A stretch of DNA of 64,000 nt, taken from positions 1,364,001 through 1,428,000 of the forward strand of contig NZ_CP135922.1 of the NCBI RefSeq assembly GCF_032399705.1, in the 5' to 3' direction. Below are positions 1-64,000 of the stretch, in pieces. Made by a program: the position numbers and the translations under genes. The notes under the pieces are model-generated. The model had not been told where the DNA came from. It was given only the letters and a program-made list of their open reading frames with translations, and did no database searches. The number at the start of each line of letters is the position of its first letter. Positions within the stretch are counted from its first letter, which is position 1. Source of the DNA: Paenibacillus sp. BIC5C1. GTDB lineage: Bacteria > Bacillota > Bacilli > Paenibacillales > Paenibacillaceae.

Positions 1-168
1 GAGTTAGAGGAACATGATCTGATTCTACGCAAAGAATATCCCCAAATTCCGCCCAAAGTTGAATATTCATTGTCGGAACGAGGAAAATCAATAATGCCAC
101 TGTTAGATATGATGTGTGATTGGGGAGAAGCCAATATGGCGTCTGCCCCAGGGTTAATACAATGCTAA
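1..168 (+). CDS. HxlR-family transcriptional regulator, C-terminal part
   Basis: The window opens inside this gene; 55 residues and a TAA stop are visible. The stretch with VEYSLSERGKSIMPLLD followed by DWGE is the usual end of the HxlR/DUF24 winged helix (wing strand, then dimerisation helix). HxlR proteins are dimeric DNA-binding regulators that often sense electrophiles or quinones through a cysteine in the part not seen here. The next gene, convergent with it, encodes a quinone-reductase-like flavoprotein, a common target of this family, so a regulator-target pair is likely. That link is inference. Confidence 0.8.
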   Translation, partial: ELEEHDLILRKEYPQIPPKVEYSLSERGKSIMPLLDMMCDWGEANMASAPGLIQC

Positions 169-198
169 CGGTCAGGTTGTGAGAGATTAAAAAAGCAA

Positions 199-238
199 AA
201 AGCAGTATCTCCTGAAAATTGGAGATACTGCTTTTTTG
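199..238. terminator. Bidirectional hairpin terminator
   Basis: A perfect 12-bp stem (AGCAGTATCTCC / GGAGATACTGCT, 201-232) with an 8-nt loop is followed by six T on the plus strand and flanked by A-rich sequence upstream. It sits between the two convergent genes and can end both. Confidence 0.85.
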
Positions 239-256
239 ATCTGCTCTGAGTGGGCT

Positions 257-784
257 TTAGAAGTTCTCCATGAAACGTAAATAGTTATGTGCGCTTTGTT
301 CCAATTCATCTGCTGTAGGTTCATGTTCTGCCCCGTAGAAGGCAAAGAATGGCCGATAATCGGCATCGCAGTAATAGAAAGTCGTCTCAAAAGGCGTTAG
401 CAGTTGTCCAAGGGTATAACGATATTTGCCCTCTTCCGTGTAATCCGCCTCTTTGATTCCGGCAGATACGGCCAAAGCGACTTTGCGTTGCTGCAATTTG
501 TCCCCCTTGGAGCCGTAAGCCCAGCCATACGTAAAAACTTCATCCAGCCATTGTTTAAGAAGAGGTGGGCTGCTGAACCAATAGAACGGAAATTGCAACA
601 CAAGATGGTCATGACTTTCAATGAGCTGCTGTTCTTGCTGCACATCAATATGTCCATCAGGGTAAACTTTATAAAGTTCATGTACCGTATATTTTTCTGG
701 ATATTGTTGGAGTTCTTCTATCCATCGTTTGTTGATGACCGACGTTTCCGGGTTGGGATGTGCTACGATGACAAGTGTTTTCAA
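257..784 (-). CDS. ywrO: YwrO-like NAD(P)H quinone oxidoreductase (flavodoxin_2 fold)
   Basis: This 175-residue protein is a full-length cytoplasmic FMN/FAD-dependent NAD(P)H:quinone reductase of the KefF/MdaB/YwrO group. These enzymes carry out two-electron reduction of quinones and nitro compounds. The N-terminus (KTLVIVAHPNPETS) is the flavin phosphate loop, and FPFYWFSSPPLLKQWLD is the hallmark aromatic/proline motif around the active site; the Y-G-W segment follows. The start is TTG at 784 (CAA on the plus strand) with AGAGGAAG nine bases upstream. The gene stands alone, convergent with the HxlR gene, and palindromic sites lie just upstream at 846-887. The family is clear; the physiological substrate is not known. 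Confidence 0.85.
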   Translation of the reverse strand: MKTLVIVAHPNPETSVINKRWIEELQQYPEKYTVHELYKVYPDGHIDVQQEQQLIESHDHLVLQFPFYWFSSPPLLKQWLDEVFTYGWAYGSKGDKLQQRKVALAVSAGIKEADYTEEGKYRYTLGQLLTPFETTFYYCDADYRPFFAFYGAEHEPTADELEQSAHNYLRFMENF

Positions 785-845
785 AATGAATTCTTCCTCT
801 CTAAGCTATAATGTTTCTTGAGTATAAAGGGAGAATTGCCAGGAT

Positions 846-887
846 GTAAGTATGCACTTTTAGTACAGGTACTTACCTTAAGGTAAG
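846..887. promoter_or_regulatory. Overlapping palindromes upstream of the quinone reductase (candidate operator)
   Basis: The region holds a perfect 16-bp palindrome, CTTACCTTAAGGTAAG (872-887), overlapping an inverted repeat GTAAGTA (846-852) / TACTTAC (870-876). They lie 62-103 bp upstream of the reductase start on the promoter side. Spaced TAC/GTA half sites resemble operators of HxlR proteins, so the regulator ending at 168 is a candidate ligand. The remaining sequence of the 785-1083 gap holds only a weak GCCGCCA/TGGCGGC hairpin (1010-1035). Confidence 0.45.
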
Positions 888-1083
888 CACCACCGGTCGT
901 TTTGTATGTTCCTTTGAGGCACTCCAAACGGTCATGGATATGAGGTGTGGCAGGGGGTTATGGGAACATGCAGAGCGTCTCGGGAAGGTTAAGTCATAGA
1001 AAGGAGTATAGCCGCCAGATTAATGCTTGGCGGCTGTTTATTAATTTTTAAGTTATAAACGTGGTGTGTTCGTAATGGAGTCA

Positions 1084-2001
1084 TTATTCCTCTTGCACAT
1101 TATAGAGCACACGGGCAAGCAGATTCTGACCATAATTGCCGAAATTTTTGCCAAAGATCGTCAATCCGCGTTTGTTCACTGGTCCGTCCGTTACAGCAAT
1201 TCGAAAGTGGATATCGCTTTTGTAATCCAGGCCAATCTCGTCCAGAGTTACATCGGAGATGCGGCATCCATCAATATAGCTGCCCTCTTGGGTGATACGG
1301 ATCAGTTTCAGCATCCCGTATTGATTCAGATGCGGCGGCCACCAGTCCGGATTGAACGTACCACGGGTATTACCAAAATCTCCTGGGCTCGTCCAACAAC
1401 CAATCTCGATGCCGTTAACGTAGAAATAAATATCCGAAGGGTAGTTGTCGCAAAAACCTGGTGCCTCCGAACCCAATTCCATGGACAACTGGATTTCGCT
1501 GAACGTTTGGTTGGGCTTAAGGTAGTTGGGAATTCGATATTCGAGATAACCTTCGGCTAGCCAAATCATCTCCGCATCAATACGGAGTGGATCAGCAAAG
1601 TAACGTGGATCATCGAACTCACCGACAATGCTGTCCCGGGTAGCGAGACCACATGTAGGAGCTGCCTGATAATCGCTATAATGCCCTACCTGAATTTCAA
1701 CCTCGTATCGGTTATAAATCTCCTGTGAACGCAGGTCCACCATTAATTTTTCCTCATTGAGATAACATATCTTCTGAATTCCATGTTTACCAACCGCAGT
1801 ATTGATCTCAATCAGACCGCTTTCTTCCAATTTCTTAATATGCATTGTAATGGCGCCATTGCTGAGCCCCAGTTTGGTTGCGAGATCATTGAGGTTAAGA
1901 CTCTGGTTCTTGGCAAGCAGTTCAATGATCTGGATCCGAATTTCCGAACTGAGTGCCTTGAAAATATTAACGCCAGACATCAGATCTTTAATATAAATCA
2001 T
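1084..2001 (-). CDS. ArsR-type winged-helix regulator with a C-terminal beta-rich domain
   Basis: This 305-residue protein begins with an ArsR/SmtB-like winged helix (about residues 8-80: FKALSSEIRIQIIELLA, then the recognition helix LGLSNGAITMHIKKLEESGL). A ~220-residue domain rich in Tyr, Trp, Asp and Gly follows, of the kind seen in large Paenibacillus ArsR-like regulators beside glycosidase genes. It is much longer than a metal-sensing ArsR (~100 aa), has no obvious Cys metal site, and is probably a sugar- or ligand-responsive repressor. I chose the ATG at 2001 because GGAAAGGA lies nine bases upstream; a longer frame starting at 2031 lacks a site. It is divergent from the arabinanase gene, with an inverted repeat (2161-2184) between them, so control of the arabinan locus is the likely role. 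Confidence 0.75.
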   Translation of the reverse strand: MIYIKDLMSGVNIFKALSSEIRIQIIELLAKNQSLNLNDLATKLGLSNGAITMHIKKLEESGLIEINTAVGKHGIQKICYLNEEKLMVDLRSQEIYNRYEVEIQVGHYSDYQAAPTCGLATRDSIVGEFDDPRYFADPLRIDAEMIWLAEGYLEYRIPNYLKPNQTFSEIQLSMELGSEAPGFCDNYPSDIYFYVNGIEIGCWTSPGDFGNTRGTFNPDWWPPHLNQYGMLKLIRITQEGSYIDGCRISDVTLDEIGLDYKSDIHFRIAVTDGPVNKRGLTIFGKNFGNYGQNLLARVLYNVQEE

Positions 2002-2160
2002 AGGTGGTTTTCCTTTCCACGTTCTGAACAAAGCCCTGCTGACCCAGGCTTTTGCACATTTATATGGTTTGTTTTAGATAATTATAAATGATTACCCGAT
2101 GGAAGGGAAGGGCGGAGTAAAGGAAGCCAAATCCCTTATATACATAGCATAAATGGGCGT

Positions 2161-2184
2161 AATATTCATAAATTGATGAATATT
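2161..2184. promoter_or_regulatory. Inverted repeat, candidate operator of the ArsR-type regulator
   Basis: AATATTCAT (2161-2169) and ATGAATATT (2176-2184) are perfect 9-bp arms with a 6-bp spacer, in the divergent region between the regulator and the GH43 gene. TGAA/TTCA half sites are typical of ArsR operators. The assignment is inference from position and symmetry. Confidence 0.5.
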
Positions 2185-2233
2185 TACTTTAGAAAATAAC
2201 TTAAATCATTTCATATATATTTGAAATATACCA

Positions 2234-2262
2234 TTGAAATGTGATGTAACCGCTTTTATAAT
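2234..2262 (+). promoter_or_regulatory. SigA promoter with an embedded cre site
   Basis: TTGAAA (2234-2239) and TATAAT (2257-2262) are separated by exactly 17 bp. A catabolite-responsive element, TGTAACCGCTTTTA (2245-2258), matches 13 of 14 positions of the TGWAANCGNTNWCA consensus. It lies between the two boxes and overlaps the -10, so bound CcpA would block RNA polymerase directly. The promoter drives the arabinanase gene. Confidence 0.75.
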
Positions 2263-2334
2263 CCTAGTATACCTAAATTGATTTAATACTTCATGAACCA
2301 AATTAACTATTTGATCAGGAGAGGTGGATTCGAT

Positions 2335-3312
2335 TTGGAAAAGTTCAAAGGAATGACAGGATTCAGGAAGAAACGTTGGGCATTACCTGCACTACTTGTA
2401 CTTGTTTTGCTATTGGCGGGTCAGTCCCGGGCATTCGCGGCATTTTGGAATCTGAGCGGAGATATTGCCGTCCACGATCCATCCATCATCAAAGAAGGAA
2501 ACTCATGGTATACCTTCTCAACAGGTCCTGGCATTCAGGTCCTGAAATCAGATAACGGCTCCTCCTGGTATCGTGTTCCGCAGATTTTTCTGAGCAAGCC
2601 CTCCTGGTGGGCCTCTGCCGTTCCGGGACAGAGCGGTCTGGATGTATGGGCGCCTGACGTGGAGCAGTACAACGGAAAAGTGTGGCTGTATTATTCCATC
2701 TCTACCTTTGGCTCCAACAGATCTGCGATCGGGCTTGCGTCTGCAACCAGCATTGGAGCAGGTCAGTGGAAGGATGAGGGGTTAGTACTTCAAACCACAA
2801 CCGCCAACGATTATAACGCTATTGATCCGAATCTGGTCATCGATGCTTCAGGCAACCCGTGGCTGGCTTTCGGTTCTTTCTGGAGCGGTCTGAAGATTGT
2901 GAAACTCGACAAAAACACAATGAAACCGACCGGAAGCATATCCTCCATTGCGGCGCGTCCGAATAATGGCGGGGCCATCGAAGCACCAAGTATTGTGTAC
3001 CGTAACGGTTATTATTACTTGTTTGCCTCCATTGATTCCTGCTGCCAGGGCGTAAATAGCACGTACAAAATGGTCTATGGACGTTCGACAAGTATCACAG
3101 GACCGTATGTGGACAAAAACGGTGTGAACATGTTGAATGGTGGCGGAACCCTATTGGATTCGGGGAATGTCAAATGGAAGGGACCGGGCGGTCAGGATGT
3201 GTATAACGGTAATGTGATTGCGCGCCACGCCTATGATGCTGATGATAATGGCAATCCGAAGCTGCTAATCAACGACCTGCTGTGGGATTCCAGCGGCTGG
3301 CCAACCTACTAG
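2335..3312 (+). CDS. Exported endo-1,5-alpha-L-arabinanase (GH43)
   Basis: This 325-residue enzyme cleaves alpha-1,5-linked arabinan outside the cell. A positively charged, hydrophobic signal peptide ends near AFA-A (about residue 35), and the mature protein is a single five-bladed propeller. The GH43 triad is visible: base D48 in HDPSI, pKa modulator D164 in NAIDPNL, and acid E216 in GGAIEAPS. The best start is TTG at 2335, because AGGAGAGGTGG lies just in front of it; an in-frame ATG at 2293 has no ribosome site and would put 14 odd residues before the signal. It is the first gene after the cre-controlled promoter, and the transporter that probably imports its products follows. Confidence 0.85.
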   Translation: MEKFKGMTGFRKKRWALPALLVLVLLLAGQSRAFAAFWNLSGDIAVHDPSIIKEGNSWYTFSTGPGIQVLKSDNGSSWYRVPQIFLSKPSWWASAVPGQSGLDVWAPDVEQYNGKVWLYYSISTFGSNRSAIGLASATSIGAGQWKDEGLVLQTTTANDYNAIDPNLVIDASGNPWLAFGSFWSGLKIVKLDKNTMKPTGSISSIAARPNNGGAIEAPSIVYRNGYYYLFASIDSCCQGVNSTYKMVYGRSTSITGPYVDKNGVNMLNGGGTLLDSGNVKWKGPGGQDVYNGNVIARHAYDADDNGNPKLLINDLLWDSSGWPTY

Positions 3313-3349
3313 TTTGTTTTAAATAAATATAAAATGTTTTAACAAAGTA

Positions 3350-3431
3350 TTGACTAAAGTGATCTGGATTTGATAAATTTAACAACAGAAATCTTATTTT
3401 ACTGAATTGAATACGGTTACAAATCCAGATC
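3350..3431 (+). promoter_or_regulatory. Transporter-operon promoter, cre site and leader inverted repeat
   Basis: TTGACT (3350-3355) with a GATAAAT-like -10 near 3372-3378 is a probable promoter. TGAATACGGTTACA (3408-3421) matches the cre consensus at 13 of 14 positions and sits downstream of the promoter, where CcpA would act as a roadblock. GATCTGGATTT (3361-3371) and AAATCCAGATC (3421-3431) are perfect 11-bp inverted arms. The second arm ends two bases before the AGGAGG of the next gene. Confidence 0.55.
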
Positions 3432-3444
3432 AGGAGGGGTTCAG

Positions 3445-4785
3445 ATGGTAAAGAAAAAAAGATTGGTCACACTTATGCTTTTAATGCTGGTAAGTGCACT
3501 CGTGTTTGCGGGCTGCGGAGGAAGCAGCGGATCAAGCGGGGACAAGGAATTGACATTCATGTTCCGTGGTGGCACAGATGAACAAAAGGCATATCAAGCC
3601 GTTGTTAAAAAGTTTGAAGAAGAGCATCCAGGTGTCAAAGTCAAAATTATCGTAACAGCTGCAGATCAATATGCGACAAAATTGAGAGCTGCCATTACAG
3701 GCAACAGCTTGCCGGACGTATTTTATTTTAACCCTGGTGATGTGAAAGCCTATGTGAACAGCAATGTGCTAATGAACCTGACACCTTACATTGAAAATAA
3801 TGCGGACGTAGATCTGGATAACATCTGGAAATATGGTGTGGATCTGTACCGTTATGATGGCAAAATGGCAGGTCAGGGCGATCTCTACGGCATGCCGAAA
3901 GATCTGGGTCCGTTCGCACTCGGATATAACAAGACATTATTCGAAAAAGAGGGCATCCCTTTCCCTGATAAGGACAAGCCTTACACATGGGACGAATTCA
4001 TCAAGGTCAACCAACAAGCAACCAAGGATACGAATGGAGACGGTAAACCGGACGTGTTTGGTACAGGCTTCAACGTACAATGGGCGCTGCAGTCCTTTGT
4101 ATGGAGCAATGGTGCAGACTGGTTGGATGACAGCAAAACAAAGGTAACCATTGATGATCCGAAATTTGCGGAAGCACTGCAATTCTTTGCAGACATGCAA
4201 AACAAATACAAAATCACGCCTTCCATTGAGGAAGCGCAAACATTGGATACGTACCAACGTTGGATGAAAGGAGAAATGGCTTTCTTCCCGGTAGGTCCGT
4301 GGGATATGAGTACATTTGAGAAACTGCCTTTCGAATATGATTTGCTGCCTTTCCCTGCAGGCTCTACGGGTAAATCCGCAACGTGGATCGGTTCACTCGG
4401 TATCGGTGTATCGGCCAAAACGAAACATCCGGAAGAAGCTGCAGCATTGGTGAATTACCTCACCGCTTCCAAAGAAGGCATGCAGCAGTTGGTTGATGCC
4501 AAAGTGCAAATCCCGAATCTGCTTGATATGGCTGACGAGTGGGCCAAGGATACTTCAACGAAACCAGCCAACAAACAGGAATTCATTGATATCGTAGAGG
4601 ATTACGGTCGCGCGCTTCCAGGGAACTACACGTACAATGCGGAATGGTATGACCTGTTCTTCACTGATATCCAGCCCGTACTGGATGGCAAGATTACAGC
4701 CGCAGAATATGTGAAGCAGCAACAGCCAAAAATGCAGAAACTGTTGGACAAAGCAGTAGAGCAAGAGAAAAAATCTCAGAAATAA
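3445..4785 (+). CDS. Sugar ABC transporter substrate-binding lipoprotein (arabino-oligosaccharide type)
   Basis: This 446-residue family-1 binding protein has a lipoprotein signal with the lipobox FAGC at Cys-24, then a Gly/Ser linker and the two-lobed fold ([20 protein letters not shown]..., and later [14 protein letters not shown], typical of the hinge region). It captures oligosaccharides outside the membrane and delivers them to the two permeases that follow. A cre site, exported arabinanases on both sides and an absent ATPase gene are what is known for AraNPQ-type systems, which share a common MsmX-like ATPase. Arabino-oligosaccharide is therefore the likely substrate; this is inferred from neighbours. 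Confidence 0.85.
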
Positions 4786-4895
4786 GTATTTTGCAACATG
4801 CTGAAGTGTGACTGAAAAGATTGAAGGGTAGGTTCTAGAGAGAAGCAGCCCACCAAATGGATAGAGTAATAGATTCCGTGTTCAAAAAAAGGCGG

Positions 4896-4930
4896 TGCCA
4901 GCAGCCTGCTATCACGCTGCTGGCATCATT
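4896..4930 (+). terminator. Hairpin between binding protein and permeases (attenuator)
   Basis: TGCCAGCAGC (4896-4905) and GCTGCTGGCA (4916-4925) form a perfect 10-bp stem, followed by a short T stretch (TCATTTTGG). Partial terminators here are usual in ABC operons, where the binding protein is needed in excess over the permeases. Confidence 0.6.
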
Positions 4931-4945
4931 TTGGATTCCATACGG

Positions 4946-5000
4946 GTATGTTGCATGAATTGATCGAGCAAGCAGGCGTGTATCGATTCATGCAACATGC
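4946..5000. repeat. Long inverted repeat before the first permease
   Basis: Arms 4946-4960 and 4986-5000 are 15 bp long with one mismatch (core TTGCATGAAT / ATTCATGCAA). This second stem-loop lies after the attenuator and ends 26 bp before the permease start. It may protect or process the mRNA; function unknown. Confidence 0.5.
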
Positions 5001-5026
5001 TGATATTAGAAACAGGGGTGAGCGCA

Positions 5027-5917
5027 GTGATTACAAAATCTAGTTTGTATCGCAAAGAGAGGCTGTACGGATATTTGTTTATTTTGCCTCCGGTTCTTGG
5101 TTTGCTGATCTTTGTTCTGTTCCCTTTCCTATATTCCTTGTACGGTTCGTTTACGGATTGGGATGGCTTGGGACAGATGAACTTTATCGGTTTAGCCAAT
5201 TTTAAGGATTTGCTCACGGATGATCTGTTTTACAAAGCGATGTTCAACACCTTTTATCTGATGCTGGGTATCCCGATTGGTTTGTTGCTTGCATTGCTGC
5301 TGGCGATGGGTCTGAATCGTAAAATTCCCGGCACTACAACGTTCCGTGTGATCTATTATATTCCGGTCATTTCTTCCCTCGCAGCGGTGTCCATCATGTG
5401 GAACTGGGCGTACAACGGGGATTACGGATTAGTGAACCAATTCCTTGATCTGTTCGGTATTGAAGGCCCTAACTGGCTCGCAAACAAAGATACGGTTAAA
5501 CCGGCCCTGATTATTATGACGGTGTGGAAAGGTCTGGGTTATACGATGTTATTGTATCTGGCTGCACTGCAAAGTGTATCACGTACATATTACGAAGCGG
5601 CTGAGCTTGATGGAGCGAACGGGTTCCAGATTTTTCGCAACATCACCTGGCCGATGGTGAAGCCGGTTACCTTTTTCCTCGTTGTTACGAATATTATTGG
5701 TGGTTCCCAAATCTTCACTGAAATGAACATTATGACGCCTACGGGTGGTCCTGAATATTCATCCGCATCGATTGTCTTCTACATCTGGCAGAAAGCATTC
5801 AGTAACCTGCAAATGGGTTATGCCTCTGCGATGGCCATGATTCTTGGTATTTTCATTTTTGTCATTACCTTGGTGCAGTTCAAAATGAACGAAAAATCAG
5901 CCTATGATGGGGATTAA
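5027..5917 (+). CDS. Sugar ABC transporter permease, MalF/AraP type
   Basis: This 296-residue inner-membrane subunit has about six hydrophobic segments. The ABC-permease coupling loop YYEAAELDGANGFQIFRNITWPMVKP (EAA motif) lies near residue 200. GTG at 5027 is the best start, with AGGGGTGAG six bases ahead; an ATG at 4997 lies inside an inverted-repeat arm and has no ribosome site. It pairs with the next gene to form the channel for the binding protein upstream. The ATPase must come from elsewhere in the genome. Confidence 0.85.
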   Translation: MITKSSLYRKERLYGYLFILPPVLGLLIFVLFPFLYSLYGSFTDWDGLGQMNFIGLANFKDLLTDDLFYKAMFNTFYLMLGIPIGLLLALLLAMGLNRKIPGTTTFRVIYYIPVISSLAAVSIMWNWAYNGDYGLVNQFLDLFGIEGPNWLANKDTVKPALIIMTVWKGLGYTMLLYLAALQSVSRTYYEAAELDGANGFQIFRNITWPMVKPVTFFLVVTNIIGGSQIFTEMNIMTPTGGPEYSSASIVFYIWQKAFSNLQMGYASAMAMILGIFIFVITLVQFKMNEKSAYDGD

Positions 5918-5943
5918 TGGTCTAGGAAAGGAGTGAACCGGAG

Positions 5944-6786
5944 ATGTCTTACAGTCAAAAGAGGAAACTAACGAACTCTATCATTTTTATCGTTTTGGCA
6001 CTTGGTGCTATTGCGATGATTGCACCACTGATCTGGATGTTGTCCACTTCTGTGAAGGAGAAGCAGGATGTGTTCGCACTTCCGCCCGTGTGGATACCTG
6101 AAGTGTTCCAATTCGGAAAGTATAAGGAAATCTGGGAAGCAGGTCCGTTACTCAGCGGGATCAAAAACAGCTTGATCGTGGCGATCAGTGTTACCGTTGT
6201 CGGGACGTTTACGTCGAGTATCGCTGCCTTTGCTTTTGCCAAATTGAGATTTCCGCATAAAAACAAACTGTTTCTTGCATTGCTCGCATCGATGATGATT
6301 CCGTATCCGACAGTCATGATTCCGCAATTCATCATGTTCTCCAAGTTGGGCTGGGTGGACACGCTCTTGCCGCTTATCGTTCCCGGATTATTTGGGAACG
6401 TCGTTATGATCTTCTTCCTTCGTCAATACCTGCTTAGTGTACCTGATGCCATTATTGAAGCAGCGAAAATTGATGGCAGCTCCTATTTCCGACTGTACTC
6501 CAGCATTACGTTCCCGCTCATTAAACCAGCGATTGCAGCTCAACTGATTCTCTGGTTCATGGGTATCTGGAATGATTATCTGGCACCGATTATTTATCTG
6601 AATTCACCTGAGAAACAGACCTTGCAGCTCGTTATTGCGAACTTCAATGCCACGTATGCGATCCAGACGGATTACCCGCTTATTATGGCGGCGTCCATTG
6701 TTGCGCTGCTGCCGGTGTTGATCATCTTCCTGATCTTCCAGAAACAGATTATTGAATCGGTAGCGATCTCTGGAGTGAAAGGATGA
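5944..6786 (+). CDS. Sugar ABC transporter permease, MalG/AraQ type
   Basis: This 280-residue integral membrane subunit is the partner of the preceding permease. It has six predicted membrane spans and the EAA loop (IEAAKIDGSSYFRLYSSI, about residues 176-193). An AGGAAAGGAG site lies upstream, 26 bp after the previous stop. Its last four bases overlap the start of the next gene (ATGA), so the GH43 lipoprotein is translationally coupled to the transporter. Confidence 0.87.
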   Translation: MSYSQKRKLTNSIIFIVLALGAIAMIAPLIWMLSTSVKEKQDVFALPPVWIPEVFQFGKYKEIWEAGPLLSGIKNSLIVAISVTVVGTFTSSIAAFAFAKLRFPHKNKLFLALLASMMIPYPTVMIPQFIMFSKLGWVDTLLPLIVPGLFGNVVMIFFLRQYLLSVPDAIIEAAKIDGSSYFRLYSSITFPLIKPAIAAQLILWFMGIWNDYLAPIIYLNSPEKQTLQLVIANFNATYAIQTDYPLIMAASIVALLPVLIIFLIFQKQIIESVAISGVKG

Positions 6787-8264
6787 ATCAGCGGAGAATA
6801 TTCCGCGGGTGGACGAATTCAGGAAAAGGAGTTGTTGCTTCCATGTTGCTTATGCTGCTGGTTGGGGCTACAGGCTGTTCTGGAGATGGAGCAGGGGAAT
6901 CAGTTTCCCCGCCGGTCTTTCCGGATGCTCCCCAAGATACTCAATTGTATGACACCTCCATTCTGGACGACGAATCCCGTTGGACGGTGAACAATGCGCA
7001 TGATCCGGCTATTATCAAAACAGATCAGGGATATTACGTCTATTCCACAGACGTTCGTGTAGCAGGGGAAGCGAAACCGGGCGTCATGGTACGCAAATCG
7101 GATGATTTAATTAACTGGAAATGGGTAGGTCAAGCATTGCCAGGTATCCCAAAGGAAGCGCTTGATTGGACAGGTGCAGTTAACCTGTGGGCACCGGATG
7201 TGATTCAGGTTGGTGATACCTACCGAATGTATTATTCGGCTTCGACCTTTGGCAGCACGCGGTCGGCCATCGGTTTGCAGACATCCCCGTCCCCGGAAGG
7301 TCCTTGGACAGATGAAGGATTGGTTGTTAAAACATCCGAGAATGAAAAGGATAAGTTGAATGCCATTGATGCCAATCCAGTCTTGGATGCCGAAGGCAAT
7401 TCATGGATGGTATACGGTTCTTTTTTCGACGGGATATATATTGCGCCTCTTGATCCGAAAACCGGAAAGTTCAAGGAAGAGGGGTATGGTACCCGCATTG
7501 CTGCCCGTGATCGTGCTACGGAAGAAGGTGCGGTGGAGGGGCCATATATTGTCTATAACCCGGAATTTAAAAAGTATTATCTATTCGTCTCATATGATTC
7601 TTTATTCGAAGATTATAACGTGCGTGTAGCCCGCGCTGATTCCATTACAGGCCCCTATACGGATGTAAATGGCATGAACATGCTGGATACGGAGCATCTG
7701 CCTCAATACGAAGTAGGAACCAAAATTCTGGGTGGCTATCGCTTCACCGAAGGTGAGGGCTGGGTTGCACCAGGACATAACTCGGTTCTTAAAGATGGTG
7801 ACGATTATTATATCGTGCATCATGCGAGAGGCGAGACGGATAAAAACTGGCCGTATTTGCATGTACGTAAAATGCTGTGGACCAAGGACGGCTGGCCTGT
7901 TGTATCACCGGAACGTTATGCAGGGGAGTACACACAGGACATACCGAAGTCGATGATTGCCGGGGAGTGGGAAGGTCTGGCTGTTGATCCGTCGGTGGAC
8001 GGACAGGTACAGGCAGTGCCTTACACCTTGCAAGCCAACGGCAAATTGAAAAGCGAAAACGGTTCAGGCAAATGGACGTTTGACGGCAAACAAACACTGA
8101 CGCTGGAGTGGAAAGAAAGCCCGTGGGGCGGAGCCTCCACAGAAGAGCTGAAGTTGCTCCCGTCCTGGGACTGGGAGCGAAGCCAGCCTGCACTTGTGGT
8201 TACTGGCCTGAGCGACCGCGGCATTGCTGTCTGGGGCAAGCAGATTAGCGCCGCAGAGAAATAA
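6783..8264 (+). CDS. GH43 arabinanase lipoprotein with C-terminal beta domain
   Basis: This 493-residue enzyme is anchored outside the membrane: the signal ends in GATGC, with the lipidated Cys near residue 32. The GH43 propeller (about residues 65-390) carries D74 in HDPAI, D196 in NAIDAN and E252 in GAVEGPY as base, modulator and acid. The remaining ~100 residues form a small lipocalin-like beta module known from two-domain endo-arabinanases. Overlap with the permease gene and surface anchoring suggest that it trims arabinan fragments next to the importer. Its propeller is recognisably related to the 2335-3312 enzyme (shared NLWAPDV / VWAPDV and STFGS motifs), so the two probably arose by an old duplication. 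Confidence 0.83.
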   Translation: MNQRRIFRGWTNSGKGVVASMLLMLLVGATGCSGDGAGESVSPPVFPDAPQDTQLYDTSILDDESRWTVNNAHDPAIIKTDQGYYVYSTDVRVAGEAKPGVMVRKSDDLINWKWVGQALPGIPKEALDWTGAVNLWAPDVIQVGDTYRMYYSASTFGSTRSAIGLQTSPSPEGPWTDEGLVVKTSENEKDKLNAIDANPVLDAEGNSWMVYGSFFDGIYIAPLDPKTGKFKEEGYGTRIAARDRATEEGAVEGPYIVYNPEFKKYYLFVSYDSLFEDYNVRVARADSITGPYTDVNGMNMLDTEHLPQYEVGTKILGGYRFTEGEGWVAPGHNSVLKDGDDYYIVHHARGETDKNWPYLHVRKMLWTKDGWPVVSPERYAGEYTQDIPKSMIAGEWEGLAVDPSVDGQVQAVPYTLQANGKLKSENGSGKWTFDGKQTLTLEWKESPWGGASTEELKLLPSWDWERSQPALVVTGLSDRGIAVWGKQISAAEK

Positions 8265-8270
8265 GAGGCC

Positions 8271-8399
8271 CGGAGTTAGATTTGGTTCAGCGAGCGCGGA
8301 AAGTGCGAAGCTGTTGCTTTCAAGGTGCATAAGCAGCGCAGGGGGAGGACAAGAGAGCGACAAGGCCCTGCCACCCCCGGAGCGTCCGCGGTGCACCAG
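8271..8399 (+). repeat. GC-rich structured repeat, copy A (short form)
   Basis: This 129-bp GC-rich unit recurs almost unchanged at 8497-8695. It starts with GGTTCAGCGAGCGCGG and ends with GCGTCCGCGGTGCACC. The ends pair (GGTGCA with TGCACC, GGGGG with CCCCC), giving one long imperfect stem. Relative to copy B it lacks about 70 bp between two GGAGG direct repeats, so it looks like an internal deletion of the same element. Confidence 0.75.
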
Positions 8400-8402
8400 C
8401 AG

Positions 8403-8497
8403 CTGGCCGAGAAAATACGGCCAGTCATGCATTTTGTGGGGAGAGTCGACCGAGCAAAGCGGTCGACCCCATAGAAACAGAGCCACACCGATGGCTC
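8403..8497 (+). repeat. Three hairpins between the repeat copies
   Basis: Three perfect stems follow one another: CTGGCCG/CGGCCAG (8403-8424), GTCGACC/GGTCGAC (8445-8467) and GAGCCA/TGGCTC (8480-8497). None is followed by a T run, so they are not classic terminators. Together with the repeat copies they fill the 500-bp gap between two GH43 genes. Confidence 0.6.
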
Positions 8498-8695
8498 GGA
8501 GTTTGGATTTGGTTCAGCGAGCGCGGAAAGAGCGAAGCTGTTGCTTTCAAGGTGCATAAGCAGCGCAGGGGGAGGAAGGAGCCGAAGGAGCGACTTTGGC
8601 ATCCGATTTCAACCGCCAAGAGCGGTGGGAAAAGAAATCGGAGGACAAGAGAGCGACAAGGCCCTACCACCCCCGGAGCGTCCGCGGTGCACCAC
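8497..8695 (+). repeat. GC-rich structured repeat, copy B (full form)
   Basis: This 199-bp copy has the same outer stem as copy A plus an inner hairpin, TCCGATTTC (8609-8617) with GAAATCGGA, around a CCGCC/GGTGG tip. The inner part (TTTGGC-TCCGATTTC ... GAAATCGGAGGACAAGAGAGCGAC) has the same layout as the core of the six AT-richer repeats elsewhere in the window. It is therefore probably a distant member of that family. It lies directly upstream of, and in the same direction as, the third GH43 gene. Confidence 0.6.
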
Positions 8696-8778
8696 CAATA
8701 GGTTTTACATTTTTCGCTCGAAGGTTTCCAAATCTCCACTCCGAGCCATACACACACATTTGAAAGGGGAGCATTCCC

Positions 8779-9759
8779 ATGACTGATTCCATTACATTTA
8801 CCAATCCCATCCTGGAGCAACGTGCTGATCCGTGGGTGTACCGTCACACCGATGGGTACTATTATTTCTCCGCTTCGGTGCCAGCCTTTGACCGGATTGA
8901 GATTCGTCGTGCACAAACGCTGGAAGAGTTAAGAGATGCTGAGCCGGTAACGGCATGGCACAAACGTGATACAGGACCGATGAGTGCCAACATATGGGCA
9001 CCTGAAATTCATTTTATCGATGGAAAATGGTACATATATTATGCAGCAGCTCATACCAGCGAGACGAATGAAGGCCTTTTCGACCACAGGATGTATGTGT
9101 TGGAGAATGATTCTCCGAATCCACTGGAAGGTGATTGGGTGGAGAAAGGACAGATTCATACGCGCTGGGAAACATTTGCATTGGATGCAACGACTTTTGA
9201 GCATAAGGGAATTCGTTATCTGGTCTGGGCACAGAAAGATCCGGACATTGTGGGTAACTCGAACCTGTACATCTCCGAAATGGAAAATCCGTGGACACTG
9301 CGTGGTGAACAGGTCATGATCGCAACACCAGAGTACGACTGGGAGATCATCGGCTTCAAGGTAAACGAAGGGGCGGCAGTGTTGCATCGAAATGGGCGGA
9401 TCTTCATTGGTTACTCTGCGAGTGCGACCGACTATAATTATTGTATGGGTTTGCTTACTGCGGATAAAGATGCCGACTTGCTTGATCCAGCGAGTTGGGT
9501 GAAATCGCCAAAACCAGTATTCCAAACGTGTGAAGCGAATGGTCAGTATGGTCCGGGTCATAACAGCTTTACGGTATCACCGGACGGCAAAACGGATATT
9601 CTGATCTATCACGCGCGAAACTACAAGGACATCGAGGGAGATCCTCTCTATGATCCAAATCGTCACGCCCGCGCACAGGTCATTCACTGGAACGAAGATG
9701 GCACGCCTGACTTTGGAGTCCCTGTTCCAGATGGGAATGCTGCGGCAGAAGCGAAATAA
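8779..9759 (+). CDS. Cytoplasmic GH43 alpha-L-arabinofuranosidase-type enzyme
   Basis: This 326-residue one-domain GH43 protein has no signal peptide, so it acts inside the cell. The catalytic trio can be placed at D17 (RADPWVY), D136 (FALDATTF) and E197 (KVNEGAA). The spacing matches the exo-acting GH43_26-like arabinofuranosidases rather than endo-arabinanases. Its likely job is to release arabinose from imported arabino-oligosaccharides, completing the path begun by the two external enzymes. The ATG at 8779 has GAAAGGGGA in front. Xylosidase activity cannot be excluded from sequence alone. Confidence 0.78.
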   Translation: MTDSITFTNPILEQRADPWVYRHTDGYYYFSASVPAFDRIEIRRAQTLEELRDAEPVTAWHKRDTGPMSANIWAPEIHFIDGKWYIYYAAAHTSETNEGLFDHRMYVLENDSPNPLEGDWVEKGQIHTRWETFALDATTFEHKGIRYLVWAQKDPDIVGNSNLYISEMENPWTLRGEQVMIATPEYDWEIIGFKVNEGAAVLHRNGRIFIGYSASATDYNYCMGLLTADKDADLLDPASWVKSPKPVFQTCEANGQYGPGHNSFTVSPDGKTDILIYHARNYKDIEGDPLYDPNRHARAQVIHWNEDGTPDFGVPVPDGNAAAEAK

Positions 9760-9785
9760 TAATACTTCTAAAGTTTTAATATAGT

Positions 9786-9826
9786 AAGCCCTTAGTCAGC
9801 GAGCCATGCTGAATAGGGGCTTTTAC
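9786..9826 (+). terminator. Terminator of the arabinan operon
   Basis: AGCCCTTA-CAGC pairs with GCTG-TAGGGGCT around a GAGCCAT loop and is followed by TTTTAC. It lies 27 bp after the GH43 stop. Confidence 0.7.
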
Positions 9827-9952
9827 TTATGTACACATTGAAAAGGGAGACATGAAGACGGATACGAGAGACAGCATAGAAGCAACCATCCCCTAACCTC
9901 TGCGTATGAGGAGTATACAATTCACTATACACATAATATTAGGAGGCCATAT

Positions 9953-10801
9953 ATGGATTCGCGTGAGACATTGGACCGGGAGCTAGAACAGATTTTAAAA
10001 TGGGAAAAAGGGCAGAAGGACTTGTTTATTTGGGACAAAATTGGACGTTTGCCATTTGCCATGCTGGATAAAGTTATGCCCAAAGCGCTGAAACAGAAAA
10101 TAGGAGACTCGCTGAACGAAGTCGGTCAGTATGTGCAGAATGGCGGGAAATTTCTCGTTCAGAAAAAGAAGGTGGCGGAACTGCTGCAAGAGGAAGCAAT
10201 CAAATCCGGTTATTCCATGAAGGCCGATATCTCTTACGAAGACCAGGATGGAGAGACAAAAGATACGACGAAAATTCACAGTGTGGAAGGCTTGCCGCTT
10301 GAAGTGCTGGATCGCACTGCTGATAACATTACGGACAGTCGAACGAGGTTTGCTGCTGCACAAGGGGCTGCAACAGGTATCGGTGGCATTGTAACGATTG
10401 CTGCAGATATTCCAATGGTCATGGGGCTTTCCCTGAAGGTGCTGCAGGAGATGGCGCTATGCTATGGATACGACCCTGACGAACCCCAAGAGCGCATATT
10501 TATCGTCAAATGTCTGCAATTCTCCTCCGCCGATATTGTGGGCAAGAAAGCAATTATTGATGAACTCGCCGATTACGATAATCCGGACAAGCAGGTTGAG
10601 GTTATCTCTCAAATGCAGGGTTGGCGGGAGGTTTTTAATTCCTACAGTGAATCGTTTGGGTGGAAAAAGCTGTTCCAACTCATTCCGATTGCCGGTATGG
10701 TATTCGGTTCGGTGAGCAACAAAAATACGATTCGTGATGTTGCCGAAGCCGGAAAAATGTTGTATAAAAAGCGCCTGATTCTTCAGCGCCTTTCACAATA
10801 A
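9953..10801 (+). CDS. EcsC-family protein
   Basis: This 282-residue protein matches the EcsC family across its length. The glycine-rich hydrophobic stretch GAATGIGGIVTIAADIPM (about residues 137-154) is the family core, and MLYKKRLILQRL is the usual end. EcsC of Bacillus is encoded beside an ABC exporter and its molecular function is not established. Here it stands alone with its own AGGAGG site and no transporter gene near it. There is no signal peptide; the hydrophobic core suggests membrane association. Confidence 0.8.
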   Translation: MDSRETLDRELEQILKWEKGQKDLFIWDKIGRLPFAMLDKVMPKALKQKIGDSLNEVGQYVQNGGKFLVQKKKVAELLQEEAIKSGYSMKADISYEDQDGETKDTTKIHSVEGLPLEVLDRTADNITDSRTRFAAAQGAATGIGGIVTIAADIPMVMGLSLKVLQEMALCYGYDPDEPQERIFIVKCLQFSSADIVGKKAIIDELADYDNPDKQVEVISQMQGWREVFNSYSESFGWKKLFQLIPIAGMVFGSVSNKNTIRDVAEAGKMLYKKRLILQRLSQ

Positions 10802-10854
10802 GATCCATTAACCAGAAGGGCTGTACGGACACAGCCGCTGGACTATGACTCTGA

Positions 10855-11055
10855 CGCTAACGAATCTATGACATTCTATTGTGGATTATGGAAGGCTGCG
10901 CCGACTCTAAGGAATCCCATTATCGCTATTTGTATGATAATCAGGCAAAACGATGCCAAATCAGACTAAACATAAGGAATAGAGTGTCTGTGATTCGTTA
11001 CATTGGCGGATTGCCAGAAAGGATGCCTATAACGTGCACTGGATTCGTTACACAC
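10855..11055. repeat. Four-armed palindromic repeat, copy 1
   Basis: TAACGAATC (10858-10866) is mirrored by GATTCGTTA at 10992-11000 and 11042-11050. The two right-hand motifs are 50 bp apart. A central CGCTATTTG-TGATAA segment is shared with copy 2 at 58567-58765. The element fills the gap downstream of the EcsC gene; no gene is visible in it. Confidence 0.55.
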
Positions 11056-11177
11056 ATGTCATCCTACTGAATTCGGTTATTTTTGCAGGCTCGACTCAGC
11101 TGCCAAAGCTCTTGTTGGCTAATCACGCTTGTCATGAAGCAGGACGCCGCACGGTTCACGCTAACGCTGCCGCTGAC

Positions 11178-11224
11178 AACACAAAAACGGGATAAAGCCT
11201 ATTCATACAAGGCTTTATCCCGTT
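11178..11224 (-). terminator. Terminator of the efflux-pump gene
   Basis: A perfect 15-bp stem (AACGGGATAAAGCCT / AGGCTTTATCCCGTT, arms 11186-11200 and 11210-11224) is followed on the minus strand by TTTTTGTG, so it ends transcription of the minus-strand gene that stops at 11362. Confidence 0.85.
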
Positions 11225-11361
11225 GGTGCAAGAAGAGGTAACCATTCGAGGTGGATTAACCACCTGAGTTTTACATTTCACAAAGCTGCTTTAACAACTC
11301 TATTTTGTTTCGCTGAGCATCGAACATATGAACTTGTTAAATCTGTCAGATTAAAAATTAA

Positions 11362-12636
11362 TTAATCTTCGCTCCCGTTCTCTTCCGCCCAGCGGTTCAG
11401 CAATTTATCCGATGGAAGCAGGAAGGTGAAGATACCGATCAGTGGCAGGAAGCTGCACATCTGCATAACTGGAGATACGCCGAAAACGTCGATCCAGTTC
11501 CCCAGGACGAGTGCCCCCAGACCGCCCATACCAAATGCCAGACCGGTAATCAGGCCGGAGACGGTCCCAATTTTGCCGGGAATCAGCATTTGTGCATACA
11601 CAACGGTCACCGAGAAGCTGGACAACATGATGAACCCAATAATACTCAGCAACACGGCTGTCCAGAACAGATTCGCATAAGGCAGCAGCAGCGCCAGTGG
11701 AGCGGCTCCGGCCATCGACAGGAAGATCATGTTGCGTTTACCGAAGCGATCCGCCAGTGGACCGCCAAAGAACGTACCAAGAGCCCCAGCCGCCAGGAAC
11801 AGGAAGATATAGATCTGTGCGTCCTCTGTGGACAAGTTGAATGTATCCTTCAGGTTAAACGCATAGAAGCTGCCGATTGAAGCGACATACCACGAACGGA
11901 CAAAGACGAGCAGAATCAAAATGGTTATGGCAGCAGCAATCTTTTTACGTAATGCTGGATTGGGAGCACGACGAGCTGCAGCCTGTCTGCGCAAATATCC
12001 TCCCGATTGCAGCATGCGTCCATACCAGCGAGCGATATAAATTTGAACCGCGATTCCCGCAGCAGCAATGCCCGTGAAGCCGATGGCACCGAACAACCCA
12101 AACGGGATGAAAATCCATCTGGTAAGCAATGGAGCCAGAGACTGACCTGCATTGCCACCTACCTGGAAGATTGACTGAGCGAGACCCCGACGAGGCCCGG
12201 CGGCCATATGGGATACCCGTGAACCCTCTGGATGGAACGCCGCCGAACCGAGACCAACAAAGATGACGGAGATCAGGACAGCCATATAACTGTCGGCGAA
12301 GGCAAGCAAAAGCATACCGGTGAACGTAAAGCCCATGCCGATGGGCAGAATGGAAGGTGTTGGTTTTTTATCAGCAAACCAGCCTACAACAGGCTGCATG
12401 ATGGACGCAGTAAAGTTAATAGCAAACGAAATCCATCCGATCTGTGTATACGTGAGATGCATGGAGTCTTTCAGAATCGGAAAAATAGCCGGAATGACCG
12501 ATTGGATTGAATCGTTGAACAAATGGACCAGACTGATGGCAATTAAGATCCGGTAAACGGTACCTTGTGCATCCAATCCGGGTGGAGCTTTCGAACGCGC
12601 AGCGGCGTCTTTGGATAATGAATTTTGCATGGACAT
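11362..12636 (-). CDS. MFS efflux transporter, Fsr (fosmidomycin resistance) type
   Basis: This 424-residue transporter has about twelve membrane segments. The early motif FNDSIQSVIPAIFPILK and the segment FHPEGSRVSHMA are characteristic of the Fsr/fosmidomycin-resistance branch of the major facilitator superfamily. It probably exports a drug or metabolite by proton exchange. The ATG at 12636 is preferred: AAAGGAG lies eight bases ahead, whereas the longer frame to 12663 would put this site inside the gene. It is transcribed divergently from a small membrane-protein gene, and the gap between them contains a palindromic promoter. Confidence 0.82.
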   Translation of the reverse strand: MSMQNSLSKDAAARSKAPPGLDAQGTVYRILIAISLVHLFNDSIQSVIPAIFPILKDSMHLTYTQIGWISFAINFTASIMQPVVGWFADKKPTPSILPIGMGFTFTGMLLLAFADSYMAVLISVIFVGLGSAAFHPEGSRVSHMAAGPRRGLAQSIFQVGGNAGQSLAPLLTRWIFIPFGLFGAIGFTGIAAAGIAVQIYIARWYGRMLQSGGYLRRQAAARRAPNPALRKKIAAAITILILLVFVRSWYVASIGSFYAFNLKDTFNLSTEDAQIYIFLFLAAGALGTFFGGPLADRFGKRNMIFLSMAGAAPLALLLPYANLFWTAVLLSIIGFIMLSSFSVTVVYAQMLIPGKIGTVSGLITGLAFGMGGLGALVLGNWIDVFGVSPVMQMCSFLPLIGIFTFLLPSDKLLNRWAEENGSED

Positions 12637-12780
12637 GAACAGTTCTCCTTTGGTCGCGGTCACGAGGGATCAGCGCCTGATGATGTGATGTGCCTAAGCA
12701 TATTGTTACATAATAGGACAGATTTGAAAGGTCGACAAGGGGAACAGGTGAAATTAACCTTTTCATTATAATGTAAACTA

Positions 12781-12815
12781 TTGATATACTTTAAAGAATC
12801 TACTATTAAAGTATA
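12781..12815 (+). promoter_or_regulatory. Promoter with overlapping inverted repeat
   Basis: TTGATA (12781-12786) and TATTAA (12804-12809) are 17 bp apart. Perfect arms TATACTTTAA (12785-12794) and TTAAAGTATA (12806-12815) cover both boxes, the layout of a repressor operator. It faces the small membrane-protein gene and is in the divergent gap shared with the efflux pump. Confidence 0.55.
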
Positions 12816-12846
12816 CTAAATCAGAAATGATAAAGGACTGATCAAT

Positions 12847-13059
12847 ATGAGATCGCTATCGCCATATATTCTTGCCAAACGTAATTTGGCGATGACCATT
12901 CTATTTATGGCAGTCATGACTTTTCTGACTATCTATGTTGCCTCTACGTCTCTGTACTTTGCTATCGGATTTTTTGTGGTTGTTCAGTCTATTGGTGTAC
13001 TTATGCTGAGACATTACATCAAAAAAGTGAAAGAACTGAAGGAAGATCATAGTACTTGA
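12847..13059 (+). CDS. Small two-span membrane protein, unknown
   Basis: I do not recognise this 70-residue protein. It has two hydrophobic segments (about residues 14-34 and 37-55) and a charged tail, HYIKKVKELKEDHST. AAAGGACTG lies nine bases before the ATG. It has its own operator-covered promoter and is closed by the terminator at 13118-13162, so it is a single-gene unit. Being divergent from an MFS pump, it may share its regulation, but no function can be assigned. Confidence 0.6.
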   Translation: MRSLSPYILAKRNLAMTILFMAVMTFLTIYVASTSLYFAIGFFVVVQSIGVLMLRHYIKKVKELKEDHST

Positions 13060-13117
13060 ATGTTAGTCCAATCATACGATTGATTGCTAACGCTCACGTT
13101 CCATAGCATACAAAAAA

Positions 13118-13164
13118 ACAAAAGCCGAACTTCTTCGGATAGAAGAGTTCGGCTTTTGTTTGTT
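13118..13164. terminator. Bidirectional terminator
   Basis: AAAAGCCGAACTTCT pairs with AGAAGAGTTCGGCTTTT (13120-13157), with A-rich sequence on the left and T-rich on the right. It ends the small membrane-protein gene and, from the other side, the queuosine-precursor operon. Confidence 0.85.
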
Positions 13165-13209
13165 CTATAATTTTATTTTGCACAAAGCATAATTGATGTA
13201 ACTGCCAAA

Positions 13210-13701
13210 TTAACGATTATCAATCGTCTCCGGGTACATATCATGATTCATCATGCGGTGTTCAGCCATTTGCTCATATTTCGTACCTGGTTTGCCGTAG
13301 TTGGTGTACGGGTCGATGGAAATGCCGCCGCGCGGCGTGAATTTGCCCCATACTTCAATATAGCGTGGGTCCATCAGCTTAATCAGGTCGTTCATGATGA
13401 TATTCACACAATCCTCGTGGAAATCACCATGGTTGCGGAAGCTGAACAGGTACAGCTTGAGCGATTTGCTCTCCACCATTTTCACATCCGGAATGTAGCT
13501 GATATAGATCGTCGCAAAATCCGGCTGACCCGTAATCGGGCACAGGCTGGTGAACTCCGGGCAGTTGAATTTGACAAAATAATCACGGTACGGATGCTTG
13601 TTATCAAAATTCTCCAGGATTCCCGGATCATATTCAAACGTATATTTTACACCCTGGTTACCCAGTAATGTTAGATCTTGCATTTCATCAGGTTGTCTCA
13701 T
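13210..13701 (-). CDS. queF: NADPH-dependent 7-cyano-7-deazaguanine reductase QueF
   Basis: QueF reduces preQ0 to preQ1 with NADPH, the last step before insertion into tRNA. The 163-residue length is that of the short, one-domain type found in Bacillus. Visible signatures are the catalytic Cys in [11 protein letters not shown] and the QueF motif [15 protein letters not shown]. It is the last gene of the minus-strand cluster queC-queD-queE-queF, about 150 bp after queE. Confidence 0.95.
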
Positions 13702-13854
13702 CGGTTCTTAAACGCTCCTTGTTTCCGTCAAAGCCCGAAGCCTCGCGGTATATATGAATAGGCGATTTTGCCTGTCTAATTCTTTTCTTTCATTAACTGA
13801 GGACAATTCATTCTCATCCTTACATCATGCCGCCCATTCCACCCATATAGCCCA

Positions 13855-14607
13855 TCAGACGCCGCGCTTGTTGCCCCACACAAGGGTATGCAGCTGTGGC
13901 AGCACACGAACGTCGTTCAGATCATCGGATGCACTAACTTGATCAATCAGCCATTCATAACGGGCAAGCAGCGAAGATGCCAGATCTGGCGTATCGGCAG
14001 AAGTGACATCCGGGTTCCCGGTCTGCAAAAATAAATCCGTGCCCGGATACCGTGCATGCACACGGCGGGCATAGTCCAGGTCTGTTTCATCGAAAATCAC
14101 GATTTTCAGACTGTGGCTTCGTTCCATCGGGCGAGCAGCCAATCTTTGGATCAGATCATCCAGCACAGCCCAGTCAGTGTTCATGCCTGAACTGGGTGGC
14201 TTGGGCGAGACGGTGACTTCGTCAATGTCCGCCAGCCAAGGCTGCCAACGGGAGCCCTGCGTTTCTACCGCGGTGCGGATACTGTTCTCCCGTAGCAGCT
14301 TAACCAATCCGCCCAGTGAAGCGAGCAGGGCAGGATTGCCACCTGAGATGGTCACATGGGAGAAGCGTGATCCGCCAACGCGGCGCAGCTCGTTCCACAC
14401 GTCCTCCGGCGTAATCATCCGAATCAGATCCTTGCCGCTGCCGTCCCAAGTAAAGGCCGAATCACACCAGGAGCATCGATAATCACAGCCCGCGGTGCGG
14501 ACGAACATCGTTTTCTGCCCAATAACCATGCCTTCACCTTGAACCGTAGGACCGAAAATTTCCATTACAGGAATGCGAGCCTGTTTGCTCTGTTCCACAC
14601 TACTCAT
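13855..14607 (-). CDS. queE: 7-carboxy-7-deazaguanine synthase QueE (radical SAM)
   Basis: QueE makes 7-carboxy-7-deazaguanine from the QueD product using S-adenosylmethionine and a 4Fe-4S cluster. The cluster motif is CDYRCSWCD near residue 35, preceded by the family's GPTVQGEG. Its 250 residues are normal for Gram-positive QueE. It overlaps the end of queD by eight bases, so the two are translationally coupled. Confidence 0.93.
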   Translation of the reverse strand: MSSVEQSKQARIPVMEIFGPTVQGEGMVIGQKTMFVRTAGCDYRCSWCDSAFTWDGSGKDLIRMITPEDVWNELRRVGGSRFSHVTISGGNPALLASLGGLVKLLRENSIRTAVETQGSRWQPWLADIDEVTVSPKPPSSGMNTDWAVLDDLIQRLAARPMERSHSLKIVIFDETDLDYARRVHARYPGTDLFLQTGNPDVTSADTPDLASSLLARYEWLIDQVSASDDLNDVRVLPQLHTLVWGNKRGV

Positions 14608-15091
14608 CGATCATCCACTCCCGTCTAGCCTCGGCGTAACTGGTTGGCGTCTCGTATAAGCGGACAAACTCTGTTCGACCACCCTCAGTTAGTGCGGCAT
14701 ACGGTTCGGTCTGCAAGGCATGTTCCATCTGCTCGAACAACCAGACGACCATATTTTCAGCAGTTGTGTTCATGAGGGGAAGGGTTTCGTTCAAATACTG
14801 ATGATCCAGATACCCTTCAATTTGTGTTTTCCATATCTCCTTGATATGTCCAAAATCAACCGTCAGTCCGGTCTCACCCGGGTAACCGCTAATGCCAAAA
14901 ACAACTTTATACGTATGCCCGTGCAAATTCTTGCACTTGCCTTCATAACAATGCAGATGATGCGCAGCGTCAAACGTAAACTCCTTGCTGACAAGTACAC
15001 GTTTACGATGATAGCGAAGCTGTGCAGGGAGGATGTCTTCACCAATCCGCTGCAATCGTTCCACAATACGAAATGTTCCGGGCTCTCTCAT
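14600..15091 (-). CDS. queD: 6-carboxytetrahydropterin synthase QueD
   Basis: QueD converts dihydroneopterin triphosphate to 6-carboxytetrahydropterin, the second step of the pathway. Zinc ligands are visible in FDAAHHLH and NLHGHTY, with the catalytic Cys in EGKCKNLHG. Its 163 residues include a ~33-residue N-terminal lead before [12 protein letters not shown]. It starts within the queC stop (ATGA overlap). Confidence 0.93.
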
Positions 15092-15780
15092 CGTACGTCT
15101 GCTCCCGCAGTTCCAACTATAGCAGAATCAGTGCGTTGCTCCAGATAGCGATCTAGTCCGGCTTTGCGCAGTTTGCAGGCAGGACATTCTCCGCAGCCAT
15201 CGCCGATAATCCCGTTATAACAGGTCAGTGTGCGCTCCCGCACATAGTCGAAGGCACCAAGCTCATCCGCCATTTTCCATGTTTGGGCTTTGTCCAACCA
15301 CATCAGTGGGGTGTGAATAACAAACGGGTAGTCCATGGACAGATTCAGCGTTACATTCATCGATTTCACAAAGGAATCCCGACAATCCGGGTAACCGCTG
15401 AAATCCGTTTCGCATACACCTGTGACTAGGTGACGAGCCCCTTTTTGCTTCGCCATAATGGCTGCAAAACTGAGGAACAGCAAATTCCGCCCATCGACGA
15501 ACGTACTCGGTAGTTCACCTTCTTCATGCGTAATCTCCACATCCGTACGAGTGAGAGCATTGGGCGCGAGTTGGTTTAACAAACTCATATCCAGTACCGT
15601 TTGCTGTACACCCAGATCGCGGGCGATCTCTGCGGCGCATTCAATCTCCAGCTTGTGACGCTGGCCGTAATCGAAGGTAACTACCTCAACCTCAGCAAAT
15701 TGCTGTTTGGCCCAGAACAAACAAGTTGTACTGTCCTGACCGCCGCTGAATACAACGACTGCTTTTTCTTCGTTCAACAT
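15088..15780 (-). CDS. queC: 7-cyano-7-deazaguanine synthase QueC
   Basis: QueC uses ATP and ammonia to turn carboxydeazaguanine into preQ0. The PP-loop [13 protein letters not shown] is at the N-terminus, and the zinc site C-x-C-x2-C ([13 protein letters not shown]) is near the end. The 230-residue form beginning MLNEEKAV at 15780 is right. The open frame runs on to 16035, but that part is the structured leader. It is the first gene of the operon, behind a probable preQ1 riboswitch. Confidence 0.95.
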
Positions 15781-15868
15781 AAAAAAACCTCTCCATCTTC
15801 TTAAGATCAATCCATGCACATAGGCACAGAGTGTCGGAAGAACAGAGAAGTTCATGAACTGGCATCCA

Positions 15869-16037
15869 TCAAAAAACACACCTTCTCGTATGCTGCTCAA
15901 AAAAAAGCAGGCACGATCTAGTGTCCTTAGTTTTTTACGTACGCTGTTACCTATAATGTACGCAAGACTTACTAACCTTATTAAAGGTCGAGTCTTATAG
16001 AGGGAGTTCGCGAACCTCTCCCATGCCATAGGCATGG
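15869..16037 (-). promoter_or_regulatory. Probable preQ1-I-type riboswitch leader with terminator
   Basis: On the minus strand, upstream of queC, lie in order: a CCATGCC/GGCATGG hairpin (16036-16020); a hairpin with AGAGG and CCTCT stems (16019-15999) like the P1 of Bacillus preQ1-I aptamers, followed by ATAA; an AAGACT...AGTCTT hairpin; and the tail TAAAAAACTAAGG (15937-15925), identical in its core to the B. subtilis queC aptamer tail. A terminator then follows, with ACAC (after the tail) pairing to GTGTG and TTTTTTG ending near 15869. A -10-like TATACT is at 16068-16063. The pieces are further apart than in known preQ1-I aptamers. Confidence 0.6.
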
Positions 16038-16047
16038 ATTTTCTTCT

Positions 16048-16143
16048 TCAATTGTCCGGTACAGTATAACACATTTCCAATACGGCGAGCATGCTTTCCA
16101 TGAGAACCCATTTATCGCCGAGCATAACGTCATCTGGACTCAT
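16048..16143 (-). CDS. Possible 31-residue peptide coupled to the AIM24 gene
   Basis: An ATG overlaps the AIM24 stop (ATGA) and opens a 31-codon frame ending just before the queC leader. Its composition is protein-like (starts MSPDDVMLGDKW), but nothing is recognisable, and the frame also covers the presumed queC promoter. Translation is only suggested by the stop-start overlap. Confidence 0.2.
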   Translation of the reverse strand: MSPDDVMLGDKWVLMESMLAVLEMCYTVPDN

Positions 16144-16844
16144 TTGATTAATACATTTCCAAAAGGAATGACTTCCTTCAGAATGCGCTTAAATAAGCCT
16201 TCATCATTCATATCCTGTTCCAGTCTATGGTTTTCACGGCCTGCCTGAAAGAGTACAGAGCCATGTCCTGTCATCTTCCAATGATAGTTCATATGCTGGC
16301 TGGCAAGGTTGTTCCCATATACGGTGAGTTCAAGCTGCGCGTTCTCGGGATAGGCGATAATACTGCCTGCATCCACGTACAGTGGTGCGGTAGGGTGCAA
16401 TTCCTGCTGGCAGACCTGACCTTGTGTCAGCAATCCAATCTTGCCTTTGCCCGAAAATTTCATTTTCACTGCATCCCGAGTGATCAGCATGTTTTTGATT
16501 TTCTGAATTTTGGTGTGCATCGTGACGCCGTCAGAGTAGAAGAAAAGGTGGCGGAAGTCGTACAGCAGATCACTGTTCTCGCTCAATTCAACTTCCTTCA
16601 TGGTGAATCCGGGAGGCAGGGCGGCCACAAATTGACAAGGCCCGGTAATTTCGGATTTGATGAGCTTTTTTTTACGATAGATACCCGAAATATTCATAAA
16701 TTTATCATTCCGACTGCTGCTTGGGCCGCGAAAAGCGACAATTTGCTGGGGATGGAGAATATGAAGGCGGTCGTCCTGGATCAACGAGAACGTGACCACT
16801 TGTCCGGCTCCGCCAGCTTCGGCATTATTCAGGTGTATGTGCAT
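16140..16844 (-). CDS. AIM24-family protein
   Basis: This 234-residue protein is an all-beta AIM24/TIGR00266-like protein. It has the family's glycine-rich repeats (FSGKGKIGLLTQGQV) and the segment DAGSIIAYPENAQLELTVYG. AIM24 proteins occur in bacteria and mitochondria and their biochemical role is not settled. The start is ATG 16844 with AGGAG seven bases before it. It lies 18 bp after the coiled-coil membrane-protein gene and is probably co-transcribed with it. Confidence 0.8.
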   Translation of the reverse strand: MHIHLNNAEAGGAGQVVTFSLIQDDRLHILHPQQIVAFRGPSSSRNDKFMNISGIYRKKKLIKSEITGPCQFVAALPPGFTMKEVELSENSDLLYDFRHLFFYSDGVTMHTKIQKIKNMLITRDAVKMKFSGKGKIGLLTQGQVCQQELHPTAPLYVDAGSIIAYPENAQLELTVYGNNLASQHMNYHWKMTGHGSVLFQAGRENHRLEQDMNDEGLFKRILKEVIPFGNVLIK

Positions 16845-16862
16845 GCGGTTGCTCCTGTTCTT

Positions 16863-17318
16863 TTATACTCGGCCTGAACGGCGACGCATTCCCCAGCGCA
16901 TCACCCGAATCAGAATAAAGTATCCCAATATGAGTGAAACGGCTGTGATAATCATCGTTTGAATGCGTTTGGCAGTTGCCGTTTTGGCATCCTGATCATT
17001 TTGCAGCTTGCTCACCATGTCAGTCAGTTTTTCGTTTTGCGCCAGCAGCAACTCGTTCTGTGCCTTGAATGCTTCGACATTTGCCTGGGCTTGTCCCAAT
17101 TGGGCAGAAGTCTGATTCAATTGCTCCAGCGTCTGTTTATAGCTTTCCTGCAAGGCGTTCACTTCTCCAGGAAGTTCGGAGACTCGTTCCCATCCACTAT
17201 AGATATCGGAGAATATATTGGCATTTGCTGCACTGACTGTTGAAGTCAAAGAAACAGTAAACAATACACATGTGGTGAATAACACCCGAATGAAATAACC
17301 CTGAATGGATTTTGGCAT
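16863..17318 (-). CDS. Exported coiled-coil protein with C-terminal membrane anchor, unknown
   Basis: This 151-residue protein has a signal peptide cleaved near VSA-AN, a long Gln/Leu-rich coiled coil (about residues 45-110, LGQAQANVEAFKAQNELLLA) and one C-terminal membrane span (MIITAVSLILGYFILI) followed by WGMRRRSGRV. The likely topology is an external coil fixed at the C-terminus. I chose the ATG at 17318, with GAAGG eight bases before it; a GTG at 17327 sits on that site. The next gene downstream in the same unit is AIM24. Function unknown. Confidence 0.7.
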   Translation of the reverse strand: MPKSIQGYFIRVLFTTCVLFTVSLTSTVSAANANIFSDIYSGWERVSELPGEVNALQESYKQTLEQLNQTSAQLGQAQANVEAFKAQNELLLAQNEKLTDMVSKLQNDQDAKTATAKRIQTMIITAVSLILGYFILIRVMRWGMRRRSGRV

Positions 17319-17658
17319 GAAAGGCACCTTCTTTCGGTTACATAATCGTTTGCCGATTTCGTCATCATTTGTTGAAATACGGCTCTTACATTATACGTCA
17401 AAACCAGGACAATGGGTTCAAGATGATGTAGTTTTAATTACCCTATATGAGAATAAATCAATACATGCGGACAGCTGTTTAATTTTACGGGAGCCGGGGT
17501 AATAGAAGGACAGGGCGGCATTCCGGACGGTCCTGACATCACTCTTTTACTTCAGATCCGGGTGCTTGCTATTCATATTAACGAAATTTGTAATTTAATG
17601 AGTGAAAACAATATATCCGATTTTTATGAAGATCGTGAATACGAAGGAGTAGAAACGT
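17319..17658. other. Intergenic stretch, no gene seen
   Basis: I see no convincing gene, hairpin terminator or repeat here. The right end is AT-rich (ATTAACGAAATTTGTAATTT) and probably carries the promoter of the 55-residue peptide gene. Confidence 0.5.
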
Positions 17659-17826
17659 ATGTACACAAATAAACAAGCTGCAACAACCAAAACGATTATG
17701 ATCACTGTAAATGGTGAGCCAATCGGGCGTGAATTGATTATCGACAGTATTACTTATGCTCCAATCGCAGAACCTGATTCTATACAAAATTCACACAAAC
17801 TGGGAATGAATACTTCTACGATTTAA
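17659..17826 (+). CDS. Small 55-residue protein, unknown
   Basis: An ATG with GAAGGAG seven bases ahead opens a 56-codon frame ending TAA, and a strong terminator follows 29 bp later, so this is a plausible single-gene unit. The peptide has a beta-like middle (KTIMITVNGEPIGRELIIDS) and a polar tail, and no signal or membrane segment. I do not recognise it. Confidence 0.5.
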   Translation: MYTNKQAATTKTIMITVNGEPIGRELIIDSITYAPIAEPDSIQNSHKLGMNTSTI

Positions 17827-17854
17827 GTTAGGACTTGTCATATAAAAGTGGTCT

Positions 17855-17884
17855 AAAAGCTTGGCATACTGCCAGGCTTTTTCG
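17855..17884 (+). terminator. Hairpin terminator
   Basis: AAAAGC-TGGCA pairs with TGCCA-GCTTTTT around a 3-nt loop, followed by T residues. It lies just after the 55-residue peptide gene. Confidence 0.85.
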
Positions 17885-18033
17885 TCGTTTATTGTCGTAA
17901 TTACACGGATTTAGGGACGAGAAACTAATATTATGGAAAAATTTCCTGCGAACATATGTTCCGTGACAATATAGTGTCCATTTACCCTGATAACTTAGAA
18001 GATAATACATATAAATCGGGGGAGAGACTACCA

Positions 18034-18738
18034 GTGAACTCAGTCTTTGAAGTATCTTATTCGTGGAATAGAGAGGCCATACCGACAGGGGGAGCGGACC
18101 CCGTATATATGATGGTAGAGTGGCGTAATGGTGCCCCTGCCAAAAGACTCAGGAAAATAGCACCCAAAATTGTGTCGCGAGACTTGGAACTTTTGCTCAA
18201 ACCGGAATTCGGAATTAAGCTTAAAGGCATCTACGGTTGTCGTTCCAAAGAAACGGATATCGGTTGGGTTCTAAGACTTGGAGATGTATACAAGGGAGAG
18301 AGTAAACAAATTTTACTCGAATTCGCCATGGGACCTCGTGTATCGGGGAAAAGTGCCGTATGTTCAGCTTATTGGAGTACGCGAAAATTGAAACAAAGCC
18401 AGAGAGTACTGCTGCGCAGAGAACAGTTATACATTCAGTACACCAGTCATCTGGGGATGCTGCGCCAGCCGGAAGATCCTAAGGTAGAGAAGACAATCAA
18501 ATTAAATGAAACAGTTCCTCTGATTAAACAAGCTTTGCGCGCTTATGAAAGAGGTCGTACACAAGAGGGCAGCGACATGCTGCGTCGTCACGCAGATGCT
18601 TTGTTAATTGAAGCGGCACGTAAACAGGATCTGGATTATTATGCGGAAGCCGAAATTGTGGAGAAACTTCGGCACCATTACGGGATTACTTTTGATTCCT
18701 TGGTTCATAATCGTGGAAAAACGATGTTAGGTGAATAG
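18034..18738 (+). CDS. VWA-protein C-terminal-like protein lacking the VWA domain
   Basis: This 234-residue protein resembles the part that follows the von Willebrand A domain in bacterial VWA proteins. It has a beta-sandwich containing LRLGDVYKGESKQILLEF (about residues 82-99) and a helical tail with ALRAYERGRTQEGSDMLRRHADAL. The VWA domain with its MIDAS metal site is absent, so this is either a stand-alone derivative or the remnant of a larger gene. GTG at 18034 is preferred, with GGGGGAGAG upstream. An ATG at 17956 in the same frame has no ribosome site. The role is unknown. Confidence 0.55.
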   Translation: MNSVFEVSYSWNREAIPTGGADPVYMMVEWRNGAPAKRLRKIAPKIVSRDLELLLKPEFGIKLKGIYGCRSKETDIGWVLRLGDVYKGESKQILLEFAMGPRVSGKSAVCSAYWSTRKLKQSQRVLLRREQLYIQYTSHLGMLRQPEDPKVEKTIKLNETVPLIKQALRAYERGRTQEGSDMLRRHADALLIEAARKQDLDYYAEAEIVEKLRHHYGITFDSLVHNRGKTMLGE

Positions 18739-18900
18739 GGATAAAGAACTAGGGATGTTGGTTCAGAAAGGAATGTTTCTACATAAATTTTTGAAGGTGA
18801 AGTCAAGGAATAAGTCGAATGTACTAAACAACATAATAATAAAAAAATGGATGGAGTTGTATCGAATTTATTGAAACAACATCGTGGAGGGTCCGGCAAA

Positions 18901-19866
18901 ATGACAGACCGACTGATCCGATTAATGCGCATTATAACTCTTGTGCAGGCCAAGCCGGGTATTCTGGCCCGTGAGCTTGCCGAGCGGTGCGAGACAACGG
19001 AAAGGACGATATACCGCGACATGGAGGCCCTCAGTGCAATGCATATCCCCATCGCCAATATGGGACACGGGAGAGGATACATGTTTATCAGCCATTTTGC
19101 TATGTATCCGCTGAATTGGTCTGATGAAGAAGCTCAAGCCTTTATGCACCTGGCAGAAGTCATGGAGAATATTCGTCCGTTGCTGAAGCCTGCTTTTGAG
19201 AGCGCGTATGAGAAAGTGGTTGCTTCGAGTCAGAAAAACAAAACAGAGCGAGTGGAATGGTCTGAGCAAATTAGCGGGTTGTTCAAGGTGGGTACTTCTG
19301 CTTGGCAAAATGAAAGTACCGAACTTCTGAATCATTCCCTGGTGACCTTGCTTCAGGCTGGAATTTCCCAGAACACTATTGAAGGAGAGTATCTGTTTCA
19401 AGGTAAAAAAGGGATTGCACGAATGGACCCCTACTGTCTCATTCCTCGTGAATACCGATTTGATCTGTTGGCGTATTGTCACCTGTCAGAGAAACTGAGG
19501 ATATTTCAAGTGAACCGTTTGTACAGGGTTCGGATTTTGCCACGCACGTTCCGCAAAGATGATTACCTTTTACAATCTCACTTCCGTACGCCACAGGAAC
19601 TTAGCGGCAGTACGGAGTGGACTGCATTCAAAATCAGATTCTCACCGCACGCTGTGGAGCGTGTCATGCAGGAGCAGTTTTTTGCACGCCCCATCTTGAC
19701 GATTGAACCGGAGGGCACGTTGTTGTTTGAAGCCATATTGAGTGATGAAGAAGGATTTCTAACGTGGTTGTCTCAATATGGACCCGATGCCGAAATTCTG
19801 GAACCCGAGAAATGCCGTCTCATGATGAAAGAACGTCTGGAACGTTGGAAGGAGATCTACAACTGA
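18901..19866 (+). CDS. YafY-type HTH-WYL transcriptional regulator
   Basis: This 321-residue regulator begins with a DeoR-like winged helix (residues 3-60; LAERCETTERTIYRDMEAL). A WYL domain follows (about 135-215) with DPYCLIPREYRFDLLAYCH as its strand core, then a WCX-type C-terminal extension. WYL proteins sense small ligands or nucleic acids and regulate nearby or distant genes. ATG 18901 has GGAGGG eight bases upstream. It lies 162 bp after the VWA-tail gene and before a convergent exonuclease gene. The target is unknown. Confidence 0.83.
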   Translation: MTDRLIRLMRIITLVQAKPGILARELAERCETTERTIYRDMEALSAMHIPIANMGHGRGYMFISHFAMYPLNWSDEEAQAFMHLAEVMENIRPLLKPAFESAYEKVVASSQKNKTERVEWSEQISGLFKVGTSAWQNESTELLNHSLVTLLQAGISQNTIEGEYLFQGKKGIARMDPYCLIPREYRFDLLAYCHLSEKLRIFQVNRLYRVRILPRTFRKDDYLLQSHFRTPQELSGSTEWTAFKIRFSPHAVERVMQEQFFARPILTIEPEGTLLFEAILSDEEGFLTWLSQYGPDAEILEPEKCRLMMKERLERWKEIYN

Positions 19867-19921
19867 ACTTCAATGCAGATCATGGCTGGTCTGACTTTGT
19901 TCAACATGCAGTCGTATTCCA

Positions 19922-20593
19922 TTATTCTTTGGACTTGAACAGGTGTGCAAGGTTACCGAAAGGAGAATCTTTCTCGTCATCTTCTACACTACTGGAATAG
20001 ACCACTTTGGATGTGATGCCCTCATCATCTGCGGCGCAATTGGTTTCCAACTTGAACTGATCAAATTGATGTATGAATACTTTGGCTGTATTAATGGCAT
20101 CATCCAAAGCGCGGTGCTGGGTGCCATCGAATTCAATACCGCACAGTTCAAGAGCCTGAGCGAGTCCAAGCTGACGGAATTTTCCTTCCTTGCGTACTGT
20201 GCGTGACCATTGCTGCTGAATATCATTGTGGTTGGTGATCCAGGCTACATCGAGCTGATGAGTGCGACAATGAGAGAGCAGTTTGGTGCGGTCATCTGGT
20301 CCCCAGGAGCACATGTAATAGGATTCAGTCCCCATCCAGGCAATAAATTGATTCAGCGCTTCCGGAAAAAGAGGGGCTGCGTCGATGTCTTTCTGCGTAA
20401 TCCCCGTAAACTGAATCGTATCGGCGGACAGCACCGATTTATTGGATGGACGAACATAAGTATGGAACGTGTCCGACACGAACAGGCCGTTCTCACCTTC
20501 CGTTACTTTGACGGCACCTATATCTATAATTTCAGAAGAGTAACGTGTATTGCGACTTACCGTGAATTCAAGATCATAAATAATATATGGCAT
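19922..20593 (-). CDS. KapD-like 3'-5' exonuclease (DEDDh)
   Basis: This 223-residue exonuclease-fold protein has motif I YDLEFT (D7, E9), further DEDDh acids in the middle (SWGPDDRTKL) and the terminal H-x4-D (HRALDDAINTA). Overall it resembles B. subtilis KapD, an inhibitor of the KinA sporulation pathway with an exonuclease domain. ERI-1-like RNA exonucleases share the fold. It is convergent with the WYL gene. Confidence 0.78.
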   Translation of the reverse strand: MPYIIYDLEFTVSRNTRYSSEIIDIGAVKVTEGENGLFVSDTFHTYVRPSNKSVLSADTIQFTGITQKDIDAAPLFPEALNQFIAWMGTESYYMCSWGPDDRTKLLSHCRTHQLDVAWITNHNDIQQQWSRTVRKEGKFRQLGLAQALELCGIEFDGTQHRALDDAINTAKVFIHQFDQFKLETNCAADDEGITSKVVYSSSVEDDEKDSPFGNLAHLFKSKE

Positions 20594-20696
20594 AGGACAA
20601 ACTCCTTTATCAATTAATACATGGTTTCTATTTCTCTATATTACAGGGAACGCACGGCCATGTCAGCCATCGCCCAGCAATTCATGGAGAGTGAGT

Positions 20697-20911
20697 AAAA
20701 ACCGTTGGGGAGTGTTGAAGTCTCTTTTTATATGAAGTGTATAGGTTTACTATGCCTTTACATTGCAAAAAGGGGTCTTTATAATGGATAAAGTTAGGAT
20801 GCAGTCCAAGTTTTTGTTGTCATTGTTATGCACAATCGTAGGATCTTAATCATGACATGAGGCCAATATAATCAACATTTCCTGACATGGTGAAAACCGT
20901 TGGGGAGTGTT
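20697..20911 (+). repeat. Direct repeat of 19 bp flanking a truncated start
   Basis: AAAACCGTTGGGGAGTGTT occurs at 20697 and again at 20893, 196 bp apart. Between them an ATG at 20783, behind AAAAAGGGG, opens a 21-codon frame (MDKVRMQSKFLLSLL...) that stops at once, like the first residues of a sensor-kinase gene. The rest of the 20594-21036 gap is AT-rich and holds no other gene. Confidence 0.5.
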
Positions 20912-21036
20912 TTTTTTATGGATATTTTTATGGTTAGAGAGGAGGGCGTAATAGCTTTTTGTTGGAAGAATATACGAGTTAGTGATACATTAATAGCTTT
21001 TATGAATTTACATTACATAGTGGAGGATTAATTATT

Positions 21037-22983
21037 TTGGTTAGCAAAAAAATGAAAGTAACAGTAATTACGGTCGCTGTATTTATTATTTTATTTAGTG
21101 TAGCTTATGCTGCCTTTTATATCTGGAACAAGAACTATAAATTCAATAATAATTATGTATGGCAGCCATTGGAGACTGTCCAATCGAGCACAACGCTGTC
21201 CGATTCTTATAACGTTATTGTTGCTGGAACTGATCCGGAGGGAATTACGGCTGCGTTATCTGCTGCCCGCAATGGGATGAGGGTATTGTTGGTTGAAGCA
21301 AGAGATCGCAACATGCTGGGAGGTTTGATGACCGAAGGGGGGCTTAATACGTTAGATTTGAATTACTCCCCTAATCAGCCACAATGGTTGAGCAGTCTTC
21401 GACAGCCTGATTTTCTGAATAAAGGGATTTTCCAGGAATGGTTTGACCAGATTGAGGGCAGTTCATTTGATACCCATACAGCGGCTAACGTTTTCTATCG
21501 AATGATTCATTCCGAACCTAATATTGATCTTCTGATGAATGTTAAACATTTGGAGCCCATTACTGAGTCTGTCTCGGGAGGGCAAACTACAATTATGGGA
21601 ATGAACATAACCAAAGAAGATGGAACCATTATAAAAATTGCAACACGTTCAATCATTGACGCTACTCAGGATGCAGATATTGCGGCGGCTGCTGGGGTTC
21701 CATATTCCATAGGAAGACAGGACATTGGAGATGGCAAGTCCAAGATGGTCTCTACGCTCGTATTTAAGCTAAGTGGTGTTACAGATGAAGTATGGCAAAA
21801 GTTCAGGGAAAGAGAAGGTACGGGTGTTGATAAAATGAGTGCCTGGGGATACGGTGATGCGCGAAAATATGAATCGACTGATCCGCAACGCATCAAAATT
21901 CGCAGTCTGAACATTGGGAGACAAAACGATGATACCATCCTGATCAATACGATGCAGATCTTTGGAGTAGATCCGCTGGATCCGGCATCAGTGAAAGATG
22001 GGTTGGAAATAGGGCGGAAGGAAGCACCTTTGATCGTTGATTTTTTGAAGAAAAATTACGAGGAATTTGCAGGGCTTCAATATGCCGGAACGGCGGATGA
22101 GCTCTACGTGAGGGAATCACGTCACATCTATGGGGAGTATCGTCTGACACTTGCCGATGTTATGGAGAATCGTGATCATTGGGATGCTATTGGATATGGT
22201 TCATACGATATCGATATTCAGAGTACGAGTGTGGGCAATCCTGGCACAATTATGCTGAGTCCGGTTCAATATGGCGTGCCTTTCCGTTCGCTTGTTCCGT
22301 TGAAAGTTGATGGTCTGTTAGTAGTGGGACGAGCAGCAAGTTATGACACGATTCCACATGGGAGCGCAAGGGTCGTCCCTCTGGGGATGGCTACTGGAGA
22401 AGCTGCTGGAGCAGCGGTCAAACTGGCATATGTGCATAAGGAGTCCTTCAGGGAAATCTCAGCTTCTGAGGAGCGTGCAGCCGAATTGCGTAAGATGCTG
22501 GAGAAACAGGGCATGGATCTATCGATGCACAGTTTTGAGAAGCCCGAGTACATGGAGCATAAGGATTATAGGGGGTTACTTGCAGCCGCGAGTATGTACA
22601 TGGCCTCAGGTAATTATAATAATGATGGTTGGGATCTGGATACGGCTATGAATCCGGAACGCTACTTGAGTAAATTGAAAAGACTGCAAGCCATGTTTCC
22701 AACCTTTTATACAGGCAGTGCAGATAAAGTTGTTGTGAGTATGAAGAATGCTTCCGCTTTACCTTTAACTCTGGATCAGGCTGCGTATATGCTATGTTTG
22801 GCAATGGGAGTTACTGAAGCTGAAACTACACCTGAATTGGCACTTACTCAATTGCAAAAGCAGAACTTCTTAAGTGAGAAAACGCTTGCTGGTATAGCAA
22901 ACAAAAACGAGCTTACGAACGGAGAAGCGTACATGCTCATCCGTGATGTGGTGGAATATTATTCGGGGGTAGTATTCGAGTGA
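21037..22983 (+). CDS. Membrane-anchored FAD-dependent oxidoreductase
   Basis: This 648-residue protein has an N-terminal uncleaved anchor (VTVITVAVFIILFSVAYAAFYIW) and an FAD-binding domain of the FAD_oxidored type. The dinucleotide motif reads VIVAGTDPEGITAALSAA, with Thr-Asp-Pro in place of two of the usual glycines, followed by VEARD, which contacts the ribose. MLGGLMTEGGLN and the later GRAASYDTIPHGSARV are typical of the family. The C-terminal ~130 residues are helical. The start is TTG at 21037 with GGAGGA nine bases before it. Substrate unknown; the protein probably acts outside the membrane. Confidence 0.75.
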   Translation: MVSKKMKVTVITVAVFIILFSVAYAAFYIWNKNYKFNNNYVWQPLETVQSSTTLSDSYNVIVAGTDPEGITAALSAARNGMRVLLVEARDRNMLGGLMTEGGLNTLDLNYSPNQPQWLSSLRQPDFLNKGIFQEWFDQIEGSSFDTHTAANVFYRMIHSEPNIDLLMNVKHLEPITESVSGGQTTIMGMNITKEDGTIIKIATRSIIDATQDADIAAAAGVPYSIGRQDIGDGKSKMVSTLVFKLSGVTDEVWQKFREREGTGVDKMSAWGYGDARKYESTDPQRIKIRSLNIGRQNDDTILINTMQIFGVDPLDPASVKDGLEIGRKEAPLIVDFLKKNYEEFAGLQYAGTADELYVRESRHIYGEYRLTLADVMENRDHWDAIGYGSYDIDIQSTSVGNPGTIMLSPVQYGVPFRSLVPLKVDGLLVVGRAASYDTIPHGSARVVPLGMATGEAAGAAVKLAYVHKESFREISASEERAAELRKMLEKQGMDLSMHSFEKPEYMEHKDYRGLLAAASMYMASGNYNNDGWDLDTAMNPERYLSKLKRLQAMFPTFYTGSADKVVVSMKNASALPLTLDQAAYMLCLAMGVTEAETTPELALTQLQKQNFLSEKTLAGIANKNELTNGEAYMLIRDVVEYYSGVVFE

Positions 22984-22987
22984 ATGG

Positions 22988-23016
22988 TTGACAATTTCTT
23001 GTAGATACACTATGTT
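22988..23016 (+). promoter_or_regulatory. Promoter of the proS leader
   Basis: TTGACA (22988-22993) and TATGTT (23011-23016) with a 17-bp spacer, directly upstream of the T-box leader. Confidence 0.65.
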
Positions 23017-23021
23017 GATCA

Positions 23022-23345
23022 AAATGATAACAGCGATCAACGAGGACATAATTACGTCAGCCAGCTTCTACAGAGAGGAAACCGCTTAGTGCAAGGTTTC
23101 TGTTGCTGTTTCGTTATTCCTACCTCGCGAGCTGCGAAGGAGAAGGCCTGAACTGGCCTGTAACCTTCGCCGGATGGGCCCGTTATGCCTTAAAGGACTG
23201 CACATTCACGTTGCATAGGTTGCAAACGGAGAACCGGTTTATGGCCAATGCCTTGATGTTTTGATGGCAGGTCAGCCAGCAAAGTGCAGTTAAATAAGGG
23301 TGGTACCACGACACATTCGTCCCTTGACGGATGTGTTTTTTTGCT
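23022..23345 (+). promoter_or_regulatory. T-box riboswitch (proline)
   Basis: The leader contains the invariant T-box sequence AAGGGTGGTACCACG near 23297-23311, followed by a terminator (CACATTCGTC / GACGGATGTG, then seven T, ending about 23343). Stem I is closed by GAGG (23041) with CCTC. A CCT followed by A just before the closing CCTC strand sits where the specifier codon lies, and it matches proline. Uncharged tRNA-Pro would stabilise the antiterminator and switch on proS. Confidence 0.9.
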
Positions 23346-23398
23346 GTTTACAACCTGATTTACAATAAAATGATTAAAAGTATAAGGGGTGTGACAAG

Positions 23399-25168
23399 AT
23401 GCGTCAAAGTGAAATGCTTGTTCCAACATTACGTGAAGCACCAGCAGAGGCAGATGCAACTGGGCATCGCTGGTTACTGCGCTCAGGAATGATTCGCCAA
23501 CTTGCTGCAGGGATATATAGTTACCTGCCCTTAGGACGTCGTATCTTGCTGAATGTCGAACGAATCGTTCGGGAAGAAATGGACCGTGCAGGATGTCAGG
23601 AAGTATTGCTGCCAATCATGCAGCCTGCTGAGCTATGGGAAGAATCCGGAAGATATACACAGTATGGCCCTGAGTTGATGCGTCTGAAGGATCGCCATGC
23701 ACGAGAATTCGCCCTGGGTCCAACTCATGAAGAGGTTGTGACTGCACTGGCTCGTGACGAGGTTAATTCCTATCGGAAGCTGCCGTTTACACTTTACCAG
23801 ATTGGAACCAAATTCAGAGATGAACGTCGCCCAAGGTTTGGGTTACTGCGGGGACGGGAGTTCATCATGAAGGATGCGTACTCTTTTGCTTCCGATTGGG
23901 AAGAGTTGGACCGCACCTATCAGGCCATGAATACGGCGTATTCGCGTATTTTGGAGCGTTGTGGACTGGAATATATTCGAGTGGAAGCTGATGCGGGCAC
24001 CATTGGTGGTCAGGGGGAAACCCACGAATTCATGGCACTTGCTGATGTGGGAGAAGATACGATCGTAACCTGCAAACATTGTGGATATGCCGCAAATCTG
24101 GAGAAGGCGGGATATCAGACTTCTGGATCTTCCGTGAATAATTCAGGACAAGCGGAAGCTTCTGCTGAGCTAGAAACGGTTGATCAAGCTGATGAGAATG
24201 CCGAAGGGGATACCTTGGTTCGTATCCAAACGCCAGGTGTACGAACAATCAATGAGTTAAGTGCATTTGTGGGCGTGGATGCTCAGCACATAATCAAAAC
24301 ATTGCTTTATCAGGCCGATGGTCAACTGGTCGCTGCGCTTGTTCGTGGGGATCATGAAGTGAATGATATTGCGCTGAAGCAGGTATTGGGTGCAGAGGAG
24401 CTGATTCTGGCTGATGAAACAGCCCTTGCAAGTCATCCGAATTTAACTGTAGGTTTCCTGGGTCCTATTGGACTGGATCTGCCGATTGTAGTAGATGCGG
24501 ATGTAGCTGCAATGGAACGTGCCATTACAGGCGCGAATGAAGTTGATATGCACTATTCCAACGTAGTTCCAGGTAAAGATTTTGCTTTGGACAAAGTAGA
24601 TCGAATTCGTTTCGCTGCTGAAGGTGACGGCTGCCCAACCTGTGGAGAATCGCTGGTATTCACAAAAGGAATAGAAGTCGGGCATATCTTCAAGTTGGGA
24701 ACCAAGTACAGTGACGCTATGGGAGCATCCTTCCTGGATCGCAATGGACGGCAGTGCGCACCTGTAATGGGTTGTTACGGTATTGGTGTGTCTCGTCTGA
24801 TGGCCGCTATTGCTGAACAATATGCCGGAGAGGATGGCATCCGTTGGCCGGCAGCCATTGCACCTTATCATATACATCTGATCCCAATGAGCTGGAAAGA
24901 TGAACAGCAACGCGAACTCACGCTGGAACTGGAACAACAACTATTAGATGCCGGATACAGCGTATTGATTGATGATCGGGATGAACGGCCAGGGGTGAAG
25001 TTCAAGGACTCGGAATTGATCGGATTGCCTGTCCAGATTGTTATTGGCCGAGGTGCGGCCGAGGGACAGGTGGAATTTGGATCGCATGTTCTTGCAGCAC
25101 GAGGTGAATCCAAACGAATCAGTATGTCGGCACAAGAGGCTGTAAGTCAGGTGAAGGAACAACTATAG
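23399..25168 (+). CDS. proS: Prolyl-tRNA synthetase
   Basis: This 589-residue class II synthetase charges tRNA-Pro. Motif 2 is seen in KFRDERRPRFGLLRGREFIMKDAYSF and motif 3 in MGCYGIGVSRLMAA. The INS editing domain (about residues 230-390, with HIIKTLLY and VRGDHEVND) that clears mis-charged Ala-tRNA-Pro is present, as is the C-terminal anticodon domain. It is the bacterial long type. It is controlled by the proline T-box just upstream. Confidence 0.97.
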   Translation: MRQSEMLVPTLREAPAEADATGHRWLLRSGMIRQLAAGIYSYLPLGRRILLNVERIVREEMDRAGCQEVLLPIMQPAELWEESGRYTQYGPELMRLKDRHAREFALGPTHEEVVTALARDEVNSYRKLPFTLYQIGTKFRDERRPRFGLLRGREFIMKDAYSFASDWEELDRTYQAMNTAYSRILERCGLEYIRVEADAGTIGGQGETHEFMALADVGEDTIVTCKHCGYAANLEKAGYQTSGSSVNNSGQAEASAELETVDQADENAEGDTLVRIQTPGVRTINELSAFVGVDAQHIIKTLLYQADGQLVAALVRGDHEVNDIALKQVLGAEELILADETALASHPNLTVGFLGPIGLDLPIVVDADVAAMERAITGANEVDMHYSNVVPGKDFALDKVDRIRFAAEGDGCPTCGESLVFTKGIEVGHIFKLGTKYSDAMGASFLDRNGRQCAPVMGCYGIGVSRLMAAIAEQYAGEDGIRWPAAIAPYHIHLIPMSWKDEQQRELTLELEQQLLDAGYSVLIDDRDERPGVKFKDSELIGLPVQIVIGRGAAEGQVEFGSHVLAARGESKRISMSAQEAVSQVKEQL

Positions 25169-25446
25169 TCCGGAATTAAAAACTTATTTCCTTATGAAAC
25201 CGTGCTACGTGTCTCTATATAATAGACCGATGTATAATAGGTCCGGATATTATGCGATAAGAAATGTTTGTGATTATGTAACGGATTAAAGCATTAAAAA
25301 GAGGGCTATAGTCATGTAAGAATGCAACACTATTTGCGTATTGTCATACCAAATAACTAGAATTTGAAAAATTGTATTCTGTATACAGTCGGTTTGTTCA
25401 TAAGAGCTTCAGATGTGGTGTGCCCGTTACGTATACGTGTGCAAAT

Positions 25447-25671
25447 ATGCAAAAGATGGACGAAAAGTATGTCGATTCAAATGTGAAAAATCCGCATGAG
25501 AGTGGCAATTATGTGGATTTCTTCTATAGTCCGAGGTTGGAGACAGGCAATAAAGTGGTTTCTCAAAGTGAACCCTGGGATTTATTTTTGCAGCAAAGCT
25601 ATATTCAGGCAGGCGGGGAATGTTGCACATCTTTAGGTGACCGTTTGTTGATAGGAATGATTGGAAAATAG
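25447..25671 (+). CDS. Doubtful small ORF after proS
   Basis: A 74-codon frame beginning MQKMDEKYVDSNVKN has protein-like composition and ends just before the terminator at 25672. It has no clear ribosome site and no recognisable similarity. The remaining sequence 25169-25446 shows only AT-rich, promoter-like stretches (two TATAAT-like boxes near 25220-25240). Confidence 0.25.
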   Translation: MQKMDEKYVDSNVKNPHESGNYVDFFYSPRLETGNKVVSQSEPWDLFLQQSYIQAGGECCTSLGDRLLIGMIGK

Positions 25672-25718
25672 AAAAGGGTGTCCATCAGCTGTTATGGCTT
25701 GAGGGACACCCTTTCTTT
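25672..25718. terminator. Bidirectional terminator
   Basis: AAAGGGTGTCC pairs with GGACACCCTTT around an ~20-nt loop, with A and T stretches on both sides. It lies at the 3' end of the minus-strand nucleotidase gene. Confidence 0.8.
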
Positions 25719-25755
25719 GAATTTTAATGGTACAACTATCTGCTCGTCTCTGAAC

Positions 25756-27555
25756 TTAAGAAGCTGCAGGCAGTTTCAATTGTTGACCTGGATAAATCCA
25801 GTGTGGATTTTTGATCTTGTTCAGCTTTTGCAGAGCTTGCCAAGTGGTGCCGTATTGTTTGGAGATGGAATACAGGGAGTCTCCGGATTTTACAACATGC
25901 ACTTTGGCTGGAGCTGGTTTGCTTGGCGTCGGTTTCGACGGTGTTTCTGGTTTTGGTGTCTCTGGTTTCGGTGTAGTTGGAGCTGGTGTTTCCGTTACTG
26001 GAGCTTCCGGTTCAACCGCAGGAGCTTTTGCTTCCTTGATCCGACCGTCGGTTTTAATATCTACAGCGCCCAGTTTTTGCATGTATTCGATCAACGCTTC
26101 ATCCATAGCACCGTACATGCCGGACGTTGTGTATTTCGCAAACATCGTGTACTCGTCACCGCCAACAGCAGTGAAATCATTCGTAGCTAATGTGTATGTT
26201 GCTTTTGGATCAAGGGCTTTATCTCCGATCATGACGGAGTGTACACGGCTACCTTTTTCAGCGGAAGAATCAATGCTGAAGGTCATGCCGGATACTTGTG
26301 GGAATCCGCCACTTGGTTCTGGATAAGATCCTACACCGTTTTCAAGGGCTGCGAGTACATCGGAGCCTTTTACTTCAAGCGTTACAACCTGATTGCCAAA
26401 AGGAAGGACAGTAATGATATCACCTTTAGTTACGATACCTTTTTCAATGGAAGAACGAATACCGCCACCGTTTGTGAGTGCGATATCGGCTTTGCTGACG
26501 TCACGGATGGCATCTGCCAGCAGATCACCCAGATTCGTTTCACCTGCGCGTACTTGTTCACGTTTGCCGTCCAGCAGAATCGCTGTATTGGCTACTTCTT
26601 CTTTCAAAATGGGTTCTTGTTCTTTTTGAATGGAGTTCACCAATGCGGCAACTTTCTCATTCGGCTTGATGTCTTTTGCTTCCGTTTCATCAATCAGTGT
26701 TGCTTGTTTTTTCGTTACTTTACCGCCATCAACCCACAGGTCGATCACGCCTACAAAGTTTGTATACTCACCGGCGCTTGCGATCAGTGTTCCGTTATCG
26801 GATACAAGTCCATCTTGCAGAACTGTATGGCTATGACCGTCGATGAAAACATCAATGCCAGGCACTTCTTTTACAACTTTGAAGCTAGTATCGGTGCTGG
26901 ACGCGTCTTGTCCAAGGTGTCCCAATACAACAACAACATCTACTTTGCTGCGAATTTCGTTCACGAGAACTTTGGCTTCCGCAGTTGGGTCTGTAATATC
27001 AAGACCTTCCACATTTTTCGGATTTGTTTTGTACATCGTTTCCGGTGTAGTCAGCGCAATGATACCAATCTTCACACCGTCTACTTCTTTAATGAGGTAA
27101 GGATCGAAGAGACGAGTTCCGTCTTTCTTTTTCACATTGGCACTGAGCATAGGGAAGTTCATCATATCCGCAAGTTCGATGAGGCGCTCGGAACCGTAGT
27201 TGAATTCGTGGTTACCCGGTACCATCGCCTGATAACCGATTTCGTTCATGACTTTGACAATGCTCTCACCGTTAACGAGTGTAGCAAAGGTTGTACCATG
27301 CACTGCATCTCCGGCATCCAGCAGAAGGGTATTTGGGTTTTCGCTACGGTATTTGTCCGCAATTCCAGCAACTTTGGCGAAACCCATCGCAGGTGAGGAC
27401 TCCACTGCGCGTGCGTGCGTGTCATTCGTATGTAGAATAGTAATGTGCTTACCAGTGCCCGGATTGGTATCCGTTGCAGCAGCGGCAATGCCTACACTGC
27501 CGAACAGCAAACAGAGTGTTAGCACAAGCGAAACATAAGTCTTCCAGATTTTCAT
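25756..27555 (-). CDS. Secreted 5'-nucleotidase / 2',3'-cyclic phosphodiesterase with LysM
   Basis: This 599-residue exported enzyme has a signal peptide (ending near IAAAA), a calcineurin-like metallophosphatase domain ([23 protein letters not shown]) and the 5'-nucleotidase C-terminal domain (TNGGGIRSS, and a later FTAVGGDEY). A Pro/Thr/Lys-rich linker leads to one LysM motif ([17 protein letters not shown]) at the end. It should release phosphate and nucleosides from external nucleotides while held on peptidoglycan by LysM. Divalent metal ligands are intact. Confidence 0.88.
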
Positions 27556-27746
27556 ATGAATCAGTAACCTCCCCGAAATAATAATCTACGTGAGCGTTTG
27601 CACAACTCATGTTGTATTTTACCAGACTATTATTAGGAAATCTCGTGATTCACGTAAAAATAGGTAACCTGAATGTGACATCTAATTTTCATAGTGGAAG
27701 ATTAAGAGAGAACTTCACTTGTAAGGAACGCATGTTCTTAAAATGG

Positions 27747-28154
27747 CTAAAAAAAATGCCGCACTTCACGTGGCAGTCCAGTACGCAAACAAAATTTCTC
27801 CAGTGATTCATCCGGCTCTGGCATGACCCCTGAAGTTAGGAGCTGTATGGCAAAGCGATTGGCCTGTCTTTCCAGCTTGCCTGGGGCAAAATAGGAGTGT
27901 TCCTCCAGAAAGAAACGGTTGATACCTTTGTGCAATCGGTCATGTCCAAGTTCATGGGCACACACGAAACGCTGCCATTCCGGCGGTAAATCATTGTGAA
28001 TGACGATAAATCTGCGACGGAGCTTTCGGAAATACAGTCCTTTGGTAGACTTGCCCAGATTGGTGAACCGGATCTGTATTCCAATGGCTCTGGCAATGCT
28101 GAAAGGGCAGTTTGTCCGGTGTTTTCGAATCAGCTTTGTTACAATGTCATCCAT
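27747..28154 (-). CDS. immA: ImmA/IrrE-type metallopeptidase
   Basis: This 135-residue zinc peptidase has the HELGH motif (H67, E68, H71). ImmA-type proteins cleave a partner Xre repressor to induce mobile elements such as ICEBs1. Here it directly follows an Xre gene (43 bp apart, same strand), the standard repressor-protease pair. It probably controls the tailocin genes that begin at 29.4 and 40 kb. The target is inferred from the pairing. Confidence 0.85.
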   Translation of the reverse strand: MDDIVTKLIRKHRTNCPFSIARAIGIQIRFTNLGKSTKGLYFRKLRRRFIVIHNDLPPEWQRFVCAHELGHDRLHKGINRFFLEEHSYFAPGKLERQANRFAIQLLTSGVMPEPDESLEKFCLRTGLPREVRHFF

Positions 28155-28196
28155 ATCATCTCACCTGCTGCTTTAGTTTGTTCAGCTTGAAATGCT

Positions 28197-28640
28197 TCAT
28201 GGGCGCTCGTCCGGATCGTTCGTTTTTTTGCGCTTGTTCATCTGTTTGGCTTCCCAGAACAGACCTGTCAGGACATCCTTGATTCGTTTCTTGTCCTCAT
28301 CATCCAGCGGGATGCCGTCAAACATCAGATCATCCTCGTCCTCCAGCATCTTCTTAAAGTCTCGACGGTCCTTGTAAGTTGCCCATTCTGGAGCGTCATG
28401 GAGCTGACTTGCTGTATTTCCGTTTTCAAGATATCCGGCCTGTTTCATCATATCCGCGTAGGGAATCGAGAGTGCGTCCGAGATTTTGCGGATGGTAGCA
28501 GGCTTGGGAACTCCGCGAACCCCATTCTCAATGCGTGAAATTTGCGAGTTGCTGATTCCTGCTGCTTCGGCGAGCTGATTAATGCTGTATCCCTGTTGCT
28601 CGCGCAGTTGTTTCAGATAAGGACCAAAAGCGTGCTCCAC
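28197..28640 (-). CDS. Xre-family repressor
   Basis: This 147-residue protein has an N-terminal Cro/CI helix-turn-helix (residues 8-62; INQLAEAAGISNSQISRIENG), a linker, and an acidic C-terminal half with many Asp/Lys residues (LEDEDDLMFDG) that probably carries the cleavage and dimer surfaces. It is the partner of the ImmA gene downstream and resembles ImmR. A palindrome overlapping its own promoter suggests autoregulation. Confidence 0.85.
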   Translation of the reverse strand: MEHAFGPYLKQLREQQGYSINQLAEAAGISNSQISRIENGVRGVPKPATIRKISDALSIPYADMMKQAGYLENGNTASQLHDAPEWATYKDRRDFKKMLEDEDDLMFDGIPLDDEDKKRIKDVLTGLFWEAKQMNKRKKTNDPDERP

Positions 28641-28664
28641 AATTCATGCCACTCCTTTGATTCG

Positions 28665-28683
28665 TACAAGTGCTTGTATTATA
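28665..28683 (-). promoter_or_regulatory. xre promoter -10 and palindromic operator
   Basis: On the minus strand a TATAAT box (28683-28678) abuts TACAAG-TG-CTTGTA (28665-28678), a perfect 6+6 palindrome of the size Xre repressors bind. It lies 25 bp upstream of the xre start. Confidence 0.6.
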
Positions 28684-28724
28684 AAGAAGATAGTTGGATG
28701 GGGGAGGTAGATGTGCGTTCTATG

Positions 28725-28857
28725 CCCGTTCCGGATTCGGATCGTTCTTTTGATCGCTGTTATTCCCGGATTTCCTTTTTCATTTTCTAAAGGGAGAAAT
28801 CCGGGGATAAAGGCGAACGCTTCGCTTCTTCAGAATCGATTCCGTCTCCTTCACTAC
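28725..28857 (-). repeat. Structured repeat family, copy 1
   Basis: Read on the minus strand it begins GTAGTGAAGGAGACGG and ends GATCCGAATCCGGAACG. The stems TTATCCCCGG / CCGGGAATAA (core) and GGAATCGATTCT / AGAACGATCC (outer, two bulged A) are intact. It lies upstream of xre on the same strand, on the far side of its promoter. Confidence 0.8.
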
Positions 28858-29433
28858 GTATGCACGTGAACATACATCTAGCCCATCGTCCAAAACGGAG
28901 TAGCTTCTTTATAAAAATCAAATGACTTATACGAGGATCTTTAATTATCTGTACTATATCGTATATATACCATTAGGTAAAGGGATATGAAACAATTATG
29001 CCAAAAGGTAAAGAAAATGAGAGCGCGGGTTTTATTTTATAGTTAAAACGACCCAAAATGGAGGTTTACGCCGATCCCCAGAAAGTGGTATCCTCAAATA
29101 GAAATACGAACAAAATACGAACAAAATGTAAAGCTGAGACAAGTTGGATGAGTGAGAAATGAATTATTTCTGCTTCATAGCTGACTTAAATTGATTCCAA
29201 AAGGCAACAGAAAAAACTTGAAAAATGCCGTTACTATTTCAGAGAACTGGATAACTCTAATAAAAGGAGTAGTTTGTATTAATCCAAAAAGCGGTTCAAA
29301 TCAGCAATAGGTAGATCGAAAAGCTTCTATTCGTCTATTTATTGTACCCGCAAGCGACTGGAACCGAATAATACAAAATACTAAAGATGAGATGAATGCG
29401 AGTTTAACTGACCCTTTAAGGAGGAGAATGAAT
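28858..29433. other. AT-rich gap before arpU, with tandem 11-bp repeats
   Basis: No gene is seen. AATACGAACAA is repeated twice head to tail at 29103-29124, and CGAAC also forms half of a Bacillus LexA box, but no full CGAAC-N4-GTTCG site is present. The repeats may be a regulator site for the arpU transcript. Confidence 0.4.
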
Positions 29434-29916
29434 ATGGAACTGATGCTGCCCGAATTGGACCGACGCAAAACGCAGACTGCTGTTGAAGCCGCGCTGGAAA
29501 AATACCGGATTTATAAAACGATTGCTTTTGAGGAACGAGAGGTAATGGTGACGGCGAGTTACGCTGAGCGATTCCATGGTGCAACGAATGTGACCGGGGA
29601 TTCCACGGCCAGAACGGCAATCTATAATGTGGATGTACAGCGCGCACGTCAGGCGTACTGCGATACGATTGATTTTGTGGTATCTCGACTGAGTGAGAAG
29701 GAACGTGTACTTGTGAGAGAACGTTATCTGAAGGATGACGATGTATTTGACTATAAAGTGTATAACCATGTGTTTGACCCTCCTGTCAGCAAGGATACGT
29801 ATACGAAGATTCGGACACGTGCTTTCTATAAAATGGCGCTGGCTCTGTCGGATCGGGGCCTGATTAATATGGAGCCTTTATCTGCATCACGCAAAGAGCG
29901 AAAGAAGTTGGGCTAA
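29434..29916 (+). CDS. ArpU-family phage late transcription regulator
   Basis: This 160-residue protein matches the ArpU group of phage regulators. Its N-terminal DRRKTQTAVEAALEKYR and a sigma-factor-like C-terminal helix-turn-helix (SEKERVLVRERYL, then VSKDTYTKIRTRAFYKMAL) are typical. Such proteins switch on late genes in PBSX-like phages and satellites. ATG 29434 is best, with AAGGAGG nine bases before it. It is next to the xre-immA pair and is the likely activator of the tail operon ten kilobases away; that is inference. Confidence 0.75.
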   Translation: MELMLPELDRRKTQTAVEAALEKYRIYKTIAFEEREVMVTASYAERFHGATNVTGDSTARTAIYNVDVQRARQAYCDTIDFVVSRLSEKERVLVRERYLKDDDVFDYKVYNHVFDPPVSKDTYTKIRTRAFYKMALALSDRGLINMEPLSASRKERKKLG

Positions 29917-30011
29917 AGGGGAAGCAAGAAGTTCATCCTTTTATATCCTTCGCTGATTGTATACAATAATTGAAAACAACACTAAGGATCAGTCAAAGGA
30001 GAGGAATCCGC

Positions 30012-31682
30012 ATGACGGAACAAGCCGGAATGCAGGAGATGTACACACTGAAGACGATCGCGGAAACGCTCAACACATCCAACGACCTGAATCTGATGCT
30101 GGATACGGTACTCGGAAAGTTGTTGGAACTGACGGGATTGACTACGGGCTGGGTGTTCCTGATCGATACTCAGGGAGATTACTCCTGTGTTGCTGATTAC
30201 AGTCTGCCTCCTGCTCTGCTGCATCATGACAAGGAGCCGATGCGCTGTGGGTCTTGCTGGTGCGTGAATCGCTTCCGAGACGGGAGATTGGATAATGCCG
30301 TCAATATTATTAATTGCAAACGTCTGGAGGATGCCGTCGATCATCAATGGGGAGATACCCATGACATCACCCATCATGCAACGGTTCCGCTTCGCTCGGG
30401 GGAGAAGATGCTGGGTCTTCTGAATGTTGCTGCTCCAGGAAAAGAGCATTTCAGTGATAGTGAGCTGGCGCTTTTGCAGGCTGTAGCTTATCAGATAGGT
30501 AGTGCAATGGAGCGGATGCGATTATATAGCGCAGAGCAAAGGCGAGCGGATCTGTATGTCAGATTGGGGGAGTTCAGCCGATCGCTGGGCGTGACGGTCA
30601 ATGATTGCAACAGTGGGGACGATATGGCCAAGACGGTTGTAAAGCTGCTCGGACTACATTACGACTGGCCTTTTGCTGCACTGCTATCCCAGAAGAACGG
30701 AAGCTTTATGGTACAGGCGGCTCATGCTCATGGCAAGTCCGAAATGATATCAACATCTGGACTCTCTCCAGAGGTGGAGAATCGCATGTATCGTGTAATC
30801 GATTCTCATCGGGCTATGGTATTGTCGACAACGGATATTCAAGATGTTTCTGCCATTTGCAATAATCAGTTCTCTATGTCCGTTTTGGCTTCGGGCTTGG
30901 CTGCCCCCATCCCATTAAGTTCTCCTGGCGAAACGGCAGTACTGGTGGTTGGATTGGGCTCGGCCAATGATTTCCTTCAGGCAGATCGTGAGGTTTTCGA
31001 TGCACTCGCTGAACATATTACAGCCTCGTGGGAGAGTCTGAGACTGGTATACAAACGCCGGGAATTAACCCGACTGGAGGAACGAAACCGACTGGCTCGA
31101 GATTTGCATGATTCGGTGAACCAAATTTTGTTCTCCCTGTCCCTGACAGCCAAAGGGGCGGAGAGCATGTTAGCCGGATCACCACAGCTGCATCCCGCTG
31201 CGGAAGCGATGAAGGATATACGTTCCTTGTCACAGGAAGCATTGAAGGAAATGCGTGCCTTGATAATGCAGCTTCGTCCGGCCGATTTGGAGTCTGGTCT
31301 GCTCAGTGCATTGCAGGAATATGGTACAGGACAGGGATTGCAGGTTGTTGTACATCGGACGGGGATGCGCTCCTTGCCTCAAAGTATTGAGGAAGGCTTA
31401 TGGCGTATTGGACAGGAAGCGCTCAATAATGTACGTAAACATGCGGGAGTCCCTTCCGCTGAGATATCCCTCCAGTTAAGCGATCAGGAAGCGGCATTAA
31501 TCGTTACGGATCGCGGAAAAGGGGGAGCCAAAAGGCGTGAGACTTTGCCTTCCAATTCACTGGGTCTGTCCATCATGAGGGAACGGGCCCAATCGTTGGG
31601 CGGCAGACTTGAACTTGTGAGTTCATCCCGTAAGGGAACATCGGTAACGGTCGTCATTCCACTTCCGTCCGAATCTGTATAA
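30012..31682 (+). CDS. GAF-GAF sensor histidine kinase (NarL/YhcY type)
   Basis: This 556-residue cytoplasmic kinase has a first GAF domain (about residues 25-165), a second (about 195-345), a HisKA_3 dimer domain with the phosphorylated His in RLARDLHDSVNQ, and a HATPase_c domain (IGQEALNNVRKHAG, GLGLS-like NSLGLSIMRERA). The first GAF carries a cysteine group C79-x2-C82-x-C84-x17-C102. This recalls Staphylococcus AirS, whose GAF domain holds an iron-sulfur cluster, so redox or oxygen sensing is possible. The gene is followed 18 bp later by its response regulator. Confidence 0.85.
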   Translation: MTEQAGMQEMYTLKTIAETLNTSNDLNLMLDTVLGKLLELTGLTTGWVFLIDTQGDYSCVADYSLPPALLHHDKEPMRCGSCWCVNRFRDGRLDNAVNIINCKRLEDAVDHQWGDTHDITHHATVPLRSGEKMLGLLNVAAPGKEHFSDSELALLQAVAYQIGSAMERMRLYSAEQRRADLYVRLGEFSRSLGVTVNDCNSGDDMAKTVVKLLGLHYDWPFAALLSQKNGSFMVQAAHAHGKSEMISTSGLSPEVENRMYRVIDSHRAMVLSTTDIQDVSAICNNQFSMSVLASGLAAPIPLSSPGETAVLVVGLGSANDFLQADREVFDALAEHITASWESLRLVYKRRELTRLEERNRLARDLHDSVNQILFSLSLTAKGAESMLAGSPQLHPAAEAMKDIRSLSQEALKEMRALIMQLRPADLESGLLSALQEYGTGQGLQVVVHRTGMRSLPQSIEEGLWRIGQEALNNVRKHAGVPSAEISLQLSDQEAALIVTDRGKGGAKRRETLPSNSLGLSIMRERAQSLGGRLELVSSSRKGTSVTVVIPLPSESV

Positions 31683-31700
31683 AATCAGGGGGAAGAAGAC

Positions 31701-32423
31701 ATGCCGATTACGATTTTACTCGCTGATGACCATGCAATGGTGAGGCGCGGGTTGCACGTTTTTTTGTCCACACAACCAGATATGGACGTCGTCGGAGAAG
31801 CGTCGAACGGACAGGAAGCACTTGAACAAGCAGATCAATTGCATCCGGATGTGGTATTAATGGATCTGCATATGCCCGTGCTTGACGGGATTGAGACGGC
31901 GAGAAGGCTTCGTTCGATCTTGCCTGGAATCCGTATTATCGTACTTACGTCCTTTTCCGATCAGGATCATGTCGTACCAGCCGTACGCGCAGGAGTGAAA
32001 GGGTATCTGCTGAAAGATATTGAGCCAGAGGATCTTGCCGCTGCCATTCGTAATGTGCATGCAGGTCAGGTAGAACTTCATCCAGCGGCAGCAGGACAAT
32101 TAATGCATGTGATGGCTTCGTCTGAACTGTCGATGAATGAAGCGCATGGGCGTGCCAATCCACATACGTCTACTCGGCTTCCAGAGCAAGAGCGGGTTGG
32201 GCTGGGAAAGGAAACTTCTCATGGACCGGACATGCTCACCCGTCGGGAACGAGAGGTTCTGGGGCTGATCGCACAAGGATTGAGTAATAAGGAGATCGCC
32301 ATCAAACTAATCATTACCGAGAAAACGGTGAAAACCCATGTCAGTCATCTGTTGGACAAATTGGGACTGGCAGACCGCACGCAAGCTGCGCTTCATGCCG
32401 TTAGAAATGGTTGGGTCGTCTGA
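31701..32423 (+). CDS. NarL/LuxR-type response regulator
   Basis: This 240-residue regulator has a receiver domain (D54 in VVLMDLHMP; K near LLKDIEP) and a C-terminal LuxR helix-turn-helix (LTRREREVLGLIAQGLSNKEIA, residues ~176-236). The linker between them is unusually long and polar (about residues 140-173). It is the partner of the kinase just upstream, in the YhcYZ/AirSR class. Its targets are unknown; the next operon (FMN reductase and VOC proteins) is a candidate. Confidence 0.88.
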   Translation: MPITILLADDHAMVRRGLHVFLSTQPDMDVVGEASNGQEALEQADQLHPDVVLMDLHMPVLDGIETARRLRSILPGIRIIVLTSFSDQDHVVPAVRAGVKGYLLKDIEPEDLAAAIRNVHAGQVELHPAAAGQLMHVMASSELSMNEAHGRANPHTSTRLPEQERVGLGKETSHGPDMLTRREREVLGLIAQGLSNKEIAIKLIITEKTVKTHVSHLLDKLGLADRTQAALHAVRNGWVV

Positions 32424-32456
32424 TCCGTTCCGACATATTCTCAGACTAAAGTCGTA

Positions 32457-32487
32457 GAAACTCAACCCAAAGGTTGAGTTTTTTTGT
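32457..32487 (+). terminator. Terminator of the two-component operon
   Basis: AAACTCAACC pairs with GGTTGAGTTT around a CAAA loop, followed by seven T. Confidence 0.9.
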
Positions 32488-32605
32488 ACTGCAAGTTAAG
32501 TCTATCTGCCGACGATTCCGAGGTGTAAGCAAGGTAAGATGAAAGTAGAGAAAGTTGAATCGAAGAGATGGAATGTTTTTATAAAATCGAAGGAGAGTGA
32601 CATAG

Positions 32606-33181
32606 ATGAATATTATCATTTTGGCAGGCAGTAACCGGAAAAATGCAACCAGTACACGTTTGGGGGAATATGCCGCGGAGGTAATCAGCGGTCAGGGGCA
32701 TGAAGCCAACTTGTTCGATTTATATCAGACACCTCTCCCATTCTATGCACCGGATGAAAAACAGAATGAAGATCAGAATCTGTCAGATCTGAACAGACGG
32801 ATGCTCGCTGCAGATGCCATTATTCTGTCAACGCCAGAGTATCACGGCAGCATCAGCGGTGTACTCAAAAACGCACTGGATCACCTGAGCCAGGCTCATT
32901 TCAGTGGAAAACCGGTATTGTCCATCAGCTCAGCAGGAGGTGCGGTGGGCGTAAGTTCACTTTTGCAGCTGCAGGCAATTATTCGCAATCTGCACGGTAT
33001 TAACGCACAGGAGTGGATTTCCATTGGCGGTGCACAGCGCAGAAGATTTGAAGCAACATTTGACGGGTACGAAGAATTTGAAGGCAGTCAGGACATTGAG
33101 GATCGGATCAAACGTGTAATTGGTTCATTTTTGCACCTTGCCGAGACGTTAACTGCAGTACGGAAGCCGTCCGAGAGTTAA
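32606..33181 (+). CDS. NADPH-dependent FMN reductase
   Basis: This 191-residue flavodoxin-fold enzyme has an N-terminal phosphate loop GSNRKNATSTRL, the family signature STPEYHGSISGVLKNALDHL, and SSAGGAVG around the isoalloxazine site. It reduces FMN, quinones or azo compounds with NAD(P)H. AAGGAGAG lies ahead of the ATG. It starts a small operon with two VOC-fold genes (18 bp and then an overlap), which suggests a detoxification or redox role. Confidence 0.85.
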   Translation: MNIIILAGSNRKNATSTRLGEYAAEVISGQGHEANLFDLYQTPLPFYAPDEKQNEDQNLSDLNRRMLAADAIILSTPEYHGSISGVLKNALDHLSQAHFSGKPVLSISSAGGAVGVSSLLQLQAIIRNLHGINAQEWISIGGAQRRRFEATFDGYEEFEGSQDIEDRIKRVIGSFLHLAETLTAVRKPSES

Positions 33182-33199
33182 GAGAAAGAGGTTTTCATC

Positions 33200-33670
33200 A
33201 TGATTAAAGGCATATTTGAGACTCATCTGAACGTAACGGATCTGGAGAGATCCCATCATTTTTATGAACAGATCGTTGGATTGCAGCACGCTTATGGGCA
33301 GAAGGAACGTGGGAACTCCTTTTATTGGATTGGCGATGAAGGCAATGCGATGCTTGGACTTTGGCAAAAGGACCCTTCCGAGGTGCAGCGACAGCATTTT
33401 GCTTTTCAAGTATCGTTGGAGGATATGAAGCAAGCTGTCACTTATTTGGAGGATAAAGGGATCATGACGCATAACTTTTTGGATGATGATATTGGTGATT
33501 TGTATGTATTTGGGTGGATGCCGGCTGTGTCCGTGTATTTTACCGATCCGGATGGTCATTCCCTGGAATTTATTTCGATGCTACCGGATGAAGCGAAGCC
33601 GGAACTTGGCATGGTGCCATGGAGTGAGTGGGAGAAGATGCACGGTCGGGTGAAGGAGGACACAGCATGA
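33200..33670 (+). CDS. VOC-fold (glyoxalase/bleomycin-resistance) protein
   Basis: This 156-residue protein has two paired beta-alpha-beta-beta-beta units. Candidate metal ligands are H12 (FETHLNVTD), His in RQHFAFQV and Glu in HSLEF, the usual VOC arrangement for a metal dioxygenase, glyoxalase or thiol transferase. The phrase TDPDGHSLEFI is typical. It overlaps the next VOC gene by four bases. Confidence 0.83.
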   Translation: MIKGIFETHLNVTDLERSHHFYEQIVGLQHAYGQKERGNSFYWIGDEGNAMLGLWQKDPSEVQRQHFAFQVSLEDMKQAVTYLEDKGIMTHNFLDDDIGDLYVFGWMPAVSVYFTDPDGHSLEFISMLPDEAKPELGMVPWSEWEKMHGRVKEDTA

Positions 33671-34302
33671 TTTTTGAAGAAGTCAAATTATATACAGCGC
33701 AATTGGAAGACATCAAGTACTTTTATATCAACACTCTGGGGTTGAACATGGCTGAAGAGTCCGAGCATTCCTTCACGCTACAGATTGGATTGACGAAGAT
33801 GATATTCATGCGAAGTGAAGCAGACCAGAATCCGTTTTACCACTTCGCCTGGATGATTCCAGCGAATCGTTTTCAGGAGGCCAAAGCATGGGCAGCGGCA
33901 CGTGTCCGTCTAAGTAGGCATGAAGGTGAGGATGAGACTTATTCAACCAGTTGGAACTCGAATTCGCTCTATTTCGAAGATCCTGTCGGTAACATTCTGG
34001 AGCTGATTGCTCATCATACCGTTCTTAACGAGAGTGACCGCGCCTTTTCCGAGAAAGATCTGCTGCAGGTGTGTGAGGTGGGACTTGTCACGGAAGATGT
34101 GCTTTCTGCGGTAGATGAACTTGAGCAGATGGGATTGAAACGATGGAGAGCGATTAGTGATACCTTTGCCCCTGTTGGGGATGTGAATGGTCTGTTTATT
34201 GTGGTGAAGAAGGAGCGAACCTGGTTCTTTTCGGAGCAAAAAGCAAACATATATCCGCTGGAAGTGTCCATTCGTGAAGTCGGGAGACTTCGAATCGGCT
34301 AA
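33667..34302 (+). CDS. VOC-fold protein, second
   Basis: This 211-residue protein is longer than a simple VOC protein. The first module ends with FEDPVGNILELIAH, then comes a second, shorter module (QVCEVGLVTEDVLSAVDELEQMG). ATG 33667 is right: AAGGAGG lies six bases ahead and it overlaps the stop of the first VOC gene (ATGA). The FMN reductase and both VOC proteins are probably made together and may act on one substrate, not identifiable from sequence. Confidence 0.78.
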   Translation: MIFEEVKLYTAQLEDIKYFYINTLGLNMAEESEHSFTLQIGLTKMIFMRSEADQNPFYHFAWMIPANRFQEAKAWAAARVRLSRHEGEDETYSTSWNSNSLYFEDPVGNILELIAHHTVLNESDRAFSEKDLLQVCEVGLVTEDVLSAVDELEQMGLKRWRAISDTFAPVGDVNGLFIVVKKERTWFFSEQKANIYPLEVSIREVGRLRIG

Positions 34303-34446
34303 AATACGCGGAACAGCAGGCAAAACGGTCATATGTGCATCATTTGAATCATCTTATAGAAGTAAACGCTTTAAAAAGAGTGTTTTGCTAAAAAACTGTT
34401 GCTGGTCGAGTGTATATCAGGGTTCGCATCGATGAAGGGTGGTGGC

Positions 34447-35400
34447 ATGTTGGATCGACGTTTGTTGGAAGATGGGCTGGCTGTTATTGTGTCCAGTCGG
34501 GAGCGTACAGGAGATTTGTGGCACGCCCACTATGGGGCGGGAGCTATTGCGGCTTATTTTTGGGTGCGTGAAAATCGTCTCACTGCCCTTGCGGCAGGCA
34601 GTGTTACGGCTGAAGCAAAAGCCATGCTTCGCCAGCACGGGTTGAATGATGGCTTGACCTCCGGGAATGGAGAGGTTTTGCCAAGGGAAGAGGCCGAAGC
34701 GCGTATTACAGAAGCGCTGGATCGAACCATCGGAGAGCTGCACTGGGTTGGCCATCAGGCCATCTATGGTGCCCTTAGTTTAAAAGCCATTCGGGAATTG
34801 GATGGTTGGGGCACGGAGCATGACATGAATCAGATGGTTGAACTTATTGATTCTTTTGAACGAACCATTCCAGGTAGATCCTGGGTAAACACAACGGTGA
34901 AAGAAATTCGCAGCTTGAAGTTAAGTGAGGCAGACGGATTCCCTGATATAGAACGACCGGAACAATTGTCCCGGCTGATTCTGGATGAGCTTGGCGCATT
35001 TCGTACCATCTATCAGGCGGAAGCACATCATGATCTGATCGGCCACATGTTAACCTACGGGCATGCGCTTAATATATTATTTGAACTCGATTATCCTGCT
35101 TTGTTCCATAAAGGCATTCCGCCTTTTCTCAGGATGGTCAAAGCGCTGCGACTGAGTCGGGATGTGGATGTTGAACAGGAGATGCCAACGCTGCAATCTC
35201 CAGTTGACCGTCTGCCATTGATCCGTGCAGAACGCTCTGTTGCACTTCCACATGAACTGGAATACTGGCTCACCGACAGACGTTCCCGCGATTGGCATGG
35301 AGGTCATGTGTTCAAATTTCCATTCAGCTTCTACCATCATGCCAGAAACGGAAATTCGGTTCCGGAAAGCTGGGAAAACTTCCGCTATATTATCGCGTGA
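34447..35400 (+). CDS. Unrecognised 317-residue protein rich in histidine motifs
   Basis: I cannot assign this protein. It is soluble, mostly helical, without a signal peptide, and has several histidine clusters (LWHAHYGAG near residue 27; ELHWVGHQ; AEAHHDLIGHMLTYGHALN; WHGGHVFKFPFSFYHH near the end) that could bind metal. ATG 34447 has AAGGGTGGT six bases upstream; the frame is open from 34399 but lacks a site. It has its own terminator (35417-35451). A weak cre-like sequence (GTAAACGCTTTAAA) lies near 34357. Confidence 0.55.
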   Translation: MLDRRLLEDGLAVIVSSRERTGDLWHAHYGAGAIAAYFWVRENRLTALAAGSVTAEAKAMLRQHGLNDGLTSGNGEVLPREEAEARITEALDRTIGELHWVGHQAIYGALSLKAIRELDGWGTEHDMNQMVELIDSFERTIPGRSWVNTTVKEIRSLKLSEADGFPDIERPEQLSRLILDELGAFRTIYQAEAHHDLIGHMLTYGHALNILFELDYPALFHKGIPPFLRMVKALRLSRDVDVEQEMPTLQSPVDRLPLIRAERSVALPHELEYWLTDRRSRDWHGGHVFKFPFSFYHHARNGNSVPESWENFRYIIA

Positions 35401-35416
35401 GCAAATACTTTTAAGA

Positions 35417-35452
35417 GAGCACAGCCTGAGAAGGCTGTGTTTTTTTATCTTT
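35417..35452 (+). terminator. Hairpin terminator
   Basis: GCACAGCC pairs with GGCTGTGT around TGAGAA and is followed by seven T, 17 bp after the preceding stop. Confidence 0.88.
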
Positions 35453-35639
35453 TTAACGGGACCAGATTTCAAGGATAAACAGGATCAGAATGACTCTGGA
35501 TACCAGCATTCGTGGTAATTAATCGACCCTTGCGTGGGTGTAGAGTTAATTTCACATTAAACAGACATTTAACCGCCATGATGGCGACAACAAATAGACG
35601 TAATCCATACGGATCACCGTCAGCACGACCGATTTAAAC

Positions 35640-35746
35640 ATGTAAGATTGTATTATCGGATCAGTAGCAAGTGACATATCCCGATAAGCACATACGCTAA
35701 TGTACATGCCGGCCAAGGGCCGGTTTTTTTATGCGGTGATTGCACC
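35640..35746 (+). repeat. Hairpin-terminator leader, copy 1
   Basis: This ~100-bp unit recurs at 39780-39882. Order: GTAAGATT, hairpin TATCGG...CCGATA enclosing the conserved GATCAGTAGCAA, hairpin ACAT-ACGCTA-ATGT, then a terminator GGCC-AAGG-GGCC-like (CCGGCC/GGCCGG) with seven T, and a shared TGCGGTGA after it. It looks like a regulated leader or a small terminated RNA. Between 35453 and 35639 nothing else is seen. Confidence 0.65.
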
Positions 35747-35788
35747 CCTGCTCTGATCGGGTACTAAAGAAAGACCGAATATATCATT

Positions 35789-35974
35789 ATAAGTTGAATT
35801 TAATTTTTACACCAAAACGGAGAGTGCAGAACCAATCTGAAGAAGCGAAGTGTTCGCCTTTAGCGCCGGATTTTACCCTTGAACTAAGGGATCAAGAAAA
35901 TCTGGGGATAAGAGCGATCGGAAGATGGTACTGCAATCGCAGTGACAAGGTGTAACATCTCTAGTTCAACTTAT
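35789..35974 (+). repeat. Structured repeat family, copy 2
   Basis: This copy has perfect 10-bp terminal inverted repeats (ATAAGTTGAA / TTCAACTTAT), then TTACACC / GGTGTAA, then TGCAG-ACCA-TCT pairing with AGATGGT-CTGCA, and the common core ending GGGGATAAGAGCGATCGG. The outer stem sequence differs from other copies but pairs. It ends 21 bp before the DUF4127 gene, same strand. Confidence 0.85.
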
Positions 35975-35994
35975 CTAACAGGAGGTTTTAGGAT

Positions 35995-37848
35995 ATGAAA
36001 ACAGTATTGTATGTTCCACTGGATGATCGTCCAGCGAATCTGGATGACGTCGTTGTACAAGGAAAAGCAGCCGGTATCCATATCATTACACCGCACCTGG
36101 GTGACATTCAAAATCGTCTGGATTCCGAGAAAACGGTAGAAGGCACCACATTGCTTGGAACGTCTACCCCTACGTATGGGAAACCGTCCAACATTCATGA
36201 TTTCATATTGAAAAATGCCGCCAAAGTGGATGGATTCATCATCTCTTCGGATATGCTGGCTTATGGTGGTCTGATTGGCAGTCGTCAGCTTCGTGAAGAT
36301 GGAGGTGGCACATATCCTAATTATGATCAGGACACCACCCGTTTGCTCGATGTGATCAAAGCGATTAAAGGGAAATATCCACGCAAACCGGTGTTTGTGA
36401 TGGATACCATTATGCGACTCGCGACCACCTCATTTGCAGATGGTCTCGCATTGGATGCCTACAATGAGTCACGTGCACTGATGCAGCAACCACGCCAGTC
36501 TTTTACGGTATTCGAGGATATTGTGAACGGGTACAACCTTTCTCCAGAGTCTACGGAATATGGGGCAACGACGTATTTTAATAAAGAACAGTACTACAAC
36601 ACCAGACAACATAAATTCAAAACCAATCTGTACATTCTGGATAAGCTTGCTCGCAAAGGATATATTGATTTCCTCGCTGTAGGCGTCGACGATGCGAATA
36701 CGCAAGGCGTTCAGATTAATGAGATTAATTATGTGGAAGCACGGATCAATGAATGGCTCGGTGGGACGGATGGACAAAATCCCGATCGGGCGATTATTCT
36801 TCCCGACGCGGATGGCCTGGGTCATGCTCTGGTGGCGCGTATGGCGAATCAACTGCTTCGTGGTGGGAAGAAGACGCGTTATGCGGTGAAATATTTTGGC
36901 CCTCATGGTTCCACGATTATCAATACCTACGAATATATGAATGTGCACGAGAATGTAGTGCGTCATGTGGATATTGTTGGTGGTGTGGTTGTAGCGGATT
37001 CCGCTTATCCAGGGCCTGATGTGGTAACGGATACGACTTCCGATGTGGAAAATGGAAATGAATTAACGAATGCTACATCTGTCGATGAAGCTTCTTCGTT
37101 TGATATGGCGTCTGAGTTGGATCGCATGACGAACCGTCATCCAGGCAAACCGGGTAAAAAACCGGTGCACATTGAGATTATTGCCATCACGGCGCTGGAT
37201 CAGGTGCAGACGGCAGTGGCGCAATTGACGAGTAATAGTGAGAAGGGTCTGCCTTCGGTGTTGATTGATTTTGTAGGAAAAGGTCCGGCCAACGTCGATG
37301 TAGCCGAAGCACTCCTGAACAGTCCGTATACGGGTCGGGTTCTGGGTTACAGTGCATGGAATACGCCGGGGAACAAAATCGGTATGGCTGTGGGTATGGG
37401 ACAATCCCGTTATGCTTTGATTACAACAGAAACACATGCCCATGCGTTGCGAGATGCCATGAATGCACAGGGGTCATTGTTGTTCAAACGTTTCCTGAAA
37501 GATTACGATTATAAAGCAGTAGCGATTGCAGATATCCGTACGTATTCCAGAGCGCATGCGCTGTATACCAATGTGGCCACCCTCGCGGATCAGAATATGG
37601 TGTTGTTTAACTCAGAAGAAGATTATGCTCATTTGCAGACTTTACTCAGGGATCTGATGCAGACCCACACCACGGCACTGGCGGGAAAACCAGCTTTTGC
37701 CCAAGGTAATGTGGCGATAAAGCAAATTTGTAATGGCGAAGCAGATTATGCGGAGTATTGCAGTGCACTGCTGGATTATACGAACCCCGATTTCATCTGG
37801 GGACGTGCGTTTGAGATTACGTTGAATCCGAAAGTTACGCTGAAATAA
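35995..37848 (+). CDS. DUF4127-family protein
   Basis: This 617-residue protein matches the DUF4127 family, seen in the opening VLYVPLDDRPAN, the later SSDMLAYGGLIGSR, DDANTQGVQ and the C-terminal half with GYSAWNTPGNKIGMAVGMGQ. Family members are large cytoplasmic or exported proteins of unknown activity in Gram-positive bacteria. No signal peptide is evident here. The middle (about residues 345-375) is a Thr/Ser/Glu-rich insertion. AGGAGG precedes the ATG, and a structured repeat lies just upstream. Confidence 0.82.
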   Translation: MKTVLYVPLDDRPANLDDVVVQGKAAGIHIITPHLGDIQNRLDSEKTVEGTTLLGTSTPTYGKPSNIHDFILKNAAKVDGFIISSDMLAYGGLIGSRQLREDGGGTYPNYDQDTTRLLDVIKAIKGKYPRKPVFVMDTIMRLATTSFADGLALDAYNESRALMQQPRQSFTVFEDIVNGYNLSPESTEYGATTYFNKEQYYNTRQHKFKTNLYILDKLARKGYIDFLAVGVDDANTQGVQINEINYVEARINEWLGGTDGQNPDRAIILPDADGLGHALVARMANQLLRGGKKTRYAVKYFGPHGSTIINTYEYMNVHENVVRHVDIVGGVVVADSAYPGPDVVTDTTSDVENGNELTNATSVDEASSFDMASELDRMTNRHPGKPGKKPVHIEIIAITALDQVQTAVAQLTSNSEKGLPSVLIDFVGKGPANVDVAEALLNSPYTGRVLGYSAWNTPGNKIGMAVGMGQSRYALITTETHAHALRDAMNAQGSLLFKRFLKDYDYKAVAIADIRTYSRAHALYTNVATLADQNMVLFNSEEDYAHLQTLLRDLMQTHTTALAGKPAFAQGNVAIKQICNGEADYAEYCSALLDYTNPDFIWGRAFEITLNPKVTLK

Positions 37849-38005
37849 TCTATTTTTTTATTTGTGTTTTAGGAAGTGAAATGTGGCGAGTCTCATAAAT
37901 ATACTCCGCATTGGTCAGTCCATCGTTTAGAAAGATAGGATGTTATCTTCTGTATGATATGATCAGATATTTAGGAATTAATTCATTTCTTTTGTTTAAA
38001 TTAAT

Positions 38006-38068
38006 AAAGAATAGCACTTTTCTACTGAATTTCAATCCGAAAAAATCAGTATAAAAGTGCTATTTTTC
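38006..38068 (+). terminator. Long hairpin terminator
   Basis: AATAGCACTTTT (38010-38021) pairs with AAAAGTGCTATT (38053-38064), extended by ACTGA/TCAGT inside, and TTTTTC follows. It closes the DUF4127 unit. Confidence 0.8.
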
Positions 38069-38149
38069 TGGATTACGTTGACATATTTACATGTTCAAGG
38101 TATGGTTTTTTTTTGTGGAAAAAAAATCCAACAAAGAGATGGTGGTTGT

Positions 38150-39253
38150 ATGAAATATTTGAAGAAAGCGTTATTAATATGCGGCTTAGGAGGATTATTG
38201 TTTAGTAACATACAAGCTTATGCGACTCCAGTAACTGGTTATTCTTGGGGAAGCAGAAATATAACTTATCAAAACAATGGTTCTAATAATTTCTACATAA
38301 ACATATGGACAAATGCTAGAGATGAATGGAATCTATCTACTGATGTTTTTCTGAAAGCTGGTACGAATTCTAAATTTACTGCGGGCAATAAATCTGACAG
38401 TGGCGTTACTTGGGACGGTCTTGCGGAATGGACATTTAGTATTATAACTGGGAACTATTCCACTATGAAAACATGGGTTAATACATACTACACAACGCAA
38501 AGTCATTACAATACAGACAATGTAGAGGGTATCGCAACTCATGAATTTGGACATGCCCTTGGGTTGGATCATGCTCCATATGGTAATCCTACAGTTATGA
38601 CTCCAAATACATTTGAACGTAAATCTTCTGGAACTTTGGTAGATGGGCGTCCAAACAAGTCACCAACTTCATGGGACATAAATACCGTTAATGTTCTTTA
38701 TGACAATAACTTTGCTAAAGCCCAGAATCCAGAACTTGTGCTAGATGTTCCCGAAAATATTCTTCAAAAGGCTCTGATAACACAAAAAGAGCTGAAAATA
38801 AATCATTATTCCTGGGCTATTGGCTATAGCACACTCGAAGCTCGTGCATATGATGCTGATCTTATTGTGAGTGGGATTGTTAAAAACAAACTTAGTCCTC
38901 TCATAAAAAATGATGGTGAAACCGAAGAAGCATTTCACCAATCAGAGGTAGCTATAGAAAATGTCATCAAAGGGGAAGGTTCAAAAGGAGATACAATTAT
39001 TTTACGCCAAATTGGCGGAGAAACGGATACGTCTATTATTTACCATGAAAATTCAACCGAACTCCAAGAAGGTACAGAAGTATTGATGTATCTAAAAAAG
39101 ATCGATGATAATGTATACATTCCAATTAATGAGGATGAAAGTATCTTTATTAAACAGGGTGTACAATCGCTTAAAACGGGTGACAGTTCGTTTAAAAACC
39201 TTTACGATAATCGTTTAGTTACTCTTGATGAAGCTTCGGCTTCTATTAATTAA
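38150..39253 (+). CDS. Secreted matrixin-type (M10) zinc metalloprotease
   Basis: This 367-residue protein has a signal peptide (cleavage near AYA-TP) and a metzincin catalytic domain: zinc motif HEFGHALGLDH (H131, H135, H141) and Met-turn around VMTP (M150). A C-terminal part of ~160 residues, unrelated to known repeats, follows. It should cut proteins outside the cell. ATG 38150 follows AAAGAGATGGTGG; upstream in-frame codons from 38057 overlap the terminator. Its AT-rich codons (Asn, Lys, Thr, Ile abundant) differ from all neighbours, and together with the next lipoprotein it looks recently acquired. Confidence 0.82.
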   Translation: MKYLKKALLICGLGGLLFSNIQAYATPVTGYSWGSRNITYQNNGSNNFYINIWTNARDEWNLSTDVFLKAGTNSKFTAGNKSDSGVTWDGLAEWTFSIITGNYSTMKTWVNTYYTTQSHYNTDNVEGIATHEFGHALGLDHAPYGNPTVMTPNTFERKSSGTLVDGRPNKSPTSWDINTVNVLYDNNFAKAQNPELVLDVPENILQKALITQKELKINHYSWAIGYSTLEARAYDADLIVSGIVKNKLSPLIKNDGETEEAFHQSEVAIENVIKGEGSKGDTIILRQIGGETDTSIIYHENSTELQEGTEVLMYLKKIDDNVYIPINEDESIFIKQGVQSLKTGDSSFKNLYDNRLVTLDEASASIN

Positions 39254-39307
39254 TAGCCAAGTCAAGGCCTCATCAATTGGGGGCCTTAATCTATTCCTGG
39301 AGGTAAT

Positions 39308-39667
39308 ATGAAAAGAAAATTTTTATATATACCGGTCGTTTCTTTGATTTTACTTTTGATTGGTTGTTCATCTTCCTCAGGAAGTTTTGCTTCAGATAAA
39401 ATGATAAAACTAAAGGAAGAAGTCTATATTACAAGCAATGACATCATCTCAGAGGAGGAACTAGCTGAACAAGTAGGTGAGATAGAGGTATCCTCGACCA
39501 ATGAGAGTGATCACGGTGATGGGAACGTTATTAGTTCCAACACCTACAATGTAGGTACAAAACTATTTAAAATCAAAAACGAAAACAGTAAAGATATGAT
39601 TGCTGTGGAAGACTCTACAGAGAAATACCTCATTGCCTATAATACCAAATACAAAGAAATAAAATAA
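39308..39667 (+). CDS. Small lipoprotein, unknown
   Basis: This 119-residue protein has a lipoprotein signal with lipobox LIGC at Cys-20 and a Ser-rich linker. The remainder is charged, with an acidic segment (IISEEELAEQVGEIEV). It lies 54 bp after the protease gene, has the same AT-rich composition, and an AAGGCCTC/GGGGCCTT hairpin sits between them. It may be a partner or immunity-like protein for the protease, but this is a guess from the pairing. Confidence 0.6.
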   Translation: MKRKFLYIPVVSLILLLIGCSSSSGSFASDKMIKLKEEVYITSNDIISEEELAEQVGEIEVSSTNESDHGDGNVISSNTYNVGTKLFKIKNENSKDMIAVEDSTEKYLIAYNTKYKEIK

Positions 39668-39675
39668 TGTTAATA

Positions 39676-39715
39676 AGACGTCTTATACTTCAACCAAATG
39701 ATCGTCTTTTTTCCA
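39676..39715 (+). terminator. Weak terminator after the lipoprotein
   Basis: AAGACG pairs with CGTCTT across a 22-nt loop, followed by a T run. Confidence 0.5.
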
Positions 39716-39779
39716 CCCAGATGCACCCTTAATCGCACCGAAGTCGTACGAATGACCATCCGCGCTAGGAATGAAAGGG

Positions 39780-39890
39780 TGTAAGATTATATTATCGGAT
39801 CAATAGCAAAGGACACACACCGAAAGCGCATACGCTAATGTACAGATCGGCCACAAGGGGCCGGTCTTTTTGTTGCGGTGAATGGTGTCC
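39780..39890 (+). repeat. Hairpin-terminator leader, copy 2, before the tail operon
   Basis: Second copy of the unit at 35640. It has the same GTAAGATT, ATCGGATCAATAGCAA, CAT-ACGCTA-ATG hairpin and a terminator (CGGCC-ACAAGG-GGCCG, then CTTTTT), with TGCGGTGA after it. It lies about 160 bp upstream of the first tail gene, so late transcription must pass or start after this terminator. Nothing else is recognised between 39891 and 40045. Confidence 0.65.
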
Positions 39891-40045
39891 AGCTATGGCG
39901 CCGGTGGAGAACCGTTAGCACAGAGACGTACTGACGATGATTTCCTTTTTCCATTAGCAGATCGGTTAAAGGGGGGGAGTTCGTTGCTGCCACATTGTCG
40001 CTGCACAATGCGGGCAGATCGAAACTTGCAGCTGAAGGGGGCGAA

Positions 40046-40957
40046 ATGAATGTGTCTATGCGTAGTGGGTTAAACAACACCGCCAGCACAGGGCAAATGA
40101 GTAACGTCATCAGGCGAACGCTGAAGCAGAAGCTGGAGGCTCTTGTCCCGGCATGGAATGGCCGAGTGCAGGATATTCCTGCACCGGGAGAGGTGTTAGC
40201 CGGACCCTGTGCCGTGGTTGCTTTTGCAGAAGAAGTACCGAAGTCTGCTTGGGCAGGTTATAGGAGGATCATCAAAATCTCTCCATATGCACGTGCAGAA
40301 GATGGAGGTGCTGAACAAGTAGAAAATTGGTCAGCAGCGCTGATGGAAGGACTACATCAGGTCAGGCTGGAGGATGAAGAGGGTGGGGCATTTACCTGTA
40401 TTTATCTGGGTTCTTCGGATGGTGATCGTGTGGACGCCAGTTCTGGACTGGTTACGCGCAGTCTGCGATTTGGGGTGTATGTTCCGGAAACGGTGGAATA
40501 CGCTCAGGCTGAAACCACAGATTCGTGGATGGATGCACTTCGTGGTTGGACACGAACTCAGCTCGGACAGGAATGGTCCGTATATGGGGATGTGTGGCCT
40601 GGAGGTTATAAGGCCAAGTCCGTACTGTGGCGATTGACGGGATGCAGTACAACCACCGCAGGGACTTCTGCGCTAGAGGTTCGTAAGCAATGGATCGGGC
40701 ATGTGCTGACTGCGAATGTGGCAGATGTCCGTCAAACGGTCACACATCTGGTTGAACAACTGGCTATGCAGCCCCGTATTGCTCTGACGGATACGGACGG
40801 TACGCGATATGTGACGGTGGATGAAGTTTCTGCCGACTTGCAGGCAGACGCCTACTTGAACGGACAGATTCGTCTAACGCTGCAGCAGCGTATTCGCCGT
40901 CCGGGTACAGAAGTGCCATTGATCCGTGAGATTCACCATAGCAAGGGGATAGAGTAG
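40046..40957 (+). CDS. Tail terminator-like protein (two fused modules)
   Basis: This 303-residue protein is the first of the tail operon. Two stretches look like one another and like DUF3168/tail-terminator proteins: LKQKLEALVPAWNGRVQDI...WAGYRRIIKISPYA (about residues 27-95) and WMDALRGWTRTQLGQEWSVYGDV...LNGQIRLTLQQRIRRP (about 160-293). Such proteins cap the tail tube at its upper end. A double-size version in a particle with no head would fit a closed tail. ATG 40046 is chosen for AGGGGG four bases before it; the frame is open from 39995. The identification is by position and weak resemblance. Confidence 0.5.
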   Translation: MNVSMRSGLNNTASTGQMSNVIRRTLKQKLEALVPAWNGRVQDIPAPGEVLAGPCAVVAFAEEVPKSAWAGYRRIIKISPYARAEDGGAEQVENWSAALMEGLHQVRLEDEEGGAFTCIYLGSSDGDRVDASSGLVTRSLRFGVYVPETVEYAQAETTDSWMDALRGWTRTQLGQEWSVYGDVWPGGYKAKSVLWRLTGCSTTTAGTSALEVRKQWIGHVLTANVADVRQTVTHLVEQLAMQPRIALTDTDGTRYVTVDEVSADLQADAYLNGQIRLTLQQRIRRPGTEVPLIREIHHSKGIE

Positions 40958-41154
40958 CGCTAGTCGAGAGGAACTCTAGATGGAGTTCCAGATCAGAAAG
41001 TCGATATCATACTTTAGCTTCAAATTCATAGGTTCATAGGTTCGAAATCGAATAGCTTGTATAGGGTCATAGGGACAAAAATTCATAGGTCAAAATTATA
41101 GAACCAAGATCAGGTTCCACGAATTCAGTAGTCAAACAATGAGGTGAGATGGCC
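40958..41154 (+). other. Gap with short TTCATAGG direct repeats
   Basis: ATTCATAGG/TTCATAGG occurs three times between 41026 and 41090, with related GGGTCATAGGG in between. No gene is visible. Confidence 0.4.
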
Positions 41155-41355
41155 ATGGCAAGCTCCGTGAAAAAAAACAAACAGGCTGCTCCGCAATATA
41201 CGCGGGCCGAGCTGATGAATCATGCCGAAGCCCTCTTTGCCGTTAAGGCAGAGGTGCTGTATGGTGCGCTGTATGAAGCAGCGCAAGAGACGTTTTCCAT
41301 TGAGGAAGCGAAGGAACGCATCAACCAATTTATGAAAGCGAAGGTGAAGGGATAA
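41155..41355 (+). CDS. Small tail-operon protein, unknown
   Basis: A 66-residue helical protein (TRAELMNHAEALFAVKAEVLYGALYEAA) seen in PBSX-like tail operons before the sheath gene. The second ATG, at 41155, lies eight bases after GAGGTG and is preferred to that at 41149. Its stop overlaps the sheath start (TAATG), so it is made with the sheath. Its role may be in assembly. Confidence 0.6.
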   Translation: MASSVKKNKQAAPQYTRAELMNHAEALFAVKAEVLYGALYEAAQETFSIEEAKERINQFMKAKVKG

Positions 41356-42818
41356 TGGCAGGCGGAACTTGGGAGCAAACGAATCGTCCGGTACTTCCGG
41401 GCTTATATATGAATTTTCAGGCGGCAGCGTCTTCGGCCATTCAGGCTGGTAATCGGGGAACGGTGGTTGTGCCGATCAAGGCAAACTGGGGTCCGGTAGG
41501 TACTTTTGTTGAAGTTGGCAGTGAAGCTGCAATTGAGCGTATTTTCTCGGCGAATGCCCTGGATAACGGGACAGCCTATACATCCTTGAAACTCGCCCTG
41601 CTGGGAGGACCGAAGAAGCTGCTCGCTTATCGGGTAGCCGGAGAATCGGCGAAAGCAGCGACTCTTACGCTGAAAGACAGCAGTGATGCAGCCGTTCTGC
41701 AACTGGACGCCAAGTATCCGGGTGACCGAGGTAACGGGTTCTACGTCACCATTCAACCGGGTGTCATTGATAATACAAAGCATGAAGTGCGCTTGTTTGA
41801 AGGCAACCGGATGCTGTATGCACTGCTGACTGCGGATATTTCGGCAGCGTCGCTGGCGAAAAAGATCAACGCGGATGAAAGCAACATTTGGATTAACGCG
41901 CAGGCGATTGGCGATGGTACAGGTGTCGTTGCAACCGTTGCGGGAGCGGCGTTCAAAGGTGGTGCAAGTGGCAACGATGGACTGACCAATGCCGAGTACA
42001 TTGCCGTGCAGGGCGCGCTGGAAGGTGAGCAATTTGACGTTTTGGCACTGGATCATGCGGCGGATGCGCCTTTGCTGGCGAGCTTTGCAGCATGGGTGAA
42101 ACGTGTACGCAATGAGGGGAAACCCGTGATGGCTGTATTTGGCGGTTCTACGGCGGATGACACCTCTGTTACCGCAGCACAGAAGGCGGCGGCACGTTCA
42201 CTCACATTGAATCATGAGGGTGTAATCAATGTTGGTACGGGTGTGCGCTTGGGAGATGCATTCTACAGCTCGGCGGAAACGTCTGCTTATGTCGCGGGTC
42301 TAATTGCCGGACAAAGTCTGAATGAATCCACCACATACGCACCTTCTCCGTTCGATGACGTGACGCGTCGCTGGACTCGTGCAGAACAGGAGCAGGCGGT
42401 TCAAAACGGCGTATTTATTTTCTTCCATGATGGACGTCAGGTGAAGGCGCTTCGCGGAGTAAATACACTCGTGACCCCTGCTGCAGGACAGAATAATGCC
42501 TGGAAAAAAATCCGATCCATTCGTGTGATGGATGCAATTAATACGGATTTGCAGCGCTCTGCTGAAGATACGTATATCGGTAAAGTGAACAATACGGAAG
42601 AGGGCCGTCAGGCGCTAATCGGTGCGATGAAAGCCTATTTGGCGCTGCTTGCACAGAGTAATGTCATTGAAGCTGAGGGATACGATGTCGTTCTCGATCC
42701 GGCGTATTATGGTGCTGCACCGATTCTCAAGCCGGAGGCGGATCAGGTATTCCTGCAATGGAACGTGAAGCTGACGGATGTAATGGAGCAGCTGTTTGGA
42801 ACATTTTACGTGCAATAA
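41355..42818 (+). CDS. xkdK: Tail sheath protein (XkdK-like)
   Basis: This 487-residue protein is the contractile sheath subunit. The N-terminus with GGTWEQTNRPVLPGLYMNF, the middle segment NAEYIAVQGALEGEQFDVLALD and the C-terminal TDLQRSAEDTYIGKVNNTEEGRQALIGAMKAYL are all characteristic of XkdK/PF04984 sheaths. It polymerises around the tube and shortens to drive it through the target envelope. Its presence marks the particle as contractile (R-type). The next gene is separated from it by an inserted structured repeat. Confidence 0.93.
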   Translation: MAGGTWEQTNRPVLPGLYMNFQAAASSAIQAGNRGTVVVPIKANWGPVGTFVEVGSEAAIERIFSANALDNGTAYTSLKLALLGGPKKLLAYRVAGESAKAATLTLKDSSDAAVLQLDAKYPGDRGNGFYVTIQPGVIDNTKHEVRLFEGNRMLYALLTADISAASLAKKINADESNIWINAQAIGDGTGVVATVAGAAFKGGASGNDGLTNAEYIAVQGALEGEQFDVLALDHAADAPLLASFAAWVKRVRNEGKPVMAVFGGSTADDTSVTAAQKAAARSLTLNHEGVINVGTGVRLGDAFYSSAETSAYVAGLIAGQSLNESTTYAPSPFDDVTRRWTRAEQEQAVQNGVFIFFHDGRQVKALRGVNTLVTPAAGQNNAWKKIRSIRVMDAINTDLQRSAEDTYIGKVNNTEEGRQALIGAMKAYLALLAQSNVIEAEGYDVVLDPAYYGAAPILKPEADQVFLQWNVKLTDVMEQLFGTFYVQ

Positions 42819-42877
42819 GATTGTGTAGAAGAGAAGATCGGTTATTAGATTGACTAAAAATTATTTGAGCTGGTGTT

Positions 42878-43026
42878 TTACACGATAACGGAGAGGGCAG
42901 AAAAAATCTGGAGAAACAAAGTGCTCGCCTTTATCACCGGATTTTCCCTTTTGAAAAGAGGATCAATAAAATCTGGGGATAACAGCGATCGGAAGATTGT
43001 TCTGCCCGCGGAGTTATACCGTGTAA
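42878..43026 (+). repeat. Structured repeat family, copy 3 (between sheath and tube genes)
   Basis: Ends pair as TTACACG / CGTGTAA, then GGGCAGAA / TTCTGCCC and AATCT / AGATT; the core TTATCACCGG / CTGGGGATAA follows. The outer stem is different from the other copies but complete. It separates sheath and tube genes, which normally adjoin in PBSX-type operons. Confidence 0.85.
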
Positions 43027-43061
43027 CAATGATCAGCCAACCATTCCAAGGAGGAATTGTC

Positions 43062-43469
43062 ATGTTGGATGCGTCAAGAGTCATTCTCGGTACTCATGGT
43101 CAGCTGCATATCGATGGTGTGTGGCAGACGAATATTAATAAGCTGGAGGCCAGCGTTGAAATTGAGAAGCGTGAGCTGAATCTGGTCGGCAACGACTGGA
43201 AAGTGCACAAGAATGGGGCGAAAAAAGGAACAGGTACGATGACAGGTTACAAAGTAACTTCGGACATGATCCAGCGGGGCTTCGCCAAGTTTCAGATTAT
43301 CTCGAAGGTGGACGACCCTGAGTCCTATGGACATGAGAGTGTTCTGCTGAAAGGCTGCATGGTGGATAAAATCCAGCTTGCCAACTGGACAGCGGGTGAG
43401 GAAGTGCCGGAGGAAACAAGTTTTACATTTGAAGGATTTGAATTGTTGAACCCGATTGTAGCGAATTAA
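43062..43469 (+). CDS. xkdM: Tail tube protein (XkdM-like)
   Basis: This 135-residue protein forms the inner tube. It matches XkdM, including the opening RVILGTHGQLHIDGVWQTNINKLEA and the ending FTFEGFELLNPI. Its length is normal. ATG 43062 has AAGGAGGA seven bases ahead; upstream codons of the same frame (from 42873) run through the structured repeat and are not part of the gene. Confidence 0.92.
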   Translation: MLDASRVILGTHGQLHIDGVWQTNINKLEASVEIEKRELNLVGNDWKVHKNGAKKGTGTMTGYKVTSDMIQRGFAKFQIISKVDDPESYGHESVLLKGCMVDKIQLANWTAGEEVPEETSFTFEGFELLNPIVAN

Positions 43470-43565
43470 AATGGAATGACTTCAAATTTCGGAAAGGCCT
43501 CGTAAGCTACTTGTCTAATCAGGCGAACGGGCAACGTGACTTAACAGAAGCAGGATACACAGGCA

Positions 43566-43592
43566 GGCCGAGAAATTCTCGGTCTCTTTGTT
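43566..43592 (+). terminator. Hairpin after the tube gene (attenuator)
   Basis: GGCCGAG pairs with CTCGGTC around a 5-nt AAATT loop (inner pairs may extend), followed by TCTTTG. A leaky stop here would leave sheath and tube in excess over the chaperone and baseplate, as the particle needs. Confidence 0.5.
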
Positions 43593-43649
43593 GTCCCTGA
43601 ATATGGAGATATTTTAACCAATTGTGAAATGAGAAGGAGATCGCACCCC

Positions 43650-44084
43650 ATGAGTATGAACGAGAATATGTCTGAAGAACAAATTTTGGATCAGTTGTTT
43701 GAAGCAGCAGAACGTTTGCCGGAAGAGAATGTACGCATTCAACGTTTGGATCTGTTGCTGACCCTGCGTGGATTGACGTCCTCCAAAGTGGATCAGATTC
43801 GCGAACGCTGTACGATTCGAAAAACAGTCAAAGGCCGCACTGAGGAAAAGGTGGATACCGAAACATTTAACGCGCTGCTGATCTCTGAAGCCACGGTAAA
43901 AATGAATGTCCGCGGACTCGAACTGTCCGGTTGGGGAGACAACCGCATCACGGGTCGCATGAAGCTGTCCGGTGGCGAACAAGCCGTTCGCCGTATGTTG
44001 CTCGCGGGTGAACTGGATGCCGTAGGCGATAAGGTACTTGAGCTGTCCGGCTTCGGTGTGGAGATTGAAGACCTAAAAAACTGA
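43650..44084 (+). CDS. xkdN: Tail assembly chaperone, short form (XkdN-like)
   Basis: This 144-residue protein occupies the place of XkdN, between tube and tape measure, and matches the family in EQILDQLFEAAERLPEEN and EKVDTETFNALLISEATV. Such chaperones coat the tape measure during tail assembly. ATG 43650 has AAGGAGA nine bases upstream. The last codons before the TGA, CTA AAA AAC, form a slippery heptamer, so a longer product is made by -1 frameshifting. Confidence 0.85.
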   Translation: MSMNENMSEEQILDQLFEAAERLPEENVRIQRLDLLLTLRGLTSSKVDQIRERCTIRKTVKGRTEEKVDTETFNALLISEATVKMNVRGLELSGWGDNRITGRMKLSGGEQAVRRMLLAGELDAVGDKVLELSGFGVEIEDLKN

Positions 44085-44242
44085 TTCACTCCGGCGGGAT
44101 GACCACGTTCCTGTATCACATGTGGGTGCGTCATCATCTCCGGCCCGGAGAGTTCTGGTCTTTGCCACGCGGGGAGCGCTCGCTATTGATTGCTTTTTCA
44201 GAAGAGGAAATGGCAGCGATTACCTCGCAAATGAATCGATAA
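44075..44242 (+). CDS. Programmed -1 frameshift extension of the tail chaperone (T domain)
   Basis: A AAA AAC (44075-44081) is the classic X XXY YYZ slippery site with the zero-frame codons AAA AAC immediately before TGA. Slipping back one base opens a 53-residue extension (LIHSGGMTTFLYHMWVRH..., ending ITSQMNR) that stops at 44242, giving a 197-residue fusion. Phage lambda G/GT and most long-tailed phages use the same scheme. The extension has a helical, Trp/His-rich start and the MTT ATG inside is unlikely to be a separate start. Confidence 0.82.
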   Translation, partial: KKLIHSGGMTTFLYHMWVRHHLRPGEFWSLPRGERSLLIAFSEEEMAAITSQMNR

Positions 44243-44267
44243 CCAGATTGGACAGGGGGTGAAAGAA

Positions 44268-46061
44268 ATGGCAGAAATGATTGTGGGCCTGACCAAATCC
44301 AATGCGGAGATGCGGACGACCATCCGGTATCTGGATCAGATCCAGCGTTCTACAGAACGGCTGGGCAGAGTTCGCTATCAGAGTCTAATCAAGGCGAACA
44401 ATGAGCTGAGAACAACCGAGCGCAGGTTGGAAAGTATGTATAGCACGGCAGTGCGATTAAGTAGGTTGCGGATCACGCCGAAGATCGGGCTGGATGATCA
44501 ATTGAGCCCGGCACTGGACCGTGCATTAGCGAAACTGAATAGTTTCCGTAACCAGATGGTGAAGGCTTCGGGAACGGTTTCGGTAGAGGTGAAGCAGAAG
44601 GTTGAAGTGGCGATGGGGAAATTGAGTCCGGCATCGAGCGGGCCTTCGCTGTCTCTGAACATTGGGAACAATAATAATACGGTAAAGAATGTGGCGAAGG
44701 AAGAAGATGCTAAGGGATTCTGGGGGAAAATGCAAGAAGTAGTACAGAACGTAAATGATTATCTAGATGCAGCAAATAATGCAACTGATTTGATTGGAAA
44801 GCTTAAAAATAAGTTCGGAGGATCCAAGGGAGATAAGGGCTCTGCCTCCCAATGTTGCTGCTGCTCCGGCGGAAGTTTGGTAGGAAGGCTTTCAAAAGGC
44901 GGAGCTAAAGGTGGTAAAACCAAAAGTGCAGGTGGCAGTGCTAAAACTGTAGCCGCAACAGAGGGAGGAAAAAAAGGTCCTTACAAGAGTGGTTCCAAGT
45001 CCTACCAAGAACGTGCGACTGCAACTGTGAAAACGCCTGCTTCCGATCCTACGAAAAAAATCATAACCAACATCTCTGATGCTGAACAGAAGAAGCTGAA
45101 AGTGGACTTTGATCAAAAACTAAATTCTAATCGATTCGGCTTCAGCGCAAATGCGCCCTCAGGGTCGCCGATGTCCAATATGTCTTCGGGTAATGGTTTG
45201 TTCAGCAAACTGAGCGGGGGACTCGCGAAGGGAGCGGGTAAACTTCTTGGACCAATTAGCATGCTAGCCGATGTAGCGAATGTTGCCACTGCTCCTCCAG
45301 AGGAACGGAGCAGAGCAGTCGGATCCATGATCGGTGGAACTGCTGGTACCGCGATTGGTAGCGCCATAGGCAGTTTTATTTTACCTGGGATCGGCACGTA
45401 TATTGGCGGTGCATTAGGTGGATGGGCCGGCAGTTCCGCGGGAGGCTGGATCGGGGATAAGGCCAAAGATATTGGAAACTTCATGTCTAACGCCACAGAA
45501 GGTGCAGGCAAAGCATTGTCGACTGCAGCAGATTTTGTTTCTGAAAAAACGAAGAACATGGTGAGTGGCATATCCAATTTCTTCGGTTTTGGTTCCAAAA
45601 AAGAAGAAAAAACCGTCTCAGCAAACACGGTTGCTAACCCAACTCCAGTGCCTACTGGTCCATCGATGCCCCCGGCTCATATTCCATCTGCGCTCACCAT
45701 AACTGGGCCTATGGCTTATGCGAACAGCATGGGCGGTCAATCCACGACTGCCGCTCTTATGGGAACAAGTGTGATGCAGTCCCAGGCGATGGCGCTCGGC
45801 AATGGAGCTCAGACGAATGGCAAATCGTCCACGATGACGGTACAAATATCCGAAGACCAGATGAGTAGTCTGTCCGGTTACCTAAAGGATTTTAAAACCG
45901 AGACGACCAACCAGATCTCCGTAAACGTACCACAAGGAGCTGTGCAGGTGACCGTCCGTGAAAATGCCATTGATTACGATGCCATCTCACATCAGGTTGG
46001 AATGAGATTTGCAGGTGAAGTGCGCCGTGCGATGGAGAATCGCAAAACCATTATGGCCTAA
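44268..46061 (+). CDS. xkdO: Tape measure protein (XkdO-like)
   Basis: This 597-residue protein fixes tail length; at about 0.15 nm per residue the tail would be near 90 nm. The N-terminal third is coiled coil (LDQIQRSTERLGRVRYQSLIKAN). A Gly-rich hydrophobic region (about residues 350-400, GTAIGSAIGSFILPG, then GGALGGWAGSSAGGW) can cross a membrane. A run of four cysteines, SQCCCCSGG, lies near residue 200. It is short compared with PBSX XkdO (>1,300 residues). ATG 44268 has AGGGGGTG six bases before it. Confidence 0.85.
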   Translation: MAEMIVGLTKSNAEMRTTIRYLDQIQRSTERLGRVRYQSLIKANNELRTTERRLESMYSTAVRLSRLRITPKIGLDDQLSPALDRALAKLNSFRNQMVKASGTVSVEVKQKVEVAMGKLSPASSGPSLSLNIGNNNNTVKNVAKEEDAKGFWGKMQEVVQNVNDYLDAANNATDLIGKLKNKFGGSKGDKGSASQCCCCSGGSLVGRLSKGGAKGGKTKSAGGSAKTVAATEGGKKGPYKSGSKSYQERATATVKTPASDPTKKIITNISDAEQKKLKVDFDQKLNSNRFGFSANAPSGSPMSNMSSGNGLFSKLSGGLAKGAGKLLGPISMLADVANVATAPPEERSRAVGSMIGGTAGTAIGSAIGSFILPGIGTYIGGALGGWAGSSAGGWIGDKAKDIGNFMSNATEGAGKALSTAADFVSEKTKNMVSGISNFFGFGSKKEEKTVSANTVANPTPVPTGPSMPPAHIPSALTITGPMAYANSMGGQSTTAALMGTSVMQSQAMALGNGAQTNGKSSTMTVQISEDQMSSLSGYLKDFKTETTNQISVNVPQGAVQVTVRENAIDYDAISHQVGMRFAGEVRRAMENRKTIMA

Positions 46062-46079
46062 GCAGAAAGGAGGCCGTTG

Positions 46080-46745
46080 ATGACTGTATTTAAAGATAAC
46101 GTGGAAGGTGTCAAAATGGAATTTACCCTGATCGACGGGAAAACGAAGTTTCAATTTCCGGTGAAACCGGAAGAACTGACGATCTCCCGATCCAAGGGAT
46201 ACGAAACGATTAATATGCTGGAATATGGCGAGTTTGATTTTGCACAGGGGGAGAAGGTGAAGGAGATCACCTTCTCTTCTTTTTTTCCCAAAGAATATGA
46301 TGCGTCCTATTGCATGTACGAGCCTTTGCCTGATCCGCGTGTAGCGATGAATATGCTGAATACGTTTCTGGTCTCAAAAAAGCCGCTGCGCTTCATCATT
46401 ACCAACACGGGGGTGAACGTGCCCGTGTATCTGATCTCCCACAATACGACCTTTCGAGGCGGTGAGAGCGGGGATATTTACTTTGACATTACGCTGCGAA
46501 CGTGGCGGGATTCCAAAGTGGAGAAGGTTGGCGGCGCAACATCTGCGAGCAAGTCGGGTTCCCGTACTGATCTGAAAACGAGCAGCAAGACCTACACCGT
46601 CAAATCTGGCGATTCCCTGTCCAAAATAGCAAAGCTTGAGCTGGGCAGCAGTTCCAAATGGAACGAGATTTATAAGCTCAATGTGAAGACCATCGGCAGT
46701 GATCCGAACCGGATCAAGCCCGGACAAAAGCTGGTGATGCCATGA
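46080..46745 (+). CDS. xkdP: LysM baseplate/tail hub protein (XkdP-like)
   Basis: This 221-residue protein has an N-terminal tail domain (FTLIDGKTKFQFPVKPEEL, seen in XkdP) and a C-terminal LysM (YTVKSGDSLSKIAKLELG, residues ~172-220). It belongs to the hub between tube and baseplate, and the LysM may contact peptidoglycan. AAGGAGG lies six bases before ATG 46080. Its stop overlaps the next gene. Confidence 0.9.
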   Translation: MTVFKDNVEGVKMEFTLIDGKTKFQFPVKPEELTISRSKGYETINMLEYGEFDFAQGEKVKEITFSSFFPKEYDASYCMYEPLPDPRVAMNMLNTFLVSKKPLRFIITNTGVNVPVYLISHNTTFRGGESGDIYFDITLRTWRDSKVEKVGGATSASKSGSRTDLKTSSKTYTVKSGDSLSKIAKLELGSSSKWNEIYKLNVKTIGSDPNRIKPGQKLVMP

Positions 46746-47728
46746 CCTACAAGGTCATTGTCGACGACAAATATGACATCACCAAGCTGGTGGAGACGAT
46801 TACGCTGAAGGATTCGCTCGACCAGATTGCCTACCAGGCAAACATCCGGCTGGCGGTGTCTGCGTCTTCGGGTCTGCCTGCGATCTCACCGGGTATGGCG
46901 GTGCGGATCAGCGGGATTCCTTTTAGCGAAAAATCAATGGTTCATCTGCTGCACCCTGCGGTCATCTGGGAAGTGGAAAGCTCGAACAGCGGCACCAAGC
47001 GGCTGTCTCTGACCGTCTACGACCGGATGATTTATCTGGAAAAATCAGAGGATGAGTTCCTGCTGCCGAAAGACCAGACTGCCACACAGCGTCTCAAAAC
47101 GTACGCCAAGGAATGGAAAATCCCATACGCCGCGCTGCCGGATACCAAAACGAAGCTGAGCAAAGCGGTATATCGGTCGCAGACGATTTTTTCGATGATG
47201 TTTGCCGATCTGAAGGAAACGGTGAAGTCCGGTGGTGATATGTATCATCCGCGGATGACGCCGGGTGGGTTGCAACTTTTTAAGGTGGGCAGTAATGCGA
47301 AGGTGCACGAGCTGGATCGGCTGATCGATCTGACTCAGATGCGTACGCTCGAAGGCGCGGTTACGAAAGTTAAAGTGATGGCGGCCTCCGAGTCCAGCAG
47401 TGGCAAAGAGGTTCCTTCCAAAGTGCTCGCGATTGAGCAGGATGGTGTAGCCGAACTGGGCACACTGCAAAAGCTGATCGAGGACGATCAGGTCAAAACA
47501 GCGACGGCCGCCAAGAAGCTGGCGAAAAGCAAGCTGACGGGTATTCAGGAGACCTTTACCGTATCTGCACCAGATGTGAATACGATTCGTGCCGGAGACG
47601 CGGTGCTGCTCAAAGGGCTGAAACTGATCGTCATGTCGGTTAGCCGTGATCTGTCCGCTGGACCTGGAACGATGACGTTGGAGCTGGGGACAGCCGAGCT
47701 GGTGAAAAGGAGGTTTTACCTTGAATAA
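46742..47728 (+). CDS. xkdQ: Baseplate hub protein (XkdQ-like)
   Basis: This 328-residue protein resembles XkdQ, the hub protein related to T4 gp27: KVIVDDKYDITKLVETITLKDSLDQIAYQA at the start, and YPRM-like HPRMTPGGLQLFKVG in the middle. It starts in the stop of xkdP (ATGA) and overlaps xkdR at the other end, so hub proteins are translated as a set. Confidence 0.9.
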   Translation: MTYKVIVDDKYDITKLVETITLKDSLDQIAYQANIRLAVSASSGLPAISPGMAVRISGIPFSEKSMVHLLHPAVIWEVESSNSGTKRLSLTVYDRMIYLEKSEDEFLLPKDQTATQRLKTYAKEWKIPYAALPDTKTKLSKAVYRSQTIFSMMFADLKETVKSGGDMYHPRMTPGGLQLFKVGSNAKVHELDRLIDLTQMRTLEGAVTKVKVMAASESSSGKEVPSKVLAIEQDGVAELGTLQKLIEDDQVKTATAAKKLAKSKLTGIQETFTVSAPDVNTIRAGDAVLLKGLKLIVMSVSRDLSAGPGTMTLELGTAELVKRRFYLE

Positions 47729-48131
47729 AGATGATCCGTATGGGCATTTTGCCGAGGTCATGCGCGGCGCGATGAGTACCCATACCCGTCAGGCCGTGAG
47801 CGGCATGGGCGCGGTGTTGGGTACGATGACCTCGTCCGGTGTGAAGCTGGATGATTTCAAGCACGAAGTGCAGGACTATCTCGTGGCCGAGTTACCGGGC
47901 ACGCTTGGGTTGCCGGAGCGCGAGGCTGCTGGCGCGATTTCCGGTATACCTGACGTGGCAAACGGAGGAACGACGGGCACGGGACGGTTTCTTTTGCAAA
48001 AAGGGGAAGTGGAAGAAGCGGTGTGGGCTCTTGGTAAAGGATTGAAAGCTGGGGACCGTGTGCTGGCGATGCGGGTGAATGGCGGTAACGACATTGTGGT
48101 GCTGTGTAAGGTGGTGAGTGCGCATGCCTAG
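47721..48131 (+). CDS. xkdR: XkdR-like baseplate protein (DUF2577)
   Basis: This 136-residue protein matches DUF2577. The second half (RFLLQKGEVEEAVWALGKGLKAGDRVLAMRVNGGNDIVVL) is an OB/SH3-like barrel expected at the central spike. The start is TTG 47721, with AAGGAGG six bases upstream and eight bases overlapping xkdQ. Confidence 0.85.
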   Translation: MNKDDPYGHFAEVMRGAMSTHTRQAVSGMGAVLGTMTSSGVKLDDFKHEVQDYLVAELPGTLGLPEREAAGAISGIPDVANGGTTGTGRFLLQKGEVEEAVWALGKGLKAGDRVLAMRVNGGNDIVVLCKVVSAHA

Positions 48132-48579
48132 TTTGTTCCCGGAAACGGGTGTGGTCTGGGGAGACGAGGAAGATCTGTCGGGGGCGGCTTCGGAAGAGGT
48201 GCGATTTGGACGGAGCTGGCGATTCGATTACGATGCGGGGGATTTTGTGCTGACTCCAAGTGGCAAAGTCGCTGCGGCAAGTGCGCATGAAGCCTGGGTA
48301 CAGTGGTGCATCAAGGCGGTCAAGACGCCTAGGTACAGACATGTGATCTACTCCCGAAACTATGGCTCGGAGCTGGATGAGTTGGTTGGTCAGGGTGACA
48401 GCCGTGGAGTGATGGAAAGTGAGATCACCCGGATGGTTACGGAGACGTTACTAGCTGATCCACGCACGGATTCGGTAGACCAATTTACGTTTGATTGGAA
48501 TCGGGAGCAGTGCATGTTCTCGTGTCGTGTGGCGAGTGTGCAGGAAGAAATGTTTATTCTGGAAAGTGAGGTGATCTGA
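48124..48579 (+). CDS. xkdS: XkdS-like baseplate protein (DUF2634, gp25 type)
   Basis: This 151-residue protein matches DUF2634, the wedge component equivalent to gp25 (WRFDYDAGDFVLTPSGKV; YGSELDELVGQG). It overlaps xkdR by eight bases. ATG 48124 lies eight bases after AAGGTGG, better than GTG 48118. Confidence 0.88.
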   Translation: MPSLFPETGVVWGDEEDLSGAASEEVRFGRSWRFDYDAGDFVLTPSGKVAAASAHEAWVQWCIKAVKTPRYRHVIYSRNYGSELDELVGQGDSRGVMESEITRMVTETLLADPRTDSVDQFTFDWNREQCMFSCRVASVQEEMFILESEVI

Positions 48580-48583
48580 CGGG

Positions 48584-49723
48584 ATGGCTGAGATTCCGCG
48601 TTATTTGGAAGACCAGACGGAGGAACAGATTATGCAGCGCATGCTGGATCGTCTGCCCGCGGATTTGGATAAGTCGGAGGGTTCGTTTCTGTGGGATGCG
48701 GAAGCTCCGGTTGCGTTTATGCTGTCTGAAGCGGCGTTGTGGGCGCAGGAATTACTGCGGCGCGGGTTTGCAAGTACGGCAGCGAGCAGTGATCCGAATT
48801 TCCGTTCGGAGGAGCTGGATTTGCGGGCGGGGGAGCATGGGCTTACGCGACGGGCTGCGGTGGCGGCACAAGGTTCGGTTCAATTCGTGGGTACGCCGGG
48901 CAAGGTGGTTCCTGCGGGTACAGTTGTGGCTACTTTGGCGGATGAAATCTCCGGTGAAGCTTCGCTCGAGTATGAAACGGTTGGTCGTGTGGAGTTGGGA
49001 GAAGATGGTCTGGGTAGTGTTGGCGTGCGAGCGCTCGTTGCCGGAAAAGAAAGCAATGTGCCTGCAGGCACCGTGACCGTGCTGTCTACACCCGTGAGTG
49101 GCGTTACCTCTGTAACTAACGTTGAGGTGATCAAAGGTGGTGCGGATATCGAGGCAGATATGGCGCTGCTGGAACGCTTTTATGCCAAAGTCCGCAATCA
49201 AGGGACAAGCGGCAACAAATCGCAATATGTGCAATGGGCCAGTGAGGTACCAGGTGTTGGTGCAACCCGGGTTATTCCGTTATGGCAAGGGCCGGGCACG
49301 GTGGGATTGTATTTGCTGGATACGGACAAACGTGCGGCGGGAACCGATCTGGTGGCGTCTGTACAGAAATACGTGGACCCAACGCAGGATGGACAGGGTG
49401 AAGGCGTTGCTCCTGCTGGTCCGGTGGTGACCGTGATGCCAGCAGAGGAAGTACCGATGAACATTCAGGTGAAGCTGACGCTGGCAAGTGATGCGACACT
49501 CGCTGATGTACGGGCATTAATCGAACGCGGGGTGACCGCGTATTTGAAGCAATTGGCTTTTGCCGATCCACTCGTTCGTTACACTCGCATTGCCGCGATT
49601 CTGTTGGATATTCCGCCGATTATCGACTATTCGGAGCTTACCGTGAACGGTGTGAGCGACCAGAATATCGAGATGAAAGCGAGTCAGGTGGCGGTGCTGG
49701 GGGCGGTGGATGTTCATGAGTAG
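48584..49723 (+). CDS. xkdT: Baseplate J protein (XkdT-like)
   Basis: This 379-residue wedge protein (gp6/BaseplateJ family) begins IPRYLEDQTEEQIMQRMLDRLP. It continues with the GSVQFVGTPGKVVPAGTVVAT beta segment and the conserved RNQGTSGNKSQYVQWASEVPGVG. It links baseplate arms to the sheath. Confidence 0.93.
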   Translation: MAEIPRYLEDQTEEQIMQRMLDRLPADLDKSEGSFLWDAEAPVAFMLSEAALWAQELLRRGFASTAASSDPNFRSEELDLRAGEHGLTRRAAVAAQGSVQFVGTPGKVVPAGTVVATLADEISGEASLEYETVGRVELGEDGLGSVGVRALVAGKESNVPAGTVTVLSTPVSGVTSVTNVEVIKGGADIEADMALLERFYAKVRNQGTSGNKSQYVQWASEVPGVGATRVIPLWQGPGTVGLYLLDTDKRAAGTDLVASVQKYVDPTQDGQGEGVAPAGPVVTVMPAEEVPMNIQVKLTLASDATLADVRALIERGVTAYLKQLAFADPLVRYTRIAAILLDIPPIIDYSELTVNGVSDQNIEMKASQVAVLGAVDVHE

Positions 49724-49755
49724 TGTTGGGCAGAAGGTGAGAGCGAAGTGCGGAT

Positions 49756-49890
49756 GTGGAGGCAGCGGTGGTGTGGGATATCGGGAATGTTGTGACCATG
49801 CGGCATCTGGTTCAGTTGGAAATGAAGAAAGTGGCGGGCAAGAAGAGTGCGTGGGTCGTGCGGTACGCCGTTCGGGAGCGCAGCTATTGA
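49756..49890 (+). CDS. Possible 44-residue peptide between xkdT and xkdU
   Basis: A GTG-started frame encodes VEAAVVWDIGNVVTM...and ends WVVRYAVRERSY, which looks more protein-like than the overlapping Cys/Gly-rich frame in this ~210-bp gap. AGAAGGTGAGAG lies 13 or more bases before it, which is a long spacing. It is too short to identify. Confidence 0.3.
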   Translation: MEAAVVWDIGNVVTMRHLVQLEMKKVAGKKSAWVVRYAVRERSY

Positions 49891-49935
49891 GTGAAGGTGT
49901 TTGCGTCGATGTGAACGGAAAGGAGGATGCTGGTC

Positions 49936-50526
49936 ATGAGTGCACCTTCTGCTGTACATGTTGGACTGACGAGTGAGAAAGGGCGGGAGCTGTTTTCTTA
50001 TTTGCCAAGCTATTATGAGACTTCCCGCGTGATGCAGGCGGATATGCAGTCCAAAGGAACCGAGATGGATCTGCTATATCAGGCGCTGGATGAGACGTTG
50101 GATCAGTTTTTTGTCCGCACGGCGACATGGGGCCTGGATTTCTGGGAGCAGGAGCTTGGCATTGAGACGGATCGTCTCAAACCTGTGGAGCAGCGGCGTG
50201 CCGTGGTGGAATCGAAACTGCGCGGTGCCGGAAAATTTTCGGGGAAATTGGTTGCGAATGTGGCTGAGGCGTACGCTGGAGGCAAGGTGGATGTAATGTT
50301 TCAGCCGGAAGCGTGGAGCTTTACGGTGAGCTTTGTGGACACGATGGGCATTCCGCCCAATATTGATGATCTCAAACGGGCGATTGATGAACTAAAACCG
50401 GCCCACATGGCCGTGGAGTATGAGTATCGCTATCTGATCTGGGACGATCTGGACAACAAACAGATGACCTGGGATGAACTGGATGCTGCGTCCCTGACGT
50501 GGAATGAACTGGAGGTGTGGGCGTAA
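49936..50526 (+). CDS. xkdU: XkdU-like baseplate protein (DUF2313/YmfQ)
   Basis: This 196-residue protein matches DUF2313 (gp48/YmfQ): LFSYLPSYYETSRVMQADMQ at the start and FWEQELGIETD in the middle. The last 30 residues (WDDLDNKQMTWDELDAASLTWNELE) are a short repeat typical of this family. ATG 49936 is nine bases after AGGAGG; the ATG at 49927 is too close. Confidence 0.88.
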   Translation: MSAPSAVHVGLTSEKGRELFSYLPSYYETSRVMQADMQSKGTEMDLLYQALDETLDQFFVRTATWGLDFWEQELGIETDRLKPVEQRRAVVESKLRGAGKFSGKLVANVAEAYAGGKVDVMFQPEAWSFTVSFVDTMGIPPNIDDLKRAIDELKPAHMAVEYEYRYLIWDDLDNKQMTWDELDAASLTWNELEVWA

Positions 50527-51446
50527 TGCCAAAAGAAACGGATCGATTAAAATTGCCTCTTCCATTGGGGAATGAGAATGTAACACGGGAGAGTATTAAT
50601 GGAGTTTTTGAAAAGATTGATGCAGGTGTTGCGACACGTGATGAAGTGGAAGCATTACGCCAAATGATGGGCGAGATGGATATCCCGGATGCATCCCTTA
50701 CGGTAAAAGGTAAAGTGAGGTTGTCTGATAAAACGGACGGTAAATCAGAGTCGTTGGTACCAACCGAAAAGGCGCTTGGAGAGGTTATGTCGGTTGCCCA
50801 ATCAGTGAAATCTATAAGCAATAACCGAGATGGATACGGGACAACTACAAATAGCGGAAACGCTTATGAAGTCTCCCTTTCGCCTTCACCTGCATCGTAT
50901 GTCGACGGGCTGAGAATCACAATCAAAATTAATTCTGCCAATACAGGGGTGGCGACAATTAATGTAAACGGTCTGGGGGGGAAAAGTCTAATAAAGCCTA
51001 ATGGTAACCAACTGATTCCCGGATCGTTAAAAGTAAATTCGGTTTATTCTTTCGTCTATAACGGAACGGCTTTTATCTTACAGGGTGAAGGAGGTGAGTA
51101 CGGAACAGCAGATGCGGGTGATGTGAAGGCTGGTAAAACGATTGGTACGGAAAACGGCATTGTAAGCGGGACACTAAGAGCATATGGTCAAACCGTGAAT
51201 CAATTTTTTAATGTAAATGTGGCCGCTAGTTCATATCATATGCAATCTCCTCCTTCGGGATTCGAATATGTTGCTGCTAGGACTATAGATGGCCCGAATG
51301 GAGTTAGTATAAGGTCTGTTCATAGCGTATTTAGTATAGGAAGCAGTGCAATTTATGCTGTGTTTAGAAGTCAGATTCAGGTATACAATGCTTATACATT
51401 CAGTTCTAGTTATGCAGTAGAAACAATAAGCCAAGCCGTATTATAA
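50526..51446 (+). CDS. Tail fibre / receptor-binding protein
   Basis: This 306-residue protein starts in the xkdU stop (TAATG). After an N-terminal adaptor (ETDRLKLPLPLGNENVTRESINGVF, typical of XkdV-class fibres) there is a phage-fibre repeat (ASLTVKGKVRLSDKTDGKSE), then a beta-rich C-terminal part that probably contacts the target cell. Short for a fibre. Codon use turns more AT-rich towards the end, as is common for exchanged receptor tips. Confidence 0.8.
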   Translation: MPKETDRLKLPLPLGNENVTRESINGVFEKIDAGVATRDEVEALRQMMGEMDIPDASLTVKGKVRLSDKTDGKSESLVPTEKALGEVMSVAQSVKSISNNRDGYGTTTNSGNAYEVSLSPSPASYVDGLRITIKINSANTGVATINVNGLGGKSLIKPNGNQLIPGSLKVNSVYSFVYNGTAFILQGEGGEYGTADAGDVKAGKTIGTENGIVSGTLRAYGQTVNQFFNVNVAASSYHMQSPPSGFEYVAARTIDGPNGVSIRSVHSVFSIGSSAIYAVFRSQIQVYNAYTFSSSYAVETISQAVL

Positions 51447-51458
51447 GGAGGAAACAAA

Positions 51459-51710
51459 ATGACACTTGAACAATGGATACGTAATAGATACTACATTATA
51501 GAAATGCCGCTAGGCGCTGAAATGTTTGAGTTTATTGTATGGGGAAATAAGTTGGGACAAACTAATATTGGTATCTTCACTAAGCTGGATTTTTTCTTGT
51601 CTGCATACGACGAACACATCGACATGAACAAAACCGATGAAGAAATACTGAAGCAACTGATTGAATTGTATCCAGAAAATCAGTACGGTTACAACGAGTT
51701 AATCGTATGA
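51459..51710 (+). CDS. Small protein after the fibre (possible fibre chaperone)
   Basis: This 83-residue, acidic, aromatic protein (MTLEQWIRNRYYIIEMPLGAEM) has AAGGAGG ahead of its ATG and lies 12 bp after the fibre gene. Fibre genes are often followed by small assembly proteins, but no family can be named. Confidence 0.55.
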   Translation: MTLEQWIRNRYYIIEMPLGAEMFEFIVWGNKLGQTNIGIFTKLDFFLSAYDEHIDMNKTDEEILKQLIELYPENQYGYNELIV

Positions 51711-51738
51711 GTAATTACTTGAAAAGTGAAGTATCCTG

Positions 51739-51767
51739 CACGCCAAACCTTGTAGCGTGTTTTTTTA
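51739..51767 (+). terminator. Terminator inside the late operon
   Basis: CACGC pairs with GCGTG around an 11-nt loop and is followed by seven T. It separates structural from lysis genes. Confidence 0.65.
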
Positions 51768-51798
51768 TGCCCTTTGGAGTGGTCAGGGGGCTTTTTAC

Positions 51799-52013
51799 AT
51801 GAAGGAGGCAGGGGCTAAGTTTAACCGAGGGGCTTATAACCACCAAATATCCGTATGCGTCATTGACCGGGCAGTGCTGACATATCAGGAACTGCTCTAG
51901 CTGCTGCAACGATGGAAATGACGGGTTCGGTGGTTATGGATGTGGCTGCCGTTACAAAGTCGGATTTCATTGGGGAGATTACAAAATGTTTTGTCTCATC
52001 CAAACGACAGTAG
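51799..52013 (+). pseudogene. Frameshifted remnant of a phage structural gene
   Basis: One frame from ATG 51799 gives MKEAGAKFNRGAYNHQ..., the second (from about 51867) gives PGSADISGTALAAATMEMTG and continues to VSSKRQ at 52013. Both halves resemble repetitive tail proteins in Paenibacillus phages (FNRGAYN start, SGTA/MTGSV repeats). The two frames differ by one base, and the ORF track is broken by TAG and TGA, so the gene is decayed. Confidence 0.65.
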
Positions 52014-52075
52014 AATAGAATTAGCGTTGTAAGCTGCTAAGGTATCCACTATCAAAAACCAAAGGAGGTGAAACC

Positions 52076-52557
52076 ATGGAACGATGGGACACCCTATGGA
52101 AATGGCTCCTCGCTCTAATAACCAGCTCGGAGGTTGGTCAGGCGTACTCGGCGTACTGCTCGTGTTTGTCATCTTCGATTATCTAACCGGCATCGCGGCG
52201 GCAGGGATGAATGGCAAGCTGGAGAGTAATGTCGGCATGTTCGGCATCGCGCGAAAGGTATTTATATTTGCAATGGTATCGGTGGCTCATCTGGTGGACG
52301 GTGTTCTGGGAGACGGACATTTGTTCAGGGATGCGGTCGCCTTTTTTTATATCGCGAATGAGTTGTTGTCTATCATTGAAAATGGGGGCAAATTGGGCGC
52401 ACCGATCCCGCCTGCGATCCGGCAGGCTATTGAAGTGCTCAAGGGTAAAGGAGGAAGCGGGGGTATACCCGACAACTATACTCCTGATTCCAGAGAACCT
52501 TTTGTACAGTCAGATGGTAAGGACGTTGATCAACAGGCCAGAGATGAAACGAAGTAA
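52076..52557 (+). pseudogene. Phage holin (holin_4_1 / TcdE type) with a frameshift near the N-terminus
   Basis: AAAGGAGGTG precedes ATG 52076, which reads MERWDTLWKWLLALI, the normal first membrane helix of this family, but the frame then runs to a stop near 52183. The rest of the holin (GGWSGVLGVLLVFVIFDYLTGIAAAG, then GKLESNVGMFGIARKVFIF) is in the frame starting at 52084, one base behind. A one-base loss around 52120-52135 explains this. Translation from ATG 52084 would give a 157-residue protein without the first helix. Such holins open the membrane for the lysozyme that follows. Confidence 0.7.
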
Positions 52558-52630
52558 GTGCTCAGTATTCATATAAATGTGCTTTTTAGCAAGATAGGGA
52601 GCAAATATTTGAATCGATAATCTGATCCAT

Positions 52631-52781
52631 TGGCTACAAGTAGTGAAGGAGACGGAATCGATTCTGAAGAAGCGGTAGCGGTCGCCTTTGTCTCCGAATT
52701 TCAAACCTTTAAAAAATAAATTGAGAAATTTGGAGACAACAGCGATCGGAAGAACGATCCGTATCTGGAACGGTCACGTAT
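52631..52781 (+). repeat. Structured repeat family, copy 4 (between holin and lysozyme)
   Basis: Starts GTAGTGAAGGAGACGG-type (TAGTGAAGGAGACGGAATCG) and ends CGATCCGTATCTGGAACGG. Core helix is TTGTCTCC / GGAGACAA. This is the G-C variant of the TTATC/GATAA pair seen in copies 1, 3 and 5. Upstream of the lysozyme, same strand. Confidence 0.85.
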
Positions 52782-52999
52782 GCAATCAGTATTTTTTCCT
52801 TAGTGAGTTATGAATACTTAGTAGTCTATCGACAGCACCGACATTGAGTACGAAGCCGTTTGACAGCAATTTGGGACATAACCCATAGCCGTCCGGACTT
52901 ACCTTTTACCAACATCAGGACACGCACACAAGCAACTCCAGATCCCAAAGCATTAACTATATACAAACGGCAATTTGCCGCATAAAGGGTGTGAGAAAC

Positions 53000-53947
53000 A
53001 TGCAAACGAGAAGCTCGGGCAACACGCAGGGCATTGACGTCTCCCGGTACCAGGGCACGATCGATTGGGCCAAAGTGAAGGCAAGCGGCATGACATTCGT
53101 GTTCATCAAGGCGACGGAAGGGCAGACATATACCGATCCGAATTTCCAAACCAATGTGACTGGTGCATTGGCGGCAGGCATACTGGTGGGAACGTATCAT
53201 TTTTTCCGCGCAACGACTACCGATGGTGCCAAGGCAGAAGCTGCACAATACGCCAGTACACTTAACAAAGTAGGAGGCGCCAAGGCGTTGCAATTACCTC
53301 CTGTCATGGACTACGAGAACAATCCGGGTAACCTGAGCAAAGCTCAGATCAACACGGTAGCCAAGGCTTTTTTAACGGAATTGCAACGTCTCACGGGTGT
53401 GAAACCGATTATATACACAGGCAATTCATTTGCCGGTAATTTCGACACATCACTCAGTTTATATGATCTATGGATTGCGCGTTACAGCAGCACCCGTGTA
53501 CCGGACGACCAGCCGGCGTGGAAACGTTGGACGTTCTGGCAGTATACGGACTCGGGCAAGGTGAACGGGATCAGCGGCAACGTGGATATGAACGAGTTTC
53601 AAGGATCGGCAGCGGAATTGAAGGCAAGATATGCAACAGCAGCACCAAAGCCGCCAGAGCCATCTGAACCAACCAATCCTACAAATCCCACGAATCCAAC
53701 CGAACCACCGAAAGGGGGCGAACCGATGACAGCCGAAGAGAAAGCAGCGTTTGATGCGCTGAAATCCCAGGTCGATAAACTGCAGGCGCGCCAGCAGATG
53801 GAAGTTCCAGTCTGGGCCAAAGCGGCCGTGGACGCAGCATTGGCATATGACACCAAAAATCCGCTGTTTAGCATCGATGGTGGGGCGAGTTATGATTTTT
53901 ACCGTTTTATCACGGTCTTGTACCGCAGAGGTTTATTCAAAAAATAA
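53000..53947 (+). CDS. GH25 lysozyme (endolysin)
   Basis: This 315-residue muramidase cleaves peptidoglycan for release of the particles. GH25 features are the opening GIDVSRYQGTIDW (D18 region), VFIKATEG and PVMDYENN with its catalytic Asp/Glu, and FWQYTDSGKVNGI. A Pro/Thr/Asn repeat linker (EPTNPTNPTNPTEPP) joins a C-terminal helical module (about 245-315) that may bind the wall. No signal peptide is present, so it needs the holin. ATG 53000 is eight bases after AAAGGG. Confidence 0.9.
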   Translation: MQTRSSGNTQGIDVSRYQGTIDWAKVKASGMTFVFIKATEGQTYTDPNFQTNVTGALAAGILVGTYHFFRATTTDGAKAEAAQYASTLNKVGGAKALQLPPVMDYENNPGNLSKAQINTVAKAFLTELQRLTGVKPIIYTGNSFAGNFDTSLSLYDLWIARYSSTRVPDDQPAWKRWTFWQYTDSGKVNGISGNVDMNEFQGSAAELKARYATAAPKPPEPSEPTNPTNPTNPTEPPKGGEPMTAEEKAAFDALKSQVDKLQARQQMEVPVWAKAAVDAALAYDTKNPLFSIDGGASYDFYRFITVLYRRGLFKK

Positions 53948-54000
53948 GCCTGACCTAACTTAGAATATAAGTTGGACCCGGTTATAAAAGAAAGAACACA

Positions 54001-54047
54001 ACAAGGGACACACGACGCATTTTGTCGAATAGTGTTCCTTTTTTGTG
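54001..54047 (+). terminator. Terminator of the tail operon
   Basis: AAGGGACAC pairs with GTGTTCCTT, with CGAC/GTCG inside, and six T follow. It lies 53 bp after the lysozyme stop. Confidence 0.85.
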
Positions 54048-54764
54048 TTTTATGTAAATGATATTAACATATATAATAAAGTTAAAGACTTATGTCCGTA
54101 AATCTCTTGTCTAATTGATGAATGTGATGTAAAGTAAGTTACACGAAATCGATTTTTACCACTGTTTATTTACATAATCCTCCTCATCATGACAAGACTT
54201 TAACATCGAAAGTTATTGTAATGTCTCCCTGTTGTAAAATCCAACATCTCTAGATCAATTTCACAACGTATTGAAACAATCCAATCCAACCTGATTGAGA
54301 AACCATTAAATTTTACTGTTTACCAACTTTCTGTTCCAGCTAATTACCATCATTAGACTTTGCCAATAACACTTTAGCCATGACGTTTAACTCCAAGTCA
54401 AACCTTAAGCCAAACCCCATGCCAAACAACACTACCGTTCTCTCTAAATCAGCCTTTTAAGCCGCCACTAAGTCGGTACCATTCTACTGTTGCTTATTGA
54501 CCTAAGTTCAATTATTACGCAACAACTACAGGCATTTATAACTCATAACCTCATCCAAAAAAACTAACAAAATGTGTGCGGTTACATCCCGTTTTACATT
54601 TCATATATAAATACGCTTTGACTTATCCAGATTTACATGACAGGTATCAAAGGCATCTAAAGCCTTTCATATGATACAAAGCACCAAACCGATCGATTGT
54701 AATCATTGGAGTTTTTTCACGCCAGTAGCACACACATTATGAGACAGGGAAGGGTGTTGTACGT
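54048..54764. other. Long AT-rich leader region of the peptide-transporter operon
   Basis: No ORF with a ribosome site is seen in ~700 bp. A TATATAAAT -10-like stretch near 54604, a TTGACT at about 54615 and an ATCA-AGGC / GCCT-GAT inverted repeat (54648-54677) precede the SBP gene. A weak cre-like TGTGTGCGGTTACA near 54572 matches 12 of 14 positions. Confidence 0.4.
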
Positions 54765-56423
54765 ATGCGAATGAGAAAAAAATGGTTATCCGGGGTCATG
54801 GCTATGGCCATGAGCACAGTGTTGATTCTGTCGGGCTGCTCCAGCACGAGTAACGAAGGTACAGGCAATTCCCCCGCTCCGGCGGAAGGTAGTGAGCCTC
54901 CGGCAGAAGTGGCCGCACAGGATACGATGATAATGGGACGTGGCGGAGATTCCGTAGCGCTGGACCCGGCAATCGTTACCGATGGGGAGTCGCTGAAGAT
55001 TGGACATCAGGTTTTCGACTCATTGCTGGACTACAAAGAAGGTGGAACCGAGGTTGTTCCGGGACTGGCTGAGAGTTGGGAGATTTCGGCGGATGGACTT
55101 AAGTATGACTTCAAGCTGAAGTCCGGCGTGAAATTCCACGATGGTACTGATTTCAACGCAGAGGCTGTGGTGTTCAACTTCAATCGATGGAGTGACCCGG
55201 CCAGTGAATATAAATTTGAGGGAGATTCCTTCGACTATTATGACTCCATGTTTGGTCCGGAAGACGGACGCGTGATCAAGGAAGTGAAGGCGATTGACGA
55301 GACAACGGTCGAGTTCACCCTGAACCAGCCACAAGCACCTTTCCTGCAAAACATTGCGATGACGCCATTTGGCATTGCAAGTCCAACTGCGATTCAGGAG
55401 AAAAAAGAGAATTTCAAGAGCGAGCCAGTAGGCACAGGCCCATTTGTATTCAAAGAGTGGAAGCGGAACGACTCCATCACTCTGGAGAAGAATCCGAATT
55501 ACTGGAAAGAGGGACTGCCGAAGCTGAACAAAGTGATCGTGCGCTCCATTCCGGATAACACGGCTCGCTTCAATGCGCTGCAAAACGGCGAGATTGATAT
55601 CATGGAAGACCTGAACCCGGATGATCTTTCTATCCTTGAAGGAAATAGCGAGCTGCAAAAAATCGAGCGTCCACCATTTAACGTGTCATACATTGGTTTC
55701 AACTTTAAGAAAAAACCGTTTGATAACGTGAAAGTAAGACAAGCCCTCAACCATGCGGTAAACAAGCAGGGCATTATCGATGCTTTCTTTGCGGGACAAG
55801 CGCAGGCAGCGGTAAACCCGATGCCGCCAACGCTTTGGGGGTATAACGACAGTATTGAGGACTATGCTTACGATCTGGAAAAAGCAAAAGCATTACTTGC
55901 CGAAGCTGGCTATCCTGATGGATTGCCTGACCCGGTAACGTTCTACGCAATGCCGGTATCCCGACCGTATATGCCTGACGGCAAGAAGGTAGCCGAAGCG
56001 ATCCAGGCCGATTTTGAGAAAATCGGAGTGACCGTAAACATCGAATCACCAGAATGGGCAACGTATCTGGATGATGCCAAAGCCGGGGTGAAAGATGACA
56101 TTTACATGCTCGGCTGGACTGGCGATAACGGTGACCCGGATAACTTCCTGTACACGCTGCTCGATAAGGATGCGATCCCGGGTAACAACCGCAGCTTCTA
56201 CGTCAACGAAGAATTGCATACGTTGCTGACGAGTGCGCAGAAAGAAACGGATCAGGACAAACGTGCGGAATTCTACAAGCAGGCGCAAGTGATTATTAAG
56301 GAAGATGCTCCATGGATTCCACTGGTGCACACCACTCCTATTTTGGCTGGTAAAGCGAACCTGAAAGATTTCGTACCGTCCCCATTGGGCACGGAATCCT
56401 ATGCCAATGCTTATTTTGAATAA
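54765..56423 (+). CDS. Peptide/nickel ABC transporter substrate-binding lipoprotein (family 5)
   Basis: This 552-residue protein has lipobox LSGC at Cys-25, an acidic/Pro linker and the family-5 fold (LDPAIVTDGESLKIGHQVFDSLLDY; VPGLAESWEISADGLKY; ALNHAVNKQGI). It brings dipeptides or oligopeptides to the DppB/DppC permeases that follow. Its spacing pattern (EWATYLDDAKAGVKDDIYMLGWTGDNGDPDN) is closest to DppE-like binding proteins. Confidence 0.88.
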   Translation: MRMRKKWLSGVMAMAMSTVLILSGCSSTSNEGTGNSPAPAEGSEPPAEVAAQDTMIMGRGGDSVALDPAIVTDGESLKIGHQVFDSLLDYKEGGTEVVPGLAESWEISADGLKYDFKLKSGVKFHDGTDFNAEAVVFNFNRWSDPASEYKFEGDSFDYYDSMFGPEDGRVIKEVKAIDETTVEFTLNQPQAPFLQNIAMTPFGIASPTAIQEKKENFKSEPVGTGPFVFKEWKRNDSITLEKNPNYWKEGLPKLNKVIVRSIPDNTARFNALQNGEIDIMEDLNPDDLSILEGNSELQKIERPPFNVSYIGFNFKKKPFDNVKVRQALNHAVNKQGIIDAFFAGQAQAAVNPMPPTLWGYNDSIEDYAYDLEKAKALLAEAGYPDGLPDPVTFYAMPVSRPYMPDGKKVAEAIQADFEKIGVTVNIESPEWATYLDDAKAGVKDDIYMLGWTGDNGDPDNFLYTLLDKDAIPGNNRSFYVNEELHTLLTSAQKETDQDKRAEFYKQAQVIIKEDAPWIPLVHTTPILAGKANLKDFVPSPLGTESYANAYFE

Positions 56424-56468
56424 CTTATATATGAGCTGAATTTAGTACTAAATAGGATCCATTAGTTC

Positions 56469-56554
56469 AAAGCGCTGGCGTACACGCAATGCTTGGCAGA
56501 ACCCACATCAGGATGTAACGATCTAAAGCATGCATGTCTGCCAGCGCTTTTTAT
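56469..56554 (+). terminator. Attenuator between binding protein and permease
   Basis: AAAGCGCTGGCG pairs with TGCCAGCGCTTT across a ~60-nt loop, followed by TTATA. As in the sugar operon, it would lower permease output relative to the binding protein. Confidence 0.6.
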
Positions 56555-56578
56555 ACGTTAAAGGCAGGTGAATGAGGA

Positions 56579-57583
56579 GTGAACAGTTACATCGTCAAAC
56601 GTGTACTCGTGTTACTGCCCGTGCTGCTGGGCATGACCCTGATCGTCTTTTCCATTATCCACGCCATTCCGGGTGATCCGGCCGAGACCATACTCGGGCA
56701 AAAGGCAACCGAACAATCCAAGCAAGCTCTGCGTGACCAGCTCGGACTGGACAAACCATGGTTTCAACAATATTTCGCTTATCTGGGCGACCTGTTTAAG
56801 GGAGATCTGGGCACATCCATCCGCACCAAGGTTCCCATTGCCCAGGAAATTGTGCCATATCTGACAGCGACCCTCGAATTAACGATGGCGAGTATGCTGT
56901 TTGCGATCATTATTGGCGTGAATGCCGGGATTGTCAGTGCGTGGAAACATAACTCGTGGTTCGATTACTGCTGCATGGTCATTGCATTGGTGGGCGTGTC
57001 GATGCCGATTTTCTGGCTCGGGTTGATGGAACAGTGGCTGTTTGCGAACAAACTGCACTGGCTGCCGTCCATCGGCAGAATGAATGCGCGAGATCCGATC
57101 GAAGCCATTACGGGCTTGTATGTGTTGGATACGATGATTGCCGGACGATGGGATCAGCTGTGGACAGTAACAAAACATTTGCTGCTGCCAAGTATAGCAC
57201 TCGGCACGATTCCGATGGCCGTTATTGCCCGGATGACGCGTTCCAGCATGCTCGAAGTAATGAGTTCGGATTATATCCGAACCGCGAAGGCGAAAGGACT
57301 CGGCCCGTTTTTCGTCGTATATGGACATGCGTTGAAAAATGCGTTTATTCCCGTGCTCACCGTCATCGGCATACAGACCGGATCTTTGCTGGGTGGAGCC
57401 GTGCTGACCGAAACGATCTTTGCTTGGCCTGGTGTTGGGCGCTATATATATGAAGCAATTAGTTCGAGGGATTATCCGGTGATCCAAAGCGGCATTCTGA
57501 TCGTGGCATTCTTCTTCGTAGTGATCAACCTGATTGTGGACTTGCTGTACGCCGTATTCGATCCGCGTATTAGTTATAAATGA
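56579..57583 (+). CDS. Peptide ABC transporter permease, DppB type
   Basis: This 334-residue permease has six membrane spans, with the family motifs IPGDPAETILGQKA near the N-terminus and DYIRTAKAKGLGPFFVVYGHALKNA as the EAA loop. GTG at 56579 follows AGGTGAATGAGGA. It pairs with DppC 24 bp downstream; no ATPase genes follow. Confidence 0.88.
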   Translation: MNSYIVKRVLVLLPVLLGMTLIVFSIIHAIPGDPAETILGQKATEQSKQALRDQLGLDKPWFQQYFAYLGDLFKGDLGTSIRTKVPIAQEIVPYLTATLELTMASMLFAIIIGVNAGIVSAWKHNSWFDYCCMVIALVGVSMPIFWLGLMEQWLFANKLHWLPSIGRMNARDPIEAITGLYVLDTMIAGRWDQLWTVTKHLLLPSIALGTIPMAVIARMTRSSMLEVMSSDYIRTAKAKGLGPFFVVYGHALKNAFIPVLTVIGIQTGSLLGGAVLTETIFAWPGVGRYIYEAISSRDYPVIQSGILIVAFFFVVINLIVDLLYAVFDPRISYK

Positions 57584-57607
57584 GTATGAACAGAAGGGAG
57601 ACGCCGC

Positions 57608-58507
57608 ATGGCCAAATTATCGACTAATACCGGAGCATCTATTGACGCCGCGTCAGCACGTGCATCAGGTCCATGGCGGGAAGCCTGGAGAACGTTTCGG
57701 AAAAATCGGCTTGCGCTGGCAGGCTTGATCATTATCGTTTTTTTCATCCTATTGGCCTTTGCTGCCCCGTACATTGCCCCGTATGATTACAAAGAGCAGG
57801 TACTCACGGATCGTCTGCAAGCCCCTTCGGCAGAGCATTGGTTCGGTACCGATGATCTCGGGCGTGACGTATTCTCCAGAGTGCTGCATGGAGCGCGCAT
57901 TTCATTGTGGGTTGGTTTCTTCTCTGTTATTGGCTCTATTATTGCGGGGGCTTTGCTTGGTCTGATTGCCGGATATTATGGAAAATGGGCAGACATGCTC
58001 ATCTCACGTTTGTTCGATATCTTGCTCGCTTTCCCGGCGATACTACTGGCAATTGCCATTGTGGCGATTCTTGGCCCGTCCTTGCAAAATGCATTACTCG
58101 CGATAGCGATCGTGAACATCCCGACCTACGGACGACTAGTGCGTTCAAGGGTACTTAGCTTGAGACAGGAGGAATTCATTACATCAGCACGTACGCTGGG
58201 GGCTGGCAATATGCGAATTCTGTTCCGGCACATCTTGCCCAATAGTCTCACCCCGCTCATCGTTCAAGGCACACTGGGGATTGGAACAGCGATTATTGAA
58301 GCGGCTGCGCTCGGATTTCTCGGCATGGGGGCCCAACCACCTGACCCGGAATGGGGCAAAATGCTGTCGGATTCCCGCCAGTTTCTGCAAAAAGCACCGT
58401 GGACGCTTATTTTCCCAGGACTCTCTATCATGTTCACCGTGCTTGGTTTCAACTTGTTGGGCGACGGCCTGCGCGATACCCTTGATCCAAAGATGGCCAA
58501 AAAATAG
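57608..58507 (+). CDS. Peptide ABC transporter permease, DppC type
   Basis: This 299-residue permease has the N-terminal RTFRKNRLALAGL, an FGTDDLGRDVFSRVLHGARISL loop and an EAA loop FITSARTLGAGNMRILFRHILPN. It ends with the DppC tail LGFNLLGDGLRDTLDPK. It completes the channel; the usual dppD/dppF ATPases are not in the window, so shared ATPases or a distant operon must power it. Confidence 0.9.
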   Translation: MAKLSTNTGASIDAASARASGPWREAWRTFRKNRLALAGLIIIVFFILLAFAAPYIAPYDYKEQVLTDRLQAPSAEHWFGTDDLGRDVFSRVLHGARISLWVGFFSVIGSIIAGALLGLIAGYYGKWADMLISRLFDILLAFPAILLAIAIVAILGPSLQNALLAIAIVNIPTYGRLVRSRVLSLRQEEFITSARTLGAGNMRILFRHILPNSLTPLIVQGTLGIGTAIIEAAALGFLGMGAQPPDPEWGKMLSDSRQFLQKAPWTLIFPGLSIMFTVLGFNLLGDGLRDTLDPKMAKK

Positions 58508-58566
58508 AGGCTTGAAGTTTGCTTCACTATTTTTATCTCTAACTACGTCTTCGTCGTTGTTCCAAC

Positions 58567-58765
58567 TCTAACGAATCTCGTAGGCCTTATTTTTTTCCGC
58601 CAATATCGCAATTTAACGAACTTCACACGCGCTATTTGGTGATAAATAATCTTGCGATTGGGCCCAAAATGTTGGTCAATGGGGAACAATAACGTGTCTA
58701 CGATTCGTTAAGGTATGTAAACCTTTTAAAAAGGCCGATTAACGTCTGTGCGGTTCGTTAGAGTA
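58567..58765. repeat. Four-armed palindromic repeat, copy 2
   Basis: TAACGAATC (58569-58577) and GATTCGTTA (58702-58710) with a further GGTTCGTTAG 50 bp on and TTTAACGAAC on the left, plus CGCTATTTGG-TGATAA in the centre, correspond to the unit at 10855-11055. No gene is visible. Confidence 0.55.
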
Positions 58766-59040
58766 TGTCCTGTCACTGTTGCCGAAGACGGTCAACCAGC
58801 GCGTCAGTCTCTGCACAGCAAGACGGAAGATACTTCAAGATTTGAGACACGTCTGATGTGAATGTTGTAATAATAGACACTGGACCTACATCTCACACAT
58901 ATTTCAATCTTTCCTAATGCCGGTTCGAACTTTGGTTCGAGTCGGCTTTTGTATTGCATGATGTATTGAGCTAAAATGGGTAGAGATGCGCAAAACTTAA
59001 AGTGTTACTCGATGATTTTGTTAAAATAACCGCCATCGTA

Positions 59041-59108
59041 TTGACACCCAATTTTCCCATATGTTATATAAAAGGAAGGGTTTAGCACTCCGGTCATCAG
59101 AGTGCTAA
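59041..59108 (+). promoter_or_regulatory. Promoter and CIRCE (HrcA) operator
   Basis: TTGACA (59041-59046) and TATATA (59065-59070) form a promoter. TTAGCACTC (59082-59090) - nine bases - GAGTGCTAA (59100-59108) is an exact CIRCE element at the start of the transcript, the binding site of the heat-shock repressor HrcA. The next gene in the same direction is htpG, 505 bp later. Confidence 0.92.
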
Positions 59109-59214
59109 CAAATGATGTTTTTACTACACGACTACATATGGAATGATTGGTTTTTTGAATATGGATTAAGTTAACTTTGAATAGGACATGCAGAGCTAAG
59201 GAGACACAATAAAC

Positions 59215-59289
59215 TTGAAGAAGCGGCTCTCCACGTTTAACAACAGATTCACTTCATTGATGATCTCAATCCTAAAAATCAGTTCCTGA
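59215..59289 (+). CDS. Possible leader peptide in the htpG leader
   Basis: After AAGGAGA, a TTG opens a 24-codon frame (LKKRLSTFNNRFTSLMISIL...) that stops at 59289. It resembles the first residues of a sensor-kinase gene, so it may be a decayed start rather than a working leader peptide. Confidence 0.25.
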   Translation: MKKRLSTFNNRFTSLMISILKISS

Positions 59290-59295
59290 TCAGAT

Positions 59296-59444
59296 GCAAA
59301 AGTAGTGGAGGGGACGAAATCGATTTGGAGGAAGCGAAGCGTTCGCCTTTATCACTGAATTTCTCCCTTTTTAAAAAGGGATCAAAGAAATTCGGGGATA
59401 ACAGCGATCCGAAAAACGATTCGTAACCGGAACGGCTACATTGC
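59296..59444 (+). repeat. Structured repeat family, copy 5 (htpG leader)
   Basis: GCAAAAGTAG pairs with CTACATTGC, then CGAA-TCG-TTT with AAACGATTCG, then the core TTATCACTGA / TTCGGGGATAA. Compared with copy 6 the third pair of the outer stem changes from G-C to A-T on both sides. It lies between the CIRCE promoter and htpG on the same strand. Confidence 0.85.
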
Positions 59445-59613
59445 AGAACGTCATGCACTTATTTCTACAATGAGTCATTAGAGTCAATCACAATATCTGT
59501 GGACCAGCGCGATTAAAGGTTTTGGAGTCTACTAATCGCCCAAGGATTATTTCAGTTACTTTCTATATTTAACCAAATCATTCTATACCCAATTTGAAAG
59601 GAGACACCCATTC

Positions 59614-61494
59614 ATGGCTAAAAAAGAATTCCAGGCTGAATCCAAACGCTTGCTGGATATGATGATCAACTCCATTTACACCCAAAGAGAAATCTTCTTG
59701 AGAGAACTGATCTCCAACTCCAGTGACGCCATTGACAAAATATATTACAAAGCACTGACTGACGATACACTCGTTTTCAACAAAGAGGACTACTACATCA
59801 AGCTTACCATCGACAAAGAAAACCGTACGCTTACGCTCACTGATACAGGAATCGGGATGACCCAGGAAGAGCTGGAGAACAATCTGGGAGTTATCGCGAA
59901 GAGCGGCTCGCTGGCGTTCAAGAAAGAGAATGAAGCCAAAGACGGCCACAACATCATTGGACAATTCGGGGTTGGTTTCTACTCCGCATTTATGGTGGCA
60001 GACAAGCTGGCGGTAACGAGTAAAACGTTGGGCAGCGACGAAGCATGGAAATGGGAATCCGAAGGTGCGGATGGGTACACGATCTCGCCAGCCGAGAAAG
60101 ATTCCGTGGGTACGGAAATCGTCCTGACGATCAAACAAAATACCGAAGAAGATTCGTATGACGAATTTTTGGAAGAGTACCGCTTGAGATCCATCATCAA
60201 GAAATACTCCGACTTCATTCGTTACCCAATCAAGATGGATGTGACAGGTCAGCGTGCAAAAGAGGGTACGGAGAACGAATTCGAAGAGTACAAAGAAGAG
60301 CAAACCGTGAACAGCATGGTGCCGATCTGGCGTAAAAATAAAAGCGAACTGACCGAAGAAGATTACAACAACTTCTATATGGAAAAACGCTACGGTTTTG
60401 ACAAACCGCTCAAACACCTGCACATCAGCGCAGATGGCGCAGTGGTATATAATGCGATCCTGTTTATCCCGGAGAACACACCATTCGATTATTATACAAA
60501 AGAGTATGAAAAAGGGCTTGAACTGTACTCTAACGGTGTATTGATCATGGACAAATGCGGTGATTTGCTGCCAGATTACTTTGGATTTGTAAAAGGTATG
60601 GTGGACTCGGAAGATCTGTCCCTGAACATCTCCCGTGAAATGCTGCAACACGATCGTCAGCTCAGCCTGATCGCGAAGAACATCAAGAACAAAATCAAGA
60701 GCCAACTGCAAAGCTTGCTCAAGGACGAGCGTGAGAATTACGAGAAGTTCTATCAAGCGTTTGGCCGTCAGTTGAAGTATGGTGTATACAGCGACTATGG
60801 CGTGAACAAGGACACTCTGCAGGATCTGCTTTTGTTCTCTTCTTCCAAGGAGAAAAAGCTGGTTAGCCTGGACGAGTACGTTTCCAGAATGCCTGAAGAT
60901 CAGAAGTACATCTACTACGCATCCGGTGAATCCATTGAACGAATTGAGAAGCTGCCACAGATCGAGGGTGTACTCGACAAAGGTTATGAAGTATTGTACT
61001 TCACCGATGACATCGATGAGTTTGCAATCAAGATGATCACAAACTACAAAGAGAAAGAATTCAAATCTATCTCCAGCGGTGATCTGGGCATCGAGGACAG
61101 TACAGACAAAGAAGAAACAGACGCACAGGACAACGACAACAAAGAGTTGTTCGAAGCGATGCAAGCACAGCTTGGCGGCAAAGTAAAAGCTGTTAAAGCT
61201 TCCAAACGCCTGAGAAGCCATCCGGTATGTTTGTCCACCGAAGGTGAGCTGACGATTGAGATGGAGAAAATCCTGAAAGCCATGCCGAACAGCGAAAATG
61301 TACAGGCAGACAAAGTGCTGGAGATCAACGTAAATCACGATGTCTTCAAATCCCTGAAAGACGCATTTGCACAGGATAAAGAGAAATTGAGCCTGTACAC
61401 AAGCTTGCTGTATCATCAAGCACTGCTGATCGAAGGACTGCCGATTCAAGACCCGGTAGAGTTCACCAACGATATCTGCAAAGTTATGGTTTAA
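59614..61494 (+). CDS. htpG: Hsp90-family chaperone HtpG
   Basis: This 626-residue ATP-dependent chaperone has the N-terminal GHKL ATPase domain (E31 and N35 in [19 protein letters not shown]78 in [19 protein letters not shown] lid), the middle domain ([24 protein letters not shown]) and the C-terminal dimer domain. A Glu/Asp-rich stretch (about residues 495-515) precedes the C-terminal domain. AAAGGAGA precedes its ATG. Transcription probably starts at the CIRCE promoter, so control by HrcA is predicted. In B. subtilis htpG is not an HrcA gene. Confidence 0.97.
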
Positions 61495-61513
61495 CCTAAC
61501 CCACTATCTCCAC

Positions 61514-61546
61514 CCGACAGGGCATTTGCCCTGTCGGTTTTTTTAT
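61514..61546 (+). terminator. htpG terminator
   Basis: CCGACAGGGC pairs with GCCCTGTCGG around ATTT, followed by eight T. Confidence 0.95.
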
Positions 61547-61691
61547 TTTTACCTCATTACCCATACAGGGAGGGGATGGGGAAGACAGACTATCATATCA
61601 TCAAATTTCATATGGTATTTTTATAAGTTGAACTTGATATTTACTGTTTTTTCGCGAGAAAATGGTGAATACCATTATTGTATTTATGGAC

Positions 61692-61840
61692 AGCCGAAAG
61701 TAGTGAAGGGGACGGAATCGATTCTGAAGAAGCGAAGCGGTCGCCTTTGTCTCTGGGTTTTCCCCTTTAAAAAGGGAATTCAGAAAACCTGGAGACAACA
61801 GCGATCGGAAGAACGATCCGTAACCGGAACGGCTACTACG
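61692..61840 (+). repeat. Structured repeat family, copy 6 (before dgt)
   Basis: The outer stem is CGGA-TCG-TTCT / AGAACGATCCG with two bulged A, the core is TTGTCTCTGG / CTGGAGACAA and the tip AGGG/CCCT-like. An outer TATTTAC / GTAAATA pair (about 61645 and 61888) may extend it, and ATAAGTTGAA as in copy 2 lies near 61622. It sits upstream of dgt, same strand, with a promoter between. Confidence 0.85.
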
Positions 61841-61923
61841 CACAGCGAGTACTTATTTGGTTTTCTGTCTGCGGAGTGATGTAGTGTAAATAATAATTTC
61901 ATTTTATATCATTATCATTAGGT

Positions 61924-61952
61924 GCACGGATGATAGTCTGGCGGGGTATAAT
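61924..61952 (+). promoter_or_regulatory. Probable dgt promoter (-10 TATAAT)
   Basis: TATAAT at 61947-61952 follows GGGG; the -35 (TGCACG near 61924) is weak. It lies 132 bp before dgt and after the structured repeat. Confidence 0.45.
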
Positions 61953-62083
61953 AAGAGAAGTCGACTGTGCATCACAAGTTGATGTGAGAAGAGATGACAA
62001 TCGCAGACAGGTTTTGCTTTTCGAAACTGTAGAATATGTGTATAATCACTCAAAATAGAGACAGTTGGCTAGGAGTGATCAAC

Positions 62084-63499
62084 ATGCAATGGAACGATCT
62101 GAGAGAACATAGACAATATCCTGAACTAACAAAACTGGATGGGGCTCGTGCAGCCTATGAGCGGGACTATTCCAGACTGATACATTCACCGACTTTTCGT
62201 CGGCTGCAAGGCAAATCGCAGGTGTTTGGTGCAGGAACGGGCGATTATTATCGCACACGATTGACCCACTCCCTGGAGGTGGCGCAGATTGCCCGAGAAG
62301 CGGCAAGAAGCTTGCTGCGTCGCTACCCGGAGGTGGAGTTGAATCAGGCGGACAACCCCGGACTGATTATTGATTCGGAAGTGGTGGAATGTGCCGCGAT
62401 TGCGCATGACTTCGGTCACCCGCCTTTTGGGCATAAAGGGGAAGAAGTGCTGGATGGCATCCTCGATGATCTCATTAACACTGAGGTCAAGAAAATCATG
62501 AAGAAAAATCGTGGGGCCAAATCACCTCAACCGGAACCGGAGATTCGTGCAGAGCTAAAGCGGAAATATGAGCACTTTGAAGGTAACGCGCATAACTTCC
62601 GCCTCATTATGTATTTGGAAAAACGGGAAGATATCGATGGGCTGAACCTGTCGGATGCGGTGCTGCTTGGCATTAACAAGTATCCGTATCCTGGCACGGA
62701 GAGCAAGAAAGGCATGTATCATCATGAATGGCAGTATATCCGCGAGATTCGCAATCGTTGGCACATCCCTGCTGGCAAAAAGACGCTTGAAGCGCAGCTG
62801 ATGGACCTCTGCGATGATATTGCGTATTCCGCACATGATCTGGAAGATGGCATCAAGGCAGGCAAAATCGAAGTACATGAGCATTTCCTGCAAGATCCGC
62901 ATATCAATCGATTGATTGTGGATAAGATTACGACACTGGAGGATCTGTTCTGGAACGGATGGACAAGGGAAGCGATTGGCAAAAAAGTTGAAGAAGTCCT
63001 CGCTTCGTTCCTACGCATCTGGAATGAAAAGATGCCGTTCTGTGAGAATGATTACTCACGAACCCGCCGTGAGGTCAAGGCTTACTGGGTCAGCCTTTTT
63101 GTCGCTAGCCTGGGGGTTATTGATAACGGAGACTGGAAAAAGGTGACGTTTGTCCGTGAAGGCGCCGAGGACCTGGATATGCTCCGTACGGTGAGTGTGC
63201 TCAAGAGCTTTGCCTGGGTGACCATGATTCGCGACCTGCGTGTGCAGAGGCTGCAAAAGCGCAGCGAATGGATGATTAAACGTCTGTGGGATGCTTTCCT
63301 TGATCCGGAAACGTCCAAATCCATTATCCCGTCCGATTGGCTGCAACGCTATGAGAAGGATCAGGCGAAAGCAAATCCGATCTGGACTTGGGAGCACATG
63401 GTGATTGATTATATTGCCGGGATGACGGACGCGTTTGCCGAGAAAATATACAATGAACTGTACGGTCTCAAGGTTGGTTCCATCTACGATCTGGATTAG
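62084..63499 (+). CDS. dgt: Deoxyguanosinetriphosphate triphosphohydrolase (dGTPase)
   Basis: This 471-residue HD-domain enzyme hydrolyses dNTP to nucleoside and triphosphate and so limits the dNTP pool. The metal site H62 in TRLTHSLEV and H108-D109 in AIAHDFGHPPFGHKGE is intact, as are SPTFRRLQGKSQVFG and YPYPGTESKKGMYHHEW. ATG 62084 has AGGAGTG ahead; an ATG at 62036 has none. Confidence 0.9.
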   Translation: MQWNDLREHRQYPELTKLDGARAAYERDYSRLIHSPTFRRLQGKSQVFGAGTGDYYRTRLTHSLEVAQIAREAARSLLRRYPEVELNQADNPGLIIDSEVVECAAIAHDFGHPPFGHKGEEVLDGILDDLINTEVKKIMKKNRGAKSPQPEPEIRAELKRKYEHFEGNAHNFRLIMYLEKREDIDGLNLSDAVLLGINKYPYPGTESKKGMYHHEWQYIREIRNRWHIPAGKKTLEAQLMDLCDDIAYSAHDLEDGIKAGKIEVHEHFLQDPHINRLIVDKITTLEDLFWNGWTREAIGKKVEEVLASFLRIWNEKMPFCENDYSRTRREVKAYWVSLFVASLGVIDNGDWKKVTFVREGAEDLDMLRTVSVLKSFAWVTMIRDLRVQRLQKRSEWMIKRLWDAFLDPETSKSIIPSDWLQRYEKDQAKANPIWTWEHMVIDYIAGMTDAFAEKIYNELYGLKVGSIYDLD

Positions 63500-63529
63500 A
63501 GATAAGCTAGACGAAGGGAGATGAGACGC

Positions 63530-64000
63530 TTGGGCGCGAAGATCAGTGGAAAATACAATCTGGGCGTACTTGACCTTGTCCCAAGGTTGAACGGCGCCAC
63601 AGCAGAGCAGGCGCTTCAACAATCCGTTACACTTGCGCAGCATGCTGAAGCATGGGGCTATTCAAGGTACTGGACGTCGGAGCACCATGATATGGACGAA
63701 CTTGCATCAGCATCACCGGAAGTGCTGCTTGCTCATATTGGTGCGCGAACGAACACGATCCAGCTTGGCTCCGGTGCCGTACTGTTACCACATTATAGCC
63801 CGCTTAAGGTAGCGGAGTCGTTTCGACTATTGGCGGCGCTCTACCCGGGGCGAATTGAGTTAGGCTTGGGACGTGCTCCTGGGGGCGGTCCCCATGCAAC
63901 GATGGCCTTGAGTGGCAATTATTTGCAGCATGTATCCAAGTTGCCAGAATCGCTCGCGGCACTGACCGAACTACTGGAAGATCGTTACACTTATGAAGAA
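63530..64000 (+). CDS. LLM-class flavin-dependent oxidoreductase (start only)
   Basis: The window ends inside this gene; 157 residues are seen. The luciferase-like fold shows in NLGVLDLVPRLNGATAEQAL, YWTSEHHDM, and RIELGLGRAPGGGP, the signature of the MsnO8/alkanal monooxygenase-like LLM group. Such enzymes use FMNH2 to oxidise alkyl or sulfur compounds. TTG at 63530 is nine bases after AGGGAG. It follows dgt by 30 bp, probably in the same transcript. Confidence 0.83.
   Translation, partial: MGAKISGKYNLGVLDLVPRLNGATAEQALQQSVTLAQHAEAWGYSRYWTSEHHDMDELASASPEVLLAHIGARTNTIQLGSGAVLLPHYSPLKVAESFRLLAALYPGRIELGLGRAPGGGPHATMALSGNYLQHVSKLPESLAALTELLEDRYTYEE

Follow-up and report, generated by a model that had tools for sequence, protein, structure and literature searches.

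The window analyzed here, a 64,000-nt stretch of the Paenibacillus sp. BIC5C1 genome, contains six copies of a structured repeat, of A-type or B-type, each upstream of a gene identified from Pfam/NCBIfam. The copies, two substructures of copy 3 and a distant relative are listed below with their scores under the covariance model R1.

8548-8690, plus strand: distant relative, GC-rich and without P2 (45.7 bits, E 2.4e-9 over 84 kb), preceding a GH43 gene at 8779-9759.
28717-28869, minus strand: core of copy 1, B-type (134.2 bits), spanning ~28679-28913 with its inverted arms, the outer ends (28679, 28913) being set by eye; the next gene, an HTH_3 regulator at 28197-28640 (minus strand), starts 76 nt from the core end.
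35802-35954, plus strand: core of copy 2, A-type (140 bits), spanning ~35788-35974 with its terminal inverted repeats; a DUF4127 gene starts 40 nt on.
42873-43025, plus strand: core of copy 3, A-type (149.8 bits); a phage tail tube gene starts 36 nt on.
42916-42922, plus strand: P2 mini-hairpin RCGNAGY of copy 3, here ACAAAGT (helix 5).
42925-42988, plus strand: P3 hairpin of copy 3 (helices 6 and 7 plus the R1 alignment), consisting of TCGC/GCGA, then an internal loop, then TTATCACCGGATTTT paired with its 3' arm.
52628-52781, plus strand: core of copy 4, B-type (132.9 bits); a GH25 lysozyme gene starts 218 nt on.
59290-59444, plus strand: core of copy 5, B-type (142.8 bits); htpG starts 169 nt on.
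61688-61841, plus strand: core of copy 6, B-type (147.7 bits); a dGTPase gene starts 242 nt on.

The first-pass annotation of this DNA proposed that the six stretches form one repeat family and assigned the genes that follow them, and our results bear out both points. The six align together, and a single covariance model fits them all at 132.9-149.8 bits, although these high scores are partly by construction because the 72 copies from this genome on which R1 was trained include the six. The sequence is repeated beyond chance: copy 3 as a DNA query returned at least 40 chromosomal matches including itself (116 candidates; best non-self match E 1.1e-44), and the covariance model found at least 101 copies on the chromosome, whose overlap with called genes never exceeds 40 nt. 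Within the order, 104 of 149 genomes have a match, with high copy numbers in Paenibacillus. Candidate matches are also present in two genomes outside the order, G190 and G330, and matches occur in two plasmid records, both from Paenibacillus cellulosilyticus; phage records contain no match, and a phage origin was rejected on this basis. The earlier statement that the element belongs to no known RNA family holds against Rfam 15, which gave 0 matches in the window at the gathering score and weak unrelated matches only at relaxed thresholds. A GAUAA/UUAUC pair in excerpts of a Paenibacillus TPP riboswitch paper (PMC5670726) suggested a connection, which we rejected for want of any support.

Covariation supports a three-way junction with an optional module of ~39 nt. 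In the 72-copy alignment from this genome, both-sided changes occur in 35 of 44 pairs, and 91.6% of cells are paired compared with 82.2% in shuffled alignments and 31-47% in slid structures. Across four families the both-sided changes extend to 40 of 44 pairs, the cross-genus set has 93.5% of cells paired versus 69.2%, and slid structures show little covariation in the cross-family alignment. The TTRTC/GAYAA change noted in the first-pass annotation is genuine (that pair being A-U in 58 of 72 copies, G-C in 13, G-U in 1), as are the compensations noted in the outer stems, whose arms vary widely from copy to copy while keeping their complementarity. The hairpin originally drawn at GCGAAnnnTTCGC (GCGAA/TTCGC) fared differently: its sequence is conserved, yet both-sided changes occur in 0 of 5 pairs, and we discarded it as a conserved pair set. 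The fold that covaries instead comprises the GNA-loop mini-hairpin RCGNAGY, in which the outer pair of P2 (helix 5) is G-C in 60 of the 72 copies, A-U in 8, G-U in 2 and unpaired in 2, and a helix in which TCGC pairs with GCGA. Unpaired motifs around the junction are conserved across genera and families. On the sense strand, G-U outnumbers A-C by 42 to 23 among the pairs of this genome that are at least 80% Watson-Crick, an excess that becomes modest when columns with near-invariant G-U are left out, and by 72 to 34 across genera with the top pair excluded; these stricter counts supersede a ratio of 111:28 that omitted the outer helix and depended on a few columns.

Compensation can also be followed in place. 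In genus g30, 9 of 10 low-copy genomes have retained an element at ilvC>leuA or citZ>icd (gene names from NCBIfam at one locus each, elsewhere from protein identity or the N-terminus), and these persistent copies carry compensatory changes in genomes where 1-3 copies were detected. The alignments A4, A7 and A8 were fitted to the model, and some changes are shared among related species. Of 44 pairs, 10 covary both in the ilvC>leuA set (A7, 8 genomes) and in the citZ>icd set (A8, 7 genomes), with 0 of 500 shuffles in each case. The count of further pair types in A7 is no higher than in shuffles (451 of 500 as high), and in A8 85.7% of cells pair, with 43% in helix 1 and one model pair never formed. 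The low-copy g30 genome G111 has four copies, and neither of the two inspected lies at a persistent locus; in G060 the copy at ilvC/leuA runs opposite to both genes. Together, the cross-family covariation, the in-place compensation at two loci and the excess of G-U over A-C lend strong support to the original suggestion that structure is under selection, which acts most simply on the RNA.

Orientation is strongly but not universally biased. The claim that the element always faces the next gene is true of the six copies in the window, but not of the chromosome, where 87 of 101 copies are sense and 14 antisense, nor of low-copy genera other than g30, where the 28 loci inspected divide into 16 sense and 12 antisense, several of the sense cases being one site in related genomes. 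Because the bias is weak in those genera, sense selection is not established order-wide. Other Paenibacillus genomes contributed 138 distinct copies, 110 of them sense, 26 antisense and 2 without a called next gene. Tandem gene gaps in this genome hold 76 sense and 8 antisense copies (p 5e-15); 76 of the 101 copies thus lie in sense between co-directional genes, many at short distance, and in Paenibacillus the element occupies intercistronic positions or the stretch immediately before the Shine-Dalgarno region. Forty-six of the 87 sense copies end no more than 60 nt before the start codon, and in tandem gaps no shorter than 100 nt, 16 of 40 copies are placed 40 nt or less from the start versus 7.1 expected, an excess reached in 9 of 20000 random draws in a test that assumes 27-nt arms. 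Replication is co-oriented with 81 of 101 copies; we rejected it as the main orientation cue, since lagging-strand tandem genes have 7 copies aligned with the gene and 3 not, though these numbers are small.

The element is also MITE-like DNA: ~190-245 bp long, noncoding, multicopy and intergenic. A-type ends form the terminal inverted repeat TATAAGTTSAACTAAA, whereas B-type arms are inverted with varied sequence, as judged by eye. Sister genomes provide four empty sites, with TA clear at both ends at two of them (copy 2 and S3) and the other two (S1 and S2) consistent with TA ends with small changes; in a TA-ended element, a duplicated TA cannot be told from the absence of duplication. Within the window, the site of copy 2 is empty in G023 and G024 and occupied in G022 and G025; in G025 the flanks of copy 4 match but enclose no copy, and neighboring sequence is missing there as well. 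Copy 3 has orthologues in G022-G025 at 91-92% identity, and G025 has orthologues of copy 5 (86%) and copy 6 (90%). The site of copy 1 is filled in all five genomes compared, with an A-type element in G023. We rejected the view that a shared site is mostly occupied by a different element, because alignment shows several cases to be one insertion with gain or loss of the module, or a nested copy; nested insertions were found in 2 of 9 aligned pairs.

One alternative is that the element is a parasitic palindromic transposon remnant whose fold has no host function and whose sense bias and intergenic location reflect purging of antisense or disruptive insertions. Inverted ends TATAAGTTSAAC with TA flanks and empty sites, nested copies, high copy number in Paenibacillus and the weak bias in the low-copy genera are all as this account expects. 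A parasite would, however, be expected between convergent genes, where the element is depleted (6 of 98 gaps with the element are convergent versus 22 of 152 other gaps, p 0.04), and the account does not anticipate a fold that is kept throughout an order and shows in-place compensation where 1-3 copies are detected. Nor was a matching transposase found: the IS630 partner domain PF13358 (DDE_3) occurs in 0 of 9 genomes, in a search that covered this domain alone, and among 17 listed distant pairs of the terminal repeats, a set that includes overlapping loci, the open reading frames at the four examined for an autonomous element with the same ends are ordinary genes. The first-pass annotation had listed a MITE with orientation bias among its alternatives, which is right in part, and had taken random orientation with clean empty sites as the mark of a plain MITE; clean empty sites were found, but orientation in Paenibacillus is nonrandom. 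We regard a purely parasitic element as unlikely, albeit the most serious competitor to our own reading.

A role as a riboswitch or protein-binding leader of a true regulon, in which a ligand or global regulator bound to the core would control how the following gene is translated or transcribed, is improbable. The structured element does occupy a leader-like position, its unpaired junction motifs are conserved across genera, and tandem triplets occur ahead of one gene. For copies 1 and 6, a consensus scan did not see the promoters previously placed between element and gene: the only sites it gave on the gene strand precede the elements (at 28981-28953, minus, and 61634-61663, plus), with totals of 1 versus 0.8 expected and 3 versus 1.2 expected in the two regions, so that both copies may have a 5'-leader role. 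Against the regulon reading, the sense strand of neither region contains a terminator-like site, many copies are found at short distance between co-directional genes, and insertion sites vary among close species. The hosts also lack coherence: ten hand-picked genes (eno, purC, purS, argB, carA, fabZ, glyA, sdhB, efp and pcrA) cover glycolysis, purine, arginine/pyrimidine and fatty-acid synthesis, one-carbon metabolism, the TCA cycle, translation and DNA repair, at least seven pathways with purC and purS in the same one, a spread that fits a general role in mRNA better than a single-metabolite sensor.

Still less probable is SINE-like mobility, with the folded sense RNA as the moving form or the target of the mover, so that insertion into transcripts in sense follows from mechanism. 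This would account at once for sense bias, transcript location and RNA-level structure, and fits both the similar bias of best-scoring (16/19) and weak (30/36) copies and the lack of a DDE_3 partner in nine genomes, but TA-flanked inverted ends resemble DNA transposition, and there are also antisense copies, which certain other genera commonly have. The least probable account, compensation without selection through quasi-palindrome template switching or gene conversion between copies, could explain how outer arms diverge yet remain complementary and how A-type and B-type occupy one site in different species, but it sits poorly with the conserved unpaired core motifs, the G-U excess where correction would give perfect pairs, the little covariation of slid structures and the changes made in place in genomes with few detected donor copies.

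By sequence comparison, then, this is one order-wide, uncatalogued family of MITE-like elements whose sense strand is predicted to form a conserved three-way-junction RNA. Our preferred reading, held tentatively, is that a MITE-like repeat has been selected as a cis-acting RNA, probably for mRNA processing or stability. The element would be co-transcribed with its neighbors and tolerated, at some sites kept, through acting in cis as RNA. Its likeliest role would be that of a processing or stability module, a long interrupted hairpin whose conserved internal-loop core an endoribonuclease or RNA-binding protein would recognize, so that the downstream cistron would fare independently of the upstream part, with its Shine-Dalgarno region left free. 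A bolder version, possible but doubtful, is a transposable cis-regulatory RNA on a MITE-like vehicle, which would be planted before start codons throughout the order, bring the same processing or translational control to each host gene, gain and lose an exchangeable domain of ~39 nt, and have become fixed in operons including ilvC-leuA and citZ-icd.

Elements of related character are known elsewhere. REP/BIME and ERIC are enterobacterial, and Correia/NEMIS elements have a TA target and two length classes; we know of no order-wide three-way-junction RNA of the Correia/NEMIS kind. We compared all of these with the Paenibacillus element by description rather than sequence, although E. coli genomes have no match to an A-type copy. 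Excerpts of PMC2649163 describe Neisseria Correia/NEMIS as inverted repeats with a conserved core, bound or cleaved by RNase III near genes, and excerpts of PMC3049150 describe REP/BIME and ERIC as operon-spacer elements with effects on transcription or mRNA cleavage that, for ERIC, vary with orientation. The same source presents the BOX and RUP elements of Streptococcus pneumoniae as MITE-like and tightly folded with paired terminal inverted repeats, BOX being modular and RUP having ends that resemble IS630-Spn1, and reports them concentrated between convergent genes (Table 1) and interpreted as parasites (PMC3049150). By description, the Paenibacillus element differs in being depleted in convergent gaps of this genome (G000) and strongly sense-oriented, and, unlike RUP, no IS630 partner was found for it in nine genomes. 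A further case is bcr1-bcr18, short interspersed repeats of the Bacillus cereus group, of which bcr1-bcr3 are MITE-like and bcr10 and bcr18 are predicted RNAs in excerpts of PMC3446304. As here, MITE-like members lie in untranslated regions or operon spacers and others are structured in 5' untranslated regions, but in that description MITE-like and predicted-RNA families are separate (PMC3446304), whereas the Paenibacillus element combines the two in one family.

The usual view takes bacterial MITEs to be parasites and structured leader RNAs to be regulators that do not move; this family appears to be both. Hundreds of natural insertions with empty-site controls constitute a natural experiment in which mobile DNA may be building post-transcriptional regulation. 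The covariance model can be used to annotate a large uncatalogued RNA family of the order, and the family may account for unusual leaders and operon spacers of Paenibacillus strains in wide use.

The six stretches that the first-pass annotation grouped as one repeat family (c1 to c6) do align with one another over their whole length. On the single-contig 7.08-Mb chromosome of Paenibacillus sp. BIC5C1 (G000), whose positions 1,364,001-1,428,000 form the window, copy 3 as a DNA query recovers at least 40 matches including itself (the best 40 of 116 candidates). A covariance model, R1 (153 positions, 44 pairs), built from an alignment of 72 copies (A3), recovers at least 101 at E <= 2.1e-7 (the best 150 of 2486 candidates scored), a count that omits weaker matches, reverse-strand self-matches among these. 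The first-pass annotation could name no known RNA or repeat family, and for Rfam this held: no family is at its gathering score within the window, and relaxing the thresholds for copy 3, for the 8.2-8.8 kb region and for eight loci carrying divergent copies brought up nothing better than weak, unrelated matches (E >= 0.28). The available excerpts of open-licence literature on Paenibacillus repeats, MITEs, structured or small RNAs likewise contain no description of the element. A GC-rich distant relative lies at 8548-8690 of the window, upstream of a GH43 gene, with a similar repeat without the central hairpin on its 5' side at about 8300-8400; the counterpart of the 8300-8700 region in the sister genome G025 holds three full copies in tandem (L203:507-1238). 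Another tandem triplet, near-identical with ~260 bp spacing (G000:C1:755504-756168, L156; 82-83 bits, GC 64-66%), precedes a gene for a 136-aa protein.

The covarying fold in R1 takes the form of a three-way junction. Its long outer stem, P1, is interrupted by internal loops rich in purines; P2 is the mini-hairpin RCGNAGY with a GNA or GNNA loop, and P3 runs from TCGC/GCGA through a small internal loop to TTATCnCCGGATTTT paired with its 3' arm; unpaired stretches adjoining the junction are kept while stems differ. In A3, 91.6% of cells form pairs, against 82.2% when shuffled and 31-47% when slid, and 35 of the 44 pairs have changes on both sides. The corresponding values are 93.5% and 40 of 44 in A4, which was fitted to the model and covers four families with 61 matches, 59 of them distinct; one row is reverse-strand and another is deleted. 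The GCGAA/TTCGC hairpin proposed earlier did not stand, having zero pairs with changes on both sides. On the sense strand, G-U cells outnumber A-C cells by 123 to 58 when all 44 pairs are counted, by 42 to 23 when the count is restricted to pairs that are 80% or more Watson-Crick, and by 72 to 34 across genera (top pair left out, two rows dropped). This excess supports a fold in the single sense strand, as RNA or ssDNA, over a DNA cruciform, with the reservation that the cells are not independent.

Two classes of element can be distinguished: A-type copies end in TATAAGTTSAACTAAA, and B-type copies have GTAGTGRAGG...CGGCTAC stems and long arms of varied sequence. Matches of at least 185 nt make up 27 of the 101, and in the 15 of these within A3 the extra length is a module of ~39 nt that contains hairpins of its own and occupies one or the other of two positions. 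The module has been gained or lost at orthologous c2, where the sister genomes G022 and G025 differ, and also varies at 407280, 4275093 and 6535338 relative to loci of other genomes.

Empty alleles, which the first-pass annotation had thought worth seeking in sister genomes, were found beside filled ones at four sites:

c2: empty in G023 and G024
S1: filled in G024; empty in G025
S2: filled in G024; empty in G025 and G023
S3: filled in G024; truncated in G025 and G023; empty in G022 and G000

The element has TA on each side at c2 and S3, where the empty site has a single TA; S1 and S2 are compatible with this pattern, given small changes. In two of nine aligned shared-site pairs an A-type copy sits inside a B-type one, within its P3 loop; L353 and L325 (G016) show such nesting. 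No PF13358 transposase was detected across nine genomes, nor any transposase by eye in ORFs of four of the 17 distant TIR pairs listed (300-4000 bp spacing, in 2.1 Mb of sequence including overlapping loci). At L266 and L164 an element pair flanks one ordinary gene, a composite-like arrangement without transposase.

Resident copies can be well conserved between close genomes: c1 (three of four sister genomes), c3 (all four) and c6 (G025) show 90-94% identity, equal to or above most of their own flanks (78-90%). Identity is 86% for c5 and 79-80% for c2 where present, and the c1 site in G023 carries an element of different type. A sample of 32 copies from G034 and G016 includes 12 whose flanking genes also border a copy in G000. 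Upstream of pcrA (L329 against G000:6268779), the insertion point is the same, the coding flank near-identical and the element 77% identical, a divergence that may reflect replacement or very fast arm evolution.

Placement was assessed with our own codon-based gene caller, so that a missed small gene could make some distances inaccurate. Reading toward the next gene, noted earlier for all six copies, extends to 87 of the 101 G000 copies and fails for 14. Co-directional gaps hold 76 sense and 8 antisense copies, divergent gaps 11 and convergent gaps 6; overlap with a called gene never exceeds 40 nt. Other Paenibacillus genomes gave 110 sense and 26 antisense among 138 distinct copies (80 of 120 pattern-scan stretches plus L324-L367), two lacking a called next gene. 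With dnaA at base 1 in our own reading, 81 of 101 copies and 316 of 393 called genes are co-oriented with replication. Just over half the sense copies (46 of 87) end within 60 nt upstream of a start codon and are probably transcribed, since an arm of ~27 nt leaves little promoter room. Where the gap between tandem genes measures 100 nt or more, the start is no further than 40 nt away for 16 of 40 copies, with 7.1 expected (9 of 20000 draws). Elements are depleted in convergent gaps (6 of 98, versus 22 of 152 others), whereas pneumococcal BOX and RUP show the opposite trend (PMC3049150).

Within the order, R1 has a match in 104 of 149 genomes. These comprise all 27 of the genus, 34 of the 36 listed in the same family and 43 in other families, in a listing that leaves out 25 matchless genomes. 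All 80 loci among the pattern-scan matches listed are Paenibacillus, and in a class-wide sample the model R2 matches 24 of 250 genomes, 22 of them in the same family. G190 and G330, from other families of the class outside the order, have two weak matches each (E 6.2e-10 and 9.2e-7).

Of 26 low-copy genomes re-searched, with 117 candidates scored in each, ten belong to the genus g30 and have 1-4 matches apiece; an eleventh g30 genome, G096 (17 matches), lies outside this set. Nine of the ten carry a copy at ilvC>leuA (eight genomes), citZ>icd (seven) or both, always sense and with the start codon 43-52 nt downstream, the exception being G111, where two of four copies were inspected. Each locus has compensatory changes at 10 of 44 pairs, a number reached in 0 of 500 shuffles; 'further pair types' at leuA show no excess over shuffles, and the icd set pairs more weakly (85.7% of cells). 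Element identity (0.85 at ilvC>leuA, 0.83 at citZ>icd) falls under that of the coding flanks (0.93 and 0.87; 0.91 and 0.94) and over that of the 5' spacer (0.82; 0.73). Gene conversion is an unlikely source of these changes because few donor copies were detected among the candidates scored, and in-place selection on the fold is the simplest reading.

Could the element be a plain parasite? In Paenibacillus this fits poorly with the orientation bias and the depletion of convergent gaps, as it does with single-locus compensation in g30. It stays a serious rival because orientation bias is weak in the remaining genera: 28 loci outside g30 comprise 16 sense, partly redundant (one site across three g12 genomes, mnmE in two g20 genomes), and 12 antisense. 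The strong sense bias is therefore shown in Paenibacillus and at the g30 loci rather than order-wide, and it may have arisen later than the fold. In contrast to g30 genomes, G060 (L378) has a module-bearing copy at ilvC/leuA reverse to both genes. A single-metabolite sensor is disfavoured because host genes cover many pathways.

In the favoured reading, a transcribed copy would form a long interrupted hairpin with a core that an RNase or an RNA-binding protein may recognise; the message would then be cut or shielded, uncoupling neighbouring cistrons while the following Shine-Dalgarno sequence stays accessible. Because the ilv-leu mRNA of Bacillus subtilis undergoes processing close to ilvC, ilvC>leuA is a well-suited test site. 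The family joins two known kinds of element, as a MITE-like mover and a conserved sense-strand RNA at once.
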